A stretch of DNA of 64,000 bases from Microbulbifer pacificus (GTDB taxonomy: Bacteria > Pseudomonadota > Gammaproteobacteria > Pseudomonadales > Cellvibrionaceae). The notes beneath the pieces are model-generated. The model searched no databases. It was given only the letters and a program-made list of their open reading frames with translations, and was not told where the DNA came from. Within the stretch, counting starts at the first letter, position 1, and each line of letters starts with the position of its first letter. The translations under genes and the position numbers were made by a program. The stretch covers positions 372,001 to 436,000 of the forward strand of contig NZ_CP137555.1 in assembly GCF_033723955.1 (NCBI RefSeq), read 5' to 3'. This document shows positions 1 through 64,000 of this stretch, piece by piece.

Positions 1-2
1 TT

Positions 3-1343
3 CAGTTGACATTGCCGCGAGCGGCAGCCGGCTGGCTGTTTGCGTTACTGACCAGTAATTTCAACCGCATCGCGATCTACGAACTCGGCATTGCCGCGGT
101 CGTGATCACCAGCCTGCTCGGCCTCTACCACTTCCTCTCACCGTTTCAGGTGATCTACGGTCGCATTGCTGACCGGGTACCGATATTTGGCCTGCACCGT
201 GCACCCTATGTATTGATCGGGATGGTCATTTCCGCGGTCGCGGTGGCAGCGCTGCCGTATATCGTGGTTCCCATGTCACAGAACCCGCACGAGTTGTTTG
301 GGCTGGGTATTCCCTACATTACCTACGCCGCCGCATTCCTGGTACTGATTGTGTTTGGGATCGGGTTTGCCATGGCGGGCGCCAATCACCTGGCACTGGT
401 TGCGGAGGTGATTCCCGAGCGCAGTCGCGGCCTGGTCACGGCCCTGATCTGGACCATGCTGATCATTGGCATGATCGTGTCGCTGCAGTTCATCCGCACC
501 TATATGCCGGATTACGACGAACAAACCATGCGTTCGCTATACCTGCTGTCGATCCCGGTAGTGGCAATTACCACGCTGCTCGGCGTGATCGGTGTCGACA
601 AGCCGCGTACACAGAATCACCAGGTAACGGGCGGCGGCAAACTGGAAGTGGACGAGCACGGCAGCCTGAAAGAGTTCGCCGCAGATGTCGTCCGTAACCC
701 AACGGTGCGCAACTTTTTCCTGTTTATCTTTCTGTTCATGTTCGGCTACAGCCTGCAAGACAACATCCTGGAAGTCTTCGGGGCAGAGGTCCTGCAAATG
801 ACAGTGGGCGAGACCGGACGCTTCCAGCAGATATGGGGCAGCGGTGCAATTGTCGGGATGTTCCTGATGGGCGCGCTGGTATTTCGCGGCGGCATTTCCA
901 AGATCAACGCCATCACGTTCGGTATCAGCGGCATTGGACTTTCCATGTTCGCGCTTGCCGTCGGCGCATACCTGGCGGCGGCACCGGTGGTCAATTGCTC
1001 GCTGGTCGCCATGGGCTTTTTCAACGGATTCGCATTGGTGGGCACCCTCACCAGCATGATGGAGTTCACCACGGATAAGGAACGCGGAGCCTATATCGGC
1101 CTGTGGGGGCTGGCGATCGCGTTCGCGAACGGCCTCGCGTCGATCGCCGGAGGGCAACTGGTGACATCGCTGATTGAAAGCGGCCTGCTGTCCGCCGCCA
1201 ATGGTTTTGCGATCATTTTCTTCATCGAGGGACTCGTCAGCCTCTACAGCCTGTACTTCCTGTGGAAGATCAATCTCGAAGGCTTCCGTCAGCGTATCAG
1301 CAAAGACGGCCTCAGCAGCGCCATGGCCGCGGATATGGGCTAA
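3..1343 (+). CDS. PucC/LhaA-family MFS transporter, first copy (5' partial)
   Basis: This is a 12-TM-type membrane protein of the PucC/LhaA/Bch2 branch of the major facilitator superfamily, whose known members serve (bacterio)chlorophyll or light-harvesting assembly in phototrophs. The segment NRIAIYELG followed by a short helix and then GRIADRVPIFGLHRAPY matches the family pattern after TM1 and TM2. The frame is open through the left edge, and alignment with the neighbouring paralogue suggests about a dozen N-terminal residues are missing, so the in-frame TTG at position 6 is probably not the start. It is followed 32 bases later by the paralogue. No bch, crt or puf genes are present, so import of chlorophyll derivatives is a reasonable inference; the substrate is unproven. 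Confidence 0.82.
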   Translation, partial: QLTLPRAAAGWLFALLTSNFNRIAIYELGIAAVVITSLLGLYHFLSPFQVIYGRIADRVPIFGLHRAPYVLIGMVISAVAVAALPYIVVPMSQNPHELFGLGIPYITYAAAFLVLIVFGIGFAMAGANHLALVAEVIPERSRGLVTALIWTMLIIGMIVSLQFIRTYMPDYDEQTMRSLYLLSIPVVAITTLLGVIGVDKPRTQNHQVTGGGKLEVDEHGSLKEFAADVVRNPTVRNFFLFIFLFMFGYSLQDNILEVFGAEVLQMTVGETGRFQQIWGSGAIVGMFLMGALVFRGGISKINAITFGISGIGLSMFALAVGAYLAAAPVVNCSLVAMGFFNGFALVGTLTSMMEFTTDKERGAYIGLWGLAIAFANGLASIAGGQLVTSLIESGLLSAANGFAIIFFIEGLVSLYSLYFLWKINLEGFRQRISKDGLSSAMAADMG

Positions 1344-1375
1344 GGCAAGTCAATTTATTCAAATGGTGAATTGAA

Positions 1376-2785
1376 ATGAAAGTAAGTGAAGGTCAGGCAA
1401 AATTACAGTTTACCCTGCAGAAAATCGCCATCGCCTGGAGCTTCTGCATGGTGGTGACCAGCTTCAACCGCATTGCCATCATCGAAATGGGCCTGCCCGC
1501 CGCGATAATTTCGCTGCTGATCGGGGTCTACACACTGTTCGGACCGATCCAGCCAATTATTGGCCGCATGTGTGAGCGCTGGCCAATTTTCGGCTATCGC
1601 CGCACCCCCTACATGTTGCTCGGAACCTTGCTCGGCAGCTGTGCATTTCCGCTGATGCCCGGTGTACTCGTCGACATGCAGGCTGGTAGCGGTCTCGCCT
1701 ATGTTTACTGCCTGCTGCTGTTCTGCGCCTTTGGTATTTGTATTGCCATGCAGGCGAACGTATTTCTCGACCTGCTGAATGAGGTCACCACCAAGGAGAG
1801 CCGCTCCAGGGTTGTGACCCTTACCTGGACTGTGCAGGCGCTGGCCATGGCCGGCTGGGCCTGGGTATTTGGTGCCTTAATGCCGGTATACAGTCTGGAA
1901 GCCATGCAGGATCTCTACAACCTGACACCGCTGGTCATGATCAGCATCACGATCCTCGGCCTGATAAAACTCGAGACTCGACTCAGCCCGGAACAGCTTG
2001 AAGCGATAAAAACCAATCCGCCAAAGCCGGTAAAACTGCTGGAGCCGATGAAAGAATCCATGGCCGTACTGGCCTACAACCGCCAGGCGCTGCTGTTCTT
2101 TGTCTTCATCATCTTTTCCCTGCTGTCGGTGTTCCTGCAGGACATGCTGCAGGAACTGTGGGCGGATGATCTTTTCGGCCTGCCCGCCGGTGAAGCCACC
2201 ATCTACCAGCGGTTCTACAACGGCATCCAGACCCTCGGCATGGCGGCCTGTGGCATCTTTGTCGGTGTTACCGCCAAGAAGCGCTTGCAAGCCAAAAAGG
2301 CTGCAGGTCTTTCCGTCGACAACGAGAAAACCCTGCCAATGGAGTTTGGCAAACGACTGATGGCGATCGGCGCTTCGCTGTCCATTCTCGGCTTTGTGCT
2401 GCTCGCCTGGGCTGCCTGGCTGCAAAACCTGACACTGTTCAACATCTTCTACTGCTACAGCGCCTTTGCCCTCGGCCTACTGGTGTTCCCATCCATCAGT
2501 TTCATGGCGGACATGACCGTAGAAGGCCAGGAGAGCCGCTATCTCGGGCTGTGGAGCCTGGCACAAGTCATTGGGCTGTTTCTTTCATTCACCGCCAGCG
2601 GGTCCCTCTACTCGCTGCTGGTGGAGAGTGAAGTTCTGACCGCGAACCTGGCGTTTGCACTCATTTTTGTCCTGCAGGCACTGATGGTGATCTTCAGTTT
2701 CCTGGTGGTGCGCAATGTCACCATAGAGGGCCTGCAGGCCGCCGCGGAGTTTGAACCAGATACCCAGGTTGCCGCCCAGGCGTAA
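1376..2785 (+). CDS. PucC/LhaA-family MFS transporter, second copy
   Basis: A 469-residue integral membrane protein paralogous to the gene before it. The shared core is SFNRIAIIEMG near residues 28-38, then GRMCERWPIFGYRRTPYML near residues 63-81, which is the PucC/LhaA signature region between TM2 and TM3. A soluble insert of roughly 50 residues (about 205-255) lies between the two halves, and another charged loop follows near residue 300. The two copies may form a heteromer or carry different tetrapyrrole-type substrates. It lies in a same-strand run with the Trm112-like and MetE-like genes. Family assignment is good; the substrate is inferred only from the chlorophyll-breakdown-like genes downstream. 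Confidence 0.85.
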   Translation: MKVSEGQAKLQFTLQKIAIAWSFCMVVTSFNRIAIIEMGLPAAIISLLIGVYTLFGPIQPIIGRMCERWPIFGYRRTPYMLLGTLLGSCAFPLMPGVLVDMQAGSGLAYVYCLLLFCAFGICIAMQANVFLDLLNEVTTKESRSRVVTLTWTVQALAMAGWAWVFGALMPVYSLEAMQDLYNLTPLVMISITILGLIKLETRLSPEQLEAIKTNPPKPVKLLEPMKESMAVLAYNRQALLFFVFIIFSLLSVFLQDMLQELWADDLFGLPAGEATIYQRFYNGIQTLGMAACGIFVGVTAKKRLQAKKAAGLSVDNEKTLPMEFGKRLMAIGASLSILGFVLLAWAAWLQNLTLFNIFYCYSAFALGLLVFPSISFMADMTVEGQESRYLGLWSLAQVIGLFLSFTASGSLYSLLVESEVLTANLAFALIFVLQALMVIFSFLVVRNVTIEGLQAAAEFEPDTQVAAQA

Positions 2786-2821
2786 CCACGATCAAAGCAA
2801 TATCCAAACGGGAGAAATACC

Positions 2822-3061
2822 ATGAACACAAAAAATTACATCGATATCCTCCGCTGCCCGCACTGTACCCGTGAAGACAAGGGTGTATTGGCCGAGGTGA
2901 AGAGCGAGTGGCTCGGCTGCAGCGATTGCGGCCGCCAGTACCCGATCGTGGAAGGCATCCCGGTGATGCTTCCGGAGGAAGGCGACAAATGGCTTGGAGT
3001 GGCCACCGATGACCTGCCGAAGATTGAGGAGCACGATCGCTTCGTCAGTGCGGCCAGCTGA
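2822..3061 (+). CDS. Trm112-like small zinc-binding protein
   Basis: A 79-residue protein with two zinc-knuckle pairs, RCPHC near residue 14 and GCSDCGRQYPI near residue 38, ending the fold with VEGIPVMLP. This is the Trm112/YcaR (UPF0434) pattern, slightly longer than the usual 60-70 residues. Trm112 proteins in eukaryotes and archaea bind and activate SAM-dependent methyltransferases; bacterial members are less well understood. A clear ribosome site GGGAG precedes the ATG. Its position between PucC-like transporters and a methionine-synthase-like gene, with a SAM methyltransferase elsewhere in the window (61060), makes a methyltransferase partner plausible but unproven. Confidence 0.8.
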   Translation: MNTKNYIDILRCPHCTREDKGVLAEVKSEWLGCSDCGRQYPIVEGIPVMLPEEGDKWLGVATDDLPKIEEHDRFVSAAS

Positions 3062-3200
3062 TCCTTAATTAATAGATAGCCGAACTATGTACGCCCTGCC
3101 TTCCTGTTCGCCACAGCGCTTGCAGACGGTGCCGGGCGCAGTACTCTCAATTACAGAATAATGACCGCACAACGGTCAGGCTTGAGCGAGGCATTCACAT

Positions 3201-4313
3201 ATGTGGAAAACAGACCTGTTTCCGACACAGCTGGTGGGCAGCTACGTCAAACCCCGATGGCTGGCTGACCATGAAAAGGTTTACCAGAAGGAAGGTACCT
3301 GGTGGAAAGTGGAGCGGGAGCTGCTGCCTGCAGCGATCGACGACGCCGCGCGCCTTGCAATCTACGAACAGAATATCGCCGGCATGACGTTCGCTACCGA
3401 TGGTGAAGTACGCCGGCAGACATTCAGCGGGCACTTCTACGGTCTGCAAGGTATAGATCAGGAAAATCCGGCGGAGTTTACCAACTTCCACAACGACATT
3501 ACCGAATACCTGAAAATGAAGCAGAAGGCGACCAACGTGGGTGCAGATCTGCAAAAAGACAGCGCCCACAAGGTTACCCACAAGGTTATGTTCCCCGCAG
3601 TGCGGGAAAAAATCCGCTGGCCGGGCCCGATGGTGGTGAGCGACATCCCCTTCCTGAAACGCTACGCGGCAAACCGCAGCAAAATAACCGTAATAGGCCC
3701 GGTAACCCTGTCTTACCGGCTGGTGGATACCGGTATTTATCCGGACCAGGCATCGCTCTGTTTCGCCATCGCCGATGCACTGAATCAGGAACTGAAAGCG
3801 CTGGCCGCGGCAGGTGTCGATCTGATCCAGATTGACGAGCCGGAGGTACACTTCCGCTACAGCCAGTGTCAGGATTTCGCGGTGGAAGCTATTAACCGCA
3901 TGGTAAAAGATGTGGACTGCCTGACCTCGGTACACGTTTGTTACGGCTATTCCAAGAATATCGCGCTGAAAGAACCCAGCCCGATTTACCCGAAAGCGGT
4001 ATCCCTGATCGCAGAATCCGATATCGACGCGATTCACACGGAGTACGCCCAGCCCGGTCACACCCCAGACTTCCTGCAGTCCGTCGGCAACAAACTGGTT
4101 GCCATCGGCGTGCTGAACCTGGATCCGCAAGGGGAAGTCGAGGAAATTGAAGCCATCCGCAAGCTGGTGATTGACGCGATGCAGGTTGTACCCAAGGAAC
4201 GCATCAGTCTTGCGCCGGATTGTGGCATGTGGTTCCTGGAGCGAGATTTTGCCTTCCGTAAAATCAAGTCCATGTGTCTCGCCGCAGATTCACTGAGAAA
4301 CCAGTTCGGCTAA
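3201..4313 (+). CDS. Core-MetE type (cobalamin-independent methionine synthase C-terminal domain) methyltransferase
   Basis: A 370-residue protein equivalent to the catalytic C-terminal half of MetE, without the N-terminal half that full-length MetE (about 750 residues) uses for polyglutamyl folate. All four zinc ligands that activate the homocysteine thiol are visible: His245 and Cys247 in SVHVCYG, Glu281 in IHTEYAQ, and Cys341 in APDCGMW. The N-terminal FPTQLVGSY is typical of stand-alone family members. It probably transfers a methyl group to homocysteine, but the methyl donor may not be methyl-folate. With the adenosine-kinase-like gene, ahcY and metK nearby it completes a SAM cycle. The start is the ATG at 3201. 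Confidence 0.8.
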   Translation: MWKTDLFPTQLVGSYVKPRWLADHEKVYQKEGTWWKVERELLPAAIDDAARLAIYEQNIAGMTFATDGEVRRQTFSGHFYGLQGIDQENPAEFTNFHNDITEYLKMKQKATNVGADLQKDSAHKVTHKVMFPAVREKIRWPGPMVVSDIPFLKRYAANRSKITVIGPVTLSYRLVDTGIYPDQASLCFAIADALNQELKALAAAGVDLIQIDEPEVHFRYSQCQDFAVEAINRMVKDVDCLTSVHVCYGYSKNIALKEPSPIYPKAVSLIAESDIDAIHTEYAQPGHTPDFLQSVGNKLVAIGVLNLDPQGEVEEIEAIRKLVIDAMQVVPKERISLAPDCGMWFLERDFAFRKIKSMCLAADSLRNQFG

Positions 4314-4326
4314 ACAGGAGGTACTC

Positions 4327-4941
4327 GTGCACGTTTATGATCCTTTAAAGGCCCAGATCCGGTGGTTGCAGTTACACCTCAACCCTGCGGTACCGCTCAG
4401 TCCCAGCCAGATTCAGGTGCACGTTTATCGCGACCAGGTGGATACTGCTGCACTCGACAGGCTCAACGCCTGTTTCCAGCAGCAGCTTCCCCTGCCCGCG
4501 CACACACCGGAAAGCTATACCGCGTTTATCCTGTGCAAGCCGTTTCTCGCTGAAGACAGGCTGGACGTACACGCCCTTGAATGCCTCGGCGACGATGGCA
4601 AACCAAACGGCGAGCTGTGGGTGAAACTTAAATCGGGTGCAGCCCTCGCGGTCGCGTTCGGTGTACCCGGCGGCGAGCAGGAGCTGCCGCTACAGGCGTT
4701 GCAGCAGTATCTTCTCGGTGAAATCACATTGCCGGGACTGGAAGCTCGCACGTTGCAGGACGGCCCCTCGTGGCTGTGCACTGCTCTGGAAACCAGCGGC
4801 GATGCCTGGCAGCTTCCAGTGCTGGAAACGCCACTGGATGTCCCTGAACGCTTTGCCGGCCACTGCTACATGAAACTGGTAACAAAGCACCATCCCGCTT
4901 GTCGGAAACCCACACTGGCGACGGAAGAAAACAATCAATGA
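4327..4941 (+). CDS. Hypothetical protein in the methyl-cycle operon
   Basis: A 204-residue soluble protein that I do not recognise. It has no signal peptide, membrane segment or obvious cofactor motif. It is preceded by a strong AGGAGG at 4316-4321 five bases before a GTG start, and it overlaps the next gene by four bases (ATGA), so translation is coupled to the PfkB kinase. Its position directly after the core-MetE gene suggests an accessory role to that methyltransferase. It is much shorter than the MesX (DUF1852) partner of the MesD-type core MetE, and I saw no resemblance, so I do not assign that role. Confidence 0.75.
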   Translation: MHVYDPLKAQIRWLQLHLNPAVPLSPSQIQVHVYRDQVDTAALDRLNACFQQQLPLPAHTPESYTAFILCKPFLAEDRLDVHALECLGDDGKPNGELWVKLKSGAALAVAFGVPGGEQELPLQALQQYLLGEITLPGLEARTLQDGPSWLCTALETSGDAWQLPVLETPLDVPERFAGHCYMKLVTKHHPACRKPTLATEENNQ

Positions 4942-5939
4942 GCAAATATCATATCTACGGCCTGGGCGCCGCCCTGGTAGATACGGAAATCGAAGTCTCC
5001 GATCAGGACCTTAAATTACTGCAGGTAGACAAAGGCCTGATGACGCTGGCAGATAGCGCGCGCCAGCAGCAGCTGCTGTCGCAGCTTGAGGGCCACATGG
5101 TGGCCGCCAAGCGTGCCAGCGGCGGCTCCGCGGCAAATACCATCATTGCTGCCAGTTATTTTGGAGCCAATACCTTCTATAGCTGCAAGGTGGCTGCCGA
5201 CGAGAACGGTGACTTTTACCTCAACGATCTCGAAAAAGCCGGTGTCGAATACCATCGGTCACTGACTCGGCAGACCGGGGACACCGGCAAATGCCTGGTC
5301 ATGATTACCCCGGATGCCGAACGCAGCATGGTTACCTATCTCGGTATCAGTGAAACGCTGTCGACGGCGGAACTCCACGTAGAAGCAATTGCAGAGGCCG
5401 ACTATCTCTATCTGGAAGGATACCTGGTGACCTCGCCAACGGGTCGTGCAGCCGCCATTGAAGCTGCGCGGATTGCCCGAGCCAACAATACCCTGGTGGC
5501 CATCAGCCTGTCCGATCCGGGTATGGTGCAGTTCTTCCGCGACGGCTTGCTGGAAATGATTGGCGAGCGCGTCGACCTGCTATTCTGCAATCGGGACGAA
5601 GCCATCGGCTTTACCGGAGCACAAACGATCGAGGAAGCCGCCGAGCGGCTCAAGCAAAATGCACGTTGTTTCGCCATCACTCTCGGCGCTGAGGGCGCGC
5701 TCGTATTCGATGGCAATGATACGGTCAGGGTGCCATCCTCAGCGGTCAAAGCGGTAGATACTAACGGCGCTGGTGATATGTTCGCTGGCGCTTTCCTGTA
5801 TGCCATTACCCAGGGGCACGATTTCGAGCAGGCCGCGCAACTCGCCAACCTGGCCGCAGGAAAAGTGGTTTCCCAGTTCGGACCGCGACTCAGGGCAGAA
5901 CAGCACCAGGAAATATTGAGCGCGCCTGCACCTGCCTGA
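4938..5939 (+). CDS. PfkB-family carbohydrate kinase, probable adenosine kinase
   Basis: A 333-residue PfkB/ribokinase-fold kinase. The substrate-side motif ASGGSAANTI occurs near residue 48 and the C-terminal catalytic and anion-hole motif DTNGAGDMFAGAF near residue 275. I chose the second methionine (4938) because it overlaps the previous stop codon as ATGA and has GGAAG ten bases upstream; the longer in-frame start at 4899 lacks support. This kinase type is commonly annotated as adenosine kinase, and the nearby ahcY would produce adenosine, so removing adenosine to pull SAH hydrolysis is a coherent role. Another purine or sugar substrate is possible. A strong terminator follows. Confidence 0.85.
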   Translation: MSKYHIYGLGAALVDTEIEVSDQDLKLLQVDKGLMTLADSARQQQLLSQLEGHMVAAKRASGGSAANTIIAASYFGANTFYSCKVAADENGDFYLNDLEKAGVEYHRSLTRQTGDTGKCLVMITPDAERSMVTYLGISETLSTAELHVEAIAEADYLYLEGYLVTSPTGRAAAIEAARIARANNTLVAISLSDPGMVQFFRDGLLEMIGERVDLLFCNRDEAIGFTGAQTIEEAAERLKQNARCFAITLGAEGALVFDGNDTVRVPSSAVKAVDTNGAGDMFAGAFLYAITQGHDFEQAAQLANLAAGKVVSQFGPRLRAEQHQEILSAPAPA

Positions 5940-5974
5940 TCAGCCCGCCTGATCATTACTTTCCGAAAAATATT

Positions 5975-5998
5975 AAGGGGGCCTAGCGCCCCCTTTTT
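5975..5998 (+). terminator. Rho-independent terminator after the PfkB kinase
   Basis: Stem AAGGGGGC (5975-5982), loop CTAGC, complementary arm GCCCCCTT (5988-5995), then a run of T. It closes the plus-strand block that begins at the left edge. Confidence 0.9.
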
Positions 5999-6020
5999 AT
6001 TCAAGCTTCCGCAGCGGAAA

Positions 6021-6044
6021 TAAAAATGCCCGCCGAAGCGGGCA
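6021..6044 (-). terminator. Rho-independent terminator of the TonB receptor gene
   Basis: Arms TGCCCGC (6027-6033) and GCGGGCA (6038-6044) surround a CGAA loop. The A-rich stretch at 6021-6026 is the T-tract when read on the minus strand, 30 bases past the receptor stop codon. Confidence 0.85.
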
Positions 6045-6073
6045 ATATCACACTCTACATCTCGGACAACTCG

Positions 6074-8719
6074 TTAGAACCGATATCCGACATTCAGGCT
6101 GGTCATGCGACCCATGCGATTGATGATCGCGGGGATCTGCTCCTGGGTCCAGATATAAGGGCGATAAGCACTGGTCGGGGTGTCATCGTCCAGCAGGTTC
6201 TTGACGGTGAGCTTGGTGTACCAGTTATCACCCTCAACACCTGCCACCAGATTTGTATCCCAGTGGTCATCAATCCACAGGGTATTGACGGTATTGAGAT
6301 AGCGCTTGTCTTTCCACACTGAACTCAGGTCGGTATAGAACTCCGCACCGTTCCACAGGTCCTGGCTATAGCGGAAACCGGCACTAAAGGTATTGCGGTA
6401 ATTATTCACCATTTCCTTGCCGGAAAGGTCACCGTCCGATACCTGCGGCCCGTTGCTTGGGACCAGACAACTTTTGCTGCCTACTGCAGTGCGGTCGTAT
6501 ACATCAACACAGTAAGAATAACCGGTCGAATCCAGGCCCATCGCCTCGTAATCCACGAAACCAAACGTTGCGCTCTGTGAGCCTTTGACCACTTCGGCAT
6601 CGTTGAAGGTATACGCGGAGTGGAAGGCCCAGCTGTCACTGATCTGGAATGCGGTCTCAACTTCCACACCACGGATTTCCACCTCACCCAGGTTGGTTAC
6701 GATCGCAGCCGGAATTGTGTTGCCAGTGGAGTACTGGGAGAACTGGCGGATCTGCTGGTCATCCCAATTGATCTGGTACAGGGCGATATTCATGTAACCG
6801 CGACCATCAAGAACAGTACGCTTGGCACCTAGCTCGTAGGTCACGTTTTTTTCCGGTTCGTAGGTGATCTCTGATTCCAGTGGCGTGCCGCCGTTGATAC
6901 CACCAGACTTGGAACCTTCGGCAATATTCAGGTAGAAAGTGGTGTATTCATCGTAAATATAGGTAGCAATCAAGCGAGGAGACACCCAGTCCCAGCTTCC
7001 TTCTTGTGACCCCTGGGCGCCGGTAAAATGCAGCACATTGTCGGCAACCTTGTCTTCCTTGGTATAGCGCGCCTCCACACCCACATTCAGCTTGTCGGTC
7101 ACGTCATAGGCCAGTGCAGCGAATGCCGAGTACATTTCAGTGGAATGATTTGTCTGGGTAATCTTCTGCGGATTACCGTTTTCATCCACTGCCAGGAGAG
7201 AGGCAGCAATCGATGCACTGTTGACGGCATCGCCGTATGGACTGCCGCTGGCTGCCAGCGCGCTGGATGTCAGCCACTGATCCAGGTCGGTTTCGGAATA
7301 CAGCAAGCCCGCGCTCCACTGCAAGGCAGCAGAGTCATTGGACTGGATACGGAATTCCTGACTAATTACCTGGCGGTCATCGTTGGGCTGGCCACCATAG
7401 TTGTAGGCATTCACATTAAGCAGGTAGGCGGTTGTGCCCCCCAGAGAAAAATCACCGACATAGTTGGGCATATCTTCGGTCGCGGTGACAGGGCCTGACC
7501 CGGTATCGACCGCAATAACCGGTGCAAACACAATGGTGGGTGACATATAGGCGTTTGCATAACCGAGCAGGGAGCGGGTCTCTGTATCGGATGCGGCAGT
7601 AATGGAAGTGAGGGTCACATTGCCCACATCCCAGTTGACACGCATGCTGTATAGATCGGATTTATTGGTTACACCGAACGGGTTACCGGCAAAGCCATCG
7701 GGATCCGCCGCCTTGGCCTCACCGTAGTAGGCGGTGGGCGAACCGGTTAACAGCGCAATCGCCTCGGGCGTGAGGGTATTGGTGTCCGTATGGTACTCGC
7801 CAGCTATTGGCACAAACGGCCCAAACGGACCAGTTACGCCATCCGGACCAAACGGCCACAAAAATGGCGGATGTGTGGGGTCGGTTATCTCACCAAACGG
7901 TATCTCGGCGTTTCTCTCGATCTCGTAACCGGCATTGTGATGCTCCTGCATATCGACATGCGCGGCAGAGAAATCAAACTCGAGAGTGTCTGTAGGGTTG
8001 AACAGTACACGCAGACGCTGGGCTTCGTTGTCGATCGCACCCAGATATTCGTCGTTGTACTTGAAGGTGGAACCGGACTCGGAGTTAACAACATCCAGGC
8101 TAAATGCCAGCATGTCTCCTATTGGAGCCGCCACCCGGCCACTGATTCCGGCCTGCCCCTCGGCACCACCGGTAACCTCGAACTTGCCCTCAAATTCTTC
8201 ACCGGGCTTTGCGGTGATGTAGTTCATGGCACCGGAGAAGGCATTGCGGCCATAAATCGCCGACTGCGGCCCGCGGACCACTTCGATACGCTCAAGCCCC
8301 ATCATTGGCAAAAAGGTAGAGGCACGGCCCGAAACATATACGCCGTCGACAAACATTGCCACGTTGGTGTCGTCACCGATCAGGCCCGGCTGGCTCATGC
8401 CGCGGATACTGATGGCGCCGGTAGCGATGGTGCCTGAAGAATCGTAAACCAGGCCCGGGGAGCTACGCACCACATCCCGAAGATCCTGCATGGCGGACCG
8501 TTCGATATCCTTGGCCGAGAATGCGTTGATCGCGACCGGAATCTCCTGCAGGCTTTCCGTCCGGTTACGCGCCGTTACCGTTACCTCTTCCAGCACCGGC
8601 TGCCCTCGTGTGGACGCGCCGGCCTGGCTTACACTGTCATCAGGGGCTGCAATAGCTGTTGATGCGAGACTACCTGCCACGACCGCGATATAGAGCGGCT
8701 GCCGCTTGAACTTGGACAT
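6074..8719 (-). CDS. TonB-dependent outer membrane receptor
   Basis: An 881-residue receptor with a cleavable signal peptide (cut likely after ...ASTAIA near residue 24), a TonB-box-like EEVTVTARNR near residues 44-53, a plug domain with DVVRSSPGL and SIRGM, a large beta barrel and a C-terminal aromatic residue (NVGYRF). It imports a bulky ligand across the outer membrane using TonB energy. A strong GGAGGG lies just before the ATG. An operator-like sequence of the shared type lies about 165 bases upstream, so it may belong to the same regulon as the catabolic genes. A tetrapyrrole or pigment-derived ligand is inferred; the sequence also resembles the broad non-siderophore receptor group of marine gammaproteobacteria. 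Confidence 0.93.
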   Translation of the reverse strand: MSKFKRQPLYIAVVAGSLASTAIAAPDDSVSQAGASTRGQPVLEEVTVTARNRTESLQEIPVAINAFSAKDIERSAMQDLRDVVRSSPGLVYDSSGTIATGAISIRGMSQPGLIGDDTNVAMFVDGVYVSGRASTFLPMMGLERIEVVRGPQSAIYGRNAFSGAMNYITAKPGEEFEGKFEVTGGAEGQAGISGRVAAPIGDMLAFSLDVVNSESGSTFKYNDEYLGAIDNEAQRLRVLFNPTDTLEFDFSAAHVDMQEHHNAGYEIERNAEIPFGEITDPTHPPFLWPFGPDGVTGPFGPFVPIAGEYHTDTNTLTPEAIALLTGSPTAYYGEAKAADPDGFAGNPFGVTNKSDLYSMRVNWDVGNVTLTSITAASDTETRSLLGYANAYMSPTIVFAPVIAVDTGSGPVTATEDMPNYVGDFSLGGTTAYLLNVNAYNYGGQPNDDRQVISQEFRIQSNDSAALQWSAGLLYSETDLDQWLTSSALAASGSPYGDAVNSASIAASLLAVDENGNPQKITQTNHSTEMYSAFAALAYDVTDKLNVGVEARYTKEDKVADNVLHFTGAQGSQEGSWDWVSPRLIATYIYDEYTTFYLNIAEGSKSGGINGGTPLESEITYEPEKNVTYELGAKRTVLDGRGYMNIALYQINWDDQQIRQFSQYSTGNTIPAAIVTNLGEVEIRGVEVETAFQISDSWAFHSAYTFNDAEVVKGSQSATFGFVDYEAMGLDSTGYSYCVDVYDRTAVGSKSCLVPSNGPQVSDGDLSGKEMVNNYRNTFSAGFRYSQDLWNGAEFYTDLSSVWKDKRYLNTVNTLWIDDHWDTNLVAGVEGDNWYTKLTVKNLLDDDTPTSAYRPYIWTQEQIPAIINRMGRMTSLNVGYRF

Positions 8720-8883
8720 CTATCCCTCCAGGGCTCAATTTTGCTTTTATTAACGCCTGAGTGGTCTGCAACAACATTAAGGGCAAATGCATGGATAGGA
8801 AAGATCCAATTTCCCTTTGCCGACGTAACCCGTAGTTGGCTTTTTTAACATCACCGTCACAGTAGCAAGAGGCAAATGACCTA

Positions 8884-8903
8884 TCAATATATCTTTTAAA
8901 GTG
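8884..8903. promoter_or_regulatory. Putative regulon operator, copy A
   Basis: The sequence TCAATATATCTTTTAAAGTG keeps the ATATATCTTT core of the motif found at eight other places in the window (best copy at 23826) and lies upstream of the TonB receptor gene. It is one of the weaker copies, with about 12 of 20 positions matching. Confidence 0.4.
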
Positions 8904-9084
8904 AACATACAGGAAAATTGAGAAAAATCAATTTTTGGCTGTGCGTCGAATTGATTTCCAACTGACCAATTTTTGCACTGCACAATAAGCTGGCACCTTT
9001 TCCCTGATATCAGCCTTTTCGCACTGAATCTGGGCTCATTCACTACACGAAGTAGGACATGCGAAAAACCGGCCCGCAAAAACA

Positions 9085-9117
9085 AGAAAACCCCTACCGT
9101 GCTTGGCACAGAGGGGT
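9085..9117 (-). terminator. Rho-independent terminator of ahcY
   Basis: Read on the minus strand, ACCCCT and AGGGGT arms with an inner CTGTGC/GCACGG stem and a CAA loop are followed by TTTTC. It lies about 30 bases past the ahcY stop codon. Confidence 0.85.
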
Positions 9118-9148
9118 GTCTGTTATCGTAAAGGCGCCGGACTAAGGC

Positions 9149-10543
9149 TTAATACTTGTAGCTTTCCTGCTTGTAGGGGCCATCTACGCTTACGTGGATG
9201 TACTCAGCCTGGGCCGGCGTCAAACGGGTTATCACACCGCCAAAACCTTCGACCATATCTTTCGCCACTTCCTCATCCAGCTTCTTCGGCAGGACCTTCA
9301 CGTAGAGCCGGCCGGGCTTTGCCACTGGCGGTAGATCGGCAAACTTGCGCTCCCACAAATACATTTGGGCCAGCACCTGATTGGCGAAAGAACCATCCAT
9401 GATGCGCGAGGGGTGCCCTGTGGCATTACCCAGGTTGACCAGGCGTCCTTCCGACAGCAGGATCAAGTGGTCATTTTTTGCGCGATTCCGATACACCTTG
9501 TGCACCTGTGGCTTGATCTCCTCCCACTGGTAGTGTTCACGCATAAACGCCGTATCGATCTCGTTGTCAAAATGGCCGATGTTGCACACCACCGCGCCGT
9601 TTTTCAGGCTCTGCAGCATGGCTGCATCACAGACATTTATATTGCCTGTGGTGGTGACAAGCAGGTCCGTTGTGCCCAACAGCACCTTGTCGATATCAGC
9701 AAGCTCTCCGGTATTGATCCCGCCCTTGTAGGCCGAAACCACTTCGAAACCGTCCATACAGGCCTGCATGGCACAGATAGGATCGATTTCCGTGACCTTG
9801 ACGATCATGCCTTCCTGACGTAGCGACGCCGCGGAACCCTTGCCTACATCCCCGTAGCCAATGACTAGCGCTTTCTTACCGGACAGAAGATGATCCGTAC
9901 CGCGCTTGATGGCATCACTGAGAGAGTGCCGGCAGCCGTACTTGTTATCGTTCTTCGACTTGGTCACCGCGTCGTTCACATTGATGGCCGGTACTTTCAA
10001 CTCGCCCTTTTCCAGCATTTCCAGCAAGCGGTGAACACCGGTCGTGGTTTCCTCACTGATGCCGTGAATCTTGTCGAGCAGCGCCGGGTATTTTTCATGG
10101 CAGAGCTGGGTCAGATCGCCGCCGTCATCCAGGATCATATTTGCATCCCACGGGGTCTCTCCGTCCTTTTCCGCGAGGATCGTCTGCTCAATACACCACC
10201 AGAATTCGGTTTCTGTCTCGCCCTTCCAGGCAAACACCGGAATACCCGCAGCGGCGATGGCGGCGGCGGCATGATCCTGCGTGGAAAAAATATTGCACGA
10301 TGACCAGCGCACTTCTGCACCCAATGCCACCAGTGTCTCGATCAGCACCGCGGTCTGGATGGTCATGTGGATGCACCCCATGATCTTCGCACCGGCAAGA
10401 GGCTGGGACTCCTGGTATTTTCGGCGCAGCGCCATCAGTGCCGGCATTTCACCTTCGGCAATGGCGATTTCCTTGCGTCCCCAGTCCGCCAGCGCGATGT
10501 CCGCAACCTTGTAGTCGTTGAAATTACTCATATTCATATCCAT
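9149..10543 (-). CDS. ahcY: S-adenosylhomocysteine hydrolase
   Basis: A 464-residue adenosylhomocysteinase that splits SAH into homocysteine and adenosine. The NAD-binding loop [13 protein letters not shown] (about residue 229) and the catalytic region [16 protein letters not shown] (Lys, Asp and Asn residues) are intact, and the C-terminal tyrosine-rich tail is present (SYKY). The start could be Met1, Met3 or Met5, since ATG recurs within 12 bases. It lies 115 bases downstream of metK on the same strand and probably shares its transcript. Together with metK, the core-MetE gene and the PfkB kinase it makes a complete SAM recycling set. Confidence 0.97.
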
Positions 10544-10630
10544 TTGCGCGCAATTCGCGATGCTCGATGCAATGCCCGAGTATCGCTCTCTGCGCCGGTT
10601 ATTCGTCAGTTCGCTTGGTCCAGGTAACGC

Positions 10631-10649
10631 CCGACACTCTCAGTGCCGG
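10631..10649. other. Hairpin between metK and ahcY
   Basis: CCGACACT and AGTGCCGG form an eight-base stem with one wobble pair and a three-base loop. No T-tract follows on the minus strand, so it looks more like an RNA processing or stability structure than a terminator. I did not find the conserved SAH-riboswitch sequence here. Confidence 0.4.
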
Positions 10650-10658
10650 GCCATCCAT

Positions 10659-11876
10659 TCAAATACCGAGAGCTTGCTTCAGGGCGTCAACCTTGTCGGT
10701 TTTCTCCCAGGTAAACGCGGTGAAGGTTGCGTGCTTCTCTTCCCCACCCTCTTTCCAGGTGTAGGTGTGCTCGAAAGGCTCGCGGCCAAAGTGACCGTAA
10801 GAGGCCGTGAGCTGGTACATGGGATGCTGGAGATTGAGCACACGGGTAATCGCGTAGGGACGCAGGTCGAAGACTTCGCGAATCGCCTGGATCAATTGCT
10901 TGTCGCTCACCTTTCCAGTACCAAACGTATTCACGGAAACCGAAGTGGGTTCTGCCACGCCGATGGCATAGGAAACCTGAACCTCACAGCGGTCGGCGAG
11001 CCCCGCCGCCACCACGTTCTTCGCCACATAGCGCCCGGCGTAAGCGGCGGAGCGATCCACCTTGGAGGGATCCTTGCCCGAAAAAGCGCCGCCGCCGTGC
11101 CGCGCCATACCACCGTAGGTATCTACGATGATCTTGCGGCCGGTGACACCGGCATCCCCTACCGGGCCACCAATGACAAAGTTGCCGGTGGGATTGATGT
11201 GGTAGCGGGTGTCTTTATGCAGGAGATCGGCTGGCAACACTTCGAGGATGATGTTCTCCATCACCGCCGCTTTCAGGTCTTCCTGGGAAATATCCGGCGC
11301 GTGCTGGGTAGAGAGCACGACGGCATCGATCGCTTCCGGTTTGCCATCTTCACCGTAACGGAAGGTCACCTGACTTTTCGCATCCGGGCGCAGCCACGGC
11401 AGTATATTTTTCTTGCGCAGGTACGCCTGCCGCTCAACCAGGCGGTGCGCGTAGTAAATCGGCGCCGGCATCAGGGTTGGTGTTTCGTTGGTGGCGTAGC
11501 CGAACATCAGTCCCTGGTCGCCAGCGCCCTGGTCTTCCGGCTTAGCGCGATCAACACCCTGGTTGATATCCACCGATTGCTTGCCAATCGCATTCAGAAC
11601 GGCGCAGGTGGAACCGTCATAGCCCACTTCGGAGCTGTTGTATCCAATGTTGGTAATGACGTCGCGTACCACGTCTTCCAGGTCCACATAACAACTGGTA
11701 GTGACCTCACCAGCCAACATTGCAAGCCCGGTTTTGACGACAGTTTCGACGGCCACACGGGCGTGAGGATCGCGCGCAATGATCGCATCCAATACGGCAT
11801 CGGAAATCTGATCGGCCATTTTGTCCGGGTGACCTTCGGAAACGGATTCCGAAGTAAAAACGGTATATTCAGACAT
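10659..11876 (-). CDS. metK: S-adenosylmethionine synthetase
   Basis: A 405-residue methionine adenosyltransferase making SAM from methionine and ATP. The family motifs [12 protein letters not shown] near the N-terminus, [12 protein letters not shown], the P-loop-like [19 protein letters not shown] and GDAGVTGRK are all present. The true start is the ATG at 11876 ([11 protein letters not shown]), preceded by an A/G-rich ribosome site; the frame extends 44 codons further upstream without support. It is transcribed towards ahcY. Location beside a catabolic locus with PucC-like transporters is unusual for a housekeeping gene and hints at a local methyl-group demand, or simply at a chromosomal neighbour. 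Confidence 0.97.
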
Positions 11877-11967
11877 GGGGGGGGTTTTCCTTTTTATTGA
11901 CTCATTCAAGGGCGTGAGAAACACCTCCTCACGACTCCATGTACCCAGTCTACCCACAAGAACCTGC

Positions 11968-12001
11968 ATCAAAATATTTTGATATAGATGTTTTTTGATA
12001 T
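11968..12001. promoter_or_regulatory. Putative operator region upstream of metK
   Basis: A perfect 16-base palindrome ATCAAAATATTTTGAT (11968-11983) is followed by a second TTGATAT at 11995-12001, with TTGATATA overlapping the first. It lies about 100 bases upstream of metK and upstream of the divergent symporter. The TTGATATA half-site resembles the shared regulon operator, but the arrangement differs; a SAM-cycle regulator such as SahR is an alternative. Confidence 0.45.
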
Positions 12002-12086
12002 TTCGCAAAATCGTGTGGAAACGAAATTTCGCCTACTGTGAATACATAAGAAAATTGCGCTATCAATAAAAACAACGGGATACCGC

Positions 12087-13541
12087 ATGGACATTATGGT
12101 CGCGCTCTATACGCTAATTGCTTACAAGGCAGTACTGCTGCTGATTGGCTTCTGGTCCCAACAACGAACCAAGAACACCACCGATTATTTTCTCGGTGGC
12201 CGCAACCTGGGCCCAATCGTGGCGGCCATCAGCTACGGCGCCAGCAGCGCTTCTGCCTGGACGCTCCTGGGAATGAGCGGTGCGGCTTTTGTATTGGGTA
12301 TTTCCGCAATCTGGATTGTGGCGGGAGCCATTGCCGGTTGCGCCACAGCCTGGTTGTGGATTGCACCCCGGCTTATGCGGCATACCCGCGCCAGGGATCA
12401 AATCACGCTTACCGCGTTTCTCGCCGATGACCCGGCGCCCGCAAACCACGATGCAAACCGCAAGATCAAATTGCTTGCCTCCATCGTGATTCTGCTGTCG
12501 TTTGTGTTCTATATCGCCGCGCAATTTCAGGGCGCCGCCACCACCTTTTCCACCGCCTTCGCCAGACCATTGATCGAAAGCCTGATTCTCGGTGCCGCCG
12601 TTATCACCATTTACACCTTCCTGGGGGGCTTTTGGGCCGCGAGCATCACGGACACATTGCAGGGTGGGCTTATGCTGGTGGCAGCGATACTGCTACCGGT
12701 AGTGGCGTTTCACCATATCGGTGGCTGGGAGGAAATTCGACAAGCCGGCGTTTTCACCCCGCAATCACTGTCGCTCAGCGGAGCAAATACCGGGCTCGCT
12801 GCACTCGGCTTCGCGCTTGGCAATCTTGCCATCGGCATCGGCACACTGGGGCAACCGCACCTGCTCAATCGCTTTATGGCATTGAGAAACGAGCGTGCGC
12901 TCAAGCAGGCACAAATATTATCCATCGGCTGGTTATCTATTATATTTTTCAGCATGTATAGCCTGGGACTGATGGGCAGGATACTTGTACCAGATCTGCA
13001 GGACCCGGAATCGCTGTTTTTTCAATTAGCGACCCAGCTATTGCCTCCGTTTGGGGCCGCGGTTCTGCTGGCGGCAGTGCTGTCAGCCATTATGTCGACG
13101 GCCGATAGCATGCTGCTGGTGGTGGCCTCAACCATTTCCTATGACCTGAAACTGCAGCGCCTGATGCCGCATAGGGAACTGCTGTTATCCCGCCTGTCCA
13201 TGCTGGGCGTATCGATTCTGGCAGTATTGATCGCACTGTACCTGCCCGCCACCATCTTCGAACGCGTATTGTTTGCATGGATCGCGATTGGATCTGCCTT
13301 TGCGCCGACCATACTGGCGCGGCTCGCGAGTGCGGAACTGTCACCGGCGGCGGTATTGCGCTCCATCGCGACCGGTTTTGTACTCGCCGTAATACTGTCA
13401 CTGTTGCCGAACACCACTGGCGACTGGGCCGAACGCCTGATCCCGTTCAGCACAGCGTTACTGGTACTGTTTCTCCCCTCGCTGAAAATGGCAGCGTCTA
13501 CAAGGTCCAAGCAAAAGGCAGCAACAAGGACCGTCAATTAA
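12087..13541 (+). CDS. Sodium/solute symporter (SSS family, PutP-like)
   Basis: A 484-residue polytopic protein of about 13 membrane segments. DYFLGGRNLGPIVAAISYGA near residue 32 and the following SASAWTLLGMSG are the typical first-segment motif of the sodium:solute symporter family, closest in style to sodium/proline carriers. The central segment GFALGNLAIGIGTLGQPHLL and a late STADSMLL motif (sodium-site serines) agree with this. Its substrate is not deducible. It is divergent from metK and converges with the Rieske gene across a shared bidirectional terminator. It may be an ordinary amino-acid transporter not connected with the catabolic locus. Confidence 0.88.
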   Translation: MDIMVALYTLIAYKAVLLLIGFWSQQRTKNTTDYFLGGRNLGPIVAAISYGASSASAWTLLGMSGAAFVLGISAIWIVAGAIAGCATAWLWIAPRLMRHTRARDQITLTAFLADDPAPANHDANRKIKLLASIVILLSFVFYIAAQFQGAATTFSTAFARPLIESLILGAAVITIYTFLGGFWAASITDTLQGGLMLVAAILLPVVAFHHIGGWEEIRQAGVFTPQSLSLSGANTGLAALGFALGNLAIGIGTLGQPHLLNRFMALRNERALKQAQILSIGWLSIIFFSMYSLGLMGRILVPDLQDPESLFFQLATQLLPPFGAAVLLAAVLSAIMSTADSMLLVVASTISYDLKLQRLMPHRELLLSRLSMLGVSILAVLIALYLPATIFERVLFAWIAIGSAFAPTILARLASAELSPAAVLRSIATGFVLAVILSLLPNTTGDWAERLIPFSTALLVLFLPSLKMAASTRSKQKAATRTVN

Positions 13542-13601
13542 CCACACTACCGGCATATCACTGTGCTTCCCAATTGATCGGAATAAAAAGGTCAGGGGCA
13601 T

Positions 13602-13630
13602 AAAAAAAGCCGCGCTTATGCGCGGCTTTT
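13602..13630. terminator. Bidirectional terminator between symporter and Rieske oxygenase genes
   Basis: GCCGCGC (13609-13615), loop TTAT, GCGCGGC (13620-13626), flanked by an A-run on the left and a T-run on the right, so it can end transcription on both strands. Confidence 0.88.
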
Positions 13631-13674
13631 GCTGTAGATATACAACCTCCCTTATTTACGCTTTATTTACGCTT

Positions 13675-14850
13675 TCAGGCCGGCTCCGCTGCCGATGAGT
13701 CTTCAGCCTGGGTCGCCGCGCTGCGACGGGTCGGGGGTACCAACGGCACCGTATCCAATGCCCACTTGAAATGCGGATTGGTACGACGTGACGGCGAGGG
13801 AATGGTGAACACCTTTTCGCCCTCAAACGGCTTCATCGCCTTGGTGTCGATTTTCCAGCCTTTCTCTTCGATATGCTTGCGGCGAATCATTCGCCAGGCA
13901 CTCATGAACTTGTCCTGCTCAACGGATACTTCGTGTTCGAGGGACTCGGGCAGGTAGTTGGGTGACAGCTCCGCCACGATATCGCCATCTTCGCCAAATA
14001 CCTTGCGCGTGCGTTTTTTCGCCCCGTTGTCGAACATTGGCCATTTGAAGAAATTGCGCACCTGCACCGCAAACGAGCGCGTGGTAGTTTCATCAACCGG
14101 CGTATTGGCATCGAATATGATCATTTCCATCCAGGAATTGACCTTGATGTGCAGGCGCACGCAATGCCCCGGAAGATAAAATGCCGGGCTCACATAAGTG
14201 GCCGCCTTGTCGGCACGGAACAGTTTCATCAGACCGAAATTGCCTTCCAGCTGCGGCGGGTAAAGCACGTTGTCGGATGACCCCCAGTATTCGCCGCGAT
14301 CCACTTTGAGGATTTCATTCTTGTCGGCCATTTCCTGGTAGCCGAAACCGGGGTGCACAAAGGATGTATGCGCAATGTCGATACCGTTCTCGACCACGCG
14401 ATCCACGGAACCGGTCCAGCTGTACTCGACATCCACCGCACGCCAGTTGGCCTTGTCCTCATACTCCGGGAATTCCGGGATGGGATAGCGTTCCTCTTCG
14501 GGCAGGTCACCGAGGAACACCCAGATCATGCCGTAGCGCTCCTCCGTGGGGTAGGCGTCGATGCGCGCACGCTCGGGAATGGGTGCACCCTCCCCACGCG
14601 AAGGAATGAACTGCACCTTGCCTTCAGCATCGAATTCCCAGCCGTGGTAGGGGCAGGCCACGCAATCGCGCTTGGTGGTAAAGCCCTTGGACAGTGAACC
14701 ACCGCGGTGAATACACACATCACTCAGGCAGTTGACCTTACCACTCTTGTCACGAAACAGGACAAAGTTCTGCCCCAGCAGTTTGGCCCTTACGGGTTTG
14801 TCTTTAACCGCTTTGGACCACTCAGCCACATACCAAAGGTTCGTCAGCAT
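13675..14850 (-). CDS. Rieske-type oxygenase, candidate pheophorbide-oxygenase-like enzyme
   Basis: A 391-residue oxygenase alpha-type subunit. The Rieske [2Fe-2S] ligands are Cys46, His48, Cys66 and His69 (CIHRGG and CPYHGW). The mononuclear iron site is visible in ENGIDIAHTSFVH with Asp158, His161 and His166. I chose the ATG at 14850 because GAGGTGG lies five bases upstream; a GTG at 14859 overlaps that site. It is the last gene of a nine-gene operon of acyl-CoA chemistry. In this locus it is the best candidate to open the chlorophyll macrocycle, like plant PaO, but it lacks the C-terminal CxxC and membrane anchor of PaO. An O-demethylase or other aromatic hydroxylase role is also possible. 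Confidence 0.85.
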   Translation of the reverse strand: MLTNLWYVAEWSKAVKDKPVRAKLLGQNFVLFRDKSGKVNCLSDVCIHRGGSLSKGFTTKRDCVACPYHGWEFDAEGKVQFIPSRGEGAPIPERARIDAYPTEERYGMIWVFLGDLPEEERYPIPEFPEYEDKANWRAVDVEYSWTGSVDRVVENGIDIAHTSFVHPGFGYQEMADKNEILKVDRGEYWGSSDNVLYPPQLEGNFGLMKLFRADKAATYVSPAFYLPGHCVRLHIKVNSWMEMIIFDANTPVDETTTRSFAVQVRNFFKWPMFDNGAKKRTRKVFGEDGDIVAELSPNYLPESLEHEVSVEQDKFMSAWRMIRRKHIEEKGWKIDTKAMKPFEGEKVFTIPSPSRRTNPHFKWALDTVPLVPPTRRSAATQAEDSSAAEPA

Positions 14851-14942
14851 GATTACCACCTCAGTGTGTTATTGATCTGCCTGTGTACGCGCCTTCGCGC
14901 CAGTGAGATCACTCGTTTTATATTTATGTGTAATTTTTTCCG

Positions 14943-16058
14943 TCAGATTGCCTGCGCCAAAGGCAACAGACTCTGATTGTGCTCGCCCAGTTTCGGCAGC
15001 TGGGTGTTCACGCTGGCGGGCTCGTGCAGGAATTTGATCGGTACCCCCAGATGACGGTTGCCTTCGCCGTCTTCAAATACCATCTGCCGCTGCCACAGGT
15101 GCTCCTCCGCCAATGCCTCGTGCAACAGGCGAACAGGTGACCAGCAGACATCGAGGCCGTCAAACCACAGGCTCCATTCCGCCAGGGTACGCGTGGAAAA
15201 TTCCCGCTGCAGAAACTCGATCGCCTCTTGCTGCTCGCCGGGGGAACGCTCGCAGATTTCTGCCAGCTCCGGTTTTCCCAGTTTTTGGAACAGGTTTTCC
15301 GCGAATTTGAGTTCACTTCCGCCCAGGGTCAGATGGCGACCGTCTGCCGTGCGATAGATTCGGTACATGGCATTGCCGCCCCAGGAGCGCTCCTGTTTGA
15401 CGACCGGCGAGCGATTCTCCGCAAACACCGGGCCAAGGGCATTGGGCAACCAGGCCACCAGGCTGTCCTGCATGGAAATATCCAGATAGTCCCCTCGCCC
15501 GGTATCTTTCCGTCGCAGCAGCGCCATGAGTATGCCGGAAAGCGCCATCAGTGACGCCGTCATATCCGCCACCGGCATCGCGGGGGAACAGGGTTCGCCA
15601 TCGGCACCCTCATTGAGGAAAACTGTTCCGGAATCAGCCTGGATACTGAGATCGTGCGCCGGCTTCTGGCTCTTGGTTCCAGTCTGGCCAAACGCGGAAA
15701 TGGAGCAGTAGACGAGACTGGGATTGCGCGCACTGAGGGTGGCGTAGTCCAGACCCAGGCGGGCCACTGCGCCTGGACGGAAGCCCTCGACAAACACATC
15801 GGCGCTGTCAATCAGCGCCAGCAATTGCGCTTTTTGCGCCTCGTCCTTGAGATTGAGGCACAAACTTTTCTTGCCCCGGTGGGTGTTGCGAAACCACACC
15901 GATTCGCCATTTTTACGCAGCCCGATATGACGCGTCGGCTCACCAGAGGGCGGCTCCACCTTGATCACTTCGGCCCCGTGATCCGCCATCATCATGGTCA
16001 GGTGCGGCCCCGGCAAAAAGAGCGAAAGGTCGACAACACGTATGCCTTGCAGCTTCAT
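14943..16058 (-). CDS. Class III (CaiB/BaiF family) acyl-CoA transferase, copy 1
   Basis: A 371-residue formyl-CoA-transferase-type enzyme that moves CoA between carboxylic acids. The N-terminal IRVVDLSLFLPGPHLTMMMA and ADHGAEVIKVEPPSG are the family signature, and Asp in the MPVADMTASLMALSG stretch is the likely CoA-thioester-forming aspartate. It lies directly after another class III transferase (gap about 40 bases) in the operon with MaoC, CitE and acyl-CoA dehydrogenase. Two tandem transferases suggest either different acids or a heteromeric enzyme. By context the acceptor is probably a branched dicarboxylic acid; this is inference. Confidence 0.9.
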   Translation of the reverse strand: MKLQGIRVVDLSLFLPGPHLTMMMADHGAEVIKVEPPSGEPTRHIGLRKNGESVWFRNTHRGKKSLCLNLKDEAQKAQLLALIDSADVFVEGFRPGAVARLGLDYATLSARNPSLVYCSISAFGQTGTKSQKPAHDLSIQADSGTVFLNEGADGEPCSPAMPVADMTASLMALSGILMALLRRKDTGRGDYLDISMQDSLVAWLPNALGPVFAENRSPVVKQERSWGGNAMYRIYRTADGRHLTLGGSELKFAENLFQKLGKPELAEICERSPGEQQEAIEFLQREFSTRTLAEWSLWFDGLDVCWSPVRLLHEALAEEHLWQRQMVFEDGEGNRHLGVPIKFLHEPASVNTQLPKLGEHNQSLLPLAQAI

Positions 16059-16098
16059 TGGGCGATTTGCCTCCGGTCAGCACAGTGGTACGCCCAGC

Positions 16099-17292
16099 TC
16101 AGATAACCTGCCCGTTTTTCCAGACTGCAATTTCTTCAGCGGAATAACCGAGCCCGAGCAGCAGGTTCTCGCTGTCTGCACCAAGTGCGGAACAGCCGGT
16201 TCCTGAGGGCCTGTTTCCGTCAAATTTTAACGGGCTTGCCAGTACTCTGAATTGACTATTGTCAACATGGGGCAGCGACTGCAGCATGCCGGTCTGGGCC
16301 AGCCAGGGATTGTCCATGGCCTGGGCAAAACTGTTTACCGGCGCCAGCGGCAGACGACCCGCAAAAACTCTCATCCAGTGGGCGTTCTGCGCGCGCATGA
16401 ATTCGCCATCGAGAATTTCTGTGAGAATCTCCCGATGCTTACGGCGCGCCGCCACCGTGGCAAAGCGCTCGTCAGCCAACAGATCTGCGCGGTCCAGTCC
16501 CTCCACCAGGATCTGCCAGAATTTTTCCGTCATCGCCATGACAAACACCCAACCATCGGCACTGCGGTAGATCTGGCAGGGTACGGTCGACGGGTGGCCG
16601 GAGCGCGGCACGCGCGCGGTTTCATGGCCGCGATTGAGATACCAGGTAGCGGGATAGGTCAGCTGGGTGGCCGCCACATCAAACAGGTTTACATCCACAT
16701 CGCGCCCGGCGCCGCCGCGCAAAACACCGACCAGTGCACCGAGCATCCCCATGGCGAGGATTACTCCGCTCATGAAGTCCACCATCGACAGCCCGAAGCG
16801 CGCAGGTGGTGTTCCCGGCTCCCCGGTCAGGTCCATAAAGCCCGCCTCTGCCTGCATCAGGTAGTCGTAACCGGGCCAGCCCGCGCGATCGTTGTCGCGA
16901 CCATAGGCAGAGAGATGACCGCAGATAATTTCCCGCTTTACCGCACCGAGGCTGTCGTAATCCAGCCCCAGTTTTGCCGGCTGGTCACCGCGCAGGTTGT
17001 TCATCACGATATCGGCGCTCTGCACCAGGCGTTCGAAAATCTTCCGCCCTTCCGCACTCTTCAGATCCAGCGTTAAGCTCTTCTTGTTGCGATTGAAGGT
17101 CTGGAAAAAATCGCTGTCGTTATCCCCCAGAAAATAGGGTCCGGACTGGCGGGCGACGTCGCCGCCGGTGGTGGGGTTTTCGATCTTGATGACCTCGGCC
17201 CCCATGTCCGCCAGCTGCATGGAGCCGAAGGGACCGGCTCCATACTGCTCCACGGCAATGACGCGGATGCCCGCCAGTGGCTTCGTCTGCAT
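16099..17292 (-). CDS. Class III (CaiB/BaiF family) acyl-CoA transferase, copy 2
   Basis: A 397-residue enzyme with the family start PLAGIRVIAVEQYGAGPFG followed by LADMGAEVIKIENP. The start at 17292 overlaps the stop of the upstream acyl-CoA dehydrogenase by one base (TAATG), so translation is coupled; the frame extends 26 codons upstream without support. Asp in the SMVDFMSGVILAMGM stretch is the likely catalytic residue. The pairing with an acyl-CoA dehydrogenase, MaoC hydratase and CitE-like lyase resembles routes for itaconate- or mesaconate-type acids (CoA activation, hydration, C-C cleavage). The substrate remains unknown. Confidence 0.9.
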   Translation of the reverse strand: MQTKPLAGIRVIAVEQYGAGPFGSMQLADMGAEVIKIENPTTGGDVARQSGPYFLGDNDSDFFQTFNRNKKSLTLDLKSAEGRKIFERLVQSADIVMNNLRGDQPAKLGLDYDSLGAVKREIICGHLSAYGRDNDRAGWPGYDYLMQAEAGFMDLTGEPGTPPARFGLSMVDFMSGVILAMGMLGALVGVLRGGAGRDVDVNLFDVAATQLTYPATWYLNRGHETARVPRSGHPSTVPCQIYRSADGWVFVMAMTEKFWQILVEGLDRADLLADERFATVAARRKHREILTEILDGEFMRAQNAHWMRVFAGRLPLAPVNSFAQAMDNPWLAQTGMLQSLPHVDNSQFRVLASPLKFDGNRPSGTGCSALGADSENLLLGLGYSAEEIAVWKNGQVI

Positions 17293-18464
17293 TACAGCGC
17301 CGCCTCGCGCGCCGCCAACTGCTTGGCGATGATGATACGCTGCATTTCGTTGGTGCCCTCGCCCACACACATCAGCATGGCATCGCGGTAGTAGCGCTCG
17401 ATCTCATACTCGGTGGAAAAACCGTAGCCGCCGAAGATACGCATGGCTTCCTGGGCACAGAAGACGCCGGCCTCACTGGCAAAATACTTGGCCATACCCG
17501 CTTCCATGTCACAGCGCTGGCCGCTGTCGTACATGCGCGCCGCCTGTTCCACCAGCAGCTTTGCTGCCTCGACCTTCGCCGCCATTTCACCCAGCTTCAG
17601 CTGGATGGCCTGGTGCTGGATGATCGGTTTGCCAAAGGTTTCCCGCTCGGTGGCATAGCGCACCGCCAGCTTCAGCGCACCCTGGGCGATACCGGCACCG
17701 CGCGCGGCCACGTTGATACGGCCGAGTTCCAGACCACCCACCGCCATATGGAAACCGCGCCCCTCTTCACCGCCGACCAGATCCTCAACGGACACGCGAA
17801 AATCCTCGAACACCACTTCCGCGGTATCGATGGCGCGGTAGCAGGTCTTCTTGATTTTGTTGACGGTAATCCCCGGCAGCAGATTTCCAGCATCGTCCTT
17901 AGTGCGAATGGCAAACAGCGACATACCGCGATGGCGGGGCTCCGCATTGGGATCGGTTTTCACCAGCAGGCCCAGGCAGTTGCCGTTCATGGCGTTGGTG
18001 ATCCACATCTTGCTGCCGTTGATCACGTATTCGTCACCATCGCGTCTGGCCACACAGCGGATTGCCTGCAGGTCCGAACCGGCATTGGGCTCCGTCAGCG
18101 CGATACCGCCGCGCAGGGTGCCTTCGGCCATCAGAGGCAGGAAGCGCTGCTTCTGCTCTTCGGTACCAAAGCGCTCGATGGCGGCGGCCATGATCAGGTG
18201 GGAATTGAAAATGCCGCCGGGTGCCATCCACACCGCGGAAATTTTCTGCACGATACGCGCATAGGTGGCGGCGGACAGCGCCAGGCCCCCGTAGTTTTCA
18301 CCGATGGTGGCACCGAACAGTCCCAGGGATTTCATGGTTTCCACCAGCTCGTGTGGATACTCATCGGCGAGATCTTTTTCCCGCGCAATCGGTGCAACTT
18401 CGTTGGCCACGAAGCGGTCTATGGTATCGAGAATCGCGGCCTCATCTTCTGCGGTCCAGCTCAT
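17292..18464 (-). CDS. Acyl-CoA dehydrogenase
   Basis: A 390-residue FAD enzyme oxidising an acyl-CoA to the 2-enoyl-CoA. Typical stretches are ALTEPNAGSDLQAI, GSKMWITNA, and the C-terminal GGYGFSTEYEIERYYRDA followed by GEGTNEMQ, which holds the glutamate common in this family. It is coupled to the CoA-transferase downstream and follows the MaoC gene by 28 bases. In this operon it probably desaturates a CoA thioester from an alkyl-succinate-like intermediate before the MaoC hydratase acts. Confidence 0.93.
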   Translation of the reverse strand: MSWTAEDEAAILDTIDRFVANEVAPIAREKDLADEYPHELVETMKSLGLFGATIGENYGGLALSAATYARIVQKISAVWMAPGGIFNSHLIMAAAIERFGTEEQKQRFLPLMAEGTLRGGIALTEPNAGSDLQAIRCVARRDGDEYVINGSKMWITNAMNGNCLGLLVKTDPNAEPRHRGMSLFAIRTKDDAGNLLPGITVNKIKKTCYRAIDTAEVVFEDFRVSVEDLVGGEEGRGFHMAVGGLELGRINVAARGAGIAQGALKLAVRYATERETFGKPIIQHQAIQLKLGEMAAKVEAAKLLVEQAARMYDSGQRCDMEAGMAKYFASEAGVFCAQEAMRIFGGYGFSTEYEIERYYRDAMLMCVGEGTNEMQRIIIAKQLAAREAAL

Positions 18465-18492
18465 TGCTGCCTCCTGTTACTGCTCGCCCGGA

Positions 18493-19011
18493 TCAATAAT
18501 TAACCTTGTCTTCCATTTCCGCTCCGCGCTTCCACACCAGCACTTTGCGCACGAAGGAACACACCTCGGTACCGTCCTGTTTGGTGCCGCGGGTGCGCAC
18601 GGTGACGATGCCCTGGTTCGGGCGCGATTTGGATTCGCGTTTTTCCAGCACTTCCGACTCCGCATAAAGCGTATCGCCCACAAACAATGGCGCGGTCATA
18701 CGGATATCGTCCCAGCCCAGGTTGGCGATCGCCTTCTGGCTGATATCGGTAACACTCATCCCCACCATCAGCGCTACGGTGAACGGGCTGCACACCAGCG
18801 GCTTACCAAATTCCGTACCCGCCGCATATACCTTGTCGAAATGCGCAGGATGCGTATTCATGGTCAGCAGCGTGAACCAGGTATTGTCGGTTTCGGTAAT
18901 GGTGCGCCCCGGGCGATGCTCGTAGATATCACCCACTTTGAAATCGTCAAAGAAACGCCCAAAGGTCTCACGGTAGCGGTTTTCACCGACCTGCTTTACT
19001 TCTCCAGCCAT
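18493..19011 (-). CDS. MaoC-type hydratase, itaconyl/mesaconyl-CoA hydratase-like
   Basis: A 172-residue hot-dog-fold hydratase. The segment TWFTLLTMNTHPAHFD followed by FGKPLVCSPFTVALMVGMS holds the Asp/His hydratase signature, and NLGWDDIRM with FVGDTLYAESEVL is characteristic of MaoC enzymes acting on branched C4-C5 dicarboxylyl-CoA esters (mesaconyl-CoA or itaconyl-CoA hydratases), as far as I can recall the family. Its gene directly follows the CitE-like lyase gene, giving a hydration-then-cleavage pair. The likely product is a citramalyl- or methylmalyl-type CoA ester; the exact alkyl pattern is unknown. Confidence 0.88.
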   Translation of the reverse strand: MAGEVKQVGENRYRETFGRFFDDFKVGDIYEHRPGRTITETDNTWFTLLTMNTHPAHFDKVYAAGTEFGKPLVCSPFTVALMVGMSVTDISQKAIANLGWDDIRMTAPLFVGDTLYAESEVLEKRESKSRPNQGIVTVRTRGTKQDGTEVCSFVRKVLVWKRGAEMEDKVNY

Positions 19012-19031
19012 AGCTAAGATTCCACTGCGGT

Positions 19032-19865
19032 TTACACAAATTCTTTTTCGGTGCGCACACGCGCGATCAGCTTGCGTGCGCTGTCGACGATGGGCTGATC
19101 CACCATGCGCCCCTCTACCACGACTGCGCCACCCTGTGCCTGCTCGAATGCACGCACGATTTTCTGTGCCTGGTTCAGGGCATCGGCAGTCGGCGCAAAG
19201 CCGCGATGGATTCCCTCGATCTGCGAAGGGTGAATCGCCGCCTTGGCGGAAAAGCCCAGGGCAGACACGCGGCGGGTTTCAGCCTCAAGTCCCTGCACGT
19301 CGCGCACATCCAGAAACGGCACATCGATCACCGGCAGGCGATAGGCTGCGGCAATCACCGCCATTTGCGAACGCGCCCACAGCAGGGGCTCCCACGCAAA
19401 CTCTGCGCCCACCTGCGCCGCAAAGTCACCACCGCCAAACATCACCGCATCCAGCGAGCAATCCCTACAGATGCGTTCCATACCCAGCAGGCCGGAGGCG
19501 CTCTCGATCAATGCGATCCAGCGCACCGGCTGCCCCAGCAGGCTCGACGCTTCCGCGATCTCCTCGGCATTTTCGGTTTTCGCCAGCATCAACCGCGCGG
19601 GCAAGCGCGCATGCAAAAGCGCGTAGAGATCCGCCCTGCCCTCATCGCTGCTTGCGGCACTGACGCGAACCACAATTCGCTCGAGCAATGCAGGCTCACA
19701 GCGCTCCAGAAACCCACACACCGCGGTGCGGGCATCCCCCTTTTGAGCCAAAGGCACCGCATCTTCCAGATCGATGCACACCAGGTCGGCACCACTATCC
19801 AGCGCCTTCTCAAAGCGGTCCGGGCGATGTCCTGGCACAAATAACAGGCTGCGCGCGGTAAACAT
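19032..19865 (-). CDS. CitE-like (HpcH/HpaI superfamily) malyl/citramalyl-CoA-type lyase
   Basis: A 277-residue TIM-barrel lyase. ARSLLFVPGHRPDRFEKAL at the N-terminus, VCIDLEDAVPLAQK (metal-binding Asp/Glu), a conserved Glu in ALIESASGLL and FGGGDFAAQVG are family motifs. Stand-alone CitE-like proteins cleave malyl-CoA, beta-methylmalyl-CoA or citramalyl-CoA into acetyl- or propionyl-CoA plus a 2-oxoacid. It starts with a one-base overlap (TGATG) with the upstream deacetylase-like gene. With the MaoC hydratase next door it would split a hydrated branched diacyl-CoA. Specificity is not readable from sequence. Confidence 0.88.
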   Translation of the reverse strand: MFTARSLLFVPGHRPDRFEKALDSGADLVCIDLEDAVPLAQKGDARTAVCGFLERCEPALLERIVVRVSAASSDEGRADLYALLHARLPARLMLAKTENAEEIAEASSLLGQPVRWIALIESASGLLGMERICRDCSLDAVMFGGGDFAAQVGAEFAWEPLLWARSQMAVIAAAYRLPVIDVPFLDVRDVQGLEAETRRVSALGFSAKAAIHPSQIEGIHRGFAPTADALNQAQKIVRAFEQAQGGAVVVEGRMVDQPIVDSARKLIARVRTEKEFV

Positions 19866-20764
19866 CAGAAGTGCTCCCAGCCGCGCAGGGGTTCACGCAC
19901 CTGCGATGGTGGAACCTCTGCGGCAAACGCATCGGCGATCGCCGCGCGGGTGGTAAACCAGACACCGTCTTGGGCCTTGGCGTAGCGCAGGAACTCTTCC
20001 AGTGCGCCAATACGCCCCGGGCGGCCGATAATGCGCAGATGCAGGCCGAGGGACATCATGCGCGTGCGCTCGGCACCCTCCGCCAGCAGGGTATCCAGCG
20101 TACGACAGGCGTAATCGAGCCACGCCTGTGGCGTCAGCGACGGCGCGGTCCAGAATTTCATATCGTTGGAGTCGATGGCGTACGGCAAGACCAGCATGGG
20201 TTTGTCCGACCCTTGCACCGGCGCCCAGAAAGGCTCGTCGGCACTGTAGTCGTCCATGTGGTAATCGAAGCCCTCCTCCTGCAGTAGGCGCCGGGTGTTG
20301 TCGGTGTGCAGATAGCGGCTCAGCCAGCCACGGGGGCGCTGCCCTGTGGTTTTGCTAATCGACGCAATGGCATCGCGAATGAATTTGCGCTCGGTGTCTT
20401 CATCCATACCGAACTGGTGCTGCCAGCGATAGCCGTGGCTGCACACTTCGTGTTCGCCCTCGGCAATAAACCGTGCGATCTGTGGTGCCCGCTCCAGGGC
20501 TACCGCTGCCGCGCAGAAAGTAGCCGGCACCTGGTAACGCTCCAGCAGCGCCTGAATACGCGGCCAGCCCTCGCGGACGCCGTACTCGTAATTGCTTTCG
20601 TTGGCGTGCGCGCGGATCGGTTTGCGCGGCGCCACCCCCAGTTCGTCGACGGGTTCAGGGCCACGGTCGCCGTCCAGCAGCGTACTCTCGGAGCCCTCCT
20701 CCACATTCACCACAATCGACAGTGCGAGCCGGGCATCCCCCGGCCACAAAACCTTTTTGCTCAT
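19865..20764 (-). CDS. PuuE-like (polysaccharide deacetylase fold) cyclic amide/imide hydrolase, copy 1
   Basis: A 299-residue NodB-fold hydrolase of the PuuE allantoinase branch: EVCSHGYRWQHQFG near residue 120 is the branch signature (histidine and arginine/tryptophan at the active site), and the N-terminal NVEEGSE and YEYGVREGWPR agree. Members open cyclic ureides or cyclic imides rather than sugars; a bacterial cyclic imide hydrolase (from Pseudomonas putida, as I recall) belongs to this fold. The ATG at 20764 has GAGAG eight bases upstream and is preferred over the GTG at 20773. In this locus a substituted maleimide is an attractive substrate, by inference. Confidence 0.85.
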   Translation of the reverse strand: MSKKVLWPGDARLALSIVVNVEEGSESTLLDGDRGPEPVDELGVAPRKPIRAHANESNYEYGVREGWPRIQALLERYQVPATFCAAAVALERAPQIARFIAEGEHEVCSHGYRWQHQFGMDEDTERKFIRDAIASISKTTGQRPRGWLSRYLHTDNTRRLLQEEGFDYHMDDYSADEPFWAPVQGSDKPMLVLPYAIDSNDMKFWTAPSLTPQAWLDYACRTLDTLLAEGAERTRMMSLGLHLRIIGRPGRIGALEEFLRYAKAQDGVWFTTRAAIADAFAAEVPPSQVREPLRGWEHF

Positions 20765-20788
20765 GCCCGACACACTCTCGTTACTGAC

Positions 20789-21643
20789 TCAGTGATATTC
20801 CTCACCGCCGGAGACGTTCATCGCCTCGCCGGTGATGTAGGACGCTTCATCGGAGCAGAGGAAGGCACAGGCCTTGGCGATATCCTCCTGCAGTCCGGGG
20901 CGGCCCAGTGGTATGCGCGCGCGCATATCGTCCATATAGCGGTCGTAGCCCTTGCCGGTCACTTCGGAAAAATGCGCGTTCTGCCAGGCACCCAGACCGG
21001 TGGTCACGTGGTTCGGGCAGATGGTATTCACGGTAATGCCAGCCGGCCCCAACTCCTGTGCCGCCGAGCGCGTCAGCCCCACCATGCCGTGTTTGGACGC
21101 GGTATAGGCGGATGCGTGGGCAAAGCCGGACTTGGACGCCTGGCTGCCGATATTGATAATCCGGCCTCCGCGCCCCTGGCGCAGCATGATCTCCGCCGCG
21201 TACTTGATACCGAGGAAGGTCCCCCGCAGGTTGACCCCCAGCACCGCATCCCATTTGTCCACGGCCATATCCACGATCGGTTCCATCAGGTAACCGATAC
21301 CGGCGTTGTTGACCCAGATATCCAGGCTGCCGAAATGCCCCAGGGCAAACTCCGCTGCGGCTTGGACTTCCTGGGGCTCGAGAACATTGCAGGCATAGGT
21401 GGCCACCTCGCCACCGGCCACGCGGATTTCCGCCGCGATCTGTTCCATCTCCGCGCTGGTGCCCACCGCCTGCTCCGGCATGTTTTCACCGGCGGCGTGG
21501 CCGATATCCGTCAGCACCACTTTCACGCCTTCCGCTGCCAGGCGTTTCGCCATGGCTTCACCGAGCCCCTTGCGGCGGCCGGCACCGGTGATCACCGCCA
21601 CCTTGCCTGCCAGTTCCGGGTACTTACCCTGCACTTCTGTCAT
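20789..21643 (-). CDS. Short-chain dehydrogenase/reductase
   Basis: A 284-residue classical SDR. The cofactor motif is TGAGRRKGLG near residue 19, NNAG near residue 114, catalytic YTASK near residue 177 and the late ITGEAMNVSGG. The Asp in VVLTDIG suggests preference for NAD over NADP. It lies between the HapK-like gene and the PuuE-like gene at the head of the operon and probably oxidises or reduces an alcohol/ketone intermediate. It is not obviously of the NYC1/NOL type seen in the other two SDRs of this window. Confidence 0.92.
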   Translation of the reverse strand: MTEVQGKYPELAGKVAVITGAGRRKGLGEAMAKRLAAEGVKVVLTDIGHAAGENMPEQAVGTSAEMEQIAAEIRVAGGEVATYACNVLEPQEVQAAAEFALGHFGSLDIWVNNAGIGYLMEPIVDMAVDKWDAVLGVNLRGTFLGIKYAAEIMLRQGRGGRIINIGSQASKSGFAHASAYTASKHGMVGLTRSAAQELGPAGITVNTICPNHVTTGLGAWQNAHFSEVTGKGYDRYMDDMRARIPLGRPGLQEDIAKACAFLCSDEASYITGEAMNVSGGEEYH

Positions 21644-21685
21644 GGTGCGTCTCCTCGGGAATGTCTCTGTAAAGACGGGTTCTGG

Positions 21686-21997
21686 TCAGACGATTTCGGT
21701 CAGCATGAACTGCGGGTTATCCGCAAACTGCTGGAACTCCGCGGCAACCTTCTGCATGGTTTCGCTGGATACATCCGCACCCAGCTGCTGCATATCCTTC
21801 ACCACCAGCAGTTCCACATACTGATACGGCGCCGGTACTTCCGAGCCCAGCAGGCCGGTGGTACGCAACACGGAAAACTGATCGATGGAGTTGAGATTGC
21901 GCACGGTGGGAAGGTCGGTCGTCCTCGCCCACTGCTCGTAATCGGAGGGGCTGACGCCCGGCTTGAGGTTGAACAGCACAACGATAGTGGTAGTCAC
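21686..21997 (-). CDS. Small REDY/HapK-like alpha-beta barrel protein
   Basis: A 103-residue soluble protein beginning TTTIVVLFNLKPGVSPSDYEQWARTTD, the beta-alpha-beta style of dimeric ferredoxin-like barrel proteins. It resembles the HapK/REDY-like family known from prodigiosin-type gene clusters, which is my tentative assignment. It starts at a GTG with GGAGG seven bases before it and is the first gene of the nine-gene minus-strand operon. A role in binding or cyclising a pyrrolic compound is conceivable but not shown. Confidence 0.72.
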   Translation of the reverse strand: MTTTIVVLFNLKPGVSPSDYEQWARTTDLPTVRNLNSIDQFSVLRTTGLLGSEVPAPYQYVELLVVKDMQQLGADVSSETMQKVAAEFQQFADNPQFMLTEIV

Positions 21998-22051
21998 GGT
22001 AGCGCCTCCGCTTGATGATCATTATGGTCTGACCATCGTATTCTTGAGCTA

Positions 22052-22071
22052 ATGTTATGTCAATATAACAT
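22052..22071. promoter_or_regulatory. Putative regulon operator, copy B
   Basis: ATGTTATGTCAATATAACAT has perfect seven-base arms (ATGTTAT/ATAACAT) around a six-base spacer. It lies 55 bases upstream of the HapK-like gene, so it would control the operon ending with the Rieske oxygenase. Confidence 0.6.
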
Positions 22072-22155
22072 TTGATAGCGCGCGCCACTTCAGAATGCTG
22101 CGAAAACGCCCACACTTCGGCACAACAGGACAGTTACAAAGAAGAGATGAGTGGC

Positions 22156-22318
22156 GGTGTCGCCACCGGGTGCGGTCTTGCGAGACACGAGCTAGGCGCT
22201 CCCCCTCAACCCATCCATGGGGGCTCTTCCGCGAGGTGGCCCGGCCGCTCCATGTATTCGCGGCGCCTTCGGCCCCTCTCGCGGAAGGTCTCGCAAGACC
22301 GCACCCGGCAGCGACACC
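22156..22318. repeat. Inverted-repeat element with 31-base arms
   Basis: The left arm (22156-22186) and the right arm (22288-22318) are reverse complements at 29 of 31 positions; both contain GGGTGCGGTCTTGCGAGAC or its complement. Inside are a further pair CTTCCGCGAG/CTCGCGGAAG and a small stem at 22151-22166. It encodes nothing obvious and may be a repeated intergenic (REP- or MITE-like) element or a structured RNA. Confidence 0.75.
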
Positions 22319-22366
22319 TTCTCCCGCAATTAAGTTAAGTGAACAGCAGTAGATAAGCAGCAGGGC

Positions 22367-23023
22367 CTAAGCCTTGGCGGCAAGACCTTCGATAAAGGCG
22401 TGGTAGGCAACGCGCACCTCTTCCAGCACCTCGCGCACCGGAGCAAAACTGTTGACCCACTTCCACCAGCCCGCGAAACGGGGAAATTCCGCCAGCGGAT
22501 CGGCAATGCCCACCAGCGGCGCCAGTTCGTGCAGGTACAGCATGGTGGGCGCCAGTGCGATATCCCCCAGGTGCAGCGGCCGCTCCGCATCACCGAAGCT
22601 GGCCAGCAGGCGCTCGCCTTTAGCCAGCTCTGCGCGCAGGTTCTGCGCAATCCCGGCAGTATCACCCGCAGTGCCCATGGCCGCCCGGAACAGCGGGAAC
22701 AGCGCATTTACCGCAAGATGCAGATCCGCATAGCGCCCGAGCATGCGCATCTGCGCCCGCACCAGGGCATCCCCGGGGAGCAGCGCACTGCCACCCTCAG
22801 CATTGACCTCCGCCAGGTACTCCATTATTGCCCAGCTTTCGGCAATGGTTTCACCACCGTCGAGCTCCAGCACCGGTACCTTGCCCAGCGGGAAACGTTC
22901 CATAAACGCTTCTGTACGCAGGGGCACCGGCGGTGGCGCCACCTCAACCGGCAGATTCTGCAGGCGAATCTGGATTCGCACCCGTGCGGCATAGGGGGAA
23001 TGAGGCAGGTTGTACAGTTTCAC
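22367..23023 (-). CDS. Glutathione S-transferase family protein
   Basis: A 218-residue two-domain GST. The N-terminal thioredoxin-like domain starts MKLYNLPHSPYAARVRI, with the GSH-binding GKVPVLELDGGETIAESWAI (cis-proline and Glu/Ser pair) near residue 48, followed by an all-helical domain. It starts at GTG 23023 with GGGAG seven bases upstream and lies 17 bases after the membrane-protein gene. In a pathway with substituted maleates, a zeta-type cis-trans isomerase role is an option, but detoxification or ligandin-type tetrapyrrole binding is equally possible. Confidence 0.9.
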   Translation of the reverse strand: MKLYNLPHSPYAARVRIQIRLQNLPVEVAPPPVPLRTEAFMERFPLGKVPVLELDGGETIAESWAIMEYLAEVNAEGGSALLPGDALVRAQMRMLGRYADLHLAVNALFPLFRAAMGTAGDTAGIAQNLRAELAKGERLLASFGDAERPLHLGDIALAPTMLYLHELAPLVGIADPLAEFPRFAGWWKWVNSFAPVREVLEEVRVAYHAFIEGLAAKA

Positions 23024-23039
23024 AGCAGATCTCCCGCAA

Positions 23040-23705
23040 TCAGTAAATCAGGTGCAGGCCGTAGGCGGCATTTGCCAGCAACCCCACCCAGATGGTGTAA
23101 ACAAACGGCCGACAGGAGGCAATGGAACCGCGAATGGTCCCGTTCACCGAATCGCTGTCGTCACCGGACATCAACTTACCCCAGGCTGCACCAAACGATT
23201 TCAGGCGCACCCGGATCATCAGCCCGCACAGCACCAGCAGCGCAAAGATCCCCAGCTTGATGGCAAGCCAGTTTGACGCGAGGATCACGTTGGTGACCAG
23301 CGCATAGACGGCCAGTGACAGCAGCGCAACGATGATCACCACCCGCAGATAGAAGTCGAACCGGGTCAGCGCCGGCACAAACGCCTTGCCGTGGGCAAAG
23401 TGCAAGGTGGCCACCAATAGCAGCCAGCCCAGACAGAAGGCCCACGCCAGCCACAGCCATACGCTCGCCACCGGCATCTGGCCACTCATATGCGCGAGCT
23501 GCAATCCCAGGGGCAGGATCAGCGGCATACAAAAGCGCGGCCCTTGGTCACATCCCATCATGATGGTGAGCGCGGTAGTCCGCGCCTGTGGCGACAAGTC
23601 GGAACGGGTCACATAGCGGCTCGCATAAAAGGTGCCGAGATCCCCCCCAAGCCAGTAAACAAAGCACAGGTTGTGCAACAGCTTTACAAACAGGTACGCG
23701 CTCAT
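23040..23705 (-). CDS. Uncharacterised integral membrane protein
   Basis: A 221-residue protein with about six predicted membrane segments. The first segment HNLCFVYWLGGDLGTFYAS has a histidine and WxGG pattern reminiscent of CopD/DUF2269-type membrane proteins, so heme or metal ligation is possible, but I do not recognise the family with certainty. It is the first gene of a two-gene unit with the GST and is divergent from the isochorismatase gene across the best operator copy, so it should be in the regulon. Confidence 0.8.
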   Translation of the reverse strand: MSAYLFVKLLHNLCFVYWLGGDLGTFYASRYVTRSDLSPQARTTALTIMMGCDQGPRFCMPLILPLGLQLAHMSGQMPVASVWLWLAWAFCLGWLLLVATLHFAHGKAFVPALTRFDFYLRVVIIVALLSLAVYALVTNVILASNWLAIKLGIFALLVLCGLMIRVRLKSFGAAWGKLMSGDDSDSVNGTIRGSIASCRPFVYTIWVGLLANAAYGLHLIY

Positions 23706-23825
23706 GCTGGTTAATTCTTTTTAGTTGAGGTAACAATATCGCCAGAACGATAACGGCAGGCAACCCTTGCGTCTGGGGTCCTCAGAGGACAACCGGCTCC
23801 AGTGCGCATTGCCGTATTAGATATA

Positions 23826-23845
23826 TTGATATACCTTTATATCAA
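23826..23845. promoter_or_regulatory. Putative regulon operator, copy C (perfect palindrome)
   Basis: TTGATATACCTTTATATCAA has perfect eight-base arms around CCTT. It sits between the divergent membrane-protein/GST unit and the isochorismatase/deacetylase unit and is the reference for the motif. Confidence 0.72.
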
Positions 23846-23897
23846 CAATTACAATTAAAACAACAAATTCAATCCAGCCACTGCTCAGGGGTAGCCA

Positions 23898-24563
23898 ATG
23901 GAAACAACAACCAAAACGGCCAAAGAACTCTACCTGGAAGTCAAAGCCAACCCGGCGCGCAAGCGCTTCGGATTCGGGCGCAAGGCAGTACTGGTCAATA
24001 TCGACCCGCAGAAGGCCTACACCCGCACCGATCTGTTCAAGACGGCCTACGAAACCGATCCGAACCAGCTCCACTACATTAACGAACTGGCGAAGAGCTT
24101 CCGCAGCAAGGGTTGGCCGGTGGTATGGACCCACGTGGCCTACATGGATTCCGGGGAAGACGCCGGCATCTGGGGCACACGCACCGACACCCCCGACTCC
24201 CTGCAGAACATCAAGTTCGATTCCACCCGCAGCGAGTTCGATGACCGCCTGGAAATTGACCGCAAGCGCGATGTCATTTACTGCAAAAAAATGCCCAGCG
24301 CCTTTTTTGAGACCCAGCTGCAGTCCCTGCTGGTATGGCACCAGGTAGACACGATCATCCTGACCGGTGGCTCCACTTCCGGTTGCATCCGCGCCACCGC
24401 GATAGACAGCCTCTCCCGCGGCTACCGTACCATTGTTCCCGAGGAGTGCGTGGCGGATAAACACGAGAGTTACCACTACGCCAACCTGACCGATCTCTCA
24501 CTGAAATATGCCGACGTGGTGGATGTGGCCGAAGTCTTCCAGTGGCTGGAACGAGGTGAGTAA
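23898..24563 (+). CDS. Isochorismatase-family amidohydrolase, copy 1
   Basis: A 221-residue cysteine amidohydrolase of the N-carbamoylsarcosine amidase/maleamate amidase type. The triad is readable: Asp in VLVNIDPQKAYTR near residue 34, Lys in YCKKMPSAFFE near residue 132, and Cys in STSGCIRATAIDSL near residue 160. It cleaves a carbamoyl or amide group from a small acid. Its stop overlaps the next gene start (TAATG). Coupling with two deacetylase-fold hydrolases suggests a cyclic imide is opened to a half-amide and then deamidated here; the substrate assignment is inference. Confidence 0.9.
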   Translation: METTTKTAKELYLEVKANPARKRFGFGRKAVLVNIDPQKAYTRTDLFKTAYETDPNQLHYINELAKSFRSKGWPVVWTHVAYMDSGEDAGIWGTRTDTPDSLQNIKFDSTRSEFDDRLEIDRKRDVIYCKKMPSAFFETQLQSLLVWHQVDTIILTGGSTSGCIRATAIDSLSRGYRTIVPEECVADKHESYHYANLTDLSLKYADVVDVAEVFQWLERGE

Positions 24564-25549
24564 TGGCGAACGAAAAAGCCGATCCCGGTTTCTATGACTA
24601 CTGGCCCTATCAACAGAGGCCCAAAATCACCTGGCCGAACGGCGCCAGGGTGGCCTTCTGGGTCGCTCCCAATATTGAGTTTTACGAACTGAATCCGCCG
24701 GCAAACCCACACCGCAAAGCCTGGCCACAGCCGAGCCCGGCAGTGCCCGGCTACAGCATTCGCGATTACGGCAACCGTGTCGGACATATGCGCCAGATGG
24801 CGGTGCTCGACAAGTACGGAGTCCGCGGCTCCATTTCCCTGTCTACAGCGCTGTGCGATCACCACCCGGAAATCATCGAGTTGTGCCGCGAACGCCAGTG
24901 GGAGTTTTTCAGTCACGGGATTTACAACACCCGCTACACCTACGGCATGTCCATCGAGCAGGAACGCGACATGATCCGAGACTCGATGGAAAGCATTTAT
25001 CGACATACCGGGCAGAAGTGCGCGGGCTACCTGGCGCCGGCCCTGTCCCACTCGGAAGACACCCTGGATCTGTTTGCGGAAGTCGGTACGGAAATGTTCG
25101 GGGATGAGGCCGGGTTTTATACCTGCGACCTGTTCCACGATGACCAGCCTACTCCCATCAACCTGCGCAGCGGCAAGCGCTTTGTCTCGGTGCCCTACTC
25201 GCTGGAAATGAACGACACCATCGCCTATGTGGTGAACAAGGTCGAACCGCGCCGCTACGGCAAGATGCTGAAAGAAAATTTCGACCGCCTGTATCAGGAA
25301 GGCACCGACAGCGGCACCGTCATGTGTATCCCCACCCACAACTACCAGGTGAGCTGCCCTCACCGGTTGCGCGCGTTCGAGGAAGCCCTCGAATACATTA
25401 CCGGCCACTCCGATGTGTGGGTGACCACCGGCCGCGAAATTGCGGAATATTACCTGCAGCATTACTACGAAGCGGCGCGCGCGGACATCCAGACCAAAGG
25501 CACACCGGCCCAGAGCACTCTGGCCAGCGAAGAGGTAACCTGCCCATGA
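24563..25549 (+). CDS. Polysaccharide-deacetylase-fold hydrolase (PuuE/imidase-like), copy 2
   Basis: A 328-residue NodB-fold hydrolase. WEFFSHGIYNTRYTYGM near residue 113 corresponds to the PuuE-type active-site segment, and YSIRDYGNRVGHMRQMAVLD near residue 65 is shared almost word for word with the next gene. Metal-binding His/Asp residues of true chitin deacetylases are not clearly preserved, in keeping with amide- or imide-ring opening. It is coupled to the amidase gene before it (TAATG) and the paralogue after it (ATGA). A substituted maleimide or lactam is a plausible substrate in this locus. Confidence 0.86.
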   Translation: MANEKADPGFYDYWPYQQRPKITWPNGARVAFWVAPNIEFYELNPPANPHRKAWPQPSPAVPGYSIRDYGNRVGHMRQMAVLDKYGVRGSISLSTALCDHHPEIIELCRERQWEFFSHGIYNTRYTYGMSIEQERDMIRDSMESIYRHTGQKCAGYLAPALSHSEDTLDLFAEVGTEMFGDEAGFYTCDLFHDDQPTPINLRSGKRFVSVPYSLEMNDTIAYVVNKVEPRRYGKMLKENFDRLYQEGTDSGTVMCIPTHNYQVSCPHRLRAFEEALEYITGHSDVWVTTGREIAEYYLQHYYEAARADIQTKGTPAQSTLASEEVTCP

Positions 25550-26490
25550 GCAACCAGAAAGGCCTTGGGCCAGAACACCTCCAGTATCCCGAACGCCACT
25601 ACGGCATGGACCACGCTTACTACGACTGGCAGATGCTCACCGACCGCCCACCTGTGCAGTGGGCCGAGGGCAAGCTCGCGCTGTGGGTGAATGTCAGCCT
25701 GCAGTTTTTCCCGCTCAACCAGCGCGGCATTCCCTTTCCACCACCCGGCGGCATGACCATGTCCTACCCGGACCTGCGGCATTTTTCCCTGCGGGACTAC
25801 GGCAACCGCGTGGGTATTTTCCGTGTACTGCGCGCACTTGACCGCTACGGCGTGCGCCCGACCTTCGCGATCAACGGCGAGCTGGCGGAGCGCACCCCCT
25901 ACCTGATGCACATGCTGCGGGAACGGGGCGATGAGATTATCGCCCACGGCTGGAATATGGATTGCCCCCACTATGGCGGTCAACCACGCGATGAAGAACA
26001 ACTGCTGATCCGCAAAACCCTCGAAACCCTGCGCGAAGCGAGTGGACAGGCGGTAACCGGCTGGCTGAGCCCGGGCAAGATCCACAGCGAAAACACCCCG
26101 GCACTGCTGGCCGAGCACGGGATTAAATATTTCTGTGACTGGGTCAACGACGATATGCCCTATCGCTTCCGTACCGGCAGCGGCGATCTGTGGGCCATGC
26201 CGCTATCAACCGAACTGGAAGACCAGTTTATCCTGCGCATGAACCAGCACTCGGAAACCTCCTACGCGGAGCAGGTCGAAGATGCCTGCCGCTTCCTGCT
26301 CAGCGAGGCGCGCAATCAGGGAGGCCGCATCCTCGCCCTCAACATCCACCCGTGGATGCTGGGGCAGCCGCACCGTATCGCTTACCTGGAGCGCATTCTG
26401 GAATTTGTCACCGCCCAGCACGGCGTGTTCAGCGCGTCTGCAAGTAGCCTGCTGCAACAGTGTTCGCAGCCCGAACTGGAGCCCGCCTGA
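25546..26490 (+). CDS. Polysaccharide-deacetylase-fold hydrolase (PuuE/imidase-like), copy 3
   Basis: A 314-residue paralogue of the preceding gene. FSLRDYGNRVGIFRVLRALD near residue 80 and EIIAHGWNMDCPHYGG near residue 128 are the family segments. The start at 25546 overlaps the previous stop as ATGA; the frame is open further upstream but that part lies over the previous gene. Two such paralogues side by side may act on different isomers of a ring-opened pyrrole, such as imides with ethyl/vinyl or propionate side chains, or form a heteromer. Function is inferred from fold and neighbours. Confidence 0.86.
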   Translation: MSNQKGLGPEHLQYPERHYGMDHAYYDWQMLTDRPPVQWAEGKLALWVNVSLQFFPLNQRGIPFPPPGGMTMSYPDLRHFSLRDYGNRVGIFRVLRALDRYGVRPTFAINGELAERTPYLMHMLRERGDEIIAHGWNMDCPHYGGQPRDEEQLLIRKTLETLREASGQAVTGWLSPGKIHSENTPALLAEHGIKYFCDWVNDDMPYRFRTGSGDLWAMPLSTELEDQFILRMNQHSETSYAEQVEDACRFLLSEARNQGGRILALNIHPWMLGQPHRIAYLERILEFVTAQHGVFSASASSLLQQCSQPELEPA

Positions 26491-26514
26491 GGCGCGGCTG
26501 GCATTTGACATAGA

Positions 26515-26534
26515 ATGTTATATCATTATGCGCT
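26515..26534. promoter_or_regulatory. Putative regulon operator, copy D (at gntR)
   Basis: ATGTTATATCATTATGCGCT lies just upstream of the GntR start codon. It keeps the TTATATCATTAT core and suggests autoregulation. Confidence 0.5.
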
Positions 26535-26559
26535 TTCGCCCGGGTCAAGGATGCACACT

Positions 26560-27342
26560 ATGGAAGCCGTAAACACACTGTTCAGCAAACAGCAGCTGGA
26601 ATCTTTGAAAGAAGAGTCGCACGCGCCACTCTACTACCAGCTGTATGCGCTGCTGAAAAATGCCATTCTGAACGGCACCCTGGAGCGCGGTGACCAGATG
26701 CCGACGGAATTGCAGCTGGCAGAGGCATTCGGTGTTTCCCGCATTACCGCCAAGCGCGCCATGGATGAATTGGCCGGAGAAAGCCTGGTGGAGCGGCGCC
26801 GCGGCAAGGGCACCCACGTCACCTACGAATACAAGCAACAGCCGGTAAAAGCACCGCTGGTAGGTATGCTGCAGGAAATTGAAAGTATGGCCCGTCACTC
26901 CGACGTGGACGTACGCAGCTGTGAAATGCTGCAGCCGCCGGCGGAAATTCGCGAGGAACTCGGTCTCGGCACTGGCGAAACCGCACTGCTGCTGGAACGT
27001 ACCCGCTCCCGCGATGGCGCGCCCTTCGGTTATTACGTCAGCTGGACAGCGGGACTGTCACGCAAGGTAAACGCCAAGCAATTTGCCAAGACACCGCGAC
27101 TGGAAATCTTCCGCAAGCAGGGACTGGAAATCACCCATGTAACCCAGACCCTGAGCGCCGAGGCAGCCACCAGTGAAAGCGCCCGTGAACTGGCCACCAC
27201 CGTGGGCGCCCCACTGCTCAGCCTCACTCGCCGCTCTTTCACCAAGGTAAACGGCAAGGAGCAGCTGGTGGACCTGATGCACGTGCTGTATCACCCGGAC
27301 CGCTTCAAATACCAGATGGACCTGAAGACAGACGAACTCTGA
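26560..27342 (+). CDS. GntR-family transcriptional regulator (HutC subfamily)
   Basis: A 260-residue regulator with an N-terminal winged helix (YYQLYALLKNAILNGTLERG, then ELQLAEAFGVSRITAKRAMD and RRRGKGTHV, about residues 22-90) and a C-terminal UTRA ligand-binding domain. Start codons at 26551 and 26560 are both possible; I prefer 26560, with AAGG nine bases before it. It is the only regulator in the core of the locus, sits among the imidase genes, and has a copy of the shared operator at its own promoter. It is the best candidate for the regulon repressor; the ligand is probably a pathway intermediate. Confidence 0.92.
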   Translation: MEAVNTLFSKQQLESLKEESHAPLYYQLYALLKNAILNGTLERGDQMPTELQLAEAFGVSRITAKRAMDELAGESLVERRRGKGTHVTYEYKQQPVKAPLVGMLQEIESMARHSDVDVRSCEMLQPPAEIREELGLGTGETALLLERTRSRDGAPFGYYVSWTAGLSRKVNAKQFAKTPRLEIFRKQGLEITHVTQTLSAEAATSESARELATTVGAPLLSLTRRSFTKVNGKEQLVDLMHVLYHPDRFKYQMDLKTDEL

Positions 27343-27348
27343 GTAGGC

Positions 27349-28095
27349 TCAGGTCTCTAGTCTGTCGACAGGCGTAGCGGGAGCAATGGCGTGAGGCCAT
27401 AGCTCCTCGCCCGGCCAGCTCCCCTGCAGATTTTTAAGCCGTACCGTCCAATGACTTTGGCCCTGTTGCCAGTGGTATTCCTGCAACAGCCCGTCAGCCA
27501 GATCGTAAACCGCCCCGCCGTCGTACTGACCGCCCGAATATTCAAAGCTGTCCCATGTGCGGCCCGACACCCCCGCGTCCACGGATTGCAGAAAACGCAC
27601 GCGGCGCAGGGAAATTTCCGGCTCAAACAGTTTTGCGGCCTGCGCTGGATCGTGAATCCAGGGCACCAGAACCCGCGCCTCCGCCTGATCCTGTGCCGCC
27701 AGCGCACCGAGCAGCTGCCCCGCGAAAATACGCAGCAGCGGAAAATATAACGCCCCCTCGGCAGAAACGCTTCGGGTCTCGATACCGGCACCGCGAACGC
27801 GATATACGCCGCCATTGATGCCTTTGCCCAATGCTCGATAACTGGACGCGGCAATACTTTTCTGCCGTCCCATATCACACCAGCGCAGCAGGCAGCGCAG
27901 AATCTCCCCCCCTGCCACCTGTGCACGCGCCGAAATCAAAACCGACAACGCGGGGATCTCGCGCGCGCTATGCAAAACAAATTTTTCGCCCAATCGGAAT
28001 AGTGACCAGTGCTCAAAAACCGGCACCGGGTTTCCATCACACAGATATTCGTATTCTCCCTGTGCGATGGGAGCAGTCTTGCCACCGCCCGCCAT
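27349..28095 (-). CDS. Hypothetical protein coupled to the tandem nitrilase
   Basis: A 248-residue soluble protein that I do not recognise. It contains a beta-rich pattern with several tryptophans (for example TWDSFEYSGGQYDGGAVYDL) that could form a barrel, and no signal peptide. The ATG at 28095 overlaps the stop of the upstream nitrilase gene (TGATG) and GAGGTGG lies four bases before it, so the two proteins are co-translated. A substrate-binding or accessory role in the nitrilase step is possible; nothing more can be said. Confidence 0.78.
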   Translation of the reverse strand: MAGGGKTAPIAQGEYEYLCDGNPVPVFEHWSLFRLGEKFVLHSAREIPALSVLISARAQVAGGEILRCLLRWCDMGRQKSIAASSYRALGKGINGGVYRVRGAGIETRSVSAEGALYFPLLRIFAGQLLGALAAQDQAEARVLVPWIHDPAQAAKLFEPEISLRRVRFLQSVDAGVSGRTWDSFEYSGGQYDGGAVYDLADGLLQEYHWQQGQSHWTVRLKNLQGSWPGEELWPHAIAPATPVDRLET

Positions 28096-29792
28096 CAAAC
28101 CACCTCTTCAGCGGTTAGCAGCAATCGTTTTGTCGATGTATGCGCGCGGCTGCGCAGGAGGTGCGTGTTGGCAGAGATCATTTTGTTGGCCGCGGCACAC
28201 GGGTGCAGCGTGGCGATGGTGACTTCGCCACCCTGGGGGGTAACCAGAGGATGATTGATATTGCCGTCGAAGCGGCGCTCCTGCCACGGCTCCATCAGGG
28301 TAAATTCCCGCTCCAGGGTCGCCAGCACGCCGCCTTCCGCGCCGTGAGCGGCAGCGGCAACACACACTCGGTTTTCCGCAGCTCGTGCAGAAAACAGCAG
28401 GGAAAGATTGCGTTTTTTGTTACCCATGCCCGCCGTTTCCGCGCCCAGCGGCATCAGCAGGCAGTGCACACCATCAAGCGCAGCCATGCGCGCAAGCTCC
28501 GGGTGCAGGCCGTCGTCTCCCACCAGAATCGCAACACGCCCCCAGGGCAAATCCACCGTGTGCAGTTCGCGACCCCGCGGGGCCAAGCCCAGCGGACAGC
28601 GATGCAATTGCGGCTGGGCCATACGGCGACCAGTACCATCCAGCAAAACCCCGAGATGCTGCCAGCTGTTTTCACCTTCTTGGATCACGCTGGTACAGAC
28701 CTGAAGCCCCTTGTCTCGACAGACTTCCACCAGCCGCGCCTCCGCCTCACGGCAAAGCGCCGCGGTCCGCGACCAGTTTTTCGCGGCATCGCGCTGCGGG
28801 AAAATCGCCGGCAGCAGCACCAGCTCGATATTGCCAGGTAACTCGCGCACCAGGTCCGCGGCGCGCTCGATGGCCGCAAGCCCCACACCTTGCGGGTCAA
28901 CCAGGGCTACACCTATCTGCTCTGCGGCAACGGAAGTCGGGTCCTCAGCGGATTTTTCAAGGGGCTGGTAAATGAGGGGCCGGCGCCTCGCCAGCGCGCC
29001 CAGGCTCAACTGCAACCGCTCACCGCGCTCGGGAATATCTGCAAAAATCACCTCCTCCTTCCCGCGCAGGCCAGCGACAACCGGGCGACCATCCGGCCCA
29101 ACCACCTGGCTCTCGCCGGCACCGTAAAGCAATGCCTCGGGAATCGCAGTCATCGCGCTGACCATTTGCAAATCCGAAACCGGCACCAGAGGCCCGACCT
29201 TGTTTGCAGCCACCATAAACAGGCGGTTTTCCGCCGCCCTCGCCCGCACGTGCAGGCTGGCCTCATCGAAGGCAAAGGAATTCAGGGAATTACACAATAT
29301 GTCAGCACCGGCCAGAGCCAAGCGTCTTGAAGGTTCAAAGCTGATACCGTCGCGGCAGGCGATAAAACCGATTTTGCCAAGTTCGGTTTCCACCAGACCG
29401 CCGGCCCGGGTGGCCGGCACAAAAAAATCGTTTTCGTGCCCCATCAGGCTCTGCTTGTCCGCTTCGCCGAGCAGGGTTCCCTCGGGACCATACAGCAGCG
29501 ATGTCACCGTGATTACCGGTGATTTACGTCGCAGTGAGACATTGATCAGTATGTAACTGCGGTAGTGGCGCGCACGCTCGGCAATCGCGCCGAGGAAGGA
29601 GCCGTCCAGATCCAGGGCACACTTCCAGGCCCGCTCCCTGTCCCGGTACCAGGAAATGTGATTGCAGAATTCCGGCAGCACCATCAGCTGCGCACCACCC
29701 GCGGCGGCACTATCGATCATGCGCAGACAAGTGTTGAGGTTTTCCGGGATATCCGTACCCGTGGCGAACTGCAAGGCGGCGACCTTTGGCAT
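28095..29792 (-). CDS. Tandem carbon-nitrogen hydrolase (nitrilase superfamily), copy 1
   Basis: A 565-residue protein with two nitrilase folds. The first (about residues 1-270) has the complete triad: Glu41 in VLPEFCNH, Lys113 in GEADKQSL, Cys146 in GFIACRDG. The second (about 290-530) is degenerate: the Glu position reads VLLPAIFP and the Cys position reads AILVGDDG. The start at 29792 has GGAAG upstream and gives a normal N-terminus; a longer start at 29804 is possible. It is likely an amidase or carbamoylase acting on a small amide. A paralogue with the same architecture occurs at 47650. The enzyme is coupled to an unknown protein. Confidence 0.9.
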   Translation of the reverse strand: MPKVAALQFATGTDIPENLNTCLRMIDSAAAGGAQLMVLPEFCNHISWYRDRERAWKCALDLDGSFLGAIAERARHYRSYILINVSLRRKSPVITVTSLLYGPEGTLLGEADKQSLMGHENDFFVPATRAGGLVETELGKIGFIACRDGISFEPSRRLALAGADILCNSLNSFAFDEASLHVRARAAENRLFMVAANKVGPLVPVSDLQMVSAMTAIPEALLYGAGESQVVGPDGRPVVAGLRGKEEVIFADIPERGERLQLSLGALARRRPLIYQPLEKSAEDPTSVAAEQIGVALVDPQGVGLAAIERAADLVRELPGNIELVLLPAIFPQRDAAKNWSRTAALCREAEARLVEVCRDKGLQVCTSVIQEGENSWQHLGVLLDGTGRRMAQPQLHRCPLGLAPRGRELHTVDLPWGRVAILVGDDGLHPELARMAALDGVHCLLMPLGAETAGMGNKKRNLSLLFSARAAENRVCVAAAAHGAEGGVLATLEREFTLMEPWQERRFDGNINHPLVTPQGGEVTIATLHPCAAANKMISANTHLLRSRAHTSTKRLLLTAEEVV

Positions 29793-29872
29793 AGCTGCTT
29801 CCATCCGATGACAGAGTGAAGTACCCCGCTGGTGTCCCATGGGGAAAGACGATCAATCACCCAATTGTACTA

Positions 29873-29892
29873 TTGATATATCTTTATTACAC
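29873..29892. promoter_or_regulatory. Putative regulon operator, copy E
   Basis: TTGATATATCTTTATTACAC matches the left half of the motif perfectly. It lies between the divergent nitrilase unit and the operon with the NOL-like SDR and RCCR-like genes. Confidence 0.62.
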
Positions 29893-29942
29893 TAACTCCC
29901 ACAACCTATCCTCATTGCACCATTGCACCGGGAACTCGCAGC

Positions 29943-30740
29943 ATGGCAAACATCGTCATCACCGGCAGTACCAAGGGTATCGGCTTCGGTCTAGCCAAGG
30001 CATTTATCAAATGCGGTCACAAGGTGATCATCAGCGGTCGCAGTAACGAAAGCGTCCGCGAAGCCCTGGATCGCCTGCAGACACCGGCCTGCAAATGCCA
30101 GGGTTTCGTCTGTGACACCAGCGATCGTCAGCAGGTGGAAGCCTTGTGGCAATACGCACAGGTGTCCCTCGGTAGCGTCGACATCTGGATCAACAACGCC
30201 GGCCTGGCCCGCACTGGCTGGTCAATCCTGGATATTCCCCAGGAAGAAATCGAGGCGATGGTGCACACCAACCTAATGGGCACCATCAACGGATGCCGCG
30301 TCGCAGCCGCCGGTATGCAACTGCAGGGCCAGGGCAAGATTTTCAATATGCTCGGTGGCGGCAGCGACGGCGAGTATTTCCCGGGAATGGGCATCTATGG
30401 CAGCACCAAACGGGGGCTGGATTACTTTACCGATGCGCTGGGCAAGGAACTGAAACCAAGCGGTATTCTGGTGGGCAAGATCCGTCCCGGCATGGTGGTC
30501 ACAGACGCAGTGATTCGCGAAGCCCGGTCCAATCCGGACCGCTTCGCCCGCTCGCGCAAGTTCATGAACAATCTGGTGGACCAGGTCGATACCGTCGCGG
30601 AATTTTTGGTCCAGAAAATACTGAACTGCAATAAAAGCGGCGAAAAAATCCGCTGGCTGACCGGCGGCAAGATGGCCACACGCATGCTTGTGGGCATGGT
30701 CAGAAAGCGGGAAGACCAGTTCGCGCGGCACGGGCTCTGA
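29943..30740 (+). CDS. SDR resembling chlorophyll b reductase (NYC1/NOL-like), copy 1
   Basis: A 265-residue SDR. TGSTKGIGFGLAKAF at residue 7 is the cofactor motif, WINNAG near residue 81, catalytic YGSTKRGLDYF near residue 142 and IRPGMVVTD near residue 181. The order and wording of TNLMGT, GKIFNMLGGGSDG, YGSTKRGL and the late IRWLTGGKMATRML follow plant NYC1/NOL chlorophyll b reductases more closely than general SDRs, as far as I can recall those sequences. Plant enzymes reduce the C7 formyl group. It heads an operon whose third gene is RCCR-like. Reduction of some other pigment carbonyl is possible. Confidence 0.85.
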   Translation: MANIVITGSTKGIGFGLAKAFIKCGHKVIISGRSNESVREALDRLQTPACKCQGFVCDTSDRQQVEALWQYAQVSLGSVDIWINNAGLARTGWSILDIPQEEIEAMVHTNLMGTINGCRVAAAGMQLQGQGKIFNMLGGGSDGEYFPGMGIYGSTKRGLDYFTDALGKELKPSGILVGKIRPGMVVTDAVIREARSNPDRFARSRKFMNNLVDQVDTVAEFLVQKILNCNKSGEKIRWLTGGKMATRMLVGMVRKREDQFARHGL

Positions 30741-30853
30741 ACACCGCCCTGTAACGATTCAGAACAACAAACAATTCAGAACAATAAACGGCCCCAAAAT
30801 AAACGGCCCAAAACAATAAACCGAAAGTATCCCCACTGGCGAGGCTATCGACC

Positions 30854-32188
30854 ATGGCGCAACCACACTGGCTTGGCATACAACTAGCCCCGGGTATATC
30901 CCGCGGCAACTTCAGCACTTATCTGTTTGCGGTGTTTATTTCTTCCGGATATGCCGGTGCCCTTTCGGTGCTTCAGCCGGGGCTATTGCATGTCATGGGG
31001 ATCGCCGCCGATACCCAGGCCATGCTTACGGGTTTCCTCAGCGCGCTGCAGGAGCTGGTGTTTATCCTTCTCCTTGGCGCTGCCGGCGCCTTGTCCGATC
31101 GCCTTGGCCGCCGCCCGGTCTACGTATTCGGGCTTGCGCTCACCGGCATTGGTTTTGCACTTTACGCCCACGCCGGATCTATAACGCAACTGGTGGCGTT
31201 CCGCCTGCTGGTGGCCGTTGGCAGTGCGGCCATGATCGGCATGATGGTGACGGTAGTCGCAGATTACGCGACCGGCGAATCCCGCGGACGCGCCAATGGC
31301 GTACAGGCACTGATGGCGACCCTCGGCGCTTTCGTTCCGCCGATACTGGCGAGCCTGCCCAAGGTGTTCAGCGGCCGCGGATTTGACGAGCTGGCCGCGC
31401 AACAGTGGACCTTCGCCATCGGCGGTGCCCTAGGCCTCGTTGCTGCGGTCATTGCGCTGGTGGGACTGGCTACTAAGATGCAGCAGACCGCCTCTGTCGC
31501 CAGGGAGTCTTTCAAAGCCACGTTGGTTGGGGGATTAAGGGCCGCGCGCGATCCACAGACGGCACTCTCCTACGGAGCCGCATTCATCTCCCGCGGCGAT
31601 CTCGCGGTAACCGGCGCTTTCATTTCACTCTGGCTGGTGCAGTACGGCACCCGCGAACTCGGACTCAGTGCCAGCGAGGCCCTGTTCCAACTGGCGGTTC
31701 CCCGGGTGCTGGCAACCGTCGCCGGCGCCCTGCTCGGCTCCATGATCATGGGATTCATTGCCGACCGCGCATCCCGTGTGACCGCCGTGGCCCTGGCTTC
31801 GGGACTGGCCGCCGCCGTATACGGTGCCGTTTTCCTCGTTTCCGACCCCACTGCCGACTGGGTCATCGGCCTGCTGTTCGTAATGGGCATTGCCGAGATC
31901 AGTGCCTTTGTCAGCAGCCAGGCTTTGGTAGGCCAGCAGGCGCCGGAAGCCTACCGCGGCGCTACCATCGGCTTCTTCGGGGTCGCCGGTGCCTGCGGCA
32001 TCCTGATTGGCACCTCTGGCGGCGGCGTGTTATTCGCAAAAATTTCACCGAGTGCCCCATTTGTACTATTCGGCGCACTCAATTTTGCGGTATTCCTGTG
32101 GAGCATGTGGCTTCGCAAACAACTGAACCAAAAGAATGGGGAACCTGCTCAGGTTTCCGCCCCTGAAATTTCAACCAGCCAAGTGTGA
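30854..32188 (+). CDS. MFS transporter, copy A
   Basis: A 444-residue 12-segment major facilitator protein. GALSDRLGRRPVYVFG near residue 77 is the loop 2-3 signature and VVADYATGESRGRANG lies in the following loop. It is clearly paralogous to the MFS gene at 49560: GLRAARDPQTALSYGA here corresponds to GLRAAKDPQIALAYGA there. It lies 114 bases after the SDR gene and ten bases before the RCCR-like gene, so it probably moves a pathway substrate or product across the inner membrane. Direction and substrate are unknown. Confidence 0.9.
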   Translation: MAQPHWLGIQLAPGISRGNFSTYLFAVFISSGYAGALSVLQPGLLHVMGIAADTQAMLTGFLSALQELVFILLLGAAGALSDRLGRRPVYVFGLALTGIGFALYAHAGSITQLVAFRLLVAVGSAAMIGMMVTVVADYATGESRGRANGVQALMATLGAFVPPILASLPKVFSGRGFDELAAQQWTFAIGGALGLVAAVIALVGLATKMQQTASVARESFKATLVGGLRAARDPQTALSYGAAFISRGDLAVTGAFISLWLVQYGTRELGLSASEALFQLAVPRVLATVAGALLGSMIMGFIADRASRVTAVALASGLAAAVYGAVFLVSDPTADWVIGLLFVMGIAEISAFVSSQALVGQQAPEAYRGATIGFFGVAGACGILIGTSGGGVLFAKISPSAPFVLFGALNFAVFLWSMWLRKQLNQKNGEPAQVSAPEISTSQV

Positions 32189-32197
32189 GTTATTGAT

Positions 32198-33010
32198 ATG
32201 GAAAACGCACAAAACCTGACCAAAGAATTTGCCGCGCACCTGAACACAGGCACTCATATCGATACCAGTGAAATCTTTAACGCGGTCCTGGCGACCCGCG
32301 ACGCCATCTGGGAAATGATCCAGGGCAGCCTTTCACTGAAGGAAGACCTGCGCTGTGAGGACCTGCGCTCCTTTGACGATCTGAACGGCGAACATGTGGG
32401 CCGCATGCGTACCTTTACCGGTGACGCGTCACCGGTGGACTGGATCATCCACTCCAACATCGGCACACCGCAGAAAACCTTCACCAATATTCACCTGACC
32501 ATCTACATGGACGACAGCGTGGACATTCCCCACCTGGGAATGGCATTCGGCACCCTGCCCGATGCGTTTTTCTATATCGACCCGATGCCGCGCTATGAAC
32601 CGGTCGCCTACCCTGATTACCTGCAAAAATACCTGGCGCCGCTGAACAGCATCTACATGGAACTGCAGAACGACCTGTTTGAAGCCGGCGTGAAGCCGTT
32701 CAATGCCGCGATGCCGTTTATCCGCTCCTCCCTGTCCCCGGTAGCGCTGGCCGGTGTGGTACCGCTGGAGTTTTACCGCGCCAAGGTCGAGCCCAAGATT
32801 TTTGCCTATGTGGATCACTGGCTGAGCCTGGTGCACGCGGCAAAGCCGGTCGAATCCGCGGATGTACGCGTGCAATTGAAACAGCGCGACCAGCTTGTGC
32901 GCCGCAATATCGTGCACCTGGACCCGGCCAACCCGATTGCCGAGCGTCTCGTCGGCAAGCCCATGGCCGATCGCCTGGTGCGCATCCTGTGCGCCGAAGA
33001 ACGCTCTTGA
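32198..33010 (+). CDS. Red chlorophyll catabolite reductase (RCCR)/bilin reductase-like protein 1
   Basis: A 270-residue protein that follows plant RCCR along most of its length: ASPVDWIIHSNIG (residues 77-89, plant SSPIDFVIGSWIH), YPDYLQKYLAPL (138-149, plant NPDYLKEYYQDT), PFIRSSLSPVAL (173-184, plant LFVRSAFSPTAS) and KQRDQLVRRNIVHLD (228-242, plant RRDKSFRRKSIED). RCCR reduces the ring-opened red chlorophyll catabolite with ferredoxin electrons and is related to ferredoxin-dependent bilin reductases. The plant active-site Glu154 position is Ala116 here, while an Asp (242) near plant Asp291 is kept. No plastid peptide is present. Linear tetrapyrrole reduction is the likely role. Confidence 0.85.
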   Translation: MENAQNLTKEFAAHLNTGTHIDTSEIFNAVLATRDAIWEMIQGSLSLKEDLRCEDLRSFDDLNGEHVGRMRTFTGDASPVDWIIHSNIGTPQKTFTNIHLTIYMDDSVDIPHLGMAFGTLPDAFFYIDPMPRYEPVAYPDYLQKYLAPLNSIYMELQNDLFEAGVKPFNAAMPFIRSSLSPVALAGVVPLEFYRAKVEPKIFAYVDHWLSLVHAAKPVESADVRVQLKQRDQLVRRNIVHLDPANPIAERLVGKPMADRLVRILCAEERS

Positions 33011-33043
33011 TGCGTGCTACGAAACCAGACTGAGGCCCGCACC

Positions 33044-33910
33044 ATGCCTGCACCACTGAAGCAATTACTGGCGAGAGGCACGGTGCTGTCAGTGCCGGGC
33101 ATCTACGACGGCCTCAGCGCCCGCCTGGTAGAGCTGGCGGGCTTCGAGGCCGCCTTCCTGTCCGGTGCCTGCCTGTCTTTTGCGCGCTTCGGTCGCCCGG
33201 ATATGGGGCTGGTGAGCGCGGCCGAGGTGGCGGAATCGGTGGCGGTGATCCGTGAGCGCACCGAGCTGCCACTGATCGTGGATATGGATACCGGCTTCGG
33301 CAACGCCCTCAATGTGAAGCGCACCGTCGCCACCTTCGAACGCGCCGGTGCCTCGGCGCTGCAGATGGAAGACCAGCTGATGCCGAAGCGCTGTGGCCAT
33401 ATGCAGGGCAAGCAGGTGATCAGCAGCGGTGAAATGGTCGGCAAAATCCATGCAGCGCTGGATGCGCGGCACAGCAGCGACACGCTGATCTTTGCCCGCA
33501 CCGATGCCCTCGGAGTCCACGGTTTCGAAGACGCCCTGGAGCGCGCCGAGCGCTACCTCGAGGCCGGTGCCGATGCGATTTTTATCGAGGCACCGAAAAC
33601 CGTGGAACAGATGCAGATCATCGGCGCACAGTTCGGCCGTCGCACACCGCTCATCCACAATCTGGTGGAGGGTGGAAACACGCCGGTGCAGACGCTGGAA
33701 GAACTGCAAGCCCTGGATTACCGAATCGCCCTCTACCCCGCTTCCCTGCTACATCTGTTCATCCCCGCCGCCCAGAAAATGCTGGCGGAGCTGCGCCACA
33801 GTGGCCACTTGCAATCTATGCGCGACCAGATGATCGACCTGACCGCGGTGAACAGCCTGCTCGGCGCCGACGAACTGTTGGCGGCGAGCGAAGAATACCA
33901 ATACGAATAA
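33044..33910 (+). CDS. Isocitrate lyase/PEP mutase superfamily lyase, 2,3-dimethylmalate lyase-like
   Basis: A 288-residue TIM-barrel C-C lyase. DMDTGFGNALNV near residue 82 holds metal ligands, MPKRCGHMQGKQV near residue 114 carries the catalytic cysteine of lyases (KRCGH, as in methylisocitrate lyase), and ARTDALGVHGFEDALERA near residue 155 is family-typical. Length and motifs fit methylisocitrate and 2,3-dimethylmalate lyases. The ATG at 33044 has TGAGG upstream. Next to an RCCR-like gene, an alkyl-substituted malate from a pyrrole-derived dialkylmaleate would be a fitting substrate, giving a 2-oxoacid and a short acid; inference. Confidence 0.88.
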   Translation: MPAPLKQLLARGTVLSVPGIYDGLSARLVELAGFEAAFLSGACLSFARFGRPDMGLVSAAEVAESVAVIRERTELPLIVDMDTGFGNALNVKRTVATFERAGASALQMEDQLMPKRCGHMQGKQVISSGEMVGKIHAALDARHSSDTLIFARTDALGVHGFEDALERAERYLEAGADAIFIEAPKTVEQMQIIGAQFGRRTPLIHNLVEGGNTPVQTLEELQALDYRIALYPASLLHLFIPAAQKMLAELRHSGHLQSMRDQMIDLTAVNSLLGADELLAASEEYQYE

Positions 33911-33923
33911 TCGGTACCGTTTT

Positions 33924-35396
33924 ATGAGCCGTGATGATCAACTTCCGGAACTCACCAATTACATCGGCGGCGCCTTTTCTGCTCCCGCCATCAGCCGCGG
34001 CCAGTATCTCTGCGATGCCAACACCGGTGAACCCCTGCAGGAGCGCCGCAACAGCGATATGCAGCAGGTGTCGGCCGCGCTTGAGGTGGCAGACCATACC
34101 CATAGCGATGGAACCTGGGAGGAAACTCCGGCCCAGGAACGCGCCGTGCTGCTGGAGAAAATGGCCGAAGAGCTCGCGGGTGAGGAGTACGCGGAGACCA
34201 TCACTGTTGCCGACAGCCTTACCTCCGGTGCCGTGATCCGCACCACCCGCAAGATGGCGAAAATTTTGCCACTGGTGTTTCGCGGCGCTGCCGCCTATCT
34301 GCGCCAGGGACATCTGGATCGCAAGGTACCCGGCCCCTGCGGGGAGGTGGAATACCTGCAACGCCCCTGGGGACCGGCGCTGTTGATCGCCCCCTGGAAC
34401 GGCCCCACCGCCATCGGTTCCCACAAGGTGGCGAGCGCCCTGGCTGCCGGTGCTCCCTGTATTCTCAAGCCATCGGAATTCACCCCGCACTCCGCCATCA
34501 TGATGGCGCGCGCTGCACATCGCGCAGGCCTGCCCGAGGGCGCATTCCAGCTGACGCTGGGGGATCGCAATGTCGGGGGAAAAATGGTGGAAGACCCGCG
34601 CATCAAGGCGGTCTCCTTCACCGGCGGCTTGGCCGGCGGTCGCGCCATTGCGCGCGCCTGTGCCGCCGACTTTATCCCCACCCAACTGGAACTCGGCGGC
34701 AATAACCAGCTGGTAGTTTTCGAGGACGCCGACCTGGACAAGGCTGCCACCGGTATCGTCTACGGCCTCACCAACCTGAATGGCCAGTGGTGTCGCGCGC
34801 TCGGGCGCCTGCTGGTGCATGAATCCGTGAAAGACGTGTTGCTCGACAAGGTGTTGAGCCTGCTGTCCGGCTTCCGCCTCGGCCACTCCCTCGACGAAGC
34901 GAGTGATATGGGGCCGCTGGTACACCGCGGACATTTCGAGCAGATTCTGGCGGATATTGAACGCCTGCAGGCACACGGTGGACACTTGCTTTCTTCAACC
35001 CCACTGCCGGACCTGCAAGGCAACTTTGTTGCGCCGACGCTGGTGGACGGTTGCCAGCCGGAAGACACCCGCGAGGAAATTTTCGGGCCGGTGGCGGCGG
35101 TACACAGTTTCCGCAATGACGATGAGGCACTGGCACTGGCCAACGGCACCGATCTCGGACTTGCAGGTTATGTGTACAGTGAAAACATTGAGCGGGCCTT
35201 CGCGTTTGCCCGGCGCATGCGCACCGGTGGGGTGAAGATCAACGGCTACAGCCTGCTCAGCATCGGTGAGGGAACGCCGCGCAGCGCCTGGGGCCTGTCC
35301 GGCCTGGGTGAGGAAGGCCACGCCCAGTCCATCGAATTCTTTACCGGGGCGCGGGTGATCGGCGTTTCGCCACAGGATCTGCTCGGGGGGCGATAG
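33924..35396 (+). CDS. Aldehyde dehydrogenase, copy 1
   Basis: A 490-residue NAD(P)-dependent aldehyde dehydrogenase. The N-terminal NYIGGAF, the cofactor segment APWNGPTAIGSHK, the catalytic Glu in LELGGNN near residue 256 and the catalytic Cys in NGQWCRALGR near residue 290 are in place. It starts 14 bases after the lyase gene and closes the operon. Candidate roles are oxidation of an aldehyde released from the tetrapyrrole side chains (formyl group) or from phytol. Specificity cannot be read from the sequence. Confidence 0.92.
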   Translation: MSRDDQLPELTNYIGGAFSAPAISRGQYLCDANTGEPLQERRNSDMQQVSAALEVADHTHSDGTWEETPAQERAVLLEKMAEELAGEEYAETITVADSLTSGAVIRTTRKMAKILPLVFRGAAAYLRQGHLDRKVPGPCGEVEYLQRPWGPALLIAPWNGPTAIGSHKVASALAAGAPCILKPSEFTPHSAIMMARAAHRAGLPEGAFQLTLGDRNVGGKMVEDPRIKAVSFTGGLAGGRAIARACAADFIPTQLELGGNNQLVVFEDADLDKAATGIVYGLTNLNGQWCRALGRLLVHESVKDVLLDKVLSLLSGFRLGHSLDEASDMGPLVHRGHFEQILADIERLQAHGGHLLSSTPLPDLQGNFVAPTLVDGCQPEDTREEIFGPVAAVHSFRNDDEALALANGTDLGLAGYVYSENIERAFAFARRMRTGGVKINGYSLLSIGEGTPRSAWGLSGLGEEGHAQSIEFFTGARVIGVSPQDLLGGR

Positions 35397-35434
35397 CCCC
35401 CTTCTTTGTTTGCTGGTTTAGCTAAATACCCAGC

Positions 35435-35881
35435 TCAATCGATCAGCGCTATAGCTTCAACCTGTTCCGGCTGCGCTATCTCGATCAACGCCTTGGAGAA
35501 TTTTGGCGGACCAAAACGGGGAACATGACCATTGGACAGTCCCACCGGCTCCTTCGGGATACCGACGAAATTACGATCCATTTTGCCATTGGCATTGTTG
35601 TCGTGGTGCACGGTGATGGCGTATTTACCGTAGGGCAGGCTCAGATCCACTTCGAGCTTTCCATCCTTGAGATTCTCGAGCCCCACCTCTTCTGCATAAA
35701 ACTTGGTATCGCCGAGAAAGGTGTCTTTTGAGTCGTACACCGATATGTACAACTTCCCTACCTGGGAATGGACATTCGATACCATCAGCCGGACGTTCGC
35801 GGTCTCCGCGCTGGCAAACCCCACGCCACAGGTGAAAAACAGCAGCGCACCCCGACAGAGACGAAGTATTGGATGGTTCAT
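35435..35881 (-). CDS. DUF2141 secreted protein
   Basis: A 148-residue protein with a signal peptide (cleavage likely after GFASA near residue 25) and the DUF2141 beta-sandwich core: YAITVHHDNNANGKMD and FVGIPKEPVGLSNG are the hallmark segments. It is presumably periplasmic or exported. No function is established for the family. It is downstream of the long minus-strand operon, separated by 84 bases, and may be an unrelated housekeeping neighbour. Confidence 0.9.
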   Translation of the reverse strand: MNHPILRLCRGALLFFTCGVGFASAETANVRLMVSNVHSQVGKLYISVYDSKDTFLGDTKFYAEEVGLENLKDGKLEVDLSLPYGKYAITVHHDNNANGKMDRNFVGIPKEPVGLSNGHVPRFGPPKFSKALIEIAQPEQVEAIALID

Positions 35882-35965
35882 CGGCCAGCTCTCCTTGTCG
35901 TTAAAAAAAGCAGTAAAAAATGCGGTAAAACGATACCGTTGTCGTGTTACGTACTGTACGCGAAA

Positions 35966-36883
35966 TCAGATGATCGGCACCTGCTTTTCCAGCTGCAAAC
36001 GACGCCAGGCATAGGCCCTACCGCCGGCAGCGATACCCAGCATATCACCGACCAGTTGGCCCGCGGCCATCAGCGCCGGCAGATCAATCCCGGTATCGAA
36101 ACCCATCTGCTCCAGCAACATCACCACATCTTCACTTGCCACATTGCCCGTGGCCCCCGGCGCAAACGGGCAACCGCCAATACCACCAATTGCACTGTCG
36201 AACTTGCGGATTCCCGCTTCGACCGCGGCATAGACATTCGCAACCCCGAAAGCACGGGTGTCGTGGAAATGACAGGCCAACCTATCGGCACTGTACTCCC
36301 GCGCCAGCTCTCCCATCAACCGCGCTACCGCCATGGGGTTGGCCGCGCCGATGGTATCGGCAATGTTCACGTCATCGGCCCCCATGGCAAACAAGCGCCC
36401 GGCAAGATCCAGCACCCTGACCGGATCCGTCGCACCCTCGAAAGGACAGCGCCAGGCCACGGCGATGCAGGCCACCACACGCACGCCATCGACCCGTGCG
36501 GCCGCACAGATTTCCCTCGCCTGCACCAGCGATTCGTCGACCGACATACGCACATTGCGCTGGTTCATGGTCTCGCTGGCACACACCACCAGCACCACGG
36601 TGTTGGCACCCGAGCTGCGCGCCAGCTGATAGCCTTTCAGGTTCGGGATAAGGACCTGGAAATCTGCCCCCGTATCCGCAGGCAAGCCGGCGAGAACCTC
36701 ATCAGTTCCGGCCATGGCGGGCACCGCTTTCGGCGAGACAAAGGCCCCCGCCTCCACCGACCGCACGCCCGCATTGAGCAGAGCCTGAATCAGTTGCACC
36801 CGCTGTGCCACGGTCAGTACCCGGGACTGGTTCTGCAATCCGTCCCTGGGCCCCACATCGTTGATCAGTATTTTTTCGCGCAT
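35966..36883 (-). CDS. HMG-CoA lyase-like enzyme, copy 1
   Basis: A 305-residue DRE-TIM metallolyase. VGPRDGLQNQ near residue 10 (DRDG-type metal/substrate loop), VEAGAFVSPKAVPAMA, HFHDTRAFG (metal His pair) and GIGGCPFAPGATGN (catalytic Cys loop) are all present. It cleaves a 3-hydroxy-3-methylacyl-CoA type thioester into acetyl-CoA and an oxo-acid or ketone. It lies 18 bases after a class III CoA-transferase gene, which would supply the thioester. A second copy lies at 57770. Confidence 0.92.
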   Translation of the reverse strand: MREKILINDVGPRDGLQNQSRVLTVAQRVQLIQALLNAGVRSVEAGAFVSPKAVPAMAGTDEVLAGLPADTGADFQVLIPNLKGYQLARSSGANTVVLVVCASETMNQRNVRMSVDESLVQAREICAAARVDGVRVVACIAVAWRCPFEGATDPVRVLDLAGRLFAMGADDVNIADTIGAANPMAVARLMGELAREYSADRLACHFHDTRAFGVANVYAAVEAGIRKFDSAIGGIGGCPFAPGATGNVASEDVVMLLEQMGFDTGIDLPALMAAGQLVGDMLGIAAGGRAYAWRRLQLEKQVPII

Positions 36884-36900
36884 ACGGTCATCTCCCGAAA

Positions 36901-38100
36901 TCAGCCCGCGTCACCACTTTCCCTCAGCGCTTCGATATCCGCCTGGGTATAGCCACACAGTTGGCTCAGGATCTGGTCGGTGTGCTGACCGATATGCGGT
37001 GCTGGTGAAAAGGAATCTTCGTGAGTGCGCGACAGTTTGATCGGGTTGCCCGGCGCCTTGGTGGTCTTGCCGTTGGGATGGGCGATATCCACCACCATAT
37101 TGCGGTGCAGCACCTGCGGATCGCTAAGGGCCCCCTCGAGGTTGTTGATCGGCGCGCAGGGAATGCGCTGCTCCTCCAGCTGTGCCAACCAGTTGTCGGT
37201 GGTATCGGTGGCGAAGATCTCCGCCAGTTTCGCGTCGATAAAATCCTTGTCCGCAAAGCGACCGGGCTGACCGTCGTACTTGGGATCATCAAATTCCGGC
37301 ACCTTCACCACCGGCTTCAGGTTCTGCCAGAAATTGTCGGTGATCACCGCGATGATGACAAAGCCGTCGCTAGTGGCGTAGCTGTTGTAGGGAACATGCA
37401 CAAAATGCGCGTTGCCGATGGGATAAGGGTTCTTGCCACTGAGGAAGAACATGGTGGCCATATAGTTCAGCATGGAAATCTGGCAATCCACCATGGAAAT
37501 ATCCACGTGCTGACCGCGACCGCTGGTTGCGCGCTCCGCCACCGCCGCGAGAATACCCATCACCGCAAACATGCCGCCGCCAAGGTCGCCGATGGGAATG
37601 CCCGCACGCACCGGGTTGTTCGGATCATCACCGGTAATCGACATGCCGCCGCCGTAGGCCTGGGCTACCTGGTCGAACGCCGGGCGCCTTGCGCCGGGGC
37701 CGTCGGAGCCGAAACCGGAGACACAGCAGGTAATGATGCGCGGGTTGATTTCACTCAAGGTTTCATAATCAATCCCGAGTCGCTCTGGTACGCCGGGGCC
37801 GAAATTGCTGATGACCACATCCGCCTGCTTTACCAGGTCATAGAACGCCTGGCGCCCGCGCTCGCTTTTCAGGTTCAGCGCCACGCTGCGTTTGTTGCGG
37901 TTCAGAGTCAGGTAATAGGCACCGAAACCGTCGATGGAATTTTCTGGATCATTGGCGAGCAATTTGCGTGTGCCCTCTCCCGCCAGAGGCTCCACCTTGA
38001 TCATATCTGCACCCAGGTCGGCGAGAATCATCGCGCCGTAGGGGCCAGACAACATATGCGTCAAATCAAGGATTCGGATACCTTTCAATGCCTTATTCAT
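36901..38100 (-). CDS. Class III (CaiB/BaiF family) acyl-CoA transferase, copy 3
   Basis: A 399-residue enzyme with KGIRILDLTHMLSGPYG, ADLGADMIKVEPLAG and the Asp-bearing IPIGDLGGGMFAVMGIL stretch. The ATG at 38100 has GGAGAG upstream; a TTG six bases further up is less likely. It is paired with the HMG-CoA-lyase-like gene downstream and follows the maleate-isomerase/decarboxylase-like gene, a natural order of acid formation, CoA activation and C-C cleavage. The acid is unknown. Confidence 0.91.
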   Translation of the reverse strand: MNKALKGIRILDLTHMLSGPYGAMILADLGADMIKVEPLAGEGTRKLLANDPENSIDGFGAYYLTLNRNKRSVALNLKSERGRQAFYDLVKQADVVISNFGPGVPERLGIDYETLSEINPRIITCCVSGFGSDGPGARRPAFDQVAQAYGGGMSITGDDPNNPVRAGIPIGDLGGGMFAVMGILAAVAERATSGRGQHVDISMVDCQISMLNYMATMFFLSGKNPYPIGNAHFVHVPYNSYATSDGFVIIAVITDNFWQNLKPVVKVPEFDDPKYDGQPGRFADKDFIDAKLAEIFATDTTDNWLAQLEEQRIPCAPINNLEGALSDPQVLHRNMVVDIAHPNGKTTKAPGNPIKLSRTHEDSFSPAPHIGQHTDQILSQLCGYTQADIEALRESGDAG

Positions 38101-38160
38101 CCACAACTCTCCACGTGTTCACTTAAATCAAGCTGCACCGTTGCCATCTGTACCATTTAC

Positions 38161-38937
38161 TCAGAATTCTTCCAGCAAACGGCCTTTACCGGTGATCCGG
38201 TCTTCAATGCCGCAGGCCCGCAATGCGTGCCAGACGGTGGCGATGTTGATTGGAATCAGGGGTTTCTGCAGCCAGTGTTCGAGGGTTGGGAAAATATCCA
38301 TGGTGGAGAGGTTGGTGCCGCACTGGATGATCGCGTCGACATCGTCACCATCCACTTCCCTCACTGCTTGTATGACGTCCTGGATCGAGGTTTCTGCAAT
38401 GGCGGTAGCCGATGGTCTGTTCATTCCCTTGACGTTCACCACTTCAAAACCGATATCGGAGAAGAAGCGCCGCACGTTGTCATCGCCCACCGGTGGATAA
38501 GGAGTAATCACCGAAATGCGCTTAGCCCCAAAGCAGTTCAGTGCATCTTTGGTCGCTCCTGCACCGGTTGTGAGCCCAAGATCACCAATCTGGTCGCGAA
38601 TCTCGCGTTCAAAGGCGATATTTCCTTCGAGCCCACCCCAGAACGTTTCCGCGGACATACCCAACATGATGTGGGAAACCTTGGCGGAAAGGATGTTACG
38701 AATTGATACAGGAATCTCTCCGCGCATGATTTCAAGGAAGCGCTCAAACACGGTGTTTTCGTCGTCACCACTGCGGGACATTTCGTCGGACCAGTTGCGC
38801 AATTCGATCCAAAAGCGGGAGGGATGCCAGGTAACGCCGTCGATGCGTATCTGCTGCAGGTCGTATTCGACCCCGGTATTGGTGGAGGGAATGATGACGC
38901 CGATCTGCGCGCGGCGGGCGATTTGATAATTATCCAT
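38161..38937 (-). CDS. Maleate isomerase/arylmalonate decarboxylase-like protein 1
   Basis: A 258-residue Asp/Glu racemase-superfamily protein. IGVIIPSTNTGVEYD near residue 12 is the maleate-isomerase-type substrate loop. Classical maleate isomerases use two cysteines; here the first site reads MLGMSAETFWGG (no Cys) and the second keeps Cys206 in IIQCGTNLST. A single C-terminal cysteine recalls arylmalonate decarboxylase. It may isomerise a substituted maleate or decarboxylate a malonate-type acid. A paralogue (40262) lies just beyond an MFS gene. The start is the ATG at 38937. Confidence 0.82.
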   Translation of the reverse strand: MDNYQIARRAQIGVIIPSTNTGVEYDLQQIRIDGVTWHPSRFWIELRNWSDEMSRSGDDENTVFERFLEIMRGEIPVSIRNILSAKVSHIMLGMSAETFWGGLEGNIAFEREIRDQIGDLGLTTGAGATKDALNCFGAKRISVITPYPPVGDDNVRRFFSDIGFEVVNVKGMNRPSATAIAETSIQDVIQAVREVDGDDVDAIIQCGTNLSTMDIFPTLEHWLQKPLIPINIATVWHALRACGIEDRITGKGRLLEEF

Positions 38938-38969
38938 AGAAACTCCCAGATGTTCTTCCGGAAGTTATA

Positions 38970-38990
38970 CCGGCCGCCCGCGGCGGCCGG
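38970..38990. other. Intergenic GC-rich hairpin in the long operon
   Basis: Nine-base arms CCGGCCGCC and GGCGGCCGG separated by CGC. It lies between the MFS and isomerase-like genes; with no T-tract it is more likely an mRNA processing or stabilising structure than a terminator. Confidence 0.5.
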
Positions 38991-39010
38991 CATGACAATT
39001 ATCAAGAATT

Positions 39011-40219
39011 TCAGGTGGCTGCTTCGGAAGCGACCGGCGCCGTAGTCTCAACGCGCGGGGCTCTCAACATCAGCGCAATGATCAACAGCAGGCCCATCAG
39101 GGTGGCGCCGAGATAATACGGGGCATGCACACCGATACCGGCAAACGCCGAACCCGTCAGCGCCGTCCCCATCCCCCGGCCGAGCGTGCCCAGGGCATTG
39201 TAAATACCCATCACGGCGCCGCGATTGCCCGCCACCGTCTCTTTGGACGTGAGCGACTGCATGGAGGTCAGTACGAAGGCCGCGCCCACCGCCTGCGACA
39301 TCAACGCCGCTGCCACTGCCGGCACGCTGGCGATTGAGCCGGCCAGGGTTACCAGGATCACTGATATCCCGAATATCACCGCACCGGCGCGCATCAATCG
39401 GCGCTCCCCGAAAGCGCGCGTCAGCGGGCCGATCAATCCGCCCTGTACGATCACCATGGCGATCCCGGCGGCCAGCAGTACCGGTACCAGGTCTTTGGGG
39501 CCGTGTGCGATATTGGTGGCGTCCGCCCAGATCGGGAATACGGATTCTACAAACCCGGCCGCGAGGTTATAGACCAGTACCCCTGCCAGCAGCAGACAGA
39601 GGCTGCGCCGGCCACCAATCCAGGAAATAACCTCCCGGGAGGACACTGTCACTCGCGGATTGTCCGCACCCCCGGGCAGGCTCTCCTTCAGGAAGAAAAC
39701 CACCACCAGTAACGCCGACAGGGACAACAATCCGGAAACCATGGCCGGCAGCTGCAGGTTGGCATCGGCGAAACTGTCACCGGCGAGGTAGCCACCGAGC
39801 GCAGGCCCGACGATAAAGCTGATACCGAATGCCGCACCCAGCATACCCATCGCCTTGGCCCGATCCTGCTCGGTGGTCACGTCGGCCACGTAGGCCTGGG
39901 CCACCGACAGGTTGCCGGCCATAAGGCCACTGAACAGGCGGGAGACAGCCACCATCCACACCGCGGAGGCAAAACCCAGAACCACATAACCGAGCACTGC
40001 CCCCGCGAGGCTTATCATCAGGATCGGCTTGCGCCCGAAGCGGTCACTGAGACGCCCCCATATCGGGGTCGAGAAAAACATGCCGATGACGTAAAGCGCC
40101 ATACAGAAGGTCGCCATGCCGGGGCTGGCCCCCAATTGCAGCGCGTAATAGGCCAGGATCGGCAACATGATTGCAAAGCCGATCATGTCCAGCAGAACAA
40201 TAAATACCGCGATCATCAT
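39011..40219 (-). CDS. MFS transporter, copy B (drug/metabolite type)
   Basis: A 402-residue 12-segment major facilitator protein with WGRLSDRFGRKPILMISLAGA near residue 55 and GPALGGYLAGDSF near residue 138, typical of the TetA/Bcr-like DHA1 group. AGGAGG lies ten bases before the ATG. It is sandwiched between the two isomerase/decarboxylase-like genes, so it may export or import a diacid or aromatic intermediate. It is not closely related to the other two MFS proteins (30854, 49560) nor to the PucC-like pair. Confidence 0.9.
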   Translation of the reverse strand: MMIAVFIVLLDMIGFAIMLPILAYYALQLGASPGMATFCMALYVIGMFFSTPIWGRLSDRFGRKPILMISLAGAVLGYVVLGFASAVWMVAVSRLFSGLMAGNLSVAQAYVADVTTEQDRAKAMGMLGAAFGISFIVGPALGGYLAGDSFADANLQLPAMVSGLLSLSALLVVVFFLKESLPGGADNPRVTVSSREVISWIGGRRSLCLLLAGVLVYNLAAGFVESVFPIWADATNIAHGPKDLVPVLLAAGIAMVIVQGGLIGPLTRAFGERRLMRAGAVIFGISVILVTLAGSIASVPAVAAALMSQAVGAAFVLTSMQSLTSKETVAGNRGAVMGIYNALGTLGRGMGTALTGSAFAGIGVHAPYYLGATLMGLLLIIALMLRAPRVETTAPVASEAAT

Positions 40220-40261
40220 GGTCGCTTCGCCTCCTGGCGATGGTTAATACGCGGACCTGGC

Positions 40262-41095
40262 TCAGTGCTCTTCCAGCAGCCAACCCATATTGTCGAAACG
40301 GTCTTGTATGCCGCAGCTGCGCAGTGCGTGCCAGCAGGTCGCCACGTTGATCGGCAATACCGGTTTCTGCAGCATTTTTTCCATGGCCGGGAATACGCCG
40401 AGGGTGGACAGATTGGTACCCACCTGCACGATCGCATCCACGTCGTCACCGTCGATCTCGCGCACGATATCCAGAATCTGCGGCTCCGGCACCAGCGCGA
40501 TGGCATCGTGGGCGTTGGCACAGCGCAGGCCTACGAGATGCTTGATACGGTAGCCGGCATCCTCGAAAAACAGCCGCACGTTCTTGTCACCCACCGGCTG
40601 ATAGGGCGTGAGGATGGACAAGGTCTTGCCCGACTGCTCCGGCACACCCAACGCCTCCAGCGCGGAAATAACCGCGTTGGCGCCGGTGGTAAGCCCGGTG
40701 CCCTCGCCCACCAACTCCTGGATGCGGTCGACAAAGCCGTCGTTGCCCTTGATACCGCCCCAGAAAGTCTCCGCGGACATCCCCATCATCACGTGGTCGG
40801 GTTTGCAGGTCATCAGGCTCTCGATGGAGTCGCCGATGGTTTCCCGCAACCGCTCGAGAAAGCGCATAAAGTTGGCGTCGTCGCTCAGGTCCGGGTGGTC
40901 GATCATGAAGCGCGTCGTGTGCCAGGTGACGCCGCGCGGCAGCAGGCGCTGGCAGTCGTATTCCACCGAGGTATTGGTGGACGGGATCACCACGCCGATC
41001 TTGGCGCGGTGACCGATATAGTTATCCCGGTGGCCATTGGTCAGCTGCGACCGCTCGCGGGTTTTCGACAGATCGATCTGGGTTGGAAATGCCAT
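40262..41095 (-). CDS. Maleate isomerase/arylmalonate decarboxylase-like protein 2, both catalytic Cys missing
   Basis: A 277-residue paralogue of the 38161 protein, with IGVVIPSTNTSVEYD near residue 33 and the identical GMSAETFWGG near residue 105. The usual second cysteine is replaced by Val225 (IVQVGTNLST), so neither canonical catalytic cysteine is present. It could be a partner subunit of the Cys-bearing paralogue, a binding protein, or an enzyme with changed chemistry. It lies between the FAD monooxygenase and the MFS gene in the long minus-strand operon. Confidence 0.8.
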   Translation of the reverse strand: MAFPTQIDLSKTRERSQLTNGHRDNYIGHRAKIGVVIPSTNTSVEYDCQRLLPRGVTWHTTRFMIDHPDLSDDANFMRFLERLRETIGDSIESLMTCKPDHVMMGMSAETFWGGIKGNDGFVDRIQELVGEGTGLTTGANAVISALEALGVPEQSGKTLSILTPYQPVGDKNVRLFFEDAGYRIKHLVGLRCANAHDAIALVPEPQILDIVREIDGDDVDAIVQVGTNLSTLGVFPAMEKMLQKPVLPINVATCWHALRSCGIQDRFDNMGWLLEEH

Positions 41096-41150
41096 GTTGT
41101 TTTCTCTCCGGGCCGATGGCCAAAAGCAGACTGTTCTATTCGAACAGGAA

Positions 41151-42365
41151 TTACTGGACTGCGAGACTCTCGCGCACGCAATTGATCATCGAACGTTCCA
41201 GCAGGAAGGCTCGCGCGCGCTCGAGGTCGGCGGCGGTTTCCATCAGCATCTGCTGGCGTTTGCGCTGTACATCCGGGTCGCGGGCTTCCATCAGTTTCTT
41301 GTTCTCGATGGTGTGACGCTGCACAAACTGCACGGCGAGACCACGGCGCTGGCGGTCGTATACGGCAAAGGCCGTTTCCGGGTCCGCGTTTTGCAATAGC
41401 ACCTGACTCAGCTTGTCCGCCAGGTTGAACGCGTCGTGCAGGCCGCCATTCATGCCCATGCCGCCCAGCGGGTTGTTGATATGGCAGGCATCACCGACCA
41501 ACAAGGCACGGCCCTGGACGTAGGTTTCCGCCACACGCTGGTTTACCGCATAGATACTGCGGTGGTGAATGTCGTAGTCGCTACCGCGATCGTGCAGGCG
41601 TTTAAGGCGCGACTGCACAAATTCGTCGGACAGGTAATAGGCTTCCTCTTCCTCGCTGGCAGGGAACACCGGCACCAGCACGCGCCAGAGCTTGTCGGTA
41701 CGCAGGATCACGCACCACTCTTCCGGGTCCGATACATAGTTCACCCAGGAGAAATCCTCAAACACCTGTTCGAACGGGAAACTGGTGCTGACCACAAGGA
41801 ATTTTTCGTCGTAGGTAAAGCCCATAAAACCGATGCCGGATTTTTTGCGCACCACACTGCGTGCGCCCTCGGCACCGACCAGGTAGCTGCCGGAGAGTCG
41901 CTCTTCCCCATTGCCGGTGCGCACAATTGCGGTAACGCCACCGGCCTCCTGTTCGTAATCGATCAGCTCACAACCGAAGCGCACTTCTGCACAGGAATAA
42001 TCCTGCAATACCTCGCAAACGAACTGGGTCAGCTCGTACTGTTCCAGCTGCAGGCGAAACGGAAAGCGGGTTTCATCGGCGATCAGGGACATATCGAAGG
42101 TCGCCACCTCGCCGGTGCTGCGATCCCGGTACTGGTAGCGATCGGCCTTGAGCCCCCGCGCCAGCATTTTTTCGATGATGCCGTCGCCGAGGTCTGCAAT
42201 CATTTCCAGCGACGGCGGGTGAAAGGTGGATGCCCGCAAATCGATAGGTAGACGCTCGCACTTTTCCAGCAGCCGCACAGGAATACCCTGCTTGGCCAGC
42301 GACAGGGCCAGCACACAGCCACTGGGACCGGCACCGGCGATGATCACGGGTTGCTGTGTAGACAT
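41151..42365 (-). CDS. FAD-dependent aromatic monooxygenase (group A)
   Basis: A 404-residue flavoprotein hydroxylase of the para-hydroxybenzoate hydroxylase/6-hydroxynicotinate monooxygenase group. The GxGxxG dinucleotide motif (IIAGAGPSG, residue 9), the middle VGAEGARSVVR motif and the late LLVGDACHINNPLGGMG (FAD ribityl binding) are intact. The start at 42365 is preferred over the GTG at 42371. Its neighbours (isochorismatase, alpha/beta hydrolase, isomerase-like) recall nicotinate ring degradation, but here it more likely hydroxylates a pyrrole- or maleimide-derived ring. NAD(P)H is the expected donor. Confidence 0.9.
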   Translation of the reverse strand: MSTQQPVIIAGAGPSGCVLALSLAKQGIPVRLLEKCERLPIDLRASTFHPPSLEMIADLGDGIIEKMLARGLKADRYQYRDRSTGEVATFDMSLIADETRFPFRLQLEQYELTQFVCEVLQDYSCAEVRFGCELIDYEQEAGGVTAIVRTGNGEERLSGSYLVGAEGARSVVRKKSGIGFMGFTYDEKFLVVSTSFPFEQVFEDFSWVNYVSDPEEWCVILRTDKLWRVLVPVFPASEEEEAYYLSDEFVQSRLKRLHDRGSDYDIHHRSIYAVNQRVAETYVQGRALLVGDACHINNPLGGMGMNGGLHDAFNLADKLSQVLLQNADPETAFAVYDRQRRGLAVQFVQRHTIENKKLMEARDPDVQRKRQQMLMETAADLERARAFLLERSMINCVRESLAVQ

Positions 42366-42416
42366 AACCACTCGCCAATTATTGTTTTAAGTTTTCGGAT
42401 ACCGGTTACGCGCGGC

Positions 42417-43025
42417 TCAAGCCGTCTCCGCCCGGGTTTCAGGTAATTGTGCAAGTACTTCGGACAGTGCCATCACGTCGGCATACTTTGCGTGCATATC
42501 AAACAGGTTGGCCGTGTGCGCTTCCGGGTTGCGATCGCCCACCGCCTCGCGCGGCACCACTACCGGGTAGTCGTACTGCAGGCCATCCACCACCGTCGCG
42601 CGCACACAGCCGCTGGTGGTAAGCCCGGTCACCACCAGCGAATCCGCGCCCTGCTCCCGCAGCCAGCTGTCCAGGCTCGTGCGATGGAAACTGCTCGCCC
42701 ACTGCTTGCTGATCACGGGCTCGTTTTCGCGCGGTGCCAGCCGCGGATCGATCTGCACCCACTCCGAGTCGGGCGTCAGCAAGTTGAGATGCTTGATGCG
42801 ATCGCGAAACACCCGCGCTTCGCCGTCGTGGTGATAGACCACGGTGGTAAACACCACCGGCAGCCCCAGGGCGCGGAAGCGCTCCAGCAAAACGCGGTTG
42901 GCTTCCACCACATCGGGGCAATCGGTACCCAGCGGGCAACGGCTGCTGGTAAATCCCACCACCATGTCCACCAGCAACAACGCCGGTCGCTTACCAAGAC
43001 CGAGACTTTTTCGTTCCAGATCCAT
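42417..43025 (-). CDS. Isochorismatase-family amidohydrolase, copy 2
   Basis: A 202-residue amidase of the N-carbamoylsarcosine amidase/maleamate amidase (NicF) type. Triad: Asp in LLLVDMVVGF near residue 19, Lys in VISKQWASSF near residue 105, Cys in TTSGCVRATVVDGL near residue 138. The start at 43025 gives the family-normal N-terminus; the frame extends 20 codons upstream over the spacer. It would release ammonia from a half-amide such as a substituted maleamate. The next gene upstream is an alpha/beta hydrolase; in nic clusters such a pair removes formate and then ammonia. Confidence 0.9.
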   Translation of the reverse strand: MDLERKSLGLGKRPALLLVDMVVGFTSSRCPLGTDCPDVVEANRVLLERFRALGLPVVFTTVVYHHDGEARVFRDRIKHLNLLTPDSEWVQIDPRLAPRENEPVISKQWASSFHRTSLDSWLREQGADSLVVTGLTTSGCVRATVVDGLQYDYPVVVPREAVGDRNPEAHTANLFDMHAKYADVMALSEVLAQLPETRAETA

Positions 43026-43081
43026 GTTTGACCTGCACCTTGTCCAGCTAGCTATGGTTTTTTGAAAGGCCTGCGAGAACT

Positions 43082-43927
43082 TCAACCGGCCCTGACGATT
43101 TCGAGAAAAAATGGTTGTAACAATTCGGCGACCGCAGCGGGCTGGCGATCACAGACGTAGGTGCCGGCATCTTCCGGCAGCTCTGCCGCCCTGCCCTTAG
43201 GCAGCAGCTGCACCGTCGGCTCCACTGCGGCACGCAACAGGTCGCGACCACCGGCAAATACCAGCGTCGGGCACTGGATAGCCGCCAGCTGCGGAACCAC
43301 ATCCTGCTCCACCACCGCGCGGTAGGACGCTTCGTAATAATCACCACAGGTAAACGCCAGCAGGGCTTCACGCTGGCTGAGGGAGAGTTCCGCCTGTGGA
43401 TCTTTTGCCCGCAAGCGCTGCCACATCCGCTGCCAGTGCGCACCTTCCGCATCCGCGGCAATTGTCTGCGCCGCCAGTGGCAACGCGGCCTTTTGTTCGT
43501 CGGTCAGCAGTGTGGGGCCGCTAAGGGCCAGAGCGCGCACAAATGCGGGCTGGTCAAACGCCAGCTGCACCGCAATGGCGGCACCGGTGTGGTGCCCGAA
43601 CACCAGTGCAGGGCGATCGAATTTCGAACTCACTGCGCGATAGATGGCATCGGCGAAGCCGGCGATGGAGATTCCACCGGGAAAAGTTGCTGGAAGCGGA
43701 TCGCTGTTGCCGAATCCTGGGGTATCGATCGCCAGAACAAAAAAATCCCTGGCCAGCAACGGCATCAGATTCTGGTACATCGCCGAAGAGCTGGGGGTCT
43801 GGTGCAACAACAGCACCAGCGGCGCCTCTTCGCGACCACAGCTGCGGAAGTGCAGTTGTGCAAATTCGCCACACAGCTCCGCATCGAGATAGCCGCGTCG
43901 AATAGTGCTCGGGAACGGCTCGATCAC
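43082..43927 (-). CDS. Alpha/beta hydrolase with His at the nucleophile position
   Basis: A 281-residue alpha/beta-fold protein. LLLHQTPSSSAMYQNL is the oxyanion region and AIDTPGFGNSD a typical strand. The nucleophile elbow reads FGHHTGAAI, so the usual Ser/Cys/Asp is His. The aspartate region FAGGRD is present. The GTG at 43927 overlaps the upstream stop as GTGA and has GGGAG eight bases before it; a longer start would overlap the dehydrogenase gene by 37 bases. It may be a C-N or C-C hydrolase with altered chemistry, in the place that NicD occupies in nicotinate clusters. Confidence 0.85.
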   Translation of the reverse strand: MIEPFPSTIRRGYLDAELCGEFAQLHFRSCGREEAPLVLLLHQTPSSSAMYQNLMPLLARDFFVLAIDTPGFGNSDPLPATFPGGISIAGFADAIYRAVSSKFDRPALVFGHHTGAAIAVQLAFDQPAFVRALALSGPTLLTDEQKAALPLAAQTIAADAEGAHWQRMWQRLRAKDPQAELSLSQREALLAFTCGDYYEASYRAVVEQDVVPQLAAIQCPTLVFAGGRDLLRAAVEPTVQLLPKGRAAELPEDAGTYVCDRQPAAVAELLQPFFLEIVRAG

Positions 43928-45366
43928 CGCGGCAGGCTCCCAACGTCGGCGCTGATCCACTTAACTTCGGTAAATTCCTCGGTACTGTAATGGCCACCGC
44001 TGCGGCCAACACCGGACAGGCCTACGCCGCCAATGGGTGCCAAGGCATTGCTCTGAAACGCGTGCATGCCGATGTGCACCGCACCGGACGCGATGCGCCG
44101 TGCCGCGTGCAGCCCCCACTGCAAGTTGTGGGTCAGCACTGCGGCGGAAAGCCCATAGTCGCTGTCGTTGGCAAATTCGATGGCCTGTTCGAGATCGTCC
44201 GCCGCCACCACACTGGTGACAGGGCCGAAGCTTTCCTCGCGCCAGGCACTGCAATTGCGCGGCGGTTCAAGCAGCACGGTCGGCTTCACCACCAGGCCGT
44301 GCATAACCTCGCCACCGGTGAGCAGTTCCGCCCCGCCAGCAACCGCCTCGCGCACATGTTCCAGTACTTTCTCCACCGCGCGCCCATTAATGAGCGGCCC
44401 GTAAACCGTGCGCTCATCGCGCAGATCACCCAGGTACAGGGATTCCGCTTCCGCTTTCAGCGCGGCGATAAACGGCTGGTAAATTTCCCGTTCAACCACG
44501 ATGCGCGAGTTCGCCATGCAGATCTGGCCGGCGTGGGTAAAAATACCCTGGGCCGCGATTTTCGCCGCCTGTTGCGGGTCGGCGTCGCGCAAGACCAGCA
44601 GCGCGCTCTTGCCACCGAGTTCCAGCTGCATACGGCGCATACGCCCCAATGCGGACTGCCCCACGGCAATGCCGGTATTGGTGGAGCCGGTGAGCGCAAT
44701 ACAGCGCACACCCGGATGATTGATCAACTCGGCACCGCACTCGGCACCGAAGCCGGTGACAACACTCACCGCCGCCGGAGGCACACCGGCATCCAGCAGC
44801 AAGCGGCCGAACGCCAGCGCCGTCAGCGGGGTTTCTTCGGAGGGTTTAATCACAAGGCTGTTGCCCGCTGCCAATGGAAAGGCACACATTTTTGTGAGCA
44901 GTGACAGCGGCGCATTGTAGGGAGACACGACCGCAACCACGCCGAGCGGTTCGCGGATCACCATGGAGATACGACGGGGATCGTCGTTGGGAAACGTCTC
45001 ACCATACAGCCGGCGCGCTTCGCCAGCCGCAGTGCGCAGGAGATCCACGGTATAGGCGATTTCGCCCCGCGCCTTGGTAATGGTGGAGCCGCTTTCGTCG
45101 ATCAGCGTATCCAGAAATCGTGCATGGCCTTCCCGGGCCACCAGGTCTGCCGCGCGCAACAGCGCCGCTTCCCGCTCTGCCGGGCGCAGGCGATACCAGT
45201 CATCGAAGCCACGGGCTGCCGCCCTTACTGCGCGGTCCACATCGGTGGCGCCGGCGCGCGGCACCTGCCCAACTATACTTCCGGTCGCCGGAGCAATGAC
45301 GTCGAAGGTGGCATCGCTCGCCGCAGATACCGCCTCACCCCCGATCAGCATCTTTGTGGTTTCCAT
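43924..45366 (-). CDS. Aldehyde dehydrogenase, copy 2
   Basis: A 480-residue aldehyde dehydrogenase of the benzaldehyde/salicylaldehyde/vanillin type. SPYNAPLSLLTKMCAFPLAAG is the cofactor loop, Glu in LELGGKSALLV near residue 250 and Cys in HAGQICMANSR near residue 284 are catalytic. It ends over the start of the alpha/beta hydrolase gene. It begins six bases after the acyl-CoA-dehydrogenase-like gene stop, so these are one transcript. An aldehyde from side-chain or phytol oxidation is a possible substrate. Confidence 0.93.
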   Translation of the reverse strand: METTKMLIGGEAVSAASDATFDVIAPATGSIVGQVPRAGATDVDRAVRAAARGFDDWYRLRPAEREAALLRAADLVAREGHARFLDTLIDESGSTITKARGEIAYTVDLLRTAAGEARRLYGETFPNDDPRRISMVIREPLGVVAVVSPYNAPLSLLTKMCAFPLAAGNSLVIKPSEETPLTALAFGRLLLDAGVPPAAVSVVTGFGAECGAELINHPGVRCIALTGSTNTGIAVGQSALGRMRRMQLELGGKSALLVLRDADPQQAAKIAAQGIFTHAGQICMANSRIVVEREIYQPFIAALKAEAESLYLGDLRDERTVYGPLINGRAVEKVLEHVREAVAGGAELLTGGEVMHGLVVKPTVLLEPPRNCSAWREESFGPVTSVVAADDLEQAIEFANDSDYGLSAAVLTHNLQWGLHAARRIASGAVHIGMHAFQSNALAPIGGVGLSGVGRSGGHYSTEEFTEVKWISADVGSLPR

Positions 45367-45372
45367 GTCGGC

Positions 45373-46659
45373 TCAGCCTGGCTCTTTTTCTGCAGCTTTA
45401 TCTGCAACACCAAACAGGTTCTGCTCAGCGCCCTCCACTTCCATCTGCGCCGCCATCAAACGGCCGCGTTCAGCGGGAAACGCCTGCACTATGCCCATGG
45501 TCAGTTCACGCAGGAAACGGGCGGGATCACCCATGGTGCCGGAGGTACCGCTGGCCTTGAGCGCGTTGGCGGCAATGCTGAAACCGCACTCCGCCACCAC
45601 ACCCTTGCACAGGCGCCACTGCTTGATCACTTCATTTTTGGGCGCAATCGGCGGCTCGCTGGTTTCCAGCTGCAACTGGCGGCGCAGCCACAGGATGGAG
45701 GTTTGCAGATCAACCATCATCTTGCCGATCAGCTCCTGCTGATAGGGCGCGGTGCCGATGGGCTTGCCGGTGTCGGCGAATTTTTTCTCGGTCAGATGAT
45801 GCAGCACATTCTGGTAGGCCGTGTGTGCGGCACCGGCATAACCGCACACCGCCGCCATCTGGTTGCCGACAAAACTGCCGCGGCTCATCTGCATGCAGCG
45901 GGTAAAGGCACCGGGAATGGCCAGCGCCAGTTCATCCGGCACAAAATAATTTTCCAGCACGATGCCGCCAGAACTGGTACCGCGCATGCCGATCGCATCC
46001 CAGGGTGCACGCGGGCGCACGCCCTCGCCATCGCGATCCACAAAAAAAGTACAGAGCCCTTCCGCGGTGTCGTAACCGGCGAGACTCGCGGTTACCAGGT
46101 ATTTGTCCGCAACACCGGTGCCGGTGCCGAAGGATTTCACCCCGTTCAGCAGGTAACCGCCATCGACCTTGCGCGCCTCGGTACTGATGGTGACTGCGGC
46201 CTTTTCCGACTTCACCGACTCACTGGCGAAATTCGCAAACCAGAAACCGTCACGCCCCATGCCGTAAAGCACGCTCTCGGCGAAGCGGCGCACCACCGGT
46301 GCTTCTTCGTCGTTGAACAATCCGGCTTCCAGTGCTTCCATTGCCAGCAGGCCACGGGATGCGGCGCTGCAATGGAAGAAGAACGCCAGCGCCGTTGACG
46401 GGCAGGCAGAACCGAGGGCAAAGCAGGCCGCCGCGAGATCGCGCAAGCCGCCGCCAAGACCGCCGTATTCGGTGGGGATAATCAGGCCGAGCAAGCCCGC
46501 TTCACTGAAGTGGCGCACGTGCGGCATATGAAACTGGGCGTTGGCATCCACCTCGCGTGCGACTGCCCGCACGGCCGACAATACCGACTCCACCACTTCC
46601 GCGCGGGCGCGTTCCGCCTCGCTCATATCCTCGAGCAGTACTTCACCGGTCAGTTTCAT
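45373..46659 (-). CDS. Acyl-CoA dehydrogenase-fold flavoprotein, possible two-component monooxygenase
   Basis: A 428-residue protein of the acyl-CoA dehydrogenase fold (LGLIIPTEYGGLGGGLRDLAA near residue 53, LLNGVKSFGTGTGVADKYL near residue 170). The usual C-terminal glutamate segment is not seen; instead the end reads DPARFLRELTMGIVQAFPAE, as in reduced-flavin monooxygenases such as DszC. A flavin reductase in the window (57076) could serve it. It lies directly after the second RCCR-like gene, making oxidation of a linear tetrapyrrole or its fragments a reasonable guess. True dehydrogenase activity remains possible. Confidence 0.85.
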   Translation of the reverse strand: MKLTGEVLLEDMSEAERARAEVVESVLSAVRAVAREVDANAQFHMPHVRHFSEAGLLGLIIPTEYGGLGGGLRDLAAACFALGSACPSTALAFFFHCSAASRGLLAMEALEAGLFNDEEAPVVRRFAESVLYGMGRDGFWFANFASESVKSEKAAVTISTEARKVDGGYLLNGVKSFGTGTGVADKYLVTASLAGYDTAEGLCTFFVDRDGEGVRPRAPWDAIGMRGTSSGGIVLENYFVPDELALAIPGAFTRCMQMSRGSFVGNQMAAVCGYAGAAHTAYQNVLHHLTEKKFADTGKPIGTAPYQQELIGKMMVDLQTSILWLRRQLQLETSEPPIAPKNEVIKQWRLCKGVVAECGFSIAANALKASGTSGTMGDPARFLRELTMGIVQAFPAERGRLMAAQMEVEGAEQNLFGVADKAAEKEPG

Positions 46660-46753
46660 AATTATCCCCTACCCGTTTTATCCTGTGCGCTCAGTACGAC
46701 ACCGGAGCGATCACTCCAGATACGATTTTCTACTCAACTCTTTCGAACAACAT

Positions 46754-47500
46754 TCAGGCGTTGTTTTTCAGCAGCGCCCGCAGCGCTTCGCTGCTGTCAC
46801 GGCCAATCAAGCCACTGATCTGATTCCAGACTTTATCCACCTGCGGATCGAAAACGATTTCGCGGTTGCGACGATCCCGCTCCGCCAGCGCGGCGCTGTC
46901 AACGGCTTCCAGCGCCTTTTCGCTCACGCCTTTTTCCAGCAGCGCGAACCAGTGATCCAGGTAGGCACTCACGGTGTCGTCGATCTTCGCGAACGCTTCC
47001 GGCGTGGCGCGGTGAACCAGCATCCATGGCGACATCACCGCCAGCTGGCGGATATCCAGCTGCGCGGTACTCAAACCTTCCATCGCGCGCGCGGCCTTGC
47101 AGGTCTCGGTCAGCGGGGTATACACCTCATCCATGTAGGCGAGGTTCGCACCGAGATCGAGGCGCGGCACCAGGTCGAGGTGAAAAGCGCAGTAGGGGCC
47201 ACCGCTCACGGAATCCAGGGTGAAATGCGGTACCGCACTTTCACCCGGGGTAAACGCAAACAGCATGTGGGAGTCGAGACCGATCTGCGGTACTACCAAT
47301 GCACAGGTGATCATCTGCTGCAGTCCGCCGCCGGAGTAGACCCGCACCTCACCTACCTTCCCCTGCGCCATCGGCGCGTGGCTTTCGAGTGTCATGTAAG
47401 GGCCGCCGTCTTCACCGGGGATCTCGGTAAGGCCGAGTTTTTCGATGAGCTGGTCGCGGGTTTTCTGTGCCAGTGCCTGGGGCAGTGAAGCTGCACTCAT
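46754..47500 (-). CDS. RCCR/ferredoxin-dependent bilin reductase-like protein 2
   Basis: A 248-residue protein sharing the RCCR layout with the 32198 protein but diverged. VPHFTLDSVSG (90-100) aligns with IPHLGMAFGTL there and with plant APNFVVELIQS; AYLDHWFAL (179-187) matches AYVDHWLSL; ERDRRNREIVFD (207-218) matches the RD...RR..IV..D block. The acid position of plant Glu154 is Asp96, and Asp218 matches the second active-site Asp. So unlike copy 1 it keeps both candidate proton donors, more like bilin reductases. It sits between the tandem nitrilase and the flavoprotein gene. Confidence 0.75.
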   Translation of the reverse strand: MSAASLPQALAQKTRDQLIEKLGLTEIPGEDGGPYMTLESHAPMAQGKVGEVRVYSGGGLQQMITCALVVPQIGLDSHMLFAFTPGESAVPHFTLDSVSGGPYCAFHLDLVPRLDLGANLAYMDEVYTPLTETCKAARAMEGLSTAQLDIRQLAVMSPWMLVHRATPEAFAKIDDTVSAYLDHWFALLEKGVSEKALEAVDSAALAERDRRNREIVFDPQVDKVWNQISGLIGRDSSEALRALLKNNA

Positions 47501-47649
47501 AACGGACTCCGGACGTATTTATTATGTTGGGATGTTGTGTTGAGACTGATTGTCGGCAAGTCGCGGCGGCGCCACATTGATAATTCTCAATAAGGCGCCA
47601 ACCAACAACGCACCAGGAAACCTAGGGTAAATTTACGCTCGCCCCGCGC

Positions 47650-49362
47650 TTAAACCGCGGTAATCGGGCCGCACAATTTCCACGGGCGATTGGTCACCAG
47701 ATCGGTATTGCGGGAGACTTCCTTGTTTTCCGCCGCTGCCGGGTACAGCGTTACCGCCAGCAGTTTCTCGCCGGCCGGCAGCACATGGAGTTCCGGCTGG
47801 CTCAGCAGGCCATCAAAGGGACGCTCCTTCCACTCTGTCAATACGGTGAAGTCCCGCTGCAGTGCAGTAGCAAACCCCTGCCCCAACGGCGAGCCGATGG
47901 CCGCGGCGAGCAGGTTGATGCGGTTCTCCGCCGAGCGCTCCAGCAAACCGGTGCGCAATTCCCAGGCCTCCATGGGCTCCAGTGGCACCACCGCGGTATC
48001 CACGCCGGCCATCGCCAGCAGGCGGAAGCTCTCCGGATAAATACTGTCGTCGGAGGTCATCACCGCAATGCGGCCGAATGGCAGCTCCAGGGTTTTGAAT
48101 TCATCCACCGGTGCCGACCACGCAAAGCGCACGCTGCGGTGCACCTGTGCCTGGGCGAGCAACACGCCCTCGGCACCGATCACCAGCGCGCAGTAACGGG
48201 GTTCTCCATCCTCACCGCGCAGCGGCAGTGACGTGGAAACAAAGCTTCCACCCTCACAACACTGGCGCAGGGTTTCGACCACCTCGCCGGCGAAATCCAG
48301 TGCGGCCGGCAAGTCTGCGGCAATGGTGTCCGCATCTAGCAGCGGCGGTACCGCCACAAGCCTGGCGCCGCCGGCGATGGCCTGCGGCACCAGGGACGCG
48401 GCTTCGCGCAAACCTTCACGACCAACCGCCATCGGATCGACTACCGCGGCGGCGAGCTCCGCAGCACCCTTCCACTGGGGATAGGGCTGGTTCGCCGGGT
48501 CCTGGGAAATCGCCTGGTACAGTTCCGGACGCCGGCTGGCGATCACGTCGGTACCGTCGGCACGACGCTTGTAATCCGCCTGCGACGGGTCGATATCCGC
48601 AAAAACCACTTCCTCACGGTCCATGGACGCGCAGGCCAAAACCGTGCCGTCTGGCGCAACGATCTGGCTCTCGCCCGCACCACTCAGAAACTTCAGCGGA
48701 ATACCGGTGGCTTCACTGACCGGCACCAGGATCGGTTCTGGCACCAGCGGCCCAACCTTGTTGGCCGCGACGATAAATACACGACTCTCCGGTGCACGTA
48801 CTGGTACGTGCAGCGAGCCTTCATCGCTGGCAAAGGAGTTCAGGCTGTTACATAAAATTTGCGCGCCACGCAGCGCCAGGGTACGGGGCGGCTCGTTGAT
48901 CACGCCATCCATGCAGGCGTAGAGACCGAGTCGCCCCAGCGGTGTCTCCACCACCGGCCCGGGCGCATGCGCAGACTCAAGGAAATCGTTTTCATGGCCG
49001 ATGTAGATCTGCTTGGTGTTGTCGCCAATCAACTGCCCCTGCGGAGAATACAGCAGGCTGGAGCCGGTCACCGTGCCGTTATCGCGCACCACGGTGCAAT
49101 TAACCACCACATGCACACTGAGCTCCCGCGCCTTTTTGGCCACCGCCGCCAGGAAGGGGCCGTCCAGGGTCACCGATACCGCGGCGCAGTGTTCCTGGCT
49201 GTCATACCACGACAGGTGATTGCAGAATTCCGGCAGTACGACCAGGTCCGGCTTGCCCTCAGCCGCCTTGTCCAGCATGCGCAGTACCGTAGCCAGGTTG
49301 GCATCCACATCGGTACCCACATGGAATTGCGCCGCCGCCACGCGAATGGTGTTGTTGCTCAT
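47650..49362 (-). CDS. Tandem carbon-nitrogen hydrolase (nitrilase superfamily), copy 2
   Basis: A 570-residue paralogue of the 28095 enzyme. The first domain has Glu45 (VLPEFCNH), Lys117 (GDNTKQIYIG) and Cys150 (GLYACMDG). In the second domain the Glu position is AVPPLLDAD and the Cys position reads AVMTSDDS, so it is catalytically dead by sequence. The ATG at 49362 with GGAGG ten bases upstream is preferred to the TTG at 49380. It is the first gene of the long minus-strand operon behind an operator copy. It probably hydrolyses an amide or carbamoyl group of a pathway intermediate. Confidence 0.9.
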   Translation of the reverse strand: MSNNTIRVAAAQFHVGTDVDANLATVLRMLDKAAEGKPDLVVLPEFCNHLSWYDSQEHCAAVSVTLDGPFLAAVAKKARELSVHVVVNCTVVRDNGTVTGSSLLYSPQGQLIGDNTKQIYIGHENDFLESAHAPGPVVETPLGRLGLYACMDGVINEPPRTLALRGAQILCNSLNSFASDEGSLHVPVRAPESRVFIVAANKVGPLVPEPILVPVSEATGIPLKFLSGAGESQIVAPDGTVLACASMDREEVVFADIDPSQADYKRRADGTDVIASRRPELYQAISQDPANQPYPQWKGAAELAAAVVDPMAVGREGLREAASLVPQAIAGGARLVAVPPLLDADTIAADLPAALDFAGEVVETLRQCCEGGSFVSTSLPLRGEDGEPRYCALVIGAEGVLLAQAQVHRSVRFAWSAPVDEFKTLELPFGRIAVMTSDDSIYPESFRLLAMAGVDTAVVPLEPMEAWELRTGLLERSAENRINLLAAAIGSPLGQGFATALQRDFTVLTEWKERPFDGLLSQPELHVLPAGEKLLAVTLYPAAAENKEVSRNTDLVTNRPWKLCGPITAV

Positions 49363-49448
49363 TTTGCGATCTACCTCCAAGACGGCCTCACCCTCCGTAT
49401 GTGGGAAGCCTTTCTGATTGTTATCGGGTCATTTGTTATAAACTACTA

Positions 49449-49468
49449 TCATTATATCTTTTCAACAA
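49449..49468. promoter_or_regulatory. Putative regulon operator, copy F
   Basis: TCATTATATCTTTTCAACAA matches the motif at 14 of 20 positions and lies between the divergent long operon (starting with nitrilase copy 2) and the MFS gene. Confidence 0.55.
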
Positions 49469-49559
49469 GAATCCAAATAAGATCCGGTGACGTAATAACG
49501 ACACAAAGTTCGCGCCAGACAAGAAAAACGCATTTACGGATCATCAGGGAGACACTGCC

Positions 49560-50876
49560 ATGACCACTCAACAGGAACGCTGGTTCCGCGCGGAAAACGT
49601 GACTGTTCCGAATGTGCTGACATTCTACTTCGCCTGCCTCACCGCCATCATGTTCGCCTCCTTCATTCCCCAGAGCCAGCCATTCCTGCTGACAGAATTC
49701 CTCAATATCCCGCAGGAACGCCACGGCATGGTGAGCGGGCTGCTGAACTTCTGGGCCGAGATTGCCATCATCATTGCCGTCGCGATCTTTGGCCCGCTCT
49801 CCGACCGTTTCGGCCGTCGCCCGATTACCGGTATCGGTTTCCTACTGATGTCCGCAGGAATCGCGCTCTACCCCCACGCGAGCAATTTGGGCGAACTACT
49901 CATCATCCGCCTGATTTATGCGGTCGGACTGGCGGCGGTTACCACCACCATTGTCGCCCTGGTTGCGGACTATGTGCGGGACGAAAGTCGGGGCCTCGCC
50001 ACCGGCTTGCAAGGTGTGATGAACGGCGTCGGTGCCATGATTTGCGTGTTCCTGCTGCTGCAACTCCCGGCCATACTCCAGCGCGGCGGCGCCACCGCCC
50101 ATGAAGCGGGCATCCAGACCTACAGCATTGTGGCCGCGATATCCTTTATCACCGGGATTCTGATGCTGATCGGCCTCAAGCCCGGCAGCAGTCGCGCCCC
50201 CAGTGAGCACAGCGAAAGCCTGCTGAGCATCGCCCGCAACGGCCTGCGCGCCGCAAAGGACCCGCAAATCGCCCTCGCCTACGGCGCCTCATTTGTGGCG
50301 CGCGGCAACCTGATGATCGTGGGCACCTTCTTTTCCCTGTGGGTCACCAACTACGGCACCGCCGAGATGGGTATGAGCCCTGCGGACGCACTGGCCCGCG
50401 CGGGCATGTTTATCGCTATCGCCCAGGGATGCGCAACGCTCGCCGCACCCGTGTTCGGCATCATGGCCGACAAAATTACCCGCGTGCGCGCACTGATCAT
50501 CGCACTGCTGATCTCCGCCATCGGCTACGGCTCCACCATTTTCATCCACGACCCGTTCACCCCGGGGATGATCGTATGCGCCGTACTGATCGGCCTCGGG
50601 GAAATCGGCTGCATCATCACCAGTGGCGTACTCGTGGCCCAGCAGGCCCCGGAATCCCACCGCGGCGCGGTCATCGGATTCTTCACCCTGTCCGGTGCCG
50701 TGGGTATTCTGGCGGCGAGCGTCGTGGGCGGTTACCTGTTTGATACTTGGCGCGCTTCGGGGCCGTTTGTGTTTTTCAGTGTGGTGGCAACGCTGGTGCT
50801 GGTGTGGGCGATTGTTCTGGAACGGCGCTCTGCGAGTGGTGAAGCGCGGACGCAATTGGTCGGTGAAACTGCGTAA
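49560..50876 (+). CDS. MFS transporter, copy C
   Basis: A 438-residue 12-segment transporter paralogous to the 30854 gene: FGPLSDRFGRRPITGIG near residue 79, LVADYVRDESRGLATG near residue 137, and GLRAAKDPQIALAYGASFVARGN in the central loop region. It is divergent from the nitrilase/RCCR-like operon with a shared operator between them and is followed by a good terminator, so it is a single-gene unit. It presumably takes up or expels a pathway compound; the substrate is unknown. Confidence 0.92.
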   Translation: MTTQQERWFRAENVTVPNVLTFYFACLTAIMFASFIPQSQPFLLTEFLNIPQERHGMVSGLLNFWAEIAIIIAVAIFGPLSDRFGRRPITGIGFLLMSAGIALYPHASNLGELLIIRLIYAVGLAAVTTTIVALVADYVRDESRGLATGLQGVMNGVGAMICVFLLLQLPAILQRGGATAHEAGIQTYSIVAAISFITGILMLIGLKPGSSRAPSEHSESLLSIARNGLRAAKDPQIALAYGASFVARGNLMIVGTFFSLWVTNYGTAEMGMSPADALARAGMFIAIAQGCATLAAPVFGIMADKITRVRALIIALLISAIGYGSTIFIHDPFTPGMIVCAVLIGLGEIGCIITSGVLVAQQAPESHRGAVIGFFTLSGAVGILAASVVGGYLFDTWRASGPFVFFSVVATLVLVWAIVLERRSASGEARTQLVGETA

Positions 50877-50899
50877 CCATCGCCGTTTTTACCAAGCAC

Positions 50900-50927
50900 A
50901 AAAAAGCCCGCTGCTGCGGGCTTTTTT
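50900..50927 (+). terminator. Rho-independent terminator after MFS copy C
   Basis: GCCCGC (50906-50911), loop TGCT, GCGGGC (50916-50921), with A-run before and T-run after; it could work in both directions. Confidence 0.9.
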
Positions 50928-51025
50928 ATTGGTGGCACTCTTTGAATGTGTCGAGCAATGGGATCAGGAAGTGACGAGCACGCAATAGCAGTGTCAGAAA
51001 ACGATTATCAGGGAGATACTGGAAT

Positions 51026-51703
51026 TTACTGTATCGCAGCGCTTACTGGACCCAAGCGACAGGTATCGCCGGACTGCGTCAATACATACAAGGTGGCGCA
51101 CAGACTAAACACAAATACCAGCTCCGCCATGTTGCCAACGCAAAAGCCCCAATCACGCCCGGCAGCCACGCCATTCAGCAGGAAAATCTGCAGCGCACCC
51201 GCAAATAGCCAGGGCCACTTCCCAGTGCGCCACAACCAGATCCCGGCAATCACTACCAACAAGTTGACCGCGATGGTGGCAAATGGCGGCTGGGCAACAC
51301 TGGCCACAAGGCGCGGGTAATAGTCTGCGCGGACCAGCTCAAGGGATGCGAGATCAAAGACATATCCCGCGATAACGGCTACAGCGGCAAGCAGGCAGGC
51401 AATCGGCGGCAGCCAGTAGCGCACGCGCGCACTTTTTACCCTGCCCTGCAAAACACAGGCAACAAACACCAATAGCCAGGGCAACACCAGGGCATGCACC
51501 CAGAAGCGCAGCGTGCTTAACAAGAGGTAGCTCGGCGATTCGACTAGTATTGGGCCTAGCGCGATCACCAGGTTGTCGAATGTCAGCGCCAATAATAGAC
51601 AGCGCAGGAACCAGCTCGGGAAACCCACGGCTGGCTGCCGCCAACTCCACACAAACAGACTAAGGTGCGACAAAGCGAGTGCGACAAACAAAAAGCTGAG
51701 CAT
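51026..51703 (-). CDS. Uncharacterised seven-segment membrane protein
   Basis: A 225-residue very hydrophobic protein with about seven membrane segments, beginning MLSFLFVALALSHLSLFVW. Histidines and tryptophans occur in the first and third segments (LSHLSL, FWVHALVLPW), but I do not recognise the family. A GGAG site lies just before the ATG. It lies downstream of the exported alpha/beta hydrolase gene on the same strand, with a hairpin between them, so a functional link is possible but weak. Confidence 0.8.
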   Translation of the reverse strand: MLSFLFVALALSHLSLFVWSWRQPAVGFPSWFLRCLLLALTFDNLVIALGPILVESPSYLLLSTLRFWVHALVLPWLLVFVACVLQGRVKSARVRYWLPPIACLLAAVAVIAGYVFDLASLELVRADYYPRLVASVAQPPFATIAVNLLVVIAGIWLWRTGKWPWLFAGALQIFLLNGVAAGRDWGFCVGNMAELVFVFSLCATLYVLTQSGDTCRLGPVSAAIQ

Positions 51704-51728
51704 GGGCTCCCCTATTTCCAGACATAAA

Positions 51729-51754
51729 CACGCCGGCCCTTGCGAACCGGCGTG
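51729..51754 (-). terminator. Hairpin after the alpha/beta hydrolase gene
   Basis: CACGCCGG (51729-51736) and CCGGCGTG (51747-51754) form an eight-base stem. On the minus strand it is followed only by TTTATG, so termination may be partial. Confidence 0.5.
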
Positions 51755-51774
51755 GCACTACACAGACTTCAAAT

Positions 51775-52524
51775 TTAATTCAGAAGTGTGGCGATTTCCT
51801 GCTCGACAATGGCCTGCTGAGCGTCCCGGCTGATCAGCGCGGGATTGTCGTCACTCTGCAGGGTATCTGAGTAATAGAACTGGGTATGGTTGCCACCCTC
51901 GATACGTACATATTTTGTATGGGCCGGCAGCCTGGCCTTGCTGTCCTCGATATCCTGCTCGGTGGTCAGACCATCGACAGCCCCCCATATCGAGGTAATG
52001 GGGATATCTAGCGTCGCCAGATTGGCAAGATCCTGGGGGTAGGCCGCAAGCAGGAAAAGAGCATCAACCAGATCCCAGGAAGCGCGGTGGATATTCACAT
52101 AGTCAGCAGCAACGACACCACCCAATGAGTGGCCACCGATCACCCAGCCGTTGACATCACCCTTCCAGTACAACTTTACATAGTCCGCATAATTACTTCC
52201 AAGCAGCCCCAGGTTAAAGGGCGGAGTTACCACTGCAGCGCGATAACCGAGGTCAGCAAAGTGGCGAGCGAGTGGCGCATAAGCGCGGGGGTCTACGAAA
52301 GCGCCCGGATAAATAATTAACCCTTTAGAAGAGACCGGCTGGGCGGGCTGGAAACCGAAAAACAGGGAGACACCGACCCAGTCGCGTTTCTGGAATACTT
52401 TCACCAATGGCGATGACGTCATGGCCGCGTCTACCTCAGCCTGGGCATCCGCATTGGCGGTAGCGTGGTACATAAATGTTGCGGCAATCAATGCCGCCAT
52501 CTTCACAAGTCTGATTAGCCTCAT
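51775..52524 (-). CDS. Exported alpha/beta hydrolase (possible pigment esterase)
   Basis: A 249-residue serine hydrolase with an N-terminal signal peptide (cut likely near ATANA, residue 25). The oxyanion strand is GLIIYPGAFVDPRAYAPLA, the nucleophile elbow GGHSLGGVVAADY, the acid region SIWGAVDGLT and a late GGNHTQF histidine; this is the alpha/beta hydrolase layout of dienelactone hydrolase/lipase type. Plant chlorophyllase has a similar elbow (GHSRGG). An operator copy lies upstream, so in this regulon a periplasmic enzyme removing phytol or the methyl ester from chlorophyll is a testable idea, not an established role. Confidence 0.88.
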   Translation of the reverse strand: MRLIRLVKMAALIAATFMYHATANADAQAEVDAAMTSSPLVKVFQKRDWVGVSLFFGFQPAQPVSSKGLIIYPGAFVDPRAYAPLARHFADLGYRAAVVTPPFNLGLLGSNYADYVKLYWKGDVNGWVIGGHSLGGVVAADYVNIHRASWDLVDALFLLAAYPQDLANLATLDIPITSIWGAVDGLTTEQDIEDSKARLPAHTKYVRIEGGNHTQFYYSDTLQSDDNPALISRDAQQAIVEQEIATLLN

Positions 52525-52868
52525 GGCTTTCTCCCGAATGGTTGTAGTGGATCAGGGTTCTGGCCAGCCGATGCCCAACCGCACGGACGCCCTCCCCCGG
52601 GCGCACCAACGCAGGACCACAAAGCAACAACCTTCGGCGACGTCTGCCAGACAGCAACGCCATTTTAAAAGCATAAACACATAACGTTATATTAATATAT
52701 CTTTATGCGTTTTCTTTATAGTGTGCAACTGCAAGTGACTGCAATAGCGAATTGCAGTCATTGGAAAAACAATGGCGGAATTTTCACCACCGGAGAATCA
52801 TTCTGTGAAGCAGTCTGCTTACCGCCTGCCGGGGAGCAGACGGCGGGGAGAGTTGATGGGGAATGGCG
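52525..52868. other. Intergenic region upstream of the exported hydrolase
   Basis: The 344-base gap holds an operator copy at 52692 and promoter-like AT-rich sequence. I see no credible gene; short open frames here lack ribosome sites. Confidence 0.65.
52692..52711. promoter_or_regulatory. Putative regulon operator, copy G
   Basis: TTAATATATCTTTATGCGTT matches the left half and centre of the motif (14 of 20 positions). It lies about 170 bases upstream of the exported hydrolase. Confidence 0.52.
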
Positions 52869-53675
52869 TCAGGCGGGATGGGAATCGTAAACGGCAAACA
52901 GGTCGCGCTTGTTAAAGCCGGCGGTGAGAAAACGCCAGAAAGCCTTGCGAGTCGTCAACCAGGCTACGCGACTGCCGCTTTTCTGCGCTTTCAGTACACC
53001 CTGCACCAGATAGGGTGTGACTGTCTCGACGGTATCGCCGAGAATATTGAGAATCTTGCGGGTTTTCTGCCACTCACTGGAAGTGAAGTCATAATCGCCG
53101 ACTAGCAGATCCGTCACAACAATACCGGGGCTCAGGGTATTGACCTGCACCGCCGTGCCCTTCACTTCTTTCTGCAGCGAAGTAGTGACGTAATTGAGTG
53201 CGCGCTTGGTGGCCCCATAGGCGGCCATGCCGGTATTGGTCTGTCCCGTGCTGCCGAACCCTTCCATATTCCAGATCTGGCCGAAGCCCTGTTTCTGCAT
53301 GCCCGCCAGAGCAATCTTGCAGGCTAGCAACAGGCCGGTGAGGTTGGTATCGACAATCCTTCGCAGATCATCCGCCGACTGTTCGGCGAGCGGCTTGCGC
53401 ACAATGCTCATGCCGGCGTTGTTGATCCAGTAATCCACCGGACCTTTTTCACTGGCGAATGTCCACAGCTCGGCCAATTCCTGCTCAGATGTGATTTCGC
53501 AGCGCAACCCCGCCACCGCTTCAATGCCGTACACGGCCTGCAACTCGCTGACGGCTTCATCCACTTTACTCTGGGAGCGGGCACTCACGATCACCCGACA
53601 GCCGCTGGCGAGGAAGTTTTCTGCCAGGCCACGGCCGATACCACGGGTGCTACCTGTAATTACTACCGTTTTCAT
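52869..53675 (-). CDS. SDR resembling chlorophyll b reductase (NYC1/NOL-like), copy 2
   Basis: A 268-residue SDR. VVITGSTRGIGRGLAENFL at residue 4, WINNAG near residue 84, GFGQIWNMEGFGS, catalytic AYGATKRALNYV near residue 151 and LSPGIVVTDLLVGDYD near residue 180 follow the NYC1/NOL chlorophyll b reductase layout, including the C-terminal VAWLTTRKAFWRFL corresponding to plant VNYLTPPRILL. It is a diverged paralogue of the 29943 protein. Its promoter faces the 53778 gene with an operator between them. Reduction of a pigment carbonyl is the inferred role. Confidence 0.85.
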   Translation of the reverse strand: MKTVVITGSTRGIGRGLAENFLASGCRVIVSARSQSKVDEAVSELQAVYGIEAVAGLRCEITSEQELAELWTFASEKGPVDYWINNAGMSIVRKPLAEQSADDLRRIVDTNLTGLLLACKIALAGMQKQGFGQIWNMEGFGSTGQTNTGMAAYGATKRALNYVTTSLQKEVKGTAVQVNTLSPGIVVTDLLVGDYDFTSSEWQKTRKILNILGDTVETVTPYLVQGVLKAQKSGSRVAWLTTRKAFWRFLTAGFNKRDLFAVYDSHPA

Positions 53676-53754
53676 AAATTTCCCTCGTTAATAGGCAAGT
53701 CGGATTGAAGGCAGCCCGTGCCGAGATACTGGTTGCAGGCGTTATTTTGAGTTA

Positions 53755-53774
53755 TTGTTATATCATTAACACCT
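53755..53774. promoter_or_regulatory. Putative regulon operator, copy H
   Basis: TTGTTATATCATTAACACCT, between the divergent NOL-like SDR and calycin-like gene, keeps the TTGxTATATCxTTA part of the motif. Confidence 0.52.
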
Positions 53775-53777
53775 TTA

Positions 53778-54440
53778 ATGCAAGACGATAGCAAAATGTC
53801 CGAAATTTCTGCCGACAAACCTGCAACTTCTACCAGCTACCCCACCTTCCCCATTGGCTCCGTGGGTTACAACCTCATGCTTATGCGCGGCACCTGGCAC
53901 GACCAGGTGGAGCTTTTTCACCTCGACGGCCGTCCGCTGGAAGACGATACCACCGCGGGCAGCGGCACACCGGGACCCAGCCCGTTCGACAATCTGGTTT
54001 ACCTGGATTTCGATGGGCAGCGACTGCAACTGACCAACGTGCACTTTCGCGGCCGTAATCCCACTGCGAAAACCTTTACCGGCCAGCTGCGCGACAACCT
54101 GCTGGTATTCGATCCGCTCGGCCCCGGCGCCTATGAAAATGTCGGGGTGTCCGGCGGTGTCGGCATTCTGACTTTCAATGCACTGCGTCTTGGCCAGGCC
54201 TGCGATGTTTATATGGAGCCGGACTTCATTATGCTCACCGCGCCCGGCCAGCGGGTTCGCCACACGGTACTGTATCGGGACGGCGTTGCCACCCGCACCC
54301 TGACCGCACGCGGTGTTCGCCTGTCGCCGACCTGTGACCGCCGCCATGCGCTGGACCCTCGCGGCAGCGAAGGCCCAGTGCACGAAACCCCCTTCCGCTC
54401 TTCCATCTGGCAACACCTGGTGGAATCTACCCCGGCCTGA
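53778..54440 (+). CDS. Hypothetical beta-rich (calycin-like?) protein
   Basis: A 220-residue soluble protein that is rich in alternating hydrophobic strands (NLVYLDFDGQRLQLTNVHF, GGVGILTFNALRLGQ). I cannot assign a family; a lipocalin/MoaF-like beta-barrel is a guess. No ribosome site stands out, and Met7 at 53796 is an equally good start because the operator lies very close to 53778. It lies divergent from the NOL-like SDR and ahead of the rubredoxin fusion and another beta-rich protein, so it may bind a pigment or bilin intermediate; inference only. Confidence 0.75.
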   Translation: MQDDSKMSEISADKPATSTSYPTFPIGSVGYNLMLMRGTWHDQVELFHLDGRPLEDDTTAGSGTPGPSPFDNLVYLDFDGQRLQLTNVHFRGRNPTAKTFTGQLRDNLLVFDPLGPGAYENVGVSGGVGILTFNALRLGQACDVYMEPDFIMLTAPGQRVRHTVLYRDGVATRTLTARGVRLSPTCDRRHALDPRGSEGPVHETPFRSSIWQHLVESTPA

Positions 54441-54460
54441 TTCCCGATTTGACCCAGGGC

Positions 54461-54509
54461 GTGTTGCCGGGCTTGATAATTGTCATCCACCCGGGCAACA
54501 CACCTTTTT
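54461..54509 (+). terminator. Possible terminator or attenuator before the rubredoxin fusion gene
   Basis: GTGTTGCC-GGG (from 54461) pairs with CCCGGGCAACAC (ending 54502) around an 18-base loop and is followed by TTTTT. The large loop lowers confidence. Confidence 0.5.
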
Positions 54510-54583
54510 ATGCTGTGCTCATCGTCCGCAGACGTTCGCTGCGGCATACCGACAACAAAGTAATAATGATCGGGAAGTAGCAC

Positions 54584-56017
54584 ATGCAGGAGTATCGAAT
54601 TTGGGAGTGCCTGGTTTGCGGCTGGGTTTACGATGAATCCAAGGGCGCGCCGGAAGATGGCATCCCACCAGGCACCCGCTGGGAAGACGTGCCTAAAGAC
54701 TGGCAGTGCCCGGAGTGCGGCGTCGGTAAAGACGATTTCGAAATGGTCGAGGTGCGCCGCATTGCGCTGACCACAGAAGCCCCGGCCACCGAGGATAAGC
54801 CTGCACCCCCTGCTCCGGTGCAGGTGGCCGCATCGTCACAAGTTGACTTCAACCTGGAACCGATCGTTATCGTCGGTACCGGACTCGCCGGTTACCACCT
54901 GGCCAAAGAACTGCGCAAACTCGATCAGAAAACCCCGCTGGTCATGATTTCCGCGGACGATGGCGCACACTATTCGAAACCGCAGCTCAGTACCGCGTTT
55001 CACAAACAGCGCACACCGGAGCAGCTGGTGAGCAACACCGCGCGGGAAATGGCGGAAAGCCATGATGCCCGAATTCTCACCTTTACCCATGTCACCGCCC
55101 TGGATACCGCATCCAGGGTTTTGACCCTGCGCGCGGGCTCCCACGACCAGCGGATGCACTACGGCAAACTGGTACTGGCCCTGGGCTCCGATCCGATAGA
55201 AGTACCGATGGCCGGCAGCGCAGCGGGCTCTGCGTACAGCATCAACGATCTGCAGGATTTCCAGCGATTCTTCACCGCCGTACCCGGCGCAATGTCCGTG
55301 CTGGTAATCGGTGCCGGACTGATTGGCTGTGAATACGCCAATGACCTTATTCAGTCAGGATATGCAGTGCATGTGGTCGAGCCTCAGGCCAATGTACTCG
55401 GCAACCTTATTCCCGCTACCGCAGGCAGCCTGGTACAAAATACTCTGGAAAACGCCGGTGTGCGCTTTCATCTGGGCACCACCGTCAAGGCATTGGAATA
55501 TTCGGTGGGAGGCACCCGTGCCGAACTGGCGGACGGTACCCAGCTGCAGGTTGACCGGGTGATCAGCGCCATTGGCGTGCGCCCGCGGGTGGAACTGGCA
55601 GAGCGCAGCGGCATCCACACCGCCCGCGGCATTGTCACCGACCGCTATCTGGCCACCAGTGCGGAACACGTCTATGCCCTGGGCGATTGCGCGGAAGTAG
55701 ACGGCCACAATCTCTGCTATATCGCGCCATTACTGGCGGGTGCCCGCGCGCTGGCGCAGACCCTGGCGGGTAGCCCGACCCCAGTGCATTACGGCAATAT
55801 GCCGGTCAGTATCAAGACCACCCTGTGTCCGGTGACCGTGTCACCTCCGCCGCGCAATGCCGCTGGCGACTGGCGTTTTGAGCGCAGCGATGCCCGCGGC
55901 ATTGTCGCGCACTTTATCGCCAGCAACGGGCAATTGCAGGGCTTTGCGCTGGTGGGCGATGCGTGCAAACACGCCTCCGCCCTCAGCGAACTGACCACAC
56001 CAATAATGCAGAATTGA
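54584..56017 (+). CDS. Rubredoxin fused to rubredoxin reductase
   Basis: A 477-residue electron-transfer protein. Residues 1-55 are a rubredoxin with iron ligands Cys9, Cys12, Cys42 and Cys45. A proline/alanine-rich linker (about 63-85) leads to an FAD/NAD reductase: FAD motif [17 protein letters not shown] near residue 91, NAD motif [15 protein letters not shown] near residue 238, and [12 protein letters not shown] near residue 363. It can pass NADH electrons to a terminal oxygenase or reductase. The Rieske oxygenase and the RCCR-like proteins, which need one-electron donors and have no ferredoxin gene in the window, are obvious clients by inference. Confidence 0.93.
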
Positions 56018-56114
56018 TAATTGGCAAGGCAGACAGGCATCCGCAGGTTAGGATGGCAGCTGATATCGAATAACGTCATGCGTAACCCAATTACGCAGAA
56101 CCGGTAGAACATGT

Positions 56115-57086
56115 ATGAGCAACGATAAAACACCCAGCAACTGGCAAAAGGCGATCGAAGGCGAATGGCACGGCCTGCCCTCACTGTTCGAGGCGGACGG
56201 TACCCACGTCGGTTACAACAAAGTCAGCCGCGCCAGTGAATTCGAAAACGGGCGCACCACCTACTGGATGAACACCCGATTCGACGCTACCGGCCCACTG
56301 AACGACCGCTTTGAAATCGGTTCCCCGTTCCGCTTTGGCGTTATCGATTCCGACCAGGACCGTATCTACACCGGCCCGGACTTTTTCGGCAGCGGCCGCC
56401 CTTACGGACTGCTGGTGGACTCCAATTACTTTTCCCCGGGCTGGAACGTGAATCTGCGCACCATGAACCATGTGGTGCCGGAACTGGGCATCCAGGTGTA
56501 CTCATCCCAGCTGTTCGAGGCGGACACCCTGGTAGGCGTGTTCAATGGTCTGTACGTCGTCACCCAGGACCACCAGACCAACCCGGCAACCCAGAAGCGC
56601 GTGACCGCATTTCTGGACAAGGAAAAGAGCGATGGCAAACGCCCGTTCAACCTGCCGGTCAAACACGCGGGCAAGTTTTCCGGCCGTTTCGAGGTCTACA
56701 ACGACAAGCAGGAGCTGGTGGGCCACAACGATGTGGTGATCCATCACAAGCCACTGAACCTGCTGCACTCGGAGCAGACTATCGAAATCAGCGGCGTGGT
56801 GAATGCCAAGTGGACCGCCATGCGCACCCGCACCGGCAACCACCACCAGTACCACGGCCCGGATATGTTCGGTAACGGTATGTCCTACGGCCGCTACCTC
56901 TACTCGGTGCGCCATGTATTTGGCCAGGCCTTCAAGCTCTGGTCGCGGGAAACCCAGGTGGATGAAGATTACACCCTGGTGTGCGCCTGGCAGTTCATGC
57001 AGTCGCAGAAAGAAAAATACACCACCTTCGGCGTGCTGCGCTGGGAACAGGGTGACCTGATACTGGGAGCAAACCATGTCGATTGA
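56115..57086 (+). CDS. Hypothetical protein with internally duplicated beta-barrel-like domain
   Basis: A 323-residue protein of no family known to me. The two halves look like repeats: GEWHGLPSLFEADGTHVGYN (residue 15) against SGRFEVYNDKQELVGHND (near 190), and TGPDFFGSGRPYGLLVDS (near 84) against HGPDMFGNGMSYGRYLYS (near 250). Each half would be about 150 residues of beta strands, lipocalin/calycin-like in style. No signal peptide is seen. It overlaps the flavin reductase start by 11 bases, so they are co-expressed. Binding of a hydrophobic pigment fragment is conceivable. Confidence 0.78.
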   Translation: MSNDKTPSNWQKAIEGEWHGLPSLFEADGTHVGYNKVSRASEFENGRTTYWMNTRFDATGPLNDRFEIGSPFRFGVIDSDQDRIYTGPDFFGSGRPYGLLVDSNYFSPGWNVNLRTMNHVVPELGIQVYSSQLFEADTLVGVFNGLYVVTQDHQTNPATQKRVTAFLDKEKSDGKRPFNLPVKHAGKFSGRFEVYNDKQELVGHNDVVIHHKPLNLLHSEQTIEISGVVNAKWTAMRTRTGNHHQYHGPDMFGNGMSYGRYLYSVRHVFGQAFKLWSRETQVDEDYTLVCAWQFMQSQKEKYTTFGVLRWEQGDLILGANHVD

Positions 57087-57606
57087 AGCGGAGCTGCTGA
57101 GACCGATCAGCACGGAAATCCTCACCCAGAAGCACACCGTTGAACCGCTGCAGCTGCGCCAGGTGTTCGGCCAGTTCGCAACCGGTGTCACCATCATCAC
57201 CACCAGCAATGAAGCCGGTGAACCGGTGGGCATGACCGCGAGCAGTTTCAATACGGTTTCCCTGGACCCGGCACTGATTCTCTGGTGTATCGGCAAGAAC
57301 ACCGGCTGCTTCGATGCGTTCAATCGCTGTGAACATTTTGCGATTCACGTATTGAATGAGGAGCAGGAATCACTCTCTTCCCTGTTCGCCCGCCGCGGTG
57401 TCGACCGCTTCGCCGGACTGGATTACGAGATCAATGAACAGGGCGTTCCCCTGCTGAATGAATTCTGTGCGCGCCTGCAGTGCTCCGTCGCGGCCCGCTA
57501 CGAAGGTGGTGACCACCTCATCATGGTTGGCCGAGTCGAGGCCATGCACACCCAGGATCACGAACCCCTGCTGTTTCATCGCGGACACTACGCCCGCATT
57601 GCCTGA
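57076..57606 (+). CDS. Flavin reductase (HpaC/NtaB-like)
   Basis: A 176-residue flavin reductase-like domain protein: LRQVFGQFATGVTIITT near residue 27, GMTASSFNTVSLDPALILWC near residue 50 and the late LLFHRGHYARI are diagnostic. It supplies reduced flavin to two-component monooxygenases. The acyl-CoA-dehydrogenase-fold flavoprotein at 45373 is the best partner in this window. It closes the plus-strand unit starting at 53778 and is followed by a terminator. Confidence 0.94.
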   Translation: MSIEAELLRPISTEILTQKHTVEPLQLRQVFGQFATGVTIITTSNEAGEPVGMTASSFNTVSLDPALILWCIGKNTGCFDAFNRCEHFAIHVLNEEQESLSSLFARRGVDRFAGLDYEINEQGVPLLNEFCARLQCSVAARYEGGDHLIMVGRVEAMHTQDHEPLLFHRGHYARIA

Positions 57607-57636
57607 TTTCTCCTTGATCTCTTGATGGTCGTGTTG

Positions 57637-57663
57637 ACCGGCAGTTCCGCTGCCGGTTTTTTT
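57637..57663 (+). terminator. Rho-independent terminator after flavin reductase
   Basis: ACCGGCAG (57637-57644), loop TTCCG, CTGCCGGT (57650-57657), then TTTTTT. Confidence 0.92.
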
Positions 57664-57675
57664 ATGTCCCCGGGA

Positions 57676-57727
57676 AAATAAAAAGCCGCGCGAGTGGAGA
57701 TAAATTTAATCCCCGCTACTGCGCGGC
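57676..57727 (-). terminator. Terminator of the HMG-CoA-lyase-like gene
   Basis: GCCGCGC and GCGCGGC arms with a partly paired inner stem; the A-run at its left edge is a T-tract on the minus strand. Confidence 0.75.
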
Positions 57728-57769
57728 AACAGGCAACGATATTTCAGATAGAAAGAAGCTCAGATCTCG

Positions 57770-58723
57770 TCAGGCGAATTCCACCTGCGCAATTCCCGCA
57801 CGCCGAAAGCCTTTCGGCAGGCCAGCATCCGGCAGAAACCCGTACAGTGGCTCTTCCGGTAGCGCTGCGGCGAGTATTTCACGCGCCCCCATCAATTTCT
57901 CAAAGTCCACCCCGGTGCGATAGCCCATGGCCTCCAGCAGGAATACCAGGTCTTCGGTGACGATATTGCCACTGGCGCCGGGCGCAAACGGACAGCCGCC
58001 GATGCCACCCATGGAAGCATCCACAGTGGTAATCCCCTCCTCGATGGCCGCCAGCACATTCGCCAGCCCCTGACCACGGGTGTTGTGCAGATGGATGCCG
58101 TGCAGCGCGTCGCGCCCCAGGTTCTCCCATATACGGCGAATCATCCTGCGCACCTGCACCGGGTTGCCATAGCCGGTGGTATCCGAAAGTCCCACTTCGT
58201 CACAACCGGCTTCCATCAGCGCTTCGGCCAGGCGCAACACCGCATCTTCGGCAACCGCGCCCTCCAGGGTGCAACCAAAACAGGTGGACAGGCTACCCTC
58301 GAAGCTCGGCCGCTGTTCCGCTGGCAGGCCGTTTAGCAAAGCGCGAATCCCCCGCACCTCTTCCAGTACCTGATCATGCGTGCGGCGCAGGTTTTTCAGG
58401 CTATGGGTTTCACTCACCGATAGCGGAATGGTCAGTTTGTGCGCGCCGGCGGCAACGGCACCCTGCGCACCGCGCAGATTGGGTACCAGCACCGCCACCG
58501 TGAGGCCGGGAATGGTCCGCGCGAACTGTACGATCTCCGCGGTATCTGCCAGCTGCGGCAACACTTTTGCCGGCACAAAGGAGCCGACTTCAATTTCCCG
58601 CAAACCGGCGGCCGCAAGTGCGGTAATCCAGCGTTTTTTGTCAGCTGTCGCCATGATGCTGCTGATGCTCTGCAGACCATCGCGCGGCCCTACTTCGCTG
58701 ATCTCGATATCAATGTCACCCAC
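57770..58723 (-). CDS. HMG-CoA lyase-like enzyme, copy 2
   Basis: A 317-residue DRE-TIM metallolyase with EISEVGPRDGLQSI near the N-terminus, REIEVGSFVPAKVLPQLAD, GIHLHNTRGQGLAN and GIGGCPFAPGASGN carrying the catalytic cysteine. I chose the GTG at 58723 (AGGGA seven bases upstream); the frame continues to a TTG at 58759. It faces a class III CoA-transferase gene across an operator copy, so again a transferase is matched with a lyase. A mid-protein insert SLSTCFGCTLEG follows the usual layout for this enzyme group. Confidence 0.92.
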   Translation of the reverse strand: MGDIDIEISEVGPRDGLQSISSIMATADKKRWITALAAAGLREIEVGSFVPAKVLPQLADTAEIVQFARTIPGLTVAVLVPNLRGAQGAVAAGAHKLTIPLSVSETHSLKNLRRTHDQVLEEVRGIRALLNGLPAEQRPSFEGSLSTCFGCTLEGAVAEDAVLRLAEALMEAGCDEVGLSDTTGYGNPVQVRRMIRRIWENLGRDALHGIHLHNTRGQGLANVLAAIEEGITTVDASMGGIGGCPFAPGASGNIVTEDLVFLLEAMGYRTGVDFEKLMGAREILAAALPEEPLYGFLPDAGLPKGFRRAGIAQVEFA

Positions 58724-58799
58724 TCGCACTTCCCTCGTCTGTTTGCTCTGGCAATTCAAGCTTGTCTCTCGGGCCTGTCGACACCGGCCGCTTGATCTA

Positions 58800-58819
58800 T
58801 TGTTATATTATTATATCAT
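58800..58819. promoter_or_regulatory. Putative regulon operator, copy I
   Basis: TTGTTATATTATTATATCAT matches the motif at 16 of 20 positions. It lies between the divergent HMG-CoA-lyase-like and CoA-transferase genes. Confidence 0.62.
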
Positions 58820-58876
58820 ATTGACCAGTACCTGCATGGAACATTCCATTTCGGGCATTTCATTGGAGAGCCGTTG

Positions 58877-60088
58877 ATGGCACATCAGGAAGTTTTACCG
58901 CTCGCCGGCATCAAGGTGGTCGAGTTTACCCATATGGTGATGGGCCCCGCCGCAGGCTGCATTCTTGCGGACCTGGGCGCTGAGGTCACCAAGGTCGAGC
59001 CCTACGAGGGAGATAACACCCGGCGGCTTCAGGGTTCGGGTGCGGGCTACTTTGCCATGTACAACCGCAACAAGCGCAGCCTGGCGCTGGACCTGAAATC
59101 CCCGGAGGGCCGCGACGTCGCGCTGCGTCTTGTGGACGAGGCCGATGTGGTCATCGAGAACTTTCGCCACGGTGCCATGGATCGTCTCGGCTTTGGCTAT
59201 GCGGCGCTCAGCGAGCGGAACCCGGGGTTGATTTACTGCTCGCTGAAAGGTTTCCTCAGCGGCCCTTACGAACACCGCACCGCGCTGGATGAAGTCACCC
59301 AGATGATGGGCGGGCTCGCCTATATGACCGGCCTGCCCGACCGCCCGCTGCGCGCCGGCACTTCGGTTATCGACATTACCGGCGGCATGTTCGGGGTCAT
59401 CGCCATCCTGTCCGCGTTGCAGCAGCGCCACGCCACCGGGCGCGGCCAGCATGTGACCAGTTCCCTGTTCGAGACCACCGCCTTCCTGGTGGGTCAGCAT
59501 ATGGCGCAACAGGCAGTGACCGGCGAGGAGCCACCGCCCATGTCAGTGCGCCGCAGCGCCTGGTCCATTTACGACATATTCCACAGCGCCGAGGGCGATC
59601 GCGTTTTCGTCGGCGTGGTCAGTGACACCCTGTGGCGGGCCTTCTGCAGCGAATTCAAGCTGACCGATCTCGCCGAGGATTCTACCCTCGCCAGCAACGC
59701 CGGACGGGTTACCGCACGGGAGCGCCTGCTGCCGCGCATCAGCGCACTGTTTGCGAGCCTGCCTAAATCGGAGCTGATGGCGCGGCTGGATCGCGCCGGC
59801 ATCCCATTCGCGCCGATCAACAAGCCTACCGACCTGTTCGAGGACCCGCATCTGAACGCCGCCGGTGGATTGGTGGAACTCACCCTGGACAACGGCCAGC
59901 GCACGCTCCTCCCGGCACTGCCGGTGGAGTTCGGCGGCCGCCGCCCAGGCCTGCGTCGCGACATTCCGAAAGTGGGCGAACAAAGCATCGAGGTCGCGCG
60001 TGCTGTGGGCCTGAGTGAATCCCAGATCGAGGCTCTGATCAAGCACGGGGTGCTGCAGGCCAGTCACCGCGAGGAGATGGCAGTATGA
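58877..60088 (+). CDS. Class III (CaiB/BaiF family) acyl-CoA transferase, copy 4
   Basis: A 403-residue CoA-transferase with AGIKVVEFTHMVMGPAAG, ADLGAEVTKVEPYEGD, RNKRSLALDLKSPEG and the Asp-bearing SVIDITGGMFGVIAIL stretch. The ATG at 58877 has GGAGAG six bases upstream; the TTG before it is unlikely. Its divergent partner is an HMG-CoA-lyase-like gene, suggesting activation followed by cleavage of the same acid. It is the fourth member of the family in this window, and its acid substrate is unknown. Confidence 0.91.
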   Translation: MAHQEVLPLAGIKVVEFTHMVMGPAAGCILADLGAEVTKVEPYEGDNTRRLQGSGAGYFAMYNRNKRSLALDLKSPEGRDVALRLVDEADVVIENFRHGAMDRLGFGYAALSERNPGLIYCSLKGFLSGPYEHRTALDEVTQMMGGLAYMTGLPDRPLRAGTSVIDITGGMFGVIAILSALQQRHATGRGQHVTSSLFETTAFLVGQHMAQQAVTGEEPPPMSVRRSAWSIYDIFHSAEGDRVFVGVVSDTLWRAFCSEFKLTDLAEDSTLASNAGRVTARERLLPRISALFASLPKSELMARLDRAGIPFAPINKPTDLFEDPHLNAAGGLVELTLDNGQRTLLPALPVEFGGRRPGLRRDIPKVGEQSIEVARAVGLSESQIEALIKHGVLQASHREEMAV

Positions 60089-60100
60089 CCTCCCCCGACG

Positions 60101-60160
60101 TAGACAGCAGGCAGCTTTGATAGACAGCAGGCGCCTTTGATAGACAGCAGGCGCCTTTGC
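60101..60160. repeat. Three tandem 20-base repeats
   Basis: TAGACAGCAGGCGCCTTTGA occurs three times head to tail, with small changes in the first unit and one in the last base of the third. It lies between the CoA-transferase stop and the Crp/Fnr regulator and may influence that promoter. Confidence 0.9.
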
Positions 60161-60198
60161 GATTAGTCTGCGGAGAAGCTTTTTGAGGACAGGTCACC

Positions 60199-60888
60199 GT
60201 GAACAGCCCAGCGCTGAAACCTCTGGAAACGTTTTTCCATTCCAAATTGTTTCGCGGCCTTGGCAATGAGGAACTGACGGAGCTGACCGCCATTTGTCAG
60301 CGCCGCCGGATCTCCGCTGGCGAACAATTGATCAAGCAACACAGCACTGCGCAAAATGTGTACGTCGTTGTGTCCGGCACCCTTATGATCGAACGCCTGT
60401 CCCGCTCCGGTCGCCGTCAGGTCATTGCCTTCGCCTATTCCGGCGACTACATCGGATTTACCAATACCGACGACTATGAATACAGTGTGGTCGCGCTTCG
60501 CGAGACCGAACTGCAGTCTTTCGTCCGCCGGGAATTTCTCGCCCTGGTGGATCGATTCACCACCCTCAAGACCAATGCCCGCCAGATCGGCGGCAACGTT
60601 TTGGCTCAGACCCTGGACCAGCTGTTCGCACTGGGGCAAAAAAAGGCCCACGAGCGGCTGTGCTTCCTGCTCGCCCAGATCGGTCGCCGCCAGTGCGGTA
60701 CGCAGAATGCCGATATCGAACTGATCATGAGCCGCCAGGACATCGCCGACTATCTCGGCCTCACCATCGAAACCGTCAGCCGTGCCTTCGCACGCCTGAA
60801 GGCCATGCAACTGATCGAAATCGTGAGCGCCCATCGCATCCGCATACTCGATCGCAGCGTGCTGGAAGAACTGGCCAGCGTGCACTGA
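60199..60888 (+). CDS. Crp/Fnr-family transcriptional regulator
   Basis: A 229-residue regulator with an N-terminal cyclic-nucleotide-like beta-roll and a C-terminal helix-turn-helix (SRQDIADYLGLTIETVSRAFARLK, residues about 176-199). The ETVSR recognition helix is FNR-like, expecting TTGAT-type half-sites. The cluster-binding cysteines of true FNR are missing from the N-terminus, so oxygen sensing by an iron-sulfur centre is unlikely. The GTG start at 60199 has GAGGACAGG just upstream. Targets are unknown; it could regulate the following methyltransferase or something unrelated. Confidence 0.93.
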   Translation: MNSPALKPLETFFHSKLFRGLGNEELTELTAICQRRRISAGEQLIKQHSTAQNVYVVVSGTLMIERLSRSGRRQVIAFAYSGDYIGFTNTDDYEYSVVALRETELQSFVRREFLALVDRFTTLKTNARQIGGNVLAQTLDQLFALGQKKAHERLCFLLAQIGRRQCGTQNADIELIMSRQDIADYLGLTIETVSRAFARLKAMQLIEIVSAHRIRILDRSVLEELASVH

Positions 60889-61059
60889 AGCACGCTGCTC
60901 GCCCTTCTCCAAGACCTACCCTGCCCACCTGCGACCTATCCCCTTTCTCCGCCCTTGTGTGTGCGCCAGCACAGGTGCCGCACAAGTTGACTTTTATCAT
61001 GGGCAGCATTTCGTGCGCCGCTAGACTAGCGAAAATCCTCGCAAACTGCGGAGTTGTCC

Positions 61060-62247
61060 ATGGCAAATACAGATCGGCAGGTACCCCCCGCCTGGAATGC
61101 GGTCGGGCGCCACGGTGTATTTCCCGAAGCCAATCACGATGAAATTGCCCGCTTCAACTTTCTCACCAACCTGAACATGCACCTGGCCTCCCGGATACTT
61201 CCCGGTGTGCGCAAGGCCTATGACAGTCGCACAGAGGGCAAGGCCGCGCCGACAAACCGGCGTGAAGTCGGTGAATTACTCAAGCGCGAATCCCTGTATC
61301 AGCTGTGGAGCAGCCTGCGCCGCAACACCATGGAAATGCGCCAGCAAAACAGCCGCGCCATGGTGTTCCGCCAGCTGCCGGAGCTTGTTGAAAAGGCGCG
61401 GGAATTGAATCAGGACAGCAATGCCCTGCTACTTGATCGGTCGGTGGAAATTCCGCGCTATGTCAGTGCGGTGGATACCCACTGCATGCCCGGGAGCTAC
61501 CATACCGAATACGTCGACGACGATATCGCCGCGGGCGCCAACTACGACTCTGGAATTTTTGTCACCACCGCTGGCATGCTCGGCCGCTACAGTGATGGTG
61601 GCGGCCAGGCGCTGGTGGAATGGTTGAAGGAAGAAGCGAAGTCCGGTTACAAGCCCAAGCGCATTCTCGATATCGGCTGTACCGTCGGCCACAACATCGT
61701 GCCGCTGGCGCAGGCATTCCCGGAAAGCGAAATTCTCGCCATTGATGTTTCCGCCCCGGTACTACGCTACGCCCACGCGCGGGCCCGCTCCCTCGGCGTC
61801 GACAACATCACCTTCCGCCAGGAAAACGCCGAGGCCATTGCCGCGGAAGATGGCAGCTTCGACCTGATCATCACGTGTATGTTCCTGCACGAAACCTCGA
61901 GCCGCGCACTACCGCGCATTCTTGCAGAAACCCATCGCCTGCTCGCCGATGGCGGCAAGGTGGTGCATATCGAACAGCCGCAGTTCACTCCGGAAATGCC
62001 GCCCTACGAGCAGTTCATGCGCGACTGGGACACCCGCAATAACAACGAGCCGTTCTGGGGCACGCTGCACGACCTGGATCTGTTCGAGGCGATGGAACAG
62101 GCCGGATTTGCACGAGAAAACATCACCACCCACGGCCTGTTCGCGGTGGTGGATGAAACCCTGTTTCCCAGTGCCGCCAAGGCGGCGGCAGACAGCGAAG
62201 ACTACGGGCGCAAGCCGGCTTGGCATACCTATATCGCCAGCAAGTGA
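61060..62247 (+). CDS. SAM-dependent methyltransferase with long N-terminal extension
   Basis: A 395-residue class I methyltransferase. Motif I is ILDIGCTVGHN near residue 204, the acidic turn is AIDVSAPVLRYA near residue 228, and FDLIITCMFLHETS follows near residue 266. About 190 residues precede the methyltransferase domain and have no recognisable domain; they include ESLYQLWSSLRRNTMEMRQQ. The ATG at 61060 with GGAG six bases upstream is preferred over the TTG at 61054. With the Trm112-like protein and SAM-cycle genes at the other end of the window, it could be the methyl acceptor-side enzyme. Substrate unknown. Confidence 0.9.
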   Translation: MANTDRQVPPAWNAVGRHGVFPEANHDEIARFNFLTNLNMHLASRILPGVRKAYDSRTEGKAAPTNRREVGELLKRESLYQLWSSLRRNTMEMRQQNSRAMVFRQLPELVEKARELNQDSNALLLDRSVEIPRYVSAVDTHCMPGSYHTEYVDDDIAAGANYDSGIFVTTAGMLGRYSDGGGQALVEWLKEEAKSGYKPKRILDIGCTVGHNIVPLAQAFPESEILAIDVSAPVLRYAHARARSLGVDNITFRQENAEAIAAEDGSFDLIITCMFLHETSSRALPRILAETHRLLADGGKVVHIEQPQFTPEMPPYEQFMRDWDTRNNNEPFWGTLHDLDLFEAMEQAGFARENITTHGLFAVVDETLFPSAAKAAADSEDYGRKPAWHTYIASK

Positions 62248-62286
62248 TACGCAACGACGACCCAAGGAATGATGCGGAGTAAGGCC

Positions 62287-62682
62287 ATGACCATTGACCC
62301 GATCGACATGGCGGGCACCAAGGCCCGGGGCAAGCGCCCGGTGTTTTTCAAGGACGCGGATACCGATCGACTGCTATCGATGCTGATGGCGCTCGCCGGA
62401 GAACTCGCGGTCGCCCGCGAGCGGATCGATACGCTTGAACGCCTGCTGCAAGCCCGCGAGCTGCTGCAACGTACCGATATTGAAAACTACGAGCCCGACA
62501 CCGCGGCCGCCCGCGAACGCGGCCTCTGGCACCAGGAATTTATCGCGCGAATTCTGCGGGTGATCCAGCAGGAAATCGAACAGTTCGACGAAGACCGCGA
62601 AGCCCGGCAGCAGGCGCGCAAGGAAAATGTCAGTGCGACCACGGAGCTCGAGGAACTTATCGAAGAGCTGGCAAGTAATTGA
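62287..62682 (+). CDS. Small helical hypothetical protein after the methyltransferase
   Basis: A 131-residue, highly charged protein with long helices (about residues 25-65 and 80-125) likely to form coiled coils. I do not recognise it. The ATG at 62287 has GGAG eight bases upstream; two ATGs at 62269 and 62272 lie in the same frame. It is 39 bases after the methyltransferase and probably co-transcribed, so an accessory or oligomerisation role with that enzyme is possible. Confidence 0.78.
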   Translation: MTIDPIDMAGTKARGKRPVFFKDADTDRLLSMLMALAGELAVARERIDTLERLLQARELLQRTDIENYEPDTAAARERGLWHQEFIARILRVIQQEIEQFDEDREARQQARKENVSATTELEELIEELASN

Positions 62683-62706
62683 GACCTGATCACTTCCGCA
62701 AAAACC

Positions 62707-62737
62707 AAAAAGCCCTGCAAATTTGCAGGGCTTTTTT
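62707..62737. terminator. Bidirectional terminator
   Basis: The 20-base perfect palindrome GCCCTGCAAATTTGCAGGGC (62712-62731) is flanked by an A-run and a T-run, ending the methyltransferase unit and the convergent enoyl-CoA hydratase unit. Confidence 0.92.
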
Positions 62738-62764
62738 CATGCCTACCGTTCAGGCAGTAATTGG

Positions 62765-63586
62765 TTACTTCTCCGGCCAGCGAAATTGCGCGCGGCGCCG
62801 TTCGAGAAAAGCGGCACTGCCCTCGCGGAAATCACCGCCGGAAAACGCGTCGTCAAACGCTTGTCGCAATGTTGCTTCATCGATTTCAGATTCACCGCCA
62901 TGCCCAGTGAGATAATCCAGCGTGGCCTTGGTCCAGCGCAGGGAATACTGGGAGTTTTCCAGCAGGCTCCGCACCAGCTCGCCCTCTTTGCTTTCCAACG
63001 TGGGAGCTTCTGCCAGGTGCTGCACCAGCCCGATCTGCTGCGCCCGCGCAGCGGAAACCGGCAACCCCGTCAGCAACATATCCCGCGCATTGGCCGCACC
63101 GACAACATTCACCAGTCGCCGGGTGTCCAGCAGGCTGTAGAGAACGCCCAGCTTCGCCGGCGTGATGGCAAACGTCGCCGCGCTATCAGCCAGGCGAATA
63201 TCGCAGGCCAGCGCCAAACCACAACCGCCGCCATAACAGGCACCGCGGATGACCGCCAGTGTTGGGCGCGGCAGCTGCTCAAGCTTAAGCTGCACGTTGC
63301 GGATCAGTGCATTCTGCCGGCGCATTTCGGACGGGTTTTCCATGGCGGCGGTCAGTTCATCGATATTGGCACCGGCACAAAAGGCCCGCTTTCCGGCGCC
63401 GGTGACTAACACCGCGCGAATGCCATTATCTTCGGTCACGCGATCGAGTAGATCGGACAACTGTTGCCACATGGCCACCGTCATCGCATTGCGCTGGGCA
63501 GGGTTGTCGATGGTGATCCGCGCCAGGCCGCCTTCGATGGCAAAGCCAATTTTTGCGGTCGAAACCTGAGGTGCTTCCGTTGTCAT
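62765..63586 (-). CDS. Enoyl-CoA hydratase/isomerase family protein
   Basis: A 273-residue crotonase-fold enzyme. The oxyanion-hole segments are AFCAGANIDEL near residue 60 and RGACYGGGCGLALACDIRLAD near residue 100. The usual hydratase glutamates are not clearly readable, so hydratase, isomerase or another crotonase reaction is possible. The ATG at 63586 follows an AGGGAAGG ribosome site; the frame continues to a GTG at 63613. It lies just downstream of the amidase gene, probably as one transcript. Confidence 0.92.
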   Translation of the reverse strand: MTTEAPQVSTAKIGFAIEGGLARITIDNPAQRNAMTVAMWQQLSDLLDRVTEDNGIRAVLVTGAGKRAFCAGANIDELTAAMENPSEMRRQNALIRNVQLKLEQLPRPTLAVIRGACYGGGCGLALACDIRLADSAATFAITPAKLGVLYSLLDTRRLVNVVGAANARDMLLTGLPVSAARAQQIGLVQHLAEAPTLESKEGELVRSLLENSQYSLRWTKATLDYLTGHGGESEIDEATLRQAFDDAFSGGDFREGSAAFLERRRAQFRWPEK

Positions 63587-63609
63587 CCTTCCCTCTCCCC
63601 CGCCTGACT

Positions 63610-64000
63610 TCACGCCATCTCGTTATAGGTACTGGACTTGCTGTGCAGCCACTGCTCCAACGCAACGCAGGTATCCAGCAATGCAGTTTCCGCACCCGCA
63701 CGGGCAATAATCTGTACACCGAATGGCAAGCCGTCACCGGACACACCCAACGGAATACTCGCCGCCGCCAGCCCCGCCATATTTACACACGCGGTGAGAT
63801 TGGCCTGATTCACCGGTGCGACCTGGCTAAATGGAAACGCGGTCTGCAATGTGGTCGGCGTCAGCAGGAAATCTACATCCTGCAATTGCCCGCGCAGCCA
63901 GTTTCCCGCCGTTTCAACCACGTCCTGAGCGCGGACCAGGTCCGGTGCGCTGCGCGCAGCGCCCCACTGCAACAAGCGCTGCAACTCATCGGAAAACAGC
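63610..64000 (-). CDS. Amidase signature-family protein (C-terminal part)
   Basis: The 3'-terminal 130 codons of an amidase that begins beyond the right edge. FLLTPTTLQTAFPF, NLTACVNMAGLAAASIPLG and GLPFGVQIIARAGAE are the typical C-terminal segments of amidase-signature enzymes (GatA/indole-acetamide hydrolase type). The catalytic Ser-Ser-Lys part lies outside the window. Another amide hydrolase beside this locus fits the abundance of C-N-cleaving enzymes here, but its connection is unproven. Confidence 0.9.
   Translation of the reverse strand, partial: LFSDELQRLLQWGAARSAPDLVRAQDVVETAGNWLRGQLQDVDFLLTPTTLQTAFPFSQVAPVNQANLTACVNMAGLAAASIPLGVSGDGLPFGVQIIARAGAETALLDTCVALEQWLHSKSSTYNEMA

Follow-up and report, generated by a model that had tools for sequence, protein, structure and literature searches.

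Here we report that a complete 4.19 Mb Microbulbifer genome holds, in the window (the whole 64,000-nucleotide stretch of DNA that was analysed), a long cluster of genes that includes relatives of chlorophyll- and bilin-processing enzymes together with many hydrolases and CoA enzymes. The cluster extends about 13 kb beyond the window, to about L005:12831, and the extension adds another RCCR and a chlorophyllase-clan esterase. An initial annotation had proposed a chlorophyll or linear-tetrapyrrole catabolic locus; its gene-by-gene observation is confirmed, with two corrections, namely that the Rieske oxygenase is not a PaO homologue and that the cluster is longer than the window. The RCCR-related proteins and SDRs are:

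32198..33010, + strand: RCCR1, RCC reductase family (PF06405 50.6 bits, cut-off 24.9)
46754..47500, - strand: RCCR3, a divergent protein of RCCR/bilin-reductase fold that retains the two catalytic aspartates
L005:10120-10941, outside the window: further RCCR
29943..30740, + strand: NOL/NYC1-like SDR 1, the genome's second-best SDR against NOL (135.5 bits, 40%)
52869..53675, - strand: NOL/NYC1-like SDR 2, the genome's best SDR against NOL (153.1 bits, 41%)
20789..21643, - strand: ordinary SDR, not NOL-like (PF13561; 55 bits against the NOL query)

RCCR1 and RCCR2 (52.3 bits) both exceed the PF06405 cut-off of 24.9, and the RCCR1 family profile matches Arabidopsis RCCR at 7.9e-19. RCCR3 scores 17 bits against that cut-off and was filed under the RCCR/FDBR fold and not as an RCCR member; 19 of 24 of its relatives match PF06405 at E values up to 10 (best 7e-5), and its structure model has the superfamily fold of plant RCCR and the bilin reductases. 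Its D96 and D222, present in 24/24 rows, align with Asp-99 and Asp-219 of GtPEBB, a very distant protein at about 15% identity; these two central aspartates are described as essential in that bilin reductase (PMC6755814). In RCCR1/RCCR2 the FDBR pair is incomplete, the first position being A in 20/21 and V in 1/21, the second D in 21/21. Of the two RCCR/bilin-reductase-like proteins originally proposed, the one at 32198-33010 is thus upheld by Pfam, while that at 46754-47500 falls below the profile cut-off and is retained by fold and active site. The RCCR-family proteins appear related to plant RCCR and are candidate reductases of tetrapyrrole catabolites.

NOL-likeness was taken as being closer to NOL, over near full length, than the genome's other SDRs, the query being a presumed plant NOL sequence. 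Both proteins named as NYC1/NOL-like answer to this description, scoring 153 and 135 bits where the host genome's third-ranked SDR reaches 60, and in 5/5 genomes tried the top SDR against this query sits in or by the RCCR3 locus.

Transporters and their neighbours are found throughout the cluster:

3..1343, + strand: PucC-like MFS transporter 1 (PF03209 223.7 bits, cut-off 21), starting upstream of the window
1376..2785, + strand: PucC-like MFS transporter 2 (PF03209 157.7 bits, cut-off 21)
3201..4313, + strand: MetE C-terminal-domain-like protein (PF01717 70 bits)
6074..8719, - strand: TonB-dependent outer-membrane receptor, candidate pigment importer (PF07715 Plug)
30854..32188, + strand: MFS transporter (PF07690)
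39011..40219, - strand: MFS transporter (PF07690)
49560..50876, + strand: MFS transporter (PF07690), in 26/80 loci

The PucC/LhaA-like pair stands as described, at 224 and 158 bits against 21, in a genome where a profile search found no PF00124 reaction centre (the control cyanobacterium matched). PF03209 also matches in 9/14 control genomes, so PucC function is not implied by the profile. A strong PucC match occurs in 8/14 host-family genomes with RCCR3 and 0/130 of those lacking it (Fisher 8e-10, kinship uncorrected), and in another genus PucC is placed between NOL2 and RCCR3. In genome G135 the MetE-like protein adjoins the PucC pair within the RCCR3 cluster, which also holds a 68% homologue of the TonB receptor. 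The host's own esterase, outside the window, gave no match to PF07224 or PF12740 at 0.1, and its assignment as a chlorophyllase by these profiles was rejected; among its orthologues, L066 scores 23.6 against the PF07224 cut-off of 26, and L074 passes PF12740 (here named PETase) with 28.8 against 28.

Oxygenase, electron-supply, calycin and flavin genes are listed below:

13675..14859, - strand: Rieske oxygenase outside the PaO family that may open the macrocycle (PF00355 + PF19112, VanA_C)
41151..42371, - strand: FAD-dependent monooxygenase (PF01494 194 bits), near RCCR3 in 40/80 loci
45373..46659, - strand: acyl-CoA-dehydrogenase-fold flavoenzyme, candidate flavin monooxygenase (PF02771/PF02770), in 57/80 loci
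53778..54440, + strand: Hyp220, conserved protein, family unassigned (no Pfam), in 21/80 loci
54584..56017, + strand: rubredoxin + rubredoxin-reductase fusion, candidate electron supply (PF00301 + PF07992 + PF18113)
56115..57086, + strand: Hyp323, a double-calycin protein that may carry tetrapyrroles
57076..57606, + strand: flavin reductase (PF01613 147 bits), in 22/80 loci

The Rieske protein is an oxygenase by its Rieske and VanA_C domains, and C49/H51/C69/H72 and D161/H164/H169 are invariant in 23 selected rows, consistent with the C-H/C-H motif and the ligands of a mononuclear non-heme iron. Homology to PaO was rejected, as PF08417, the PaO C-terminal domain, is absent from its matches; that domain was found in 0/6 other carriers searched and is present in cyanobacterial G167. 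The rubredoxin-reductase fusion originally named is confirmed by three Pfam domains, and lies near RCCR3 in only 5/80 loci. Hyp323, a double calycin, falls close to BFA1 and DUF3598, and the PDB matches of the flavoenzyme at 45373-46659 are a mixture of acyl-CoA dehydrogenases, DszC and nitrososynthase.

The remaining enzymes comprise candidate nitrogen-removing hydrolases and putative branched-diacid, CoA and other downstream functions:

19865..20773, - strand: PuuE-type cyclic imide/amide hydrolase 1 (PF01522; TIGR03212 252 bits, below cut-off 424.6)
24563..25549, + strand: PuuE-type cyclic imide/amide hydrolase 2 (PF01522; PuuE allantoinase 3e-19 in PDB)
25546..26490, + strand: polysaccharide-deacetylase-fold hydrolase 3 (PF01522 43.9 bits)
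42417..43085, - strand: isochorismatase-type amidohydrolase 1 (PF00857; N-carbamoylsarcosine amidohydrolase 2e-41)
23898..24563, + strand: isochorismatase-type amidohydrolase 2 (PF00857 104.8 bits)
28095..29840, - strand: CN-hydrolase 1 (PF00795, 2 stretches)
47650..49380, - strand: CN-hydrolase 2 (PF00795, 2 stretches)
14943..16058, - strand: CoA-transferase family III (PF02515)
16099..17370, - strand: CoA-transferase family III (PF02515)
36901..38106, - strand: CoA-transferase family III (PF02515)
58874..60088, + strand: CoA-transferase family III, CoA transferase 4 (PF02515)
17292..18464, - strand: acyl-CoA dehydrogenase (PF00441 and others)
18493..19011, - strand: MaoC / mesaconyl-CoA hydratase-like (PF19315 89.4 bits, cut-off 26.5)
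19032..19865, - strand: HpcH/HpaI C-C lyase, citramalyl-CoA-lyase-like (PF03328; best NCBIfam NF038242 RipC, 224 bits, below cut-off 375)
33014..33910, + strand: PrpB / 2,3-dimethylmalate-lyase-type C-C lyase (PF13714; PDB best 4iqd 8e-54, PrpB 3eoo 1.2e-51, dimethylmalate lyase 3fa3 2.6e-43)
35966..36883, - strand: HMG-CoA-lyase-like (PF00682)
57770..58759, - strand: HMG-CoA-lyase-like, HMGL2 (PF00682)
33924..35396, + strand: aldehyde dehydrogenase (PF00171)
43924..45366, - strand: aldehyde dehydrogenase (PF00171)
43082..43960, - strand: alpha/beta hydrolase (PF00561)
38161..38937, - strand: maleate-isomerase/arylmalonate-decarboxylase-fold protein 1 (PF17645 62.5 bits)
40262..41095, - strand: maleate-isomerase/arylmalonate-decarboxylase-fold protein 2 (PF17645 43.2 bits; putative maleate isomerase 2xed 4.9e-9)
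21686..22018, - strand: HapK/REDY-like small protein (PF11639 39.4 bits, cut-off 25)

The abundance of imide/amide hydrolases is borne out by three deacetylase-fold proteins (two of them nearest PuuE), two isochorismatase-type proteins, two CN-hydrolases and one amidase, which spans the right edge of the window. Profiles likewise identify the branched-diacid enzymes (CoA transferases, MaoC, HpcH, HMGL, PEP-mutase/PrpB type). Maleate isomerase has a catalytic cysteine pair; a maleate-isomerase-fold match here has Ser at the first of these sites, from reading the sequence alone.

The single operator that had been suspected recurs as the site TTGATATAnnnnTATATCAA, found six times in the window at up to 3 mismatches against 0.01 expected; 7 of the 14 sites genome-wide fall within about 50 kb. 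Its occurrences and a candidate regulator are:

22044..22063: operator-like site upstream of 21686-22018 (3 mismatches)
23826..23845: operator, a perfect palindrome upstream of 23898 (0 mismatches)
29873..29892: operator-like site in the gap separating CN-hydrolase 1 from NOL1 (3 mismatches)
53747..53766: operator-like site in the gap separating NOL2 from Hyp220 (3 mismatches)
58792..58819: two operator-like sites that overlap, in the gap separating HMGL2 from CoA transferase 4 (3 and 2 mismatches)
26515..27342, + strand: GntR/UTRA regulator to which the operator may belong (PF00392 + PF07702)

The GntR protein likely holds the regulon together through this operator, of which it would be the binder.

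Gammaproteobacteria, Actinomycetota (where it is compact) and Chloroflexota share a recurring core made up of the Rieske oxygenase, RCCR3, the calycin, NOL, the esterase and RCCR, with Microbulbifer, Nocardioides and Catellatospora among the named carriers. RCCR3, Hyp323 and a Rieske match above 510 bits (next best 170) occur in the same 14/144 host-family genomes; the three are neighbours among matched genes in 35/80 loci, and 52/80 loci have at least three of five core partners. Such shared presence and conserved neighbourhood indicate that the cluster genes are inherited together. A reaction-centre match was found in none of 23 of the 28 carriers tested, and was present in the other five.

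Based on these observations, we suggest that the locus is probably an assimilatory tetrapyrrole-catabolic regulon, which would most likely act on chlorophylls and on forms of them that have lost the phytyl tail or the metal. Pigment could enter through the TonB receptor and the PucC-type transporters, lose its ester tail to an alpha/beta hydrolase outside the window, and have its carbonyls, such as the chlorophyll b formyl, adjusted by the NOL-like SDRs. The Rieske oxygenase, which belongs to a different oxygenase family, may then play the part of plant PaO and open the macrocycle, perhaps with electrons from the rubredoxin-reductase fusion. RCCR3 would reduce the opened tetrapyrrole and the double-calycin protein carry it, after which flavin enzymes may break it down to units of pyrrole or maleimide. 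Nitrogen could be removed by the PuuE-type, isochorismatase-type and CN-hydrolases, and hydratases, CoA transferases and C-C lyases could convert the branched diacids to pyruvate and acyl-CoAs. The catabolic reading originally put forward is favoured by co-inheritance and by the profile searches for RCCR, NOL-like SDRs and PucC, any of which might have told against it; PaO homology is the part that did not hold.

Other substrates and purposes can be considered. Degradation of already-open bilins (biliverdin, or the phycobilins of cyanobacteria or red algae), with the RCCR proteins as bilin reductases, is unlikely: it is hard to see what open bilins would need from a Rieske oxygenase, a chlorophyllase-clan esterase, the NOL-like SDRs or PucC, all of which are linked to the locus. 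The compact Actinomycetota core and the reaction centres in five of 28 carriers would fit a detoxification or turnover system in which photosensitising pigments are only opened and bleached, as in plants, and their carbon is unused; the operator and neighbourhood are, however, common to the hydrolases, CoA transferases and lyases placed downstream, and we consider this very unlikely.

Little weight should be given to a non-tetrapyrrole N-heterocycle (a pyridine, pyrrole alkaloid or prodigiosin-like pigment) as substrate, with the RCCR/NOL resemblance incidental. The isochorismatase, maleate-isomerase-fold and FAD monooxygenase proteins do resemble nicotinate-type pathways, and a HapK-like protein is present, of a family that occurs in prodigiosin clusters; such a substrate is nevertheless decidedly improbable, given a co-inherited unit that combines PucC and two NOL-like SDRs with two proteins of the RCCR family and one more that has the fold. 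A remnant of a lost photosynthesis cluster might leave PucC and chlorophyll-related homologues behind, but the genome is without a reaction centre, a Pfam scan of the 57 window proteins found no pigment-biosynthesis family, and presence is patchy (14/144 genomes), so that this origin is scarcely credible.

An assimilatory tetrapyrrole regulon shares with the plant PaO/phyllobilin pathway (NYC1/NOL, SGR, PPH/CLH, PaO, RCCR) the combination of RCCR-family, NOL-like, Rieske oxygenase and esterase genes in one set. It differs in being a bacterial regulon with a Rieske protein of a non-PaO family, and in having no match to the SGR Mg-dechelatase (PF12638) in 22 carriers, although none of the controls matched either. 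It also has a downstream carbon pathway, which plants are not known to possess. Ferredoxin-dependent bilin reductases, and the pre-PcyA proteins found in heterotrophic bacteria, share with it the RCCR3 fold and aspartate pair; pre-PcyA clusters include, according to Rockwell 2023 (PMC10151467), genes for heme oxygenase, V4R, Fe-S and globin proteins, whereas the Pfam scan of 57 proteins in the window matched none of the heme oxygenase, V4R and globin families. SGR homologues that act as Mg-dechelatases are described from bacteria in PMC8531759 and PMC11006732, among them non-photosynthetic ones such as Anaerolineae; they too are chlorophyll-breakdown homologues in non-photosynthetic bacteria, but a different enzyme. 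Among the open-literature matches listed, none describes bacterial genes that open and mineralise the chlorophyll ring.

Chlorophyll is made and lost globally each year. It is conceivable, though we hold it only tentatively, that free-living heterotrophs belonging to three or more phyla have a complete O2-dependent route by which chlorophyll is converted to central metabolites, that this route has spread as a regulon, and that plants owe their RCCR and NOL/NYC1 to this bacterial scavenging pathway and not to cyanobacteria, leaf de-greening having thus borrowed chlorophyll-eating enzymes. If the proposed catabolic reading is right, Microbulbifer, Nocardioides and Catellatospora would offer named genes for chlorophyll ring opening and mineralisation, the process could be tracked in metagenomes, and where plant RCCR and NOL came from would become a testable question. 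The lower part of the cluster resembles dimethylmaleate, 2-methylcitrate and itaconate-type routes in its PrpB-type lyase, RipC-like lyase and LeuCD-like hydratase, and differs from them in that these are joined here to imide/amide hydrolases and tetrapyrrole genes.

Our comparisons support well the view that the genes form a tetrapyrrole-catabolic locus inherited as one, and the locus is probably regulated jointly. The initial annotation had proposed the breakdown of chlorophyll and linear tetrapyrroles; its tetrapyrrole-catabolic part is upheld, and chlorophyll is kept as a likely substrate only. What is new is a putative bacterial counterpart of plant chlorophyll breakdown, which would differ from the plant pathway in being assimilatory and in using another ring-opening oxygenase. 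The claim that such a pathway is undescribed in a heterotrophic bacterium agrees with our search: no description appeared among the matches listed in open-licence PMC full text, a scope with subscription papers mostly, and preprints wholly, outside it. The main genes lie in the window and in the host's own locus L005 to its right, the cluster running on for about 13 kb beyond the window:

3-1343, PucC1
1376-2785, PucC2
13675-14859, Rieske protein
26515-27342, GntR/UTRA regulator
29943-30740, NOL1
32198-33010, RCCR1
45373-46659, acyl-CoA-dehydrogenase-fold protein
46754-47500, RCCR3, a divergent RCCR/bilin-reductase fold
52869-53675, NOL2
56115-57086, Hyp323, a double-calycin protein
L005:10120-10941, RCCR2
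L005:11851-12831, esterase

With RCCR3 as bait, and hence present in 80/80 by construction, we kept 80 of the 128 relatives found, some without full 10 kb flanks, and compared their loci by tblastn, dropping matches below 40% query coverage and overlaps above 30%. Within about 10 kb of RCCR3 stood the acyl-CoA-dehydrogenase-fold protein (57/80), Hyp323 (54/80), the Rieske protein (52/80), NOL (50/80), the esterase (48/80) and RCCR1/2 (39/80). Of the five core partners (Rieske, Hyp323, NOL, esterase, RCCR), three or more were present in 52 of the 80 loci; by phylum groups assigned by hand, these were 9/32 in Gammaproteobacteria, 16/17 in Actinomycetota, 23/26 in Chloroflexota and 4/5 in others. 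The low gammaproteobacterial share may partly reflect larger clusters, since here the Rieske gene lies 32 kb from RCCR3. Counting as neighbours those adjacent among matched genes only, the commonest arrangement was Rieske-RCCR3-Hyp323 (35/80), followed by CN-hydrolase-RCCR3-acyl-CoA-dehydrogenase-fold protein (30/80). For background, a control stretch of just 60 kb of the same genome yielded six weak matches, which were SDRs and one aldehyde dehydrogenase.

Hyp323 occurs in the same 14 of 144 host-family genomes as RCCR3, and so does a Rieske protein scoring above 510 bits, the next best reaching 170. RCCR3 was found in 4 of 369 genomes of an even class sample, own genome and one weak match included, a patchy and rare distribution as for an accessory unit. 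Among the matches listed, Microbulbifer supplied the closest named relatives for both proteins searched, which makes the host very probably a member of this genus. One Anaerolineae locus has, next to the core, a DUF3891 protein and three more proteins without a Pfam family (L052:4765-7827), together with an amidohydrolase (L052:16789-18291) that could stand in for PuuE-type hydrolases.

One protein search found 1609 relatives and listed 120 of them; alignment A1 comprises 23 of those listed plus the query. For A2, 19 relatives were taken from the 46 listed, and two proteins of the host genome itself were added. For alignments A3-A5, 31 of the 80 loci were picked by hand; L032 was excluded from all three, and A5 also lacks L071 and L084 (Rieske 28-32%). 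In a 41-row tree, 15 RCCR3 rows from several phyla form one clade (100/99), and Arabidopsis RCCR joins, on a long branch, the RCCR2 type (89/90), a placement that hints at a bacterial origin of plant RCCR.

The motif TTGATATAnnnnTATATCAA, at three mismatches or fewer, has six sites in the window against 0.01 expected, and 14 in the whole genome against five for a reversed-pattern control. Seven of the 14 lie between 394044 and 443358, in line with the proposal of one apparent operator, and one of the seven precedes the aconitase-type genes that lie to the window's right. The motif recurs among gammaproteobacterial relatives: motif and reversed control stood at 1 versus 0 in L005 itself, 9 versus 2 in Microbulbifer kin, 10 versus 0 in 20 other gammaproteobacterial loci, 1 versus 0 in genome G135 and 2 versus 0 in G101; in G095, in the host's own flanks and in 10 Actinomycetota loci it was 0 versus 0. 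We infer that the GntR/UTRA regulator would bind the site.

The source genome is complete on a single contig of 4,194,096 bases, of which the window covers bases 372001-436000, and no tRNA or Rfam match at gathering level fell within these 64 kb. Profile searches placed both PucC-like proteins in PF03209 and found no PF00124 reaction-centre protein in the host genome (a control cyanobacterium gave a match). PucC matches better than 1e-60 occur in eight of the 144 host-family genomes, namely in 8 of the 14 RCCR3 carriers and 0 of the other 130; the Fisher value of 8e-10 ignores relatedness, seven of the eight belonging to one genus. Adjoining the pair, at 3201-12008, are a MetE-C-like protein, a PfkB kinase, S-adenosylhomocysteine hydrolase (AHCY) and S-adenosylmethionine synthetase (MetK), which look like a methyl cycle. 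This set stays with the locus in G135, of another genus, where the order is Rieske, NOL2, PucC1, PucC2, MetE-like, small protein, PfkB, weak membrane-protein match, TonB, AHCY, MetK, RCCR3 and acyl-CoA-dehydrogenase-fold protein. Because left-arm genes stand inside this RCCR3 cluster, the window's left arm is part of the unit in G135.

Against a NOL sequence, NOL2 (153 bits, 41%) and NOL1 (135 bits, 40%) were the top SDRs of the host genome, the third reaching 60 bits, and the two NYC1/NOL-like SDRs first noticed are thus its best pair. By coordinates, the top SDR of four other carriers sits in or by the RCCR3 locus in all four.

The many imide/amide hydrolases and branched-diacid CoA enzymes first described were likewise matched to their families by profile searches. 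The hydrolases comprise three polysaccharide-deacetylase-fold proteins (two nearest PuuE), two isochorismatase-type proteins, two CN-hydrolases and one amidase; the diacid/CoA enzymes are CoA transferases, MaoC, HMGL-like lyases and an HpcH lyase nearest RipC, with a PrpB/dimethylmalate-lyase-type enzyme also in the set, and L005 adds two MmgE/PrpD proteins and a hydratase resembling aconitase/LeuCD. When chlorophyll rings are cleaved oxidatively, dialkyl-substituted maleimides form, and these are hydrolysed to branched maleates; the downstream set fits this logic. It would also suit other N-heterocycles, and the upstream genes therefore carry the argument for tetrapyrrole catabolism.

The acyl-CoA-dehydrogenase-fold protein resembles both dehydrogenases and DszC-type monooxygenases. 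In two maleate-isomerase-fold proteins (38161-38937 and 40262-41095) the first catalytic cysteine is apparently replaced by Ser, and their reaction may differ from maleate isomerisation. A small HapK/REDY-like protein, of a family that occurs in prodigiosin clusters, lies at 21686-22018 inside this putative pyrrole-degrading locus. Reaction-centre matches appeared in five of 28 carrier genomes (those of loci L049, L056, L071, L084 and L085). The five include Candidatus Roseilinea and a Leptolyngbyaceae MAG, and in them the locus might serve to recycle pigment made by the cell itself.
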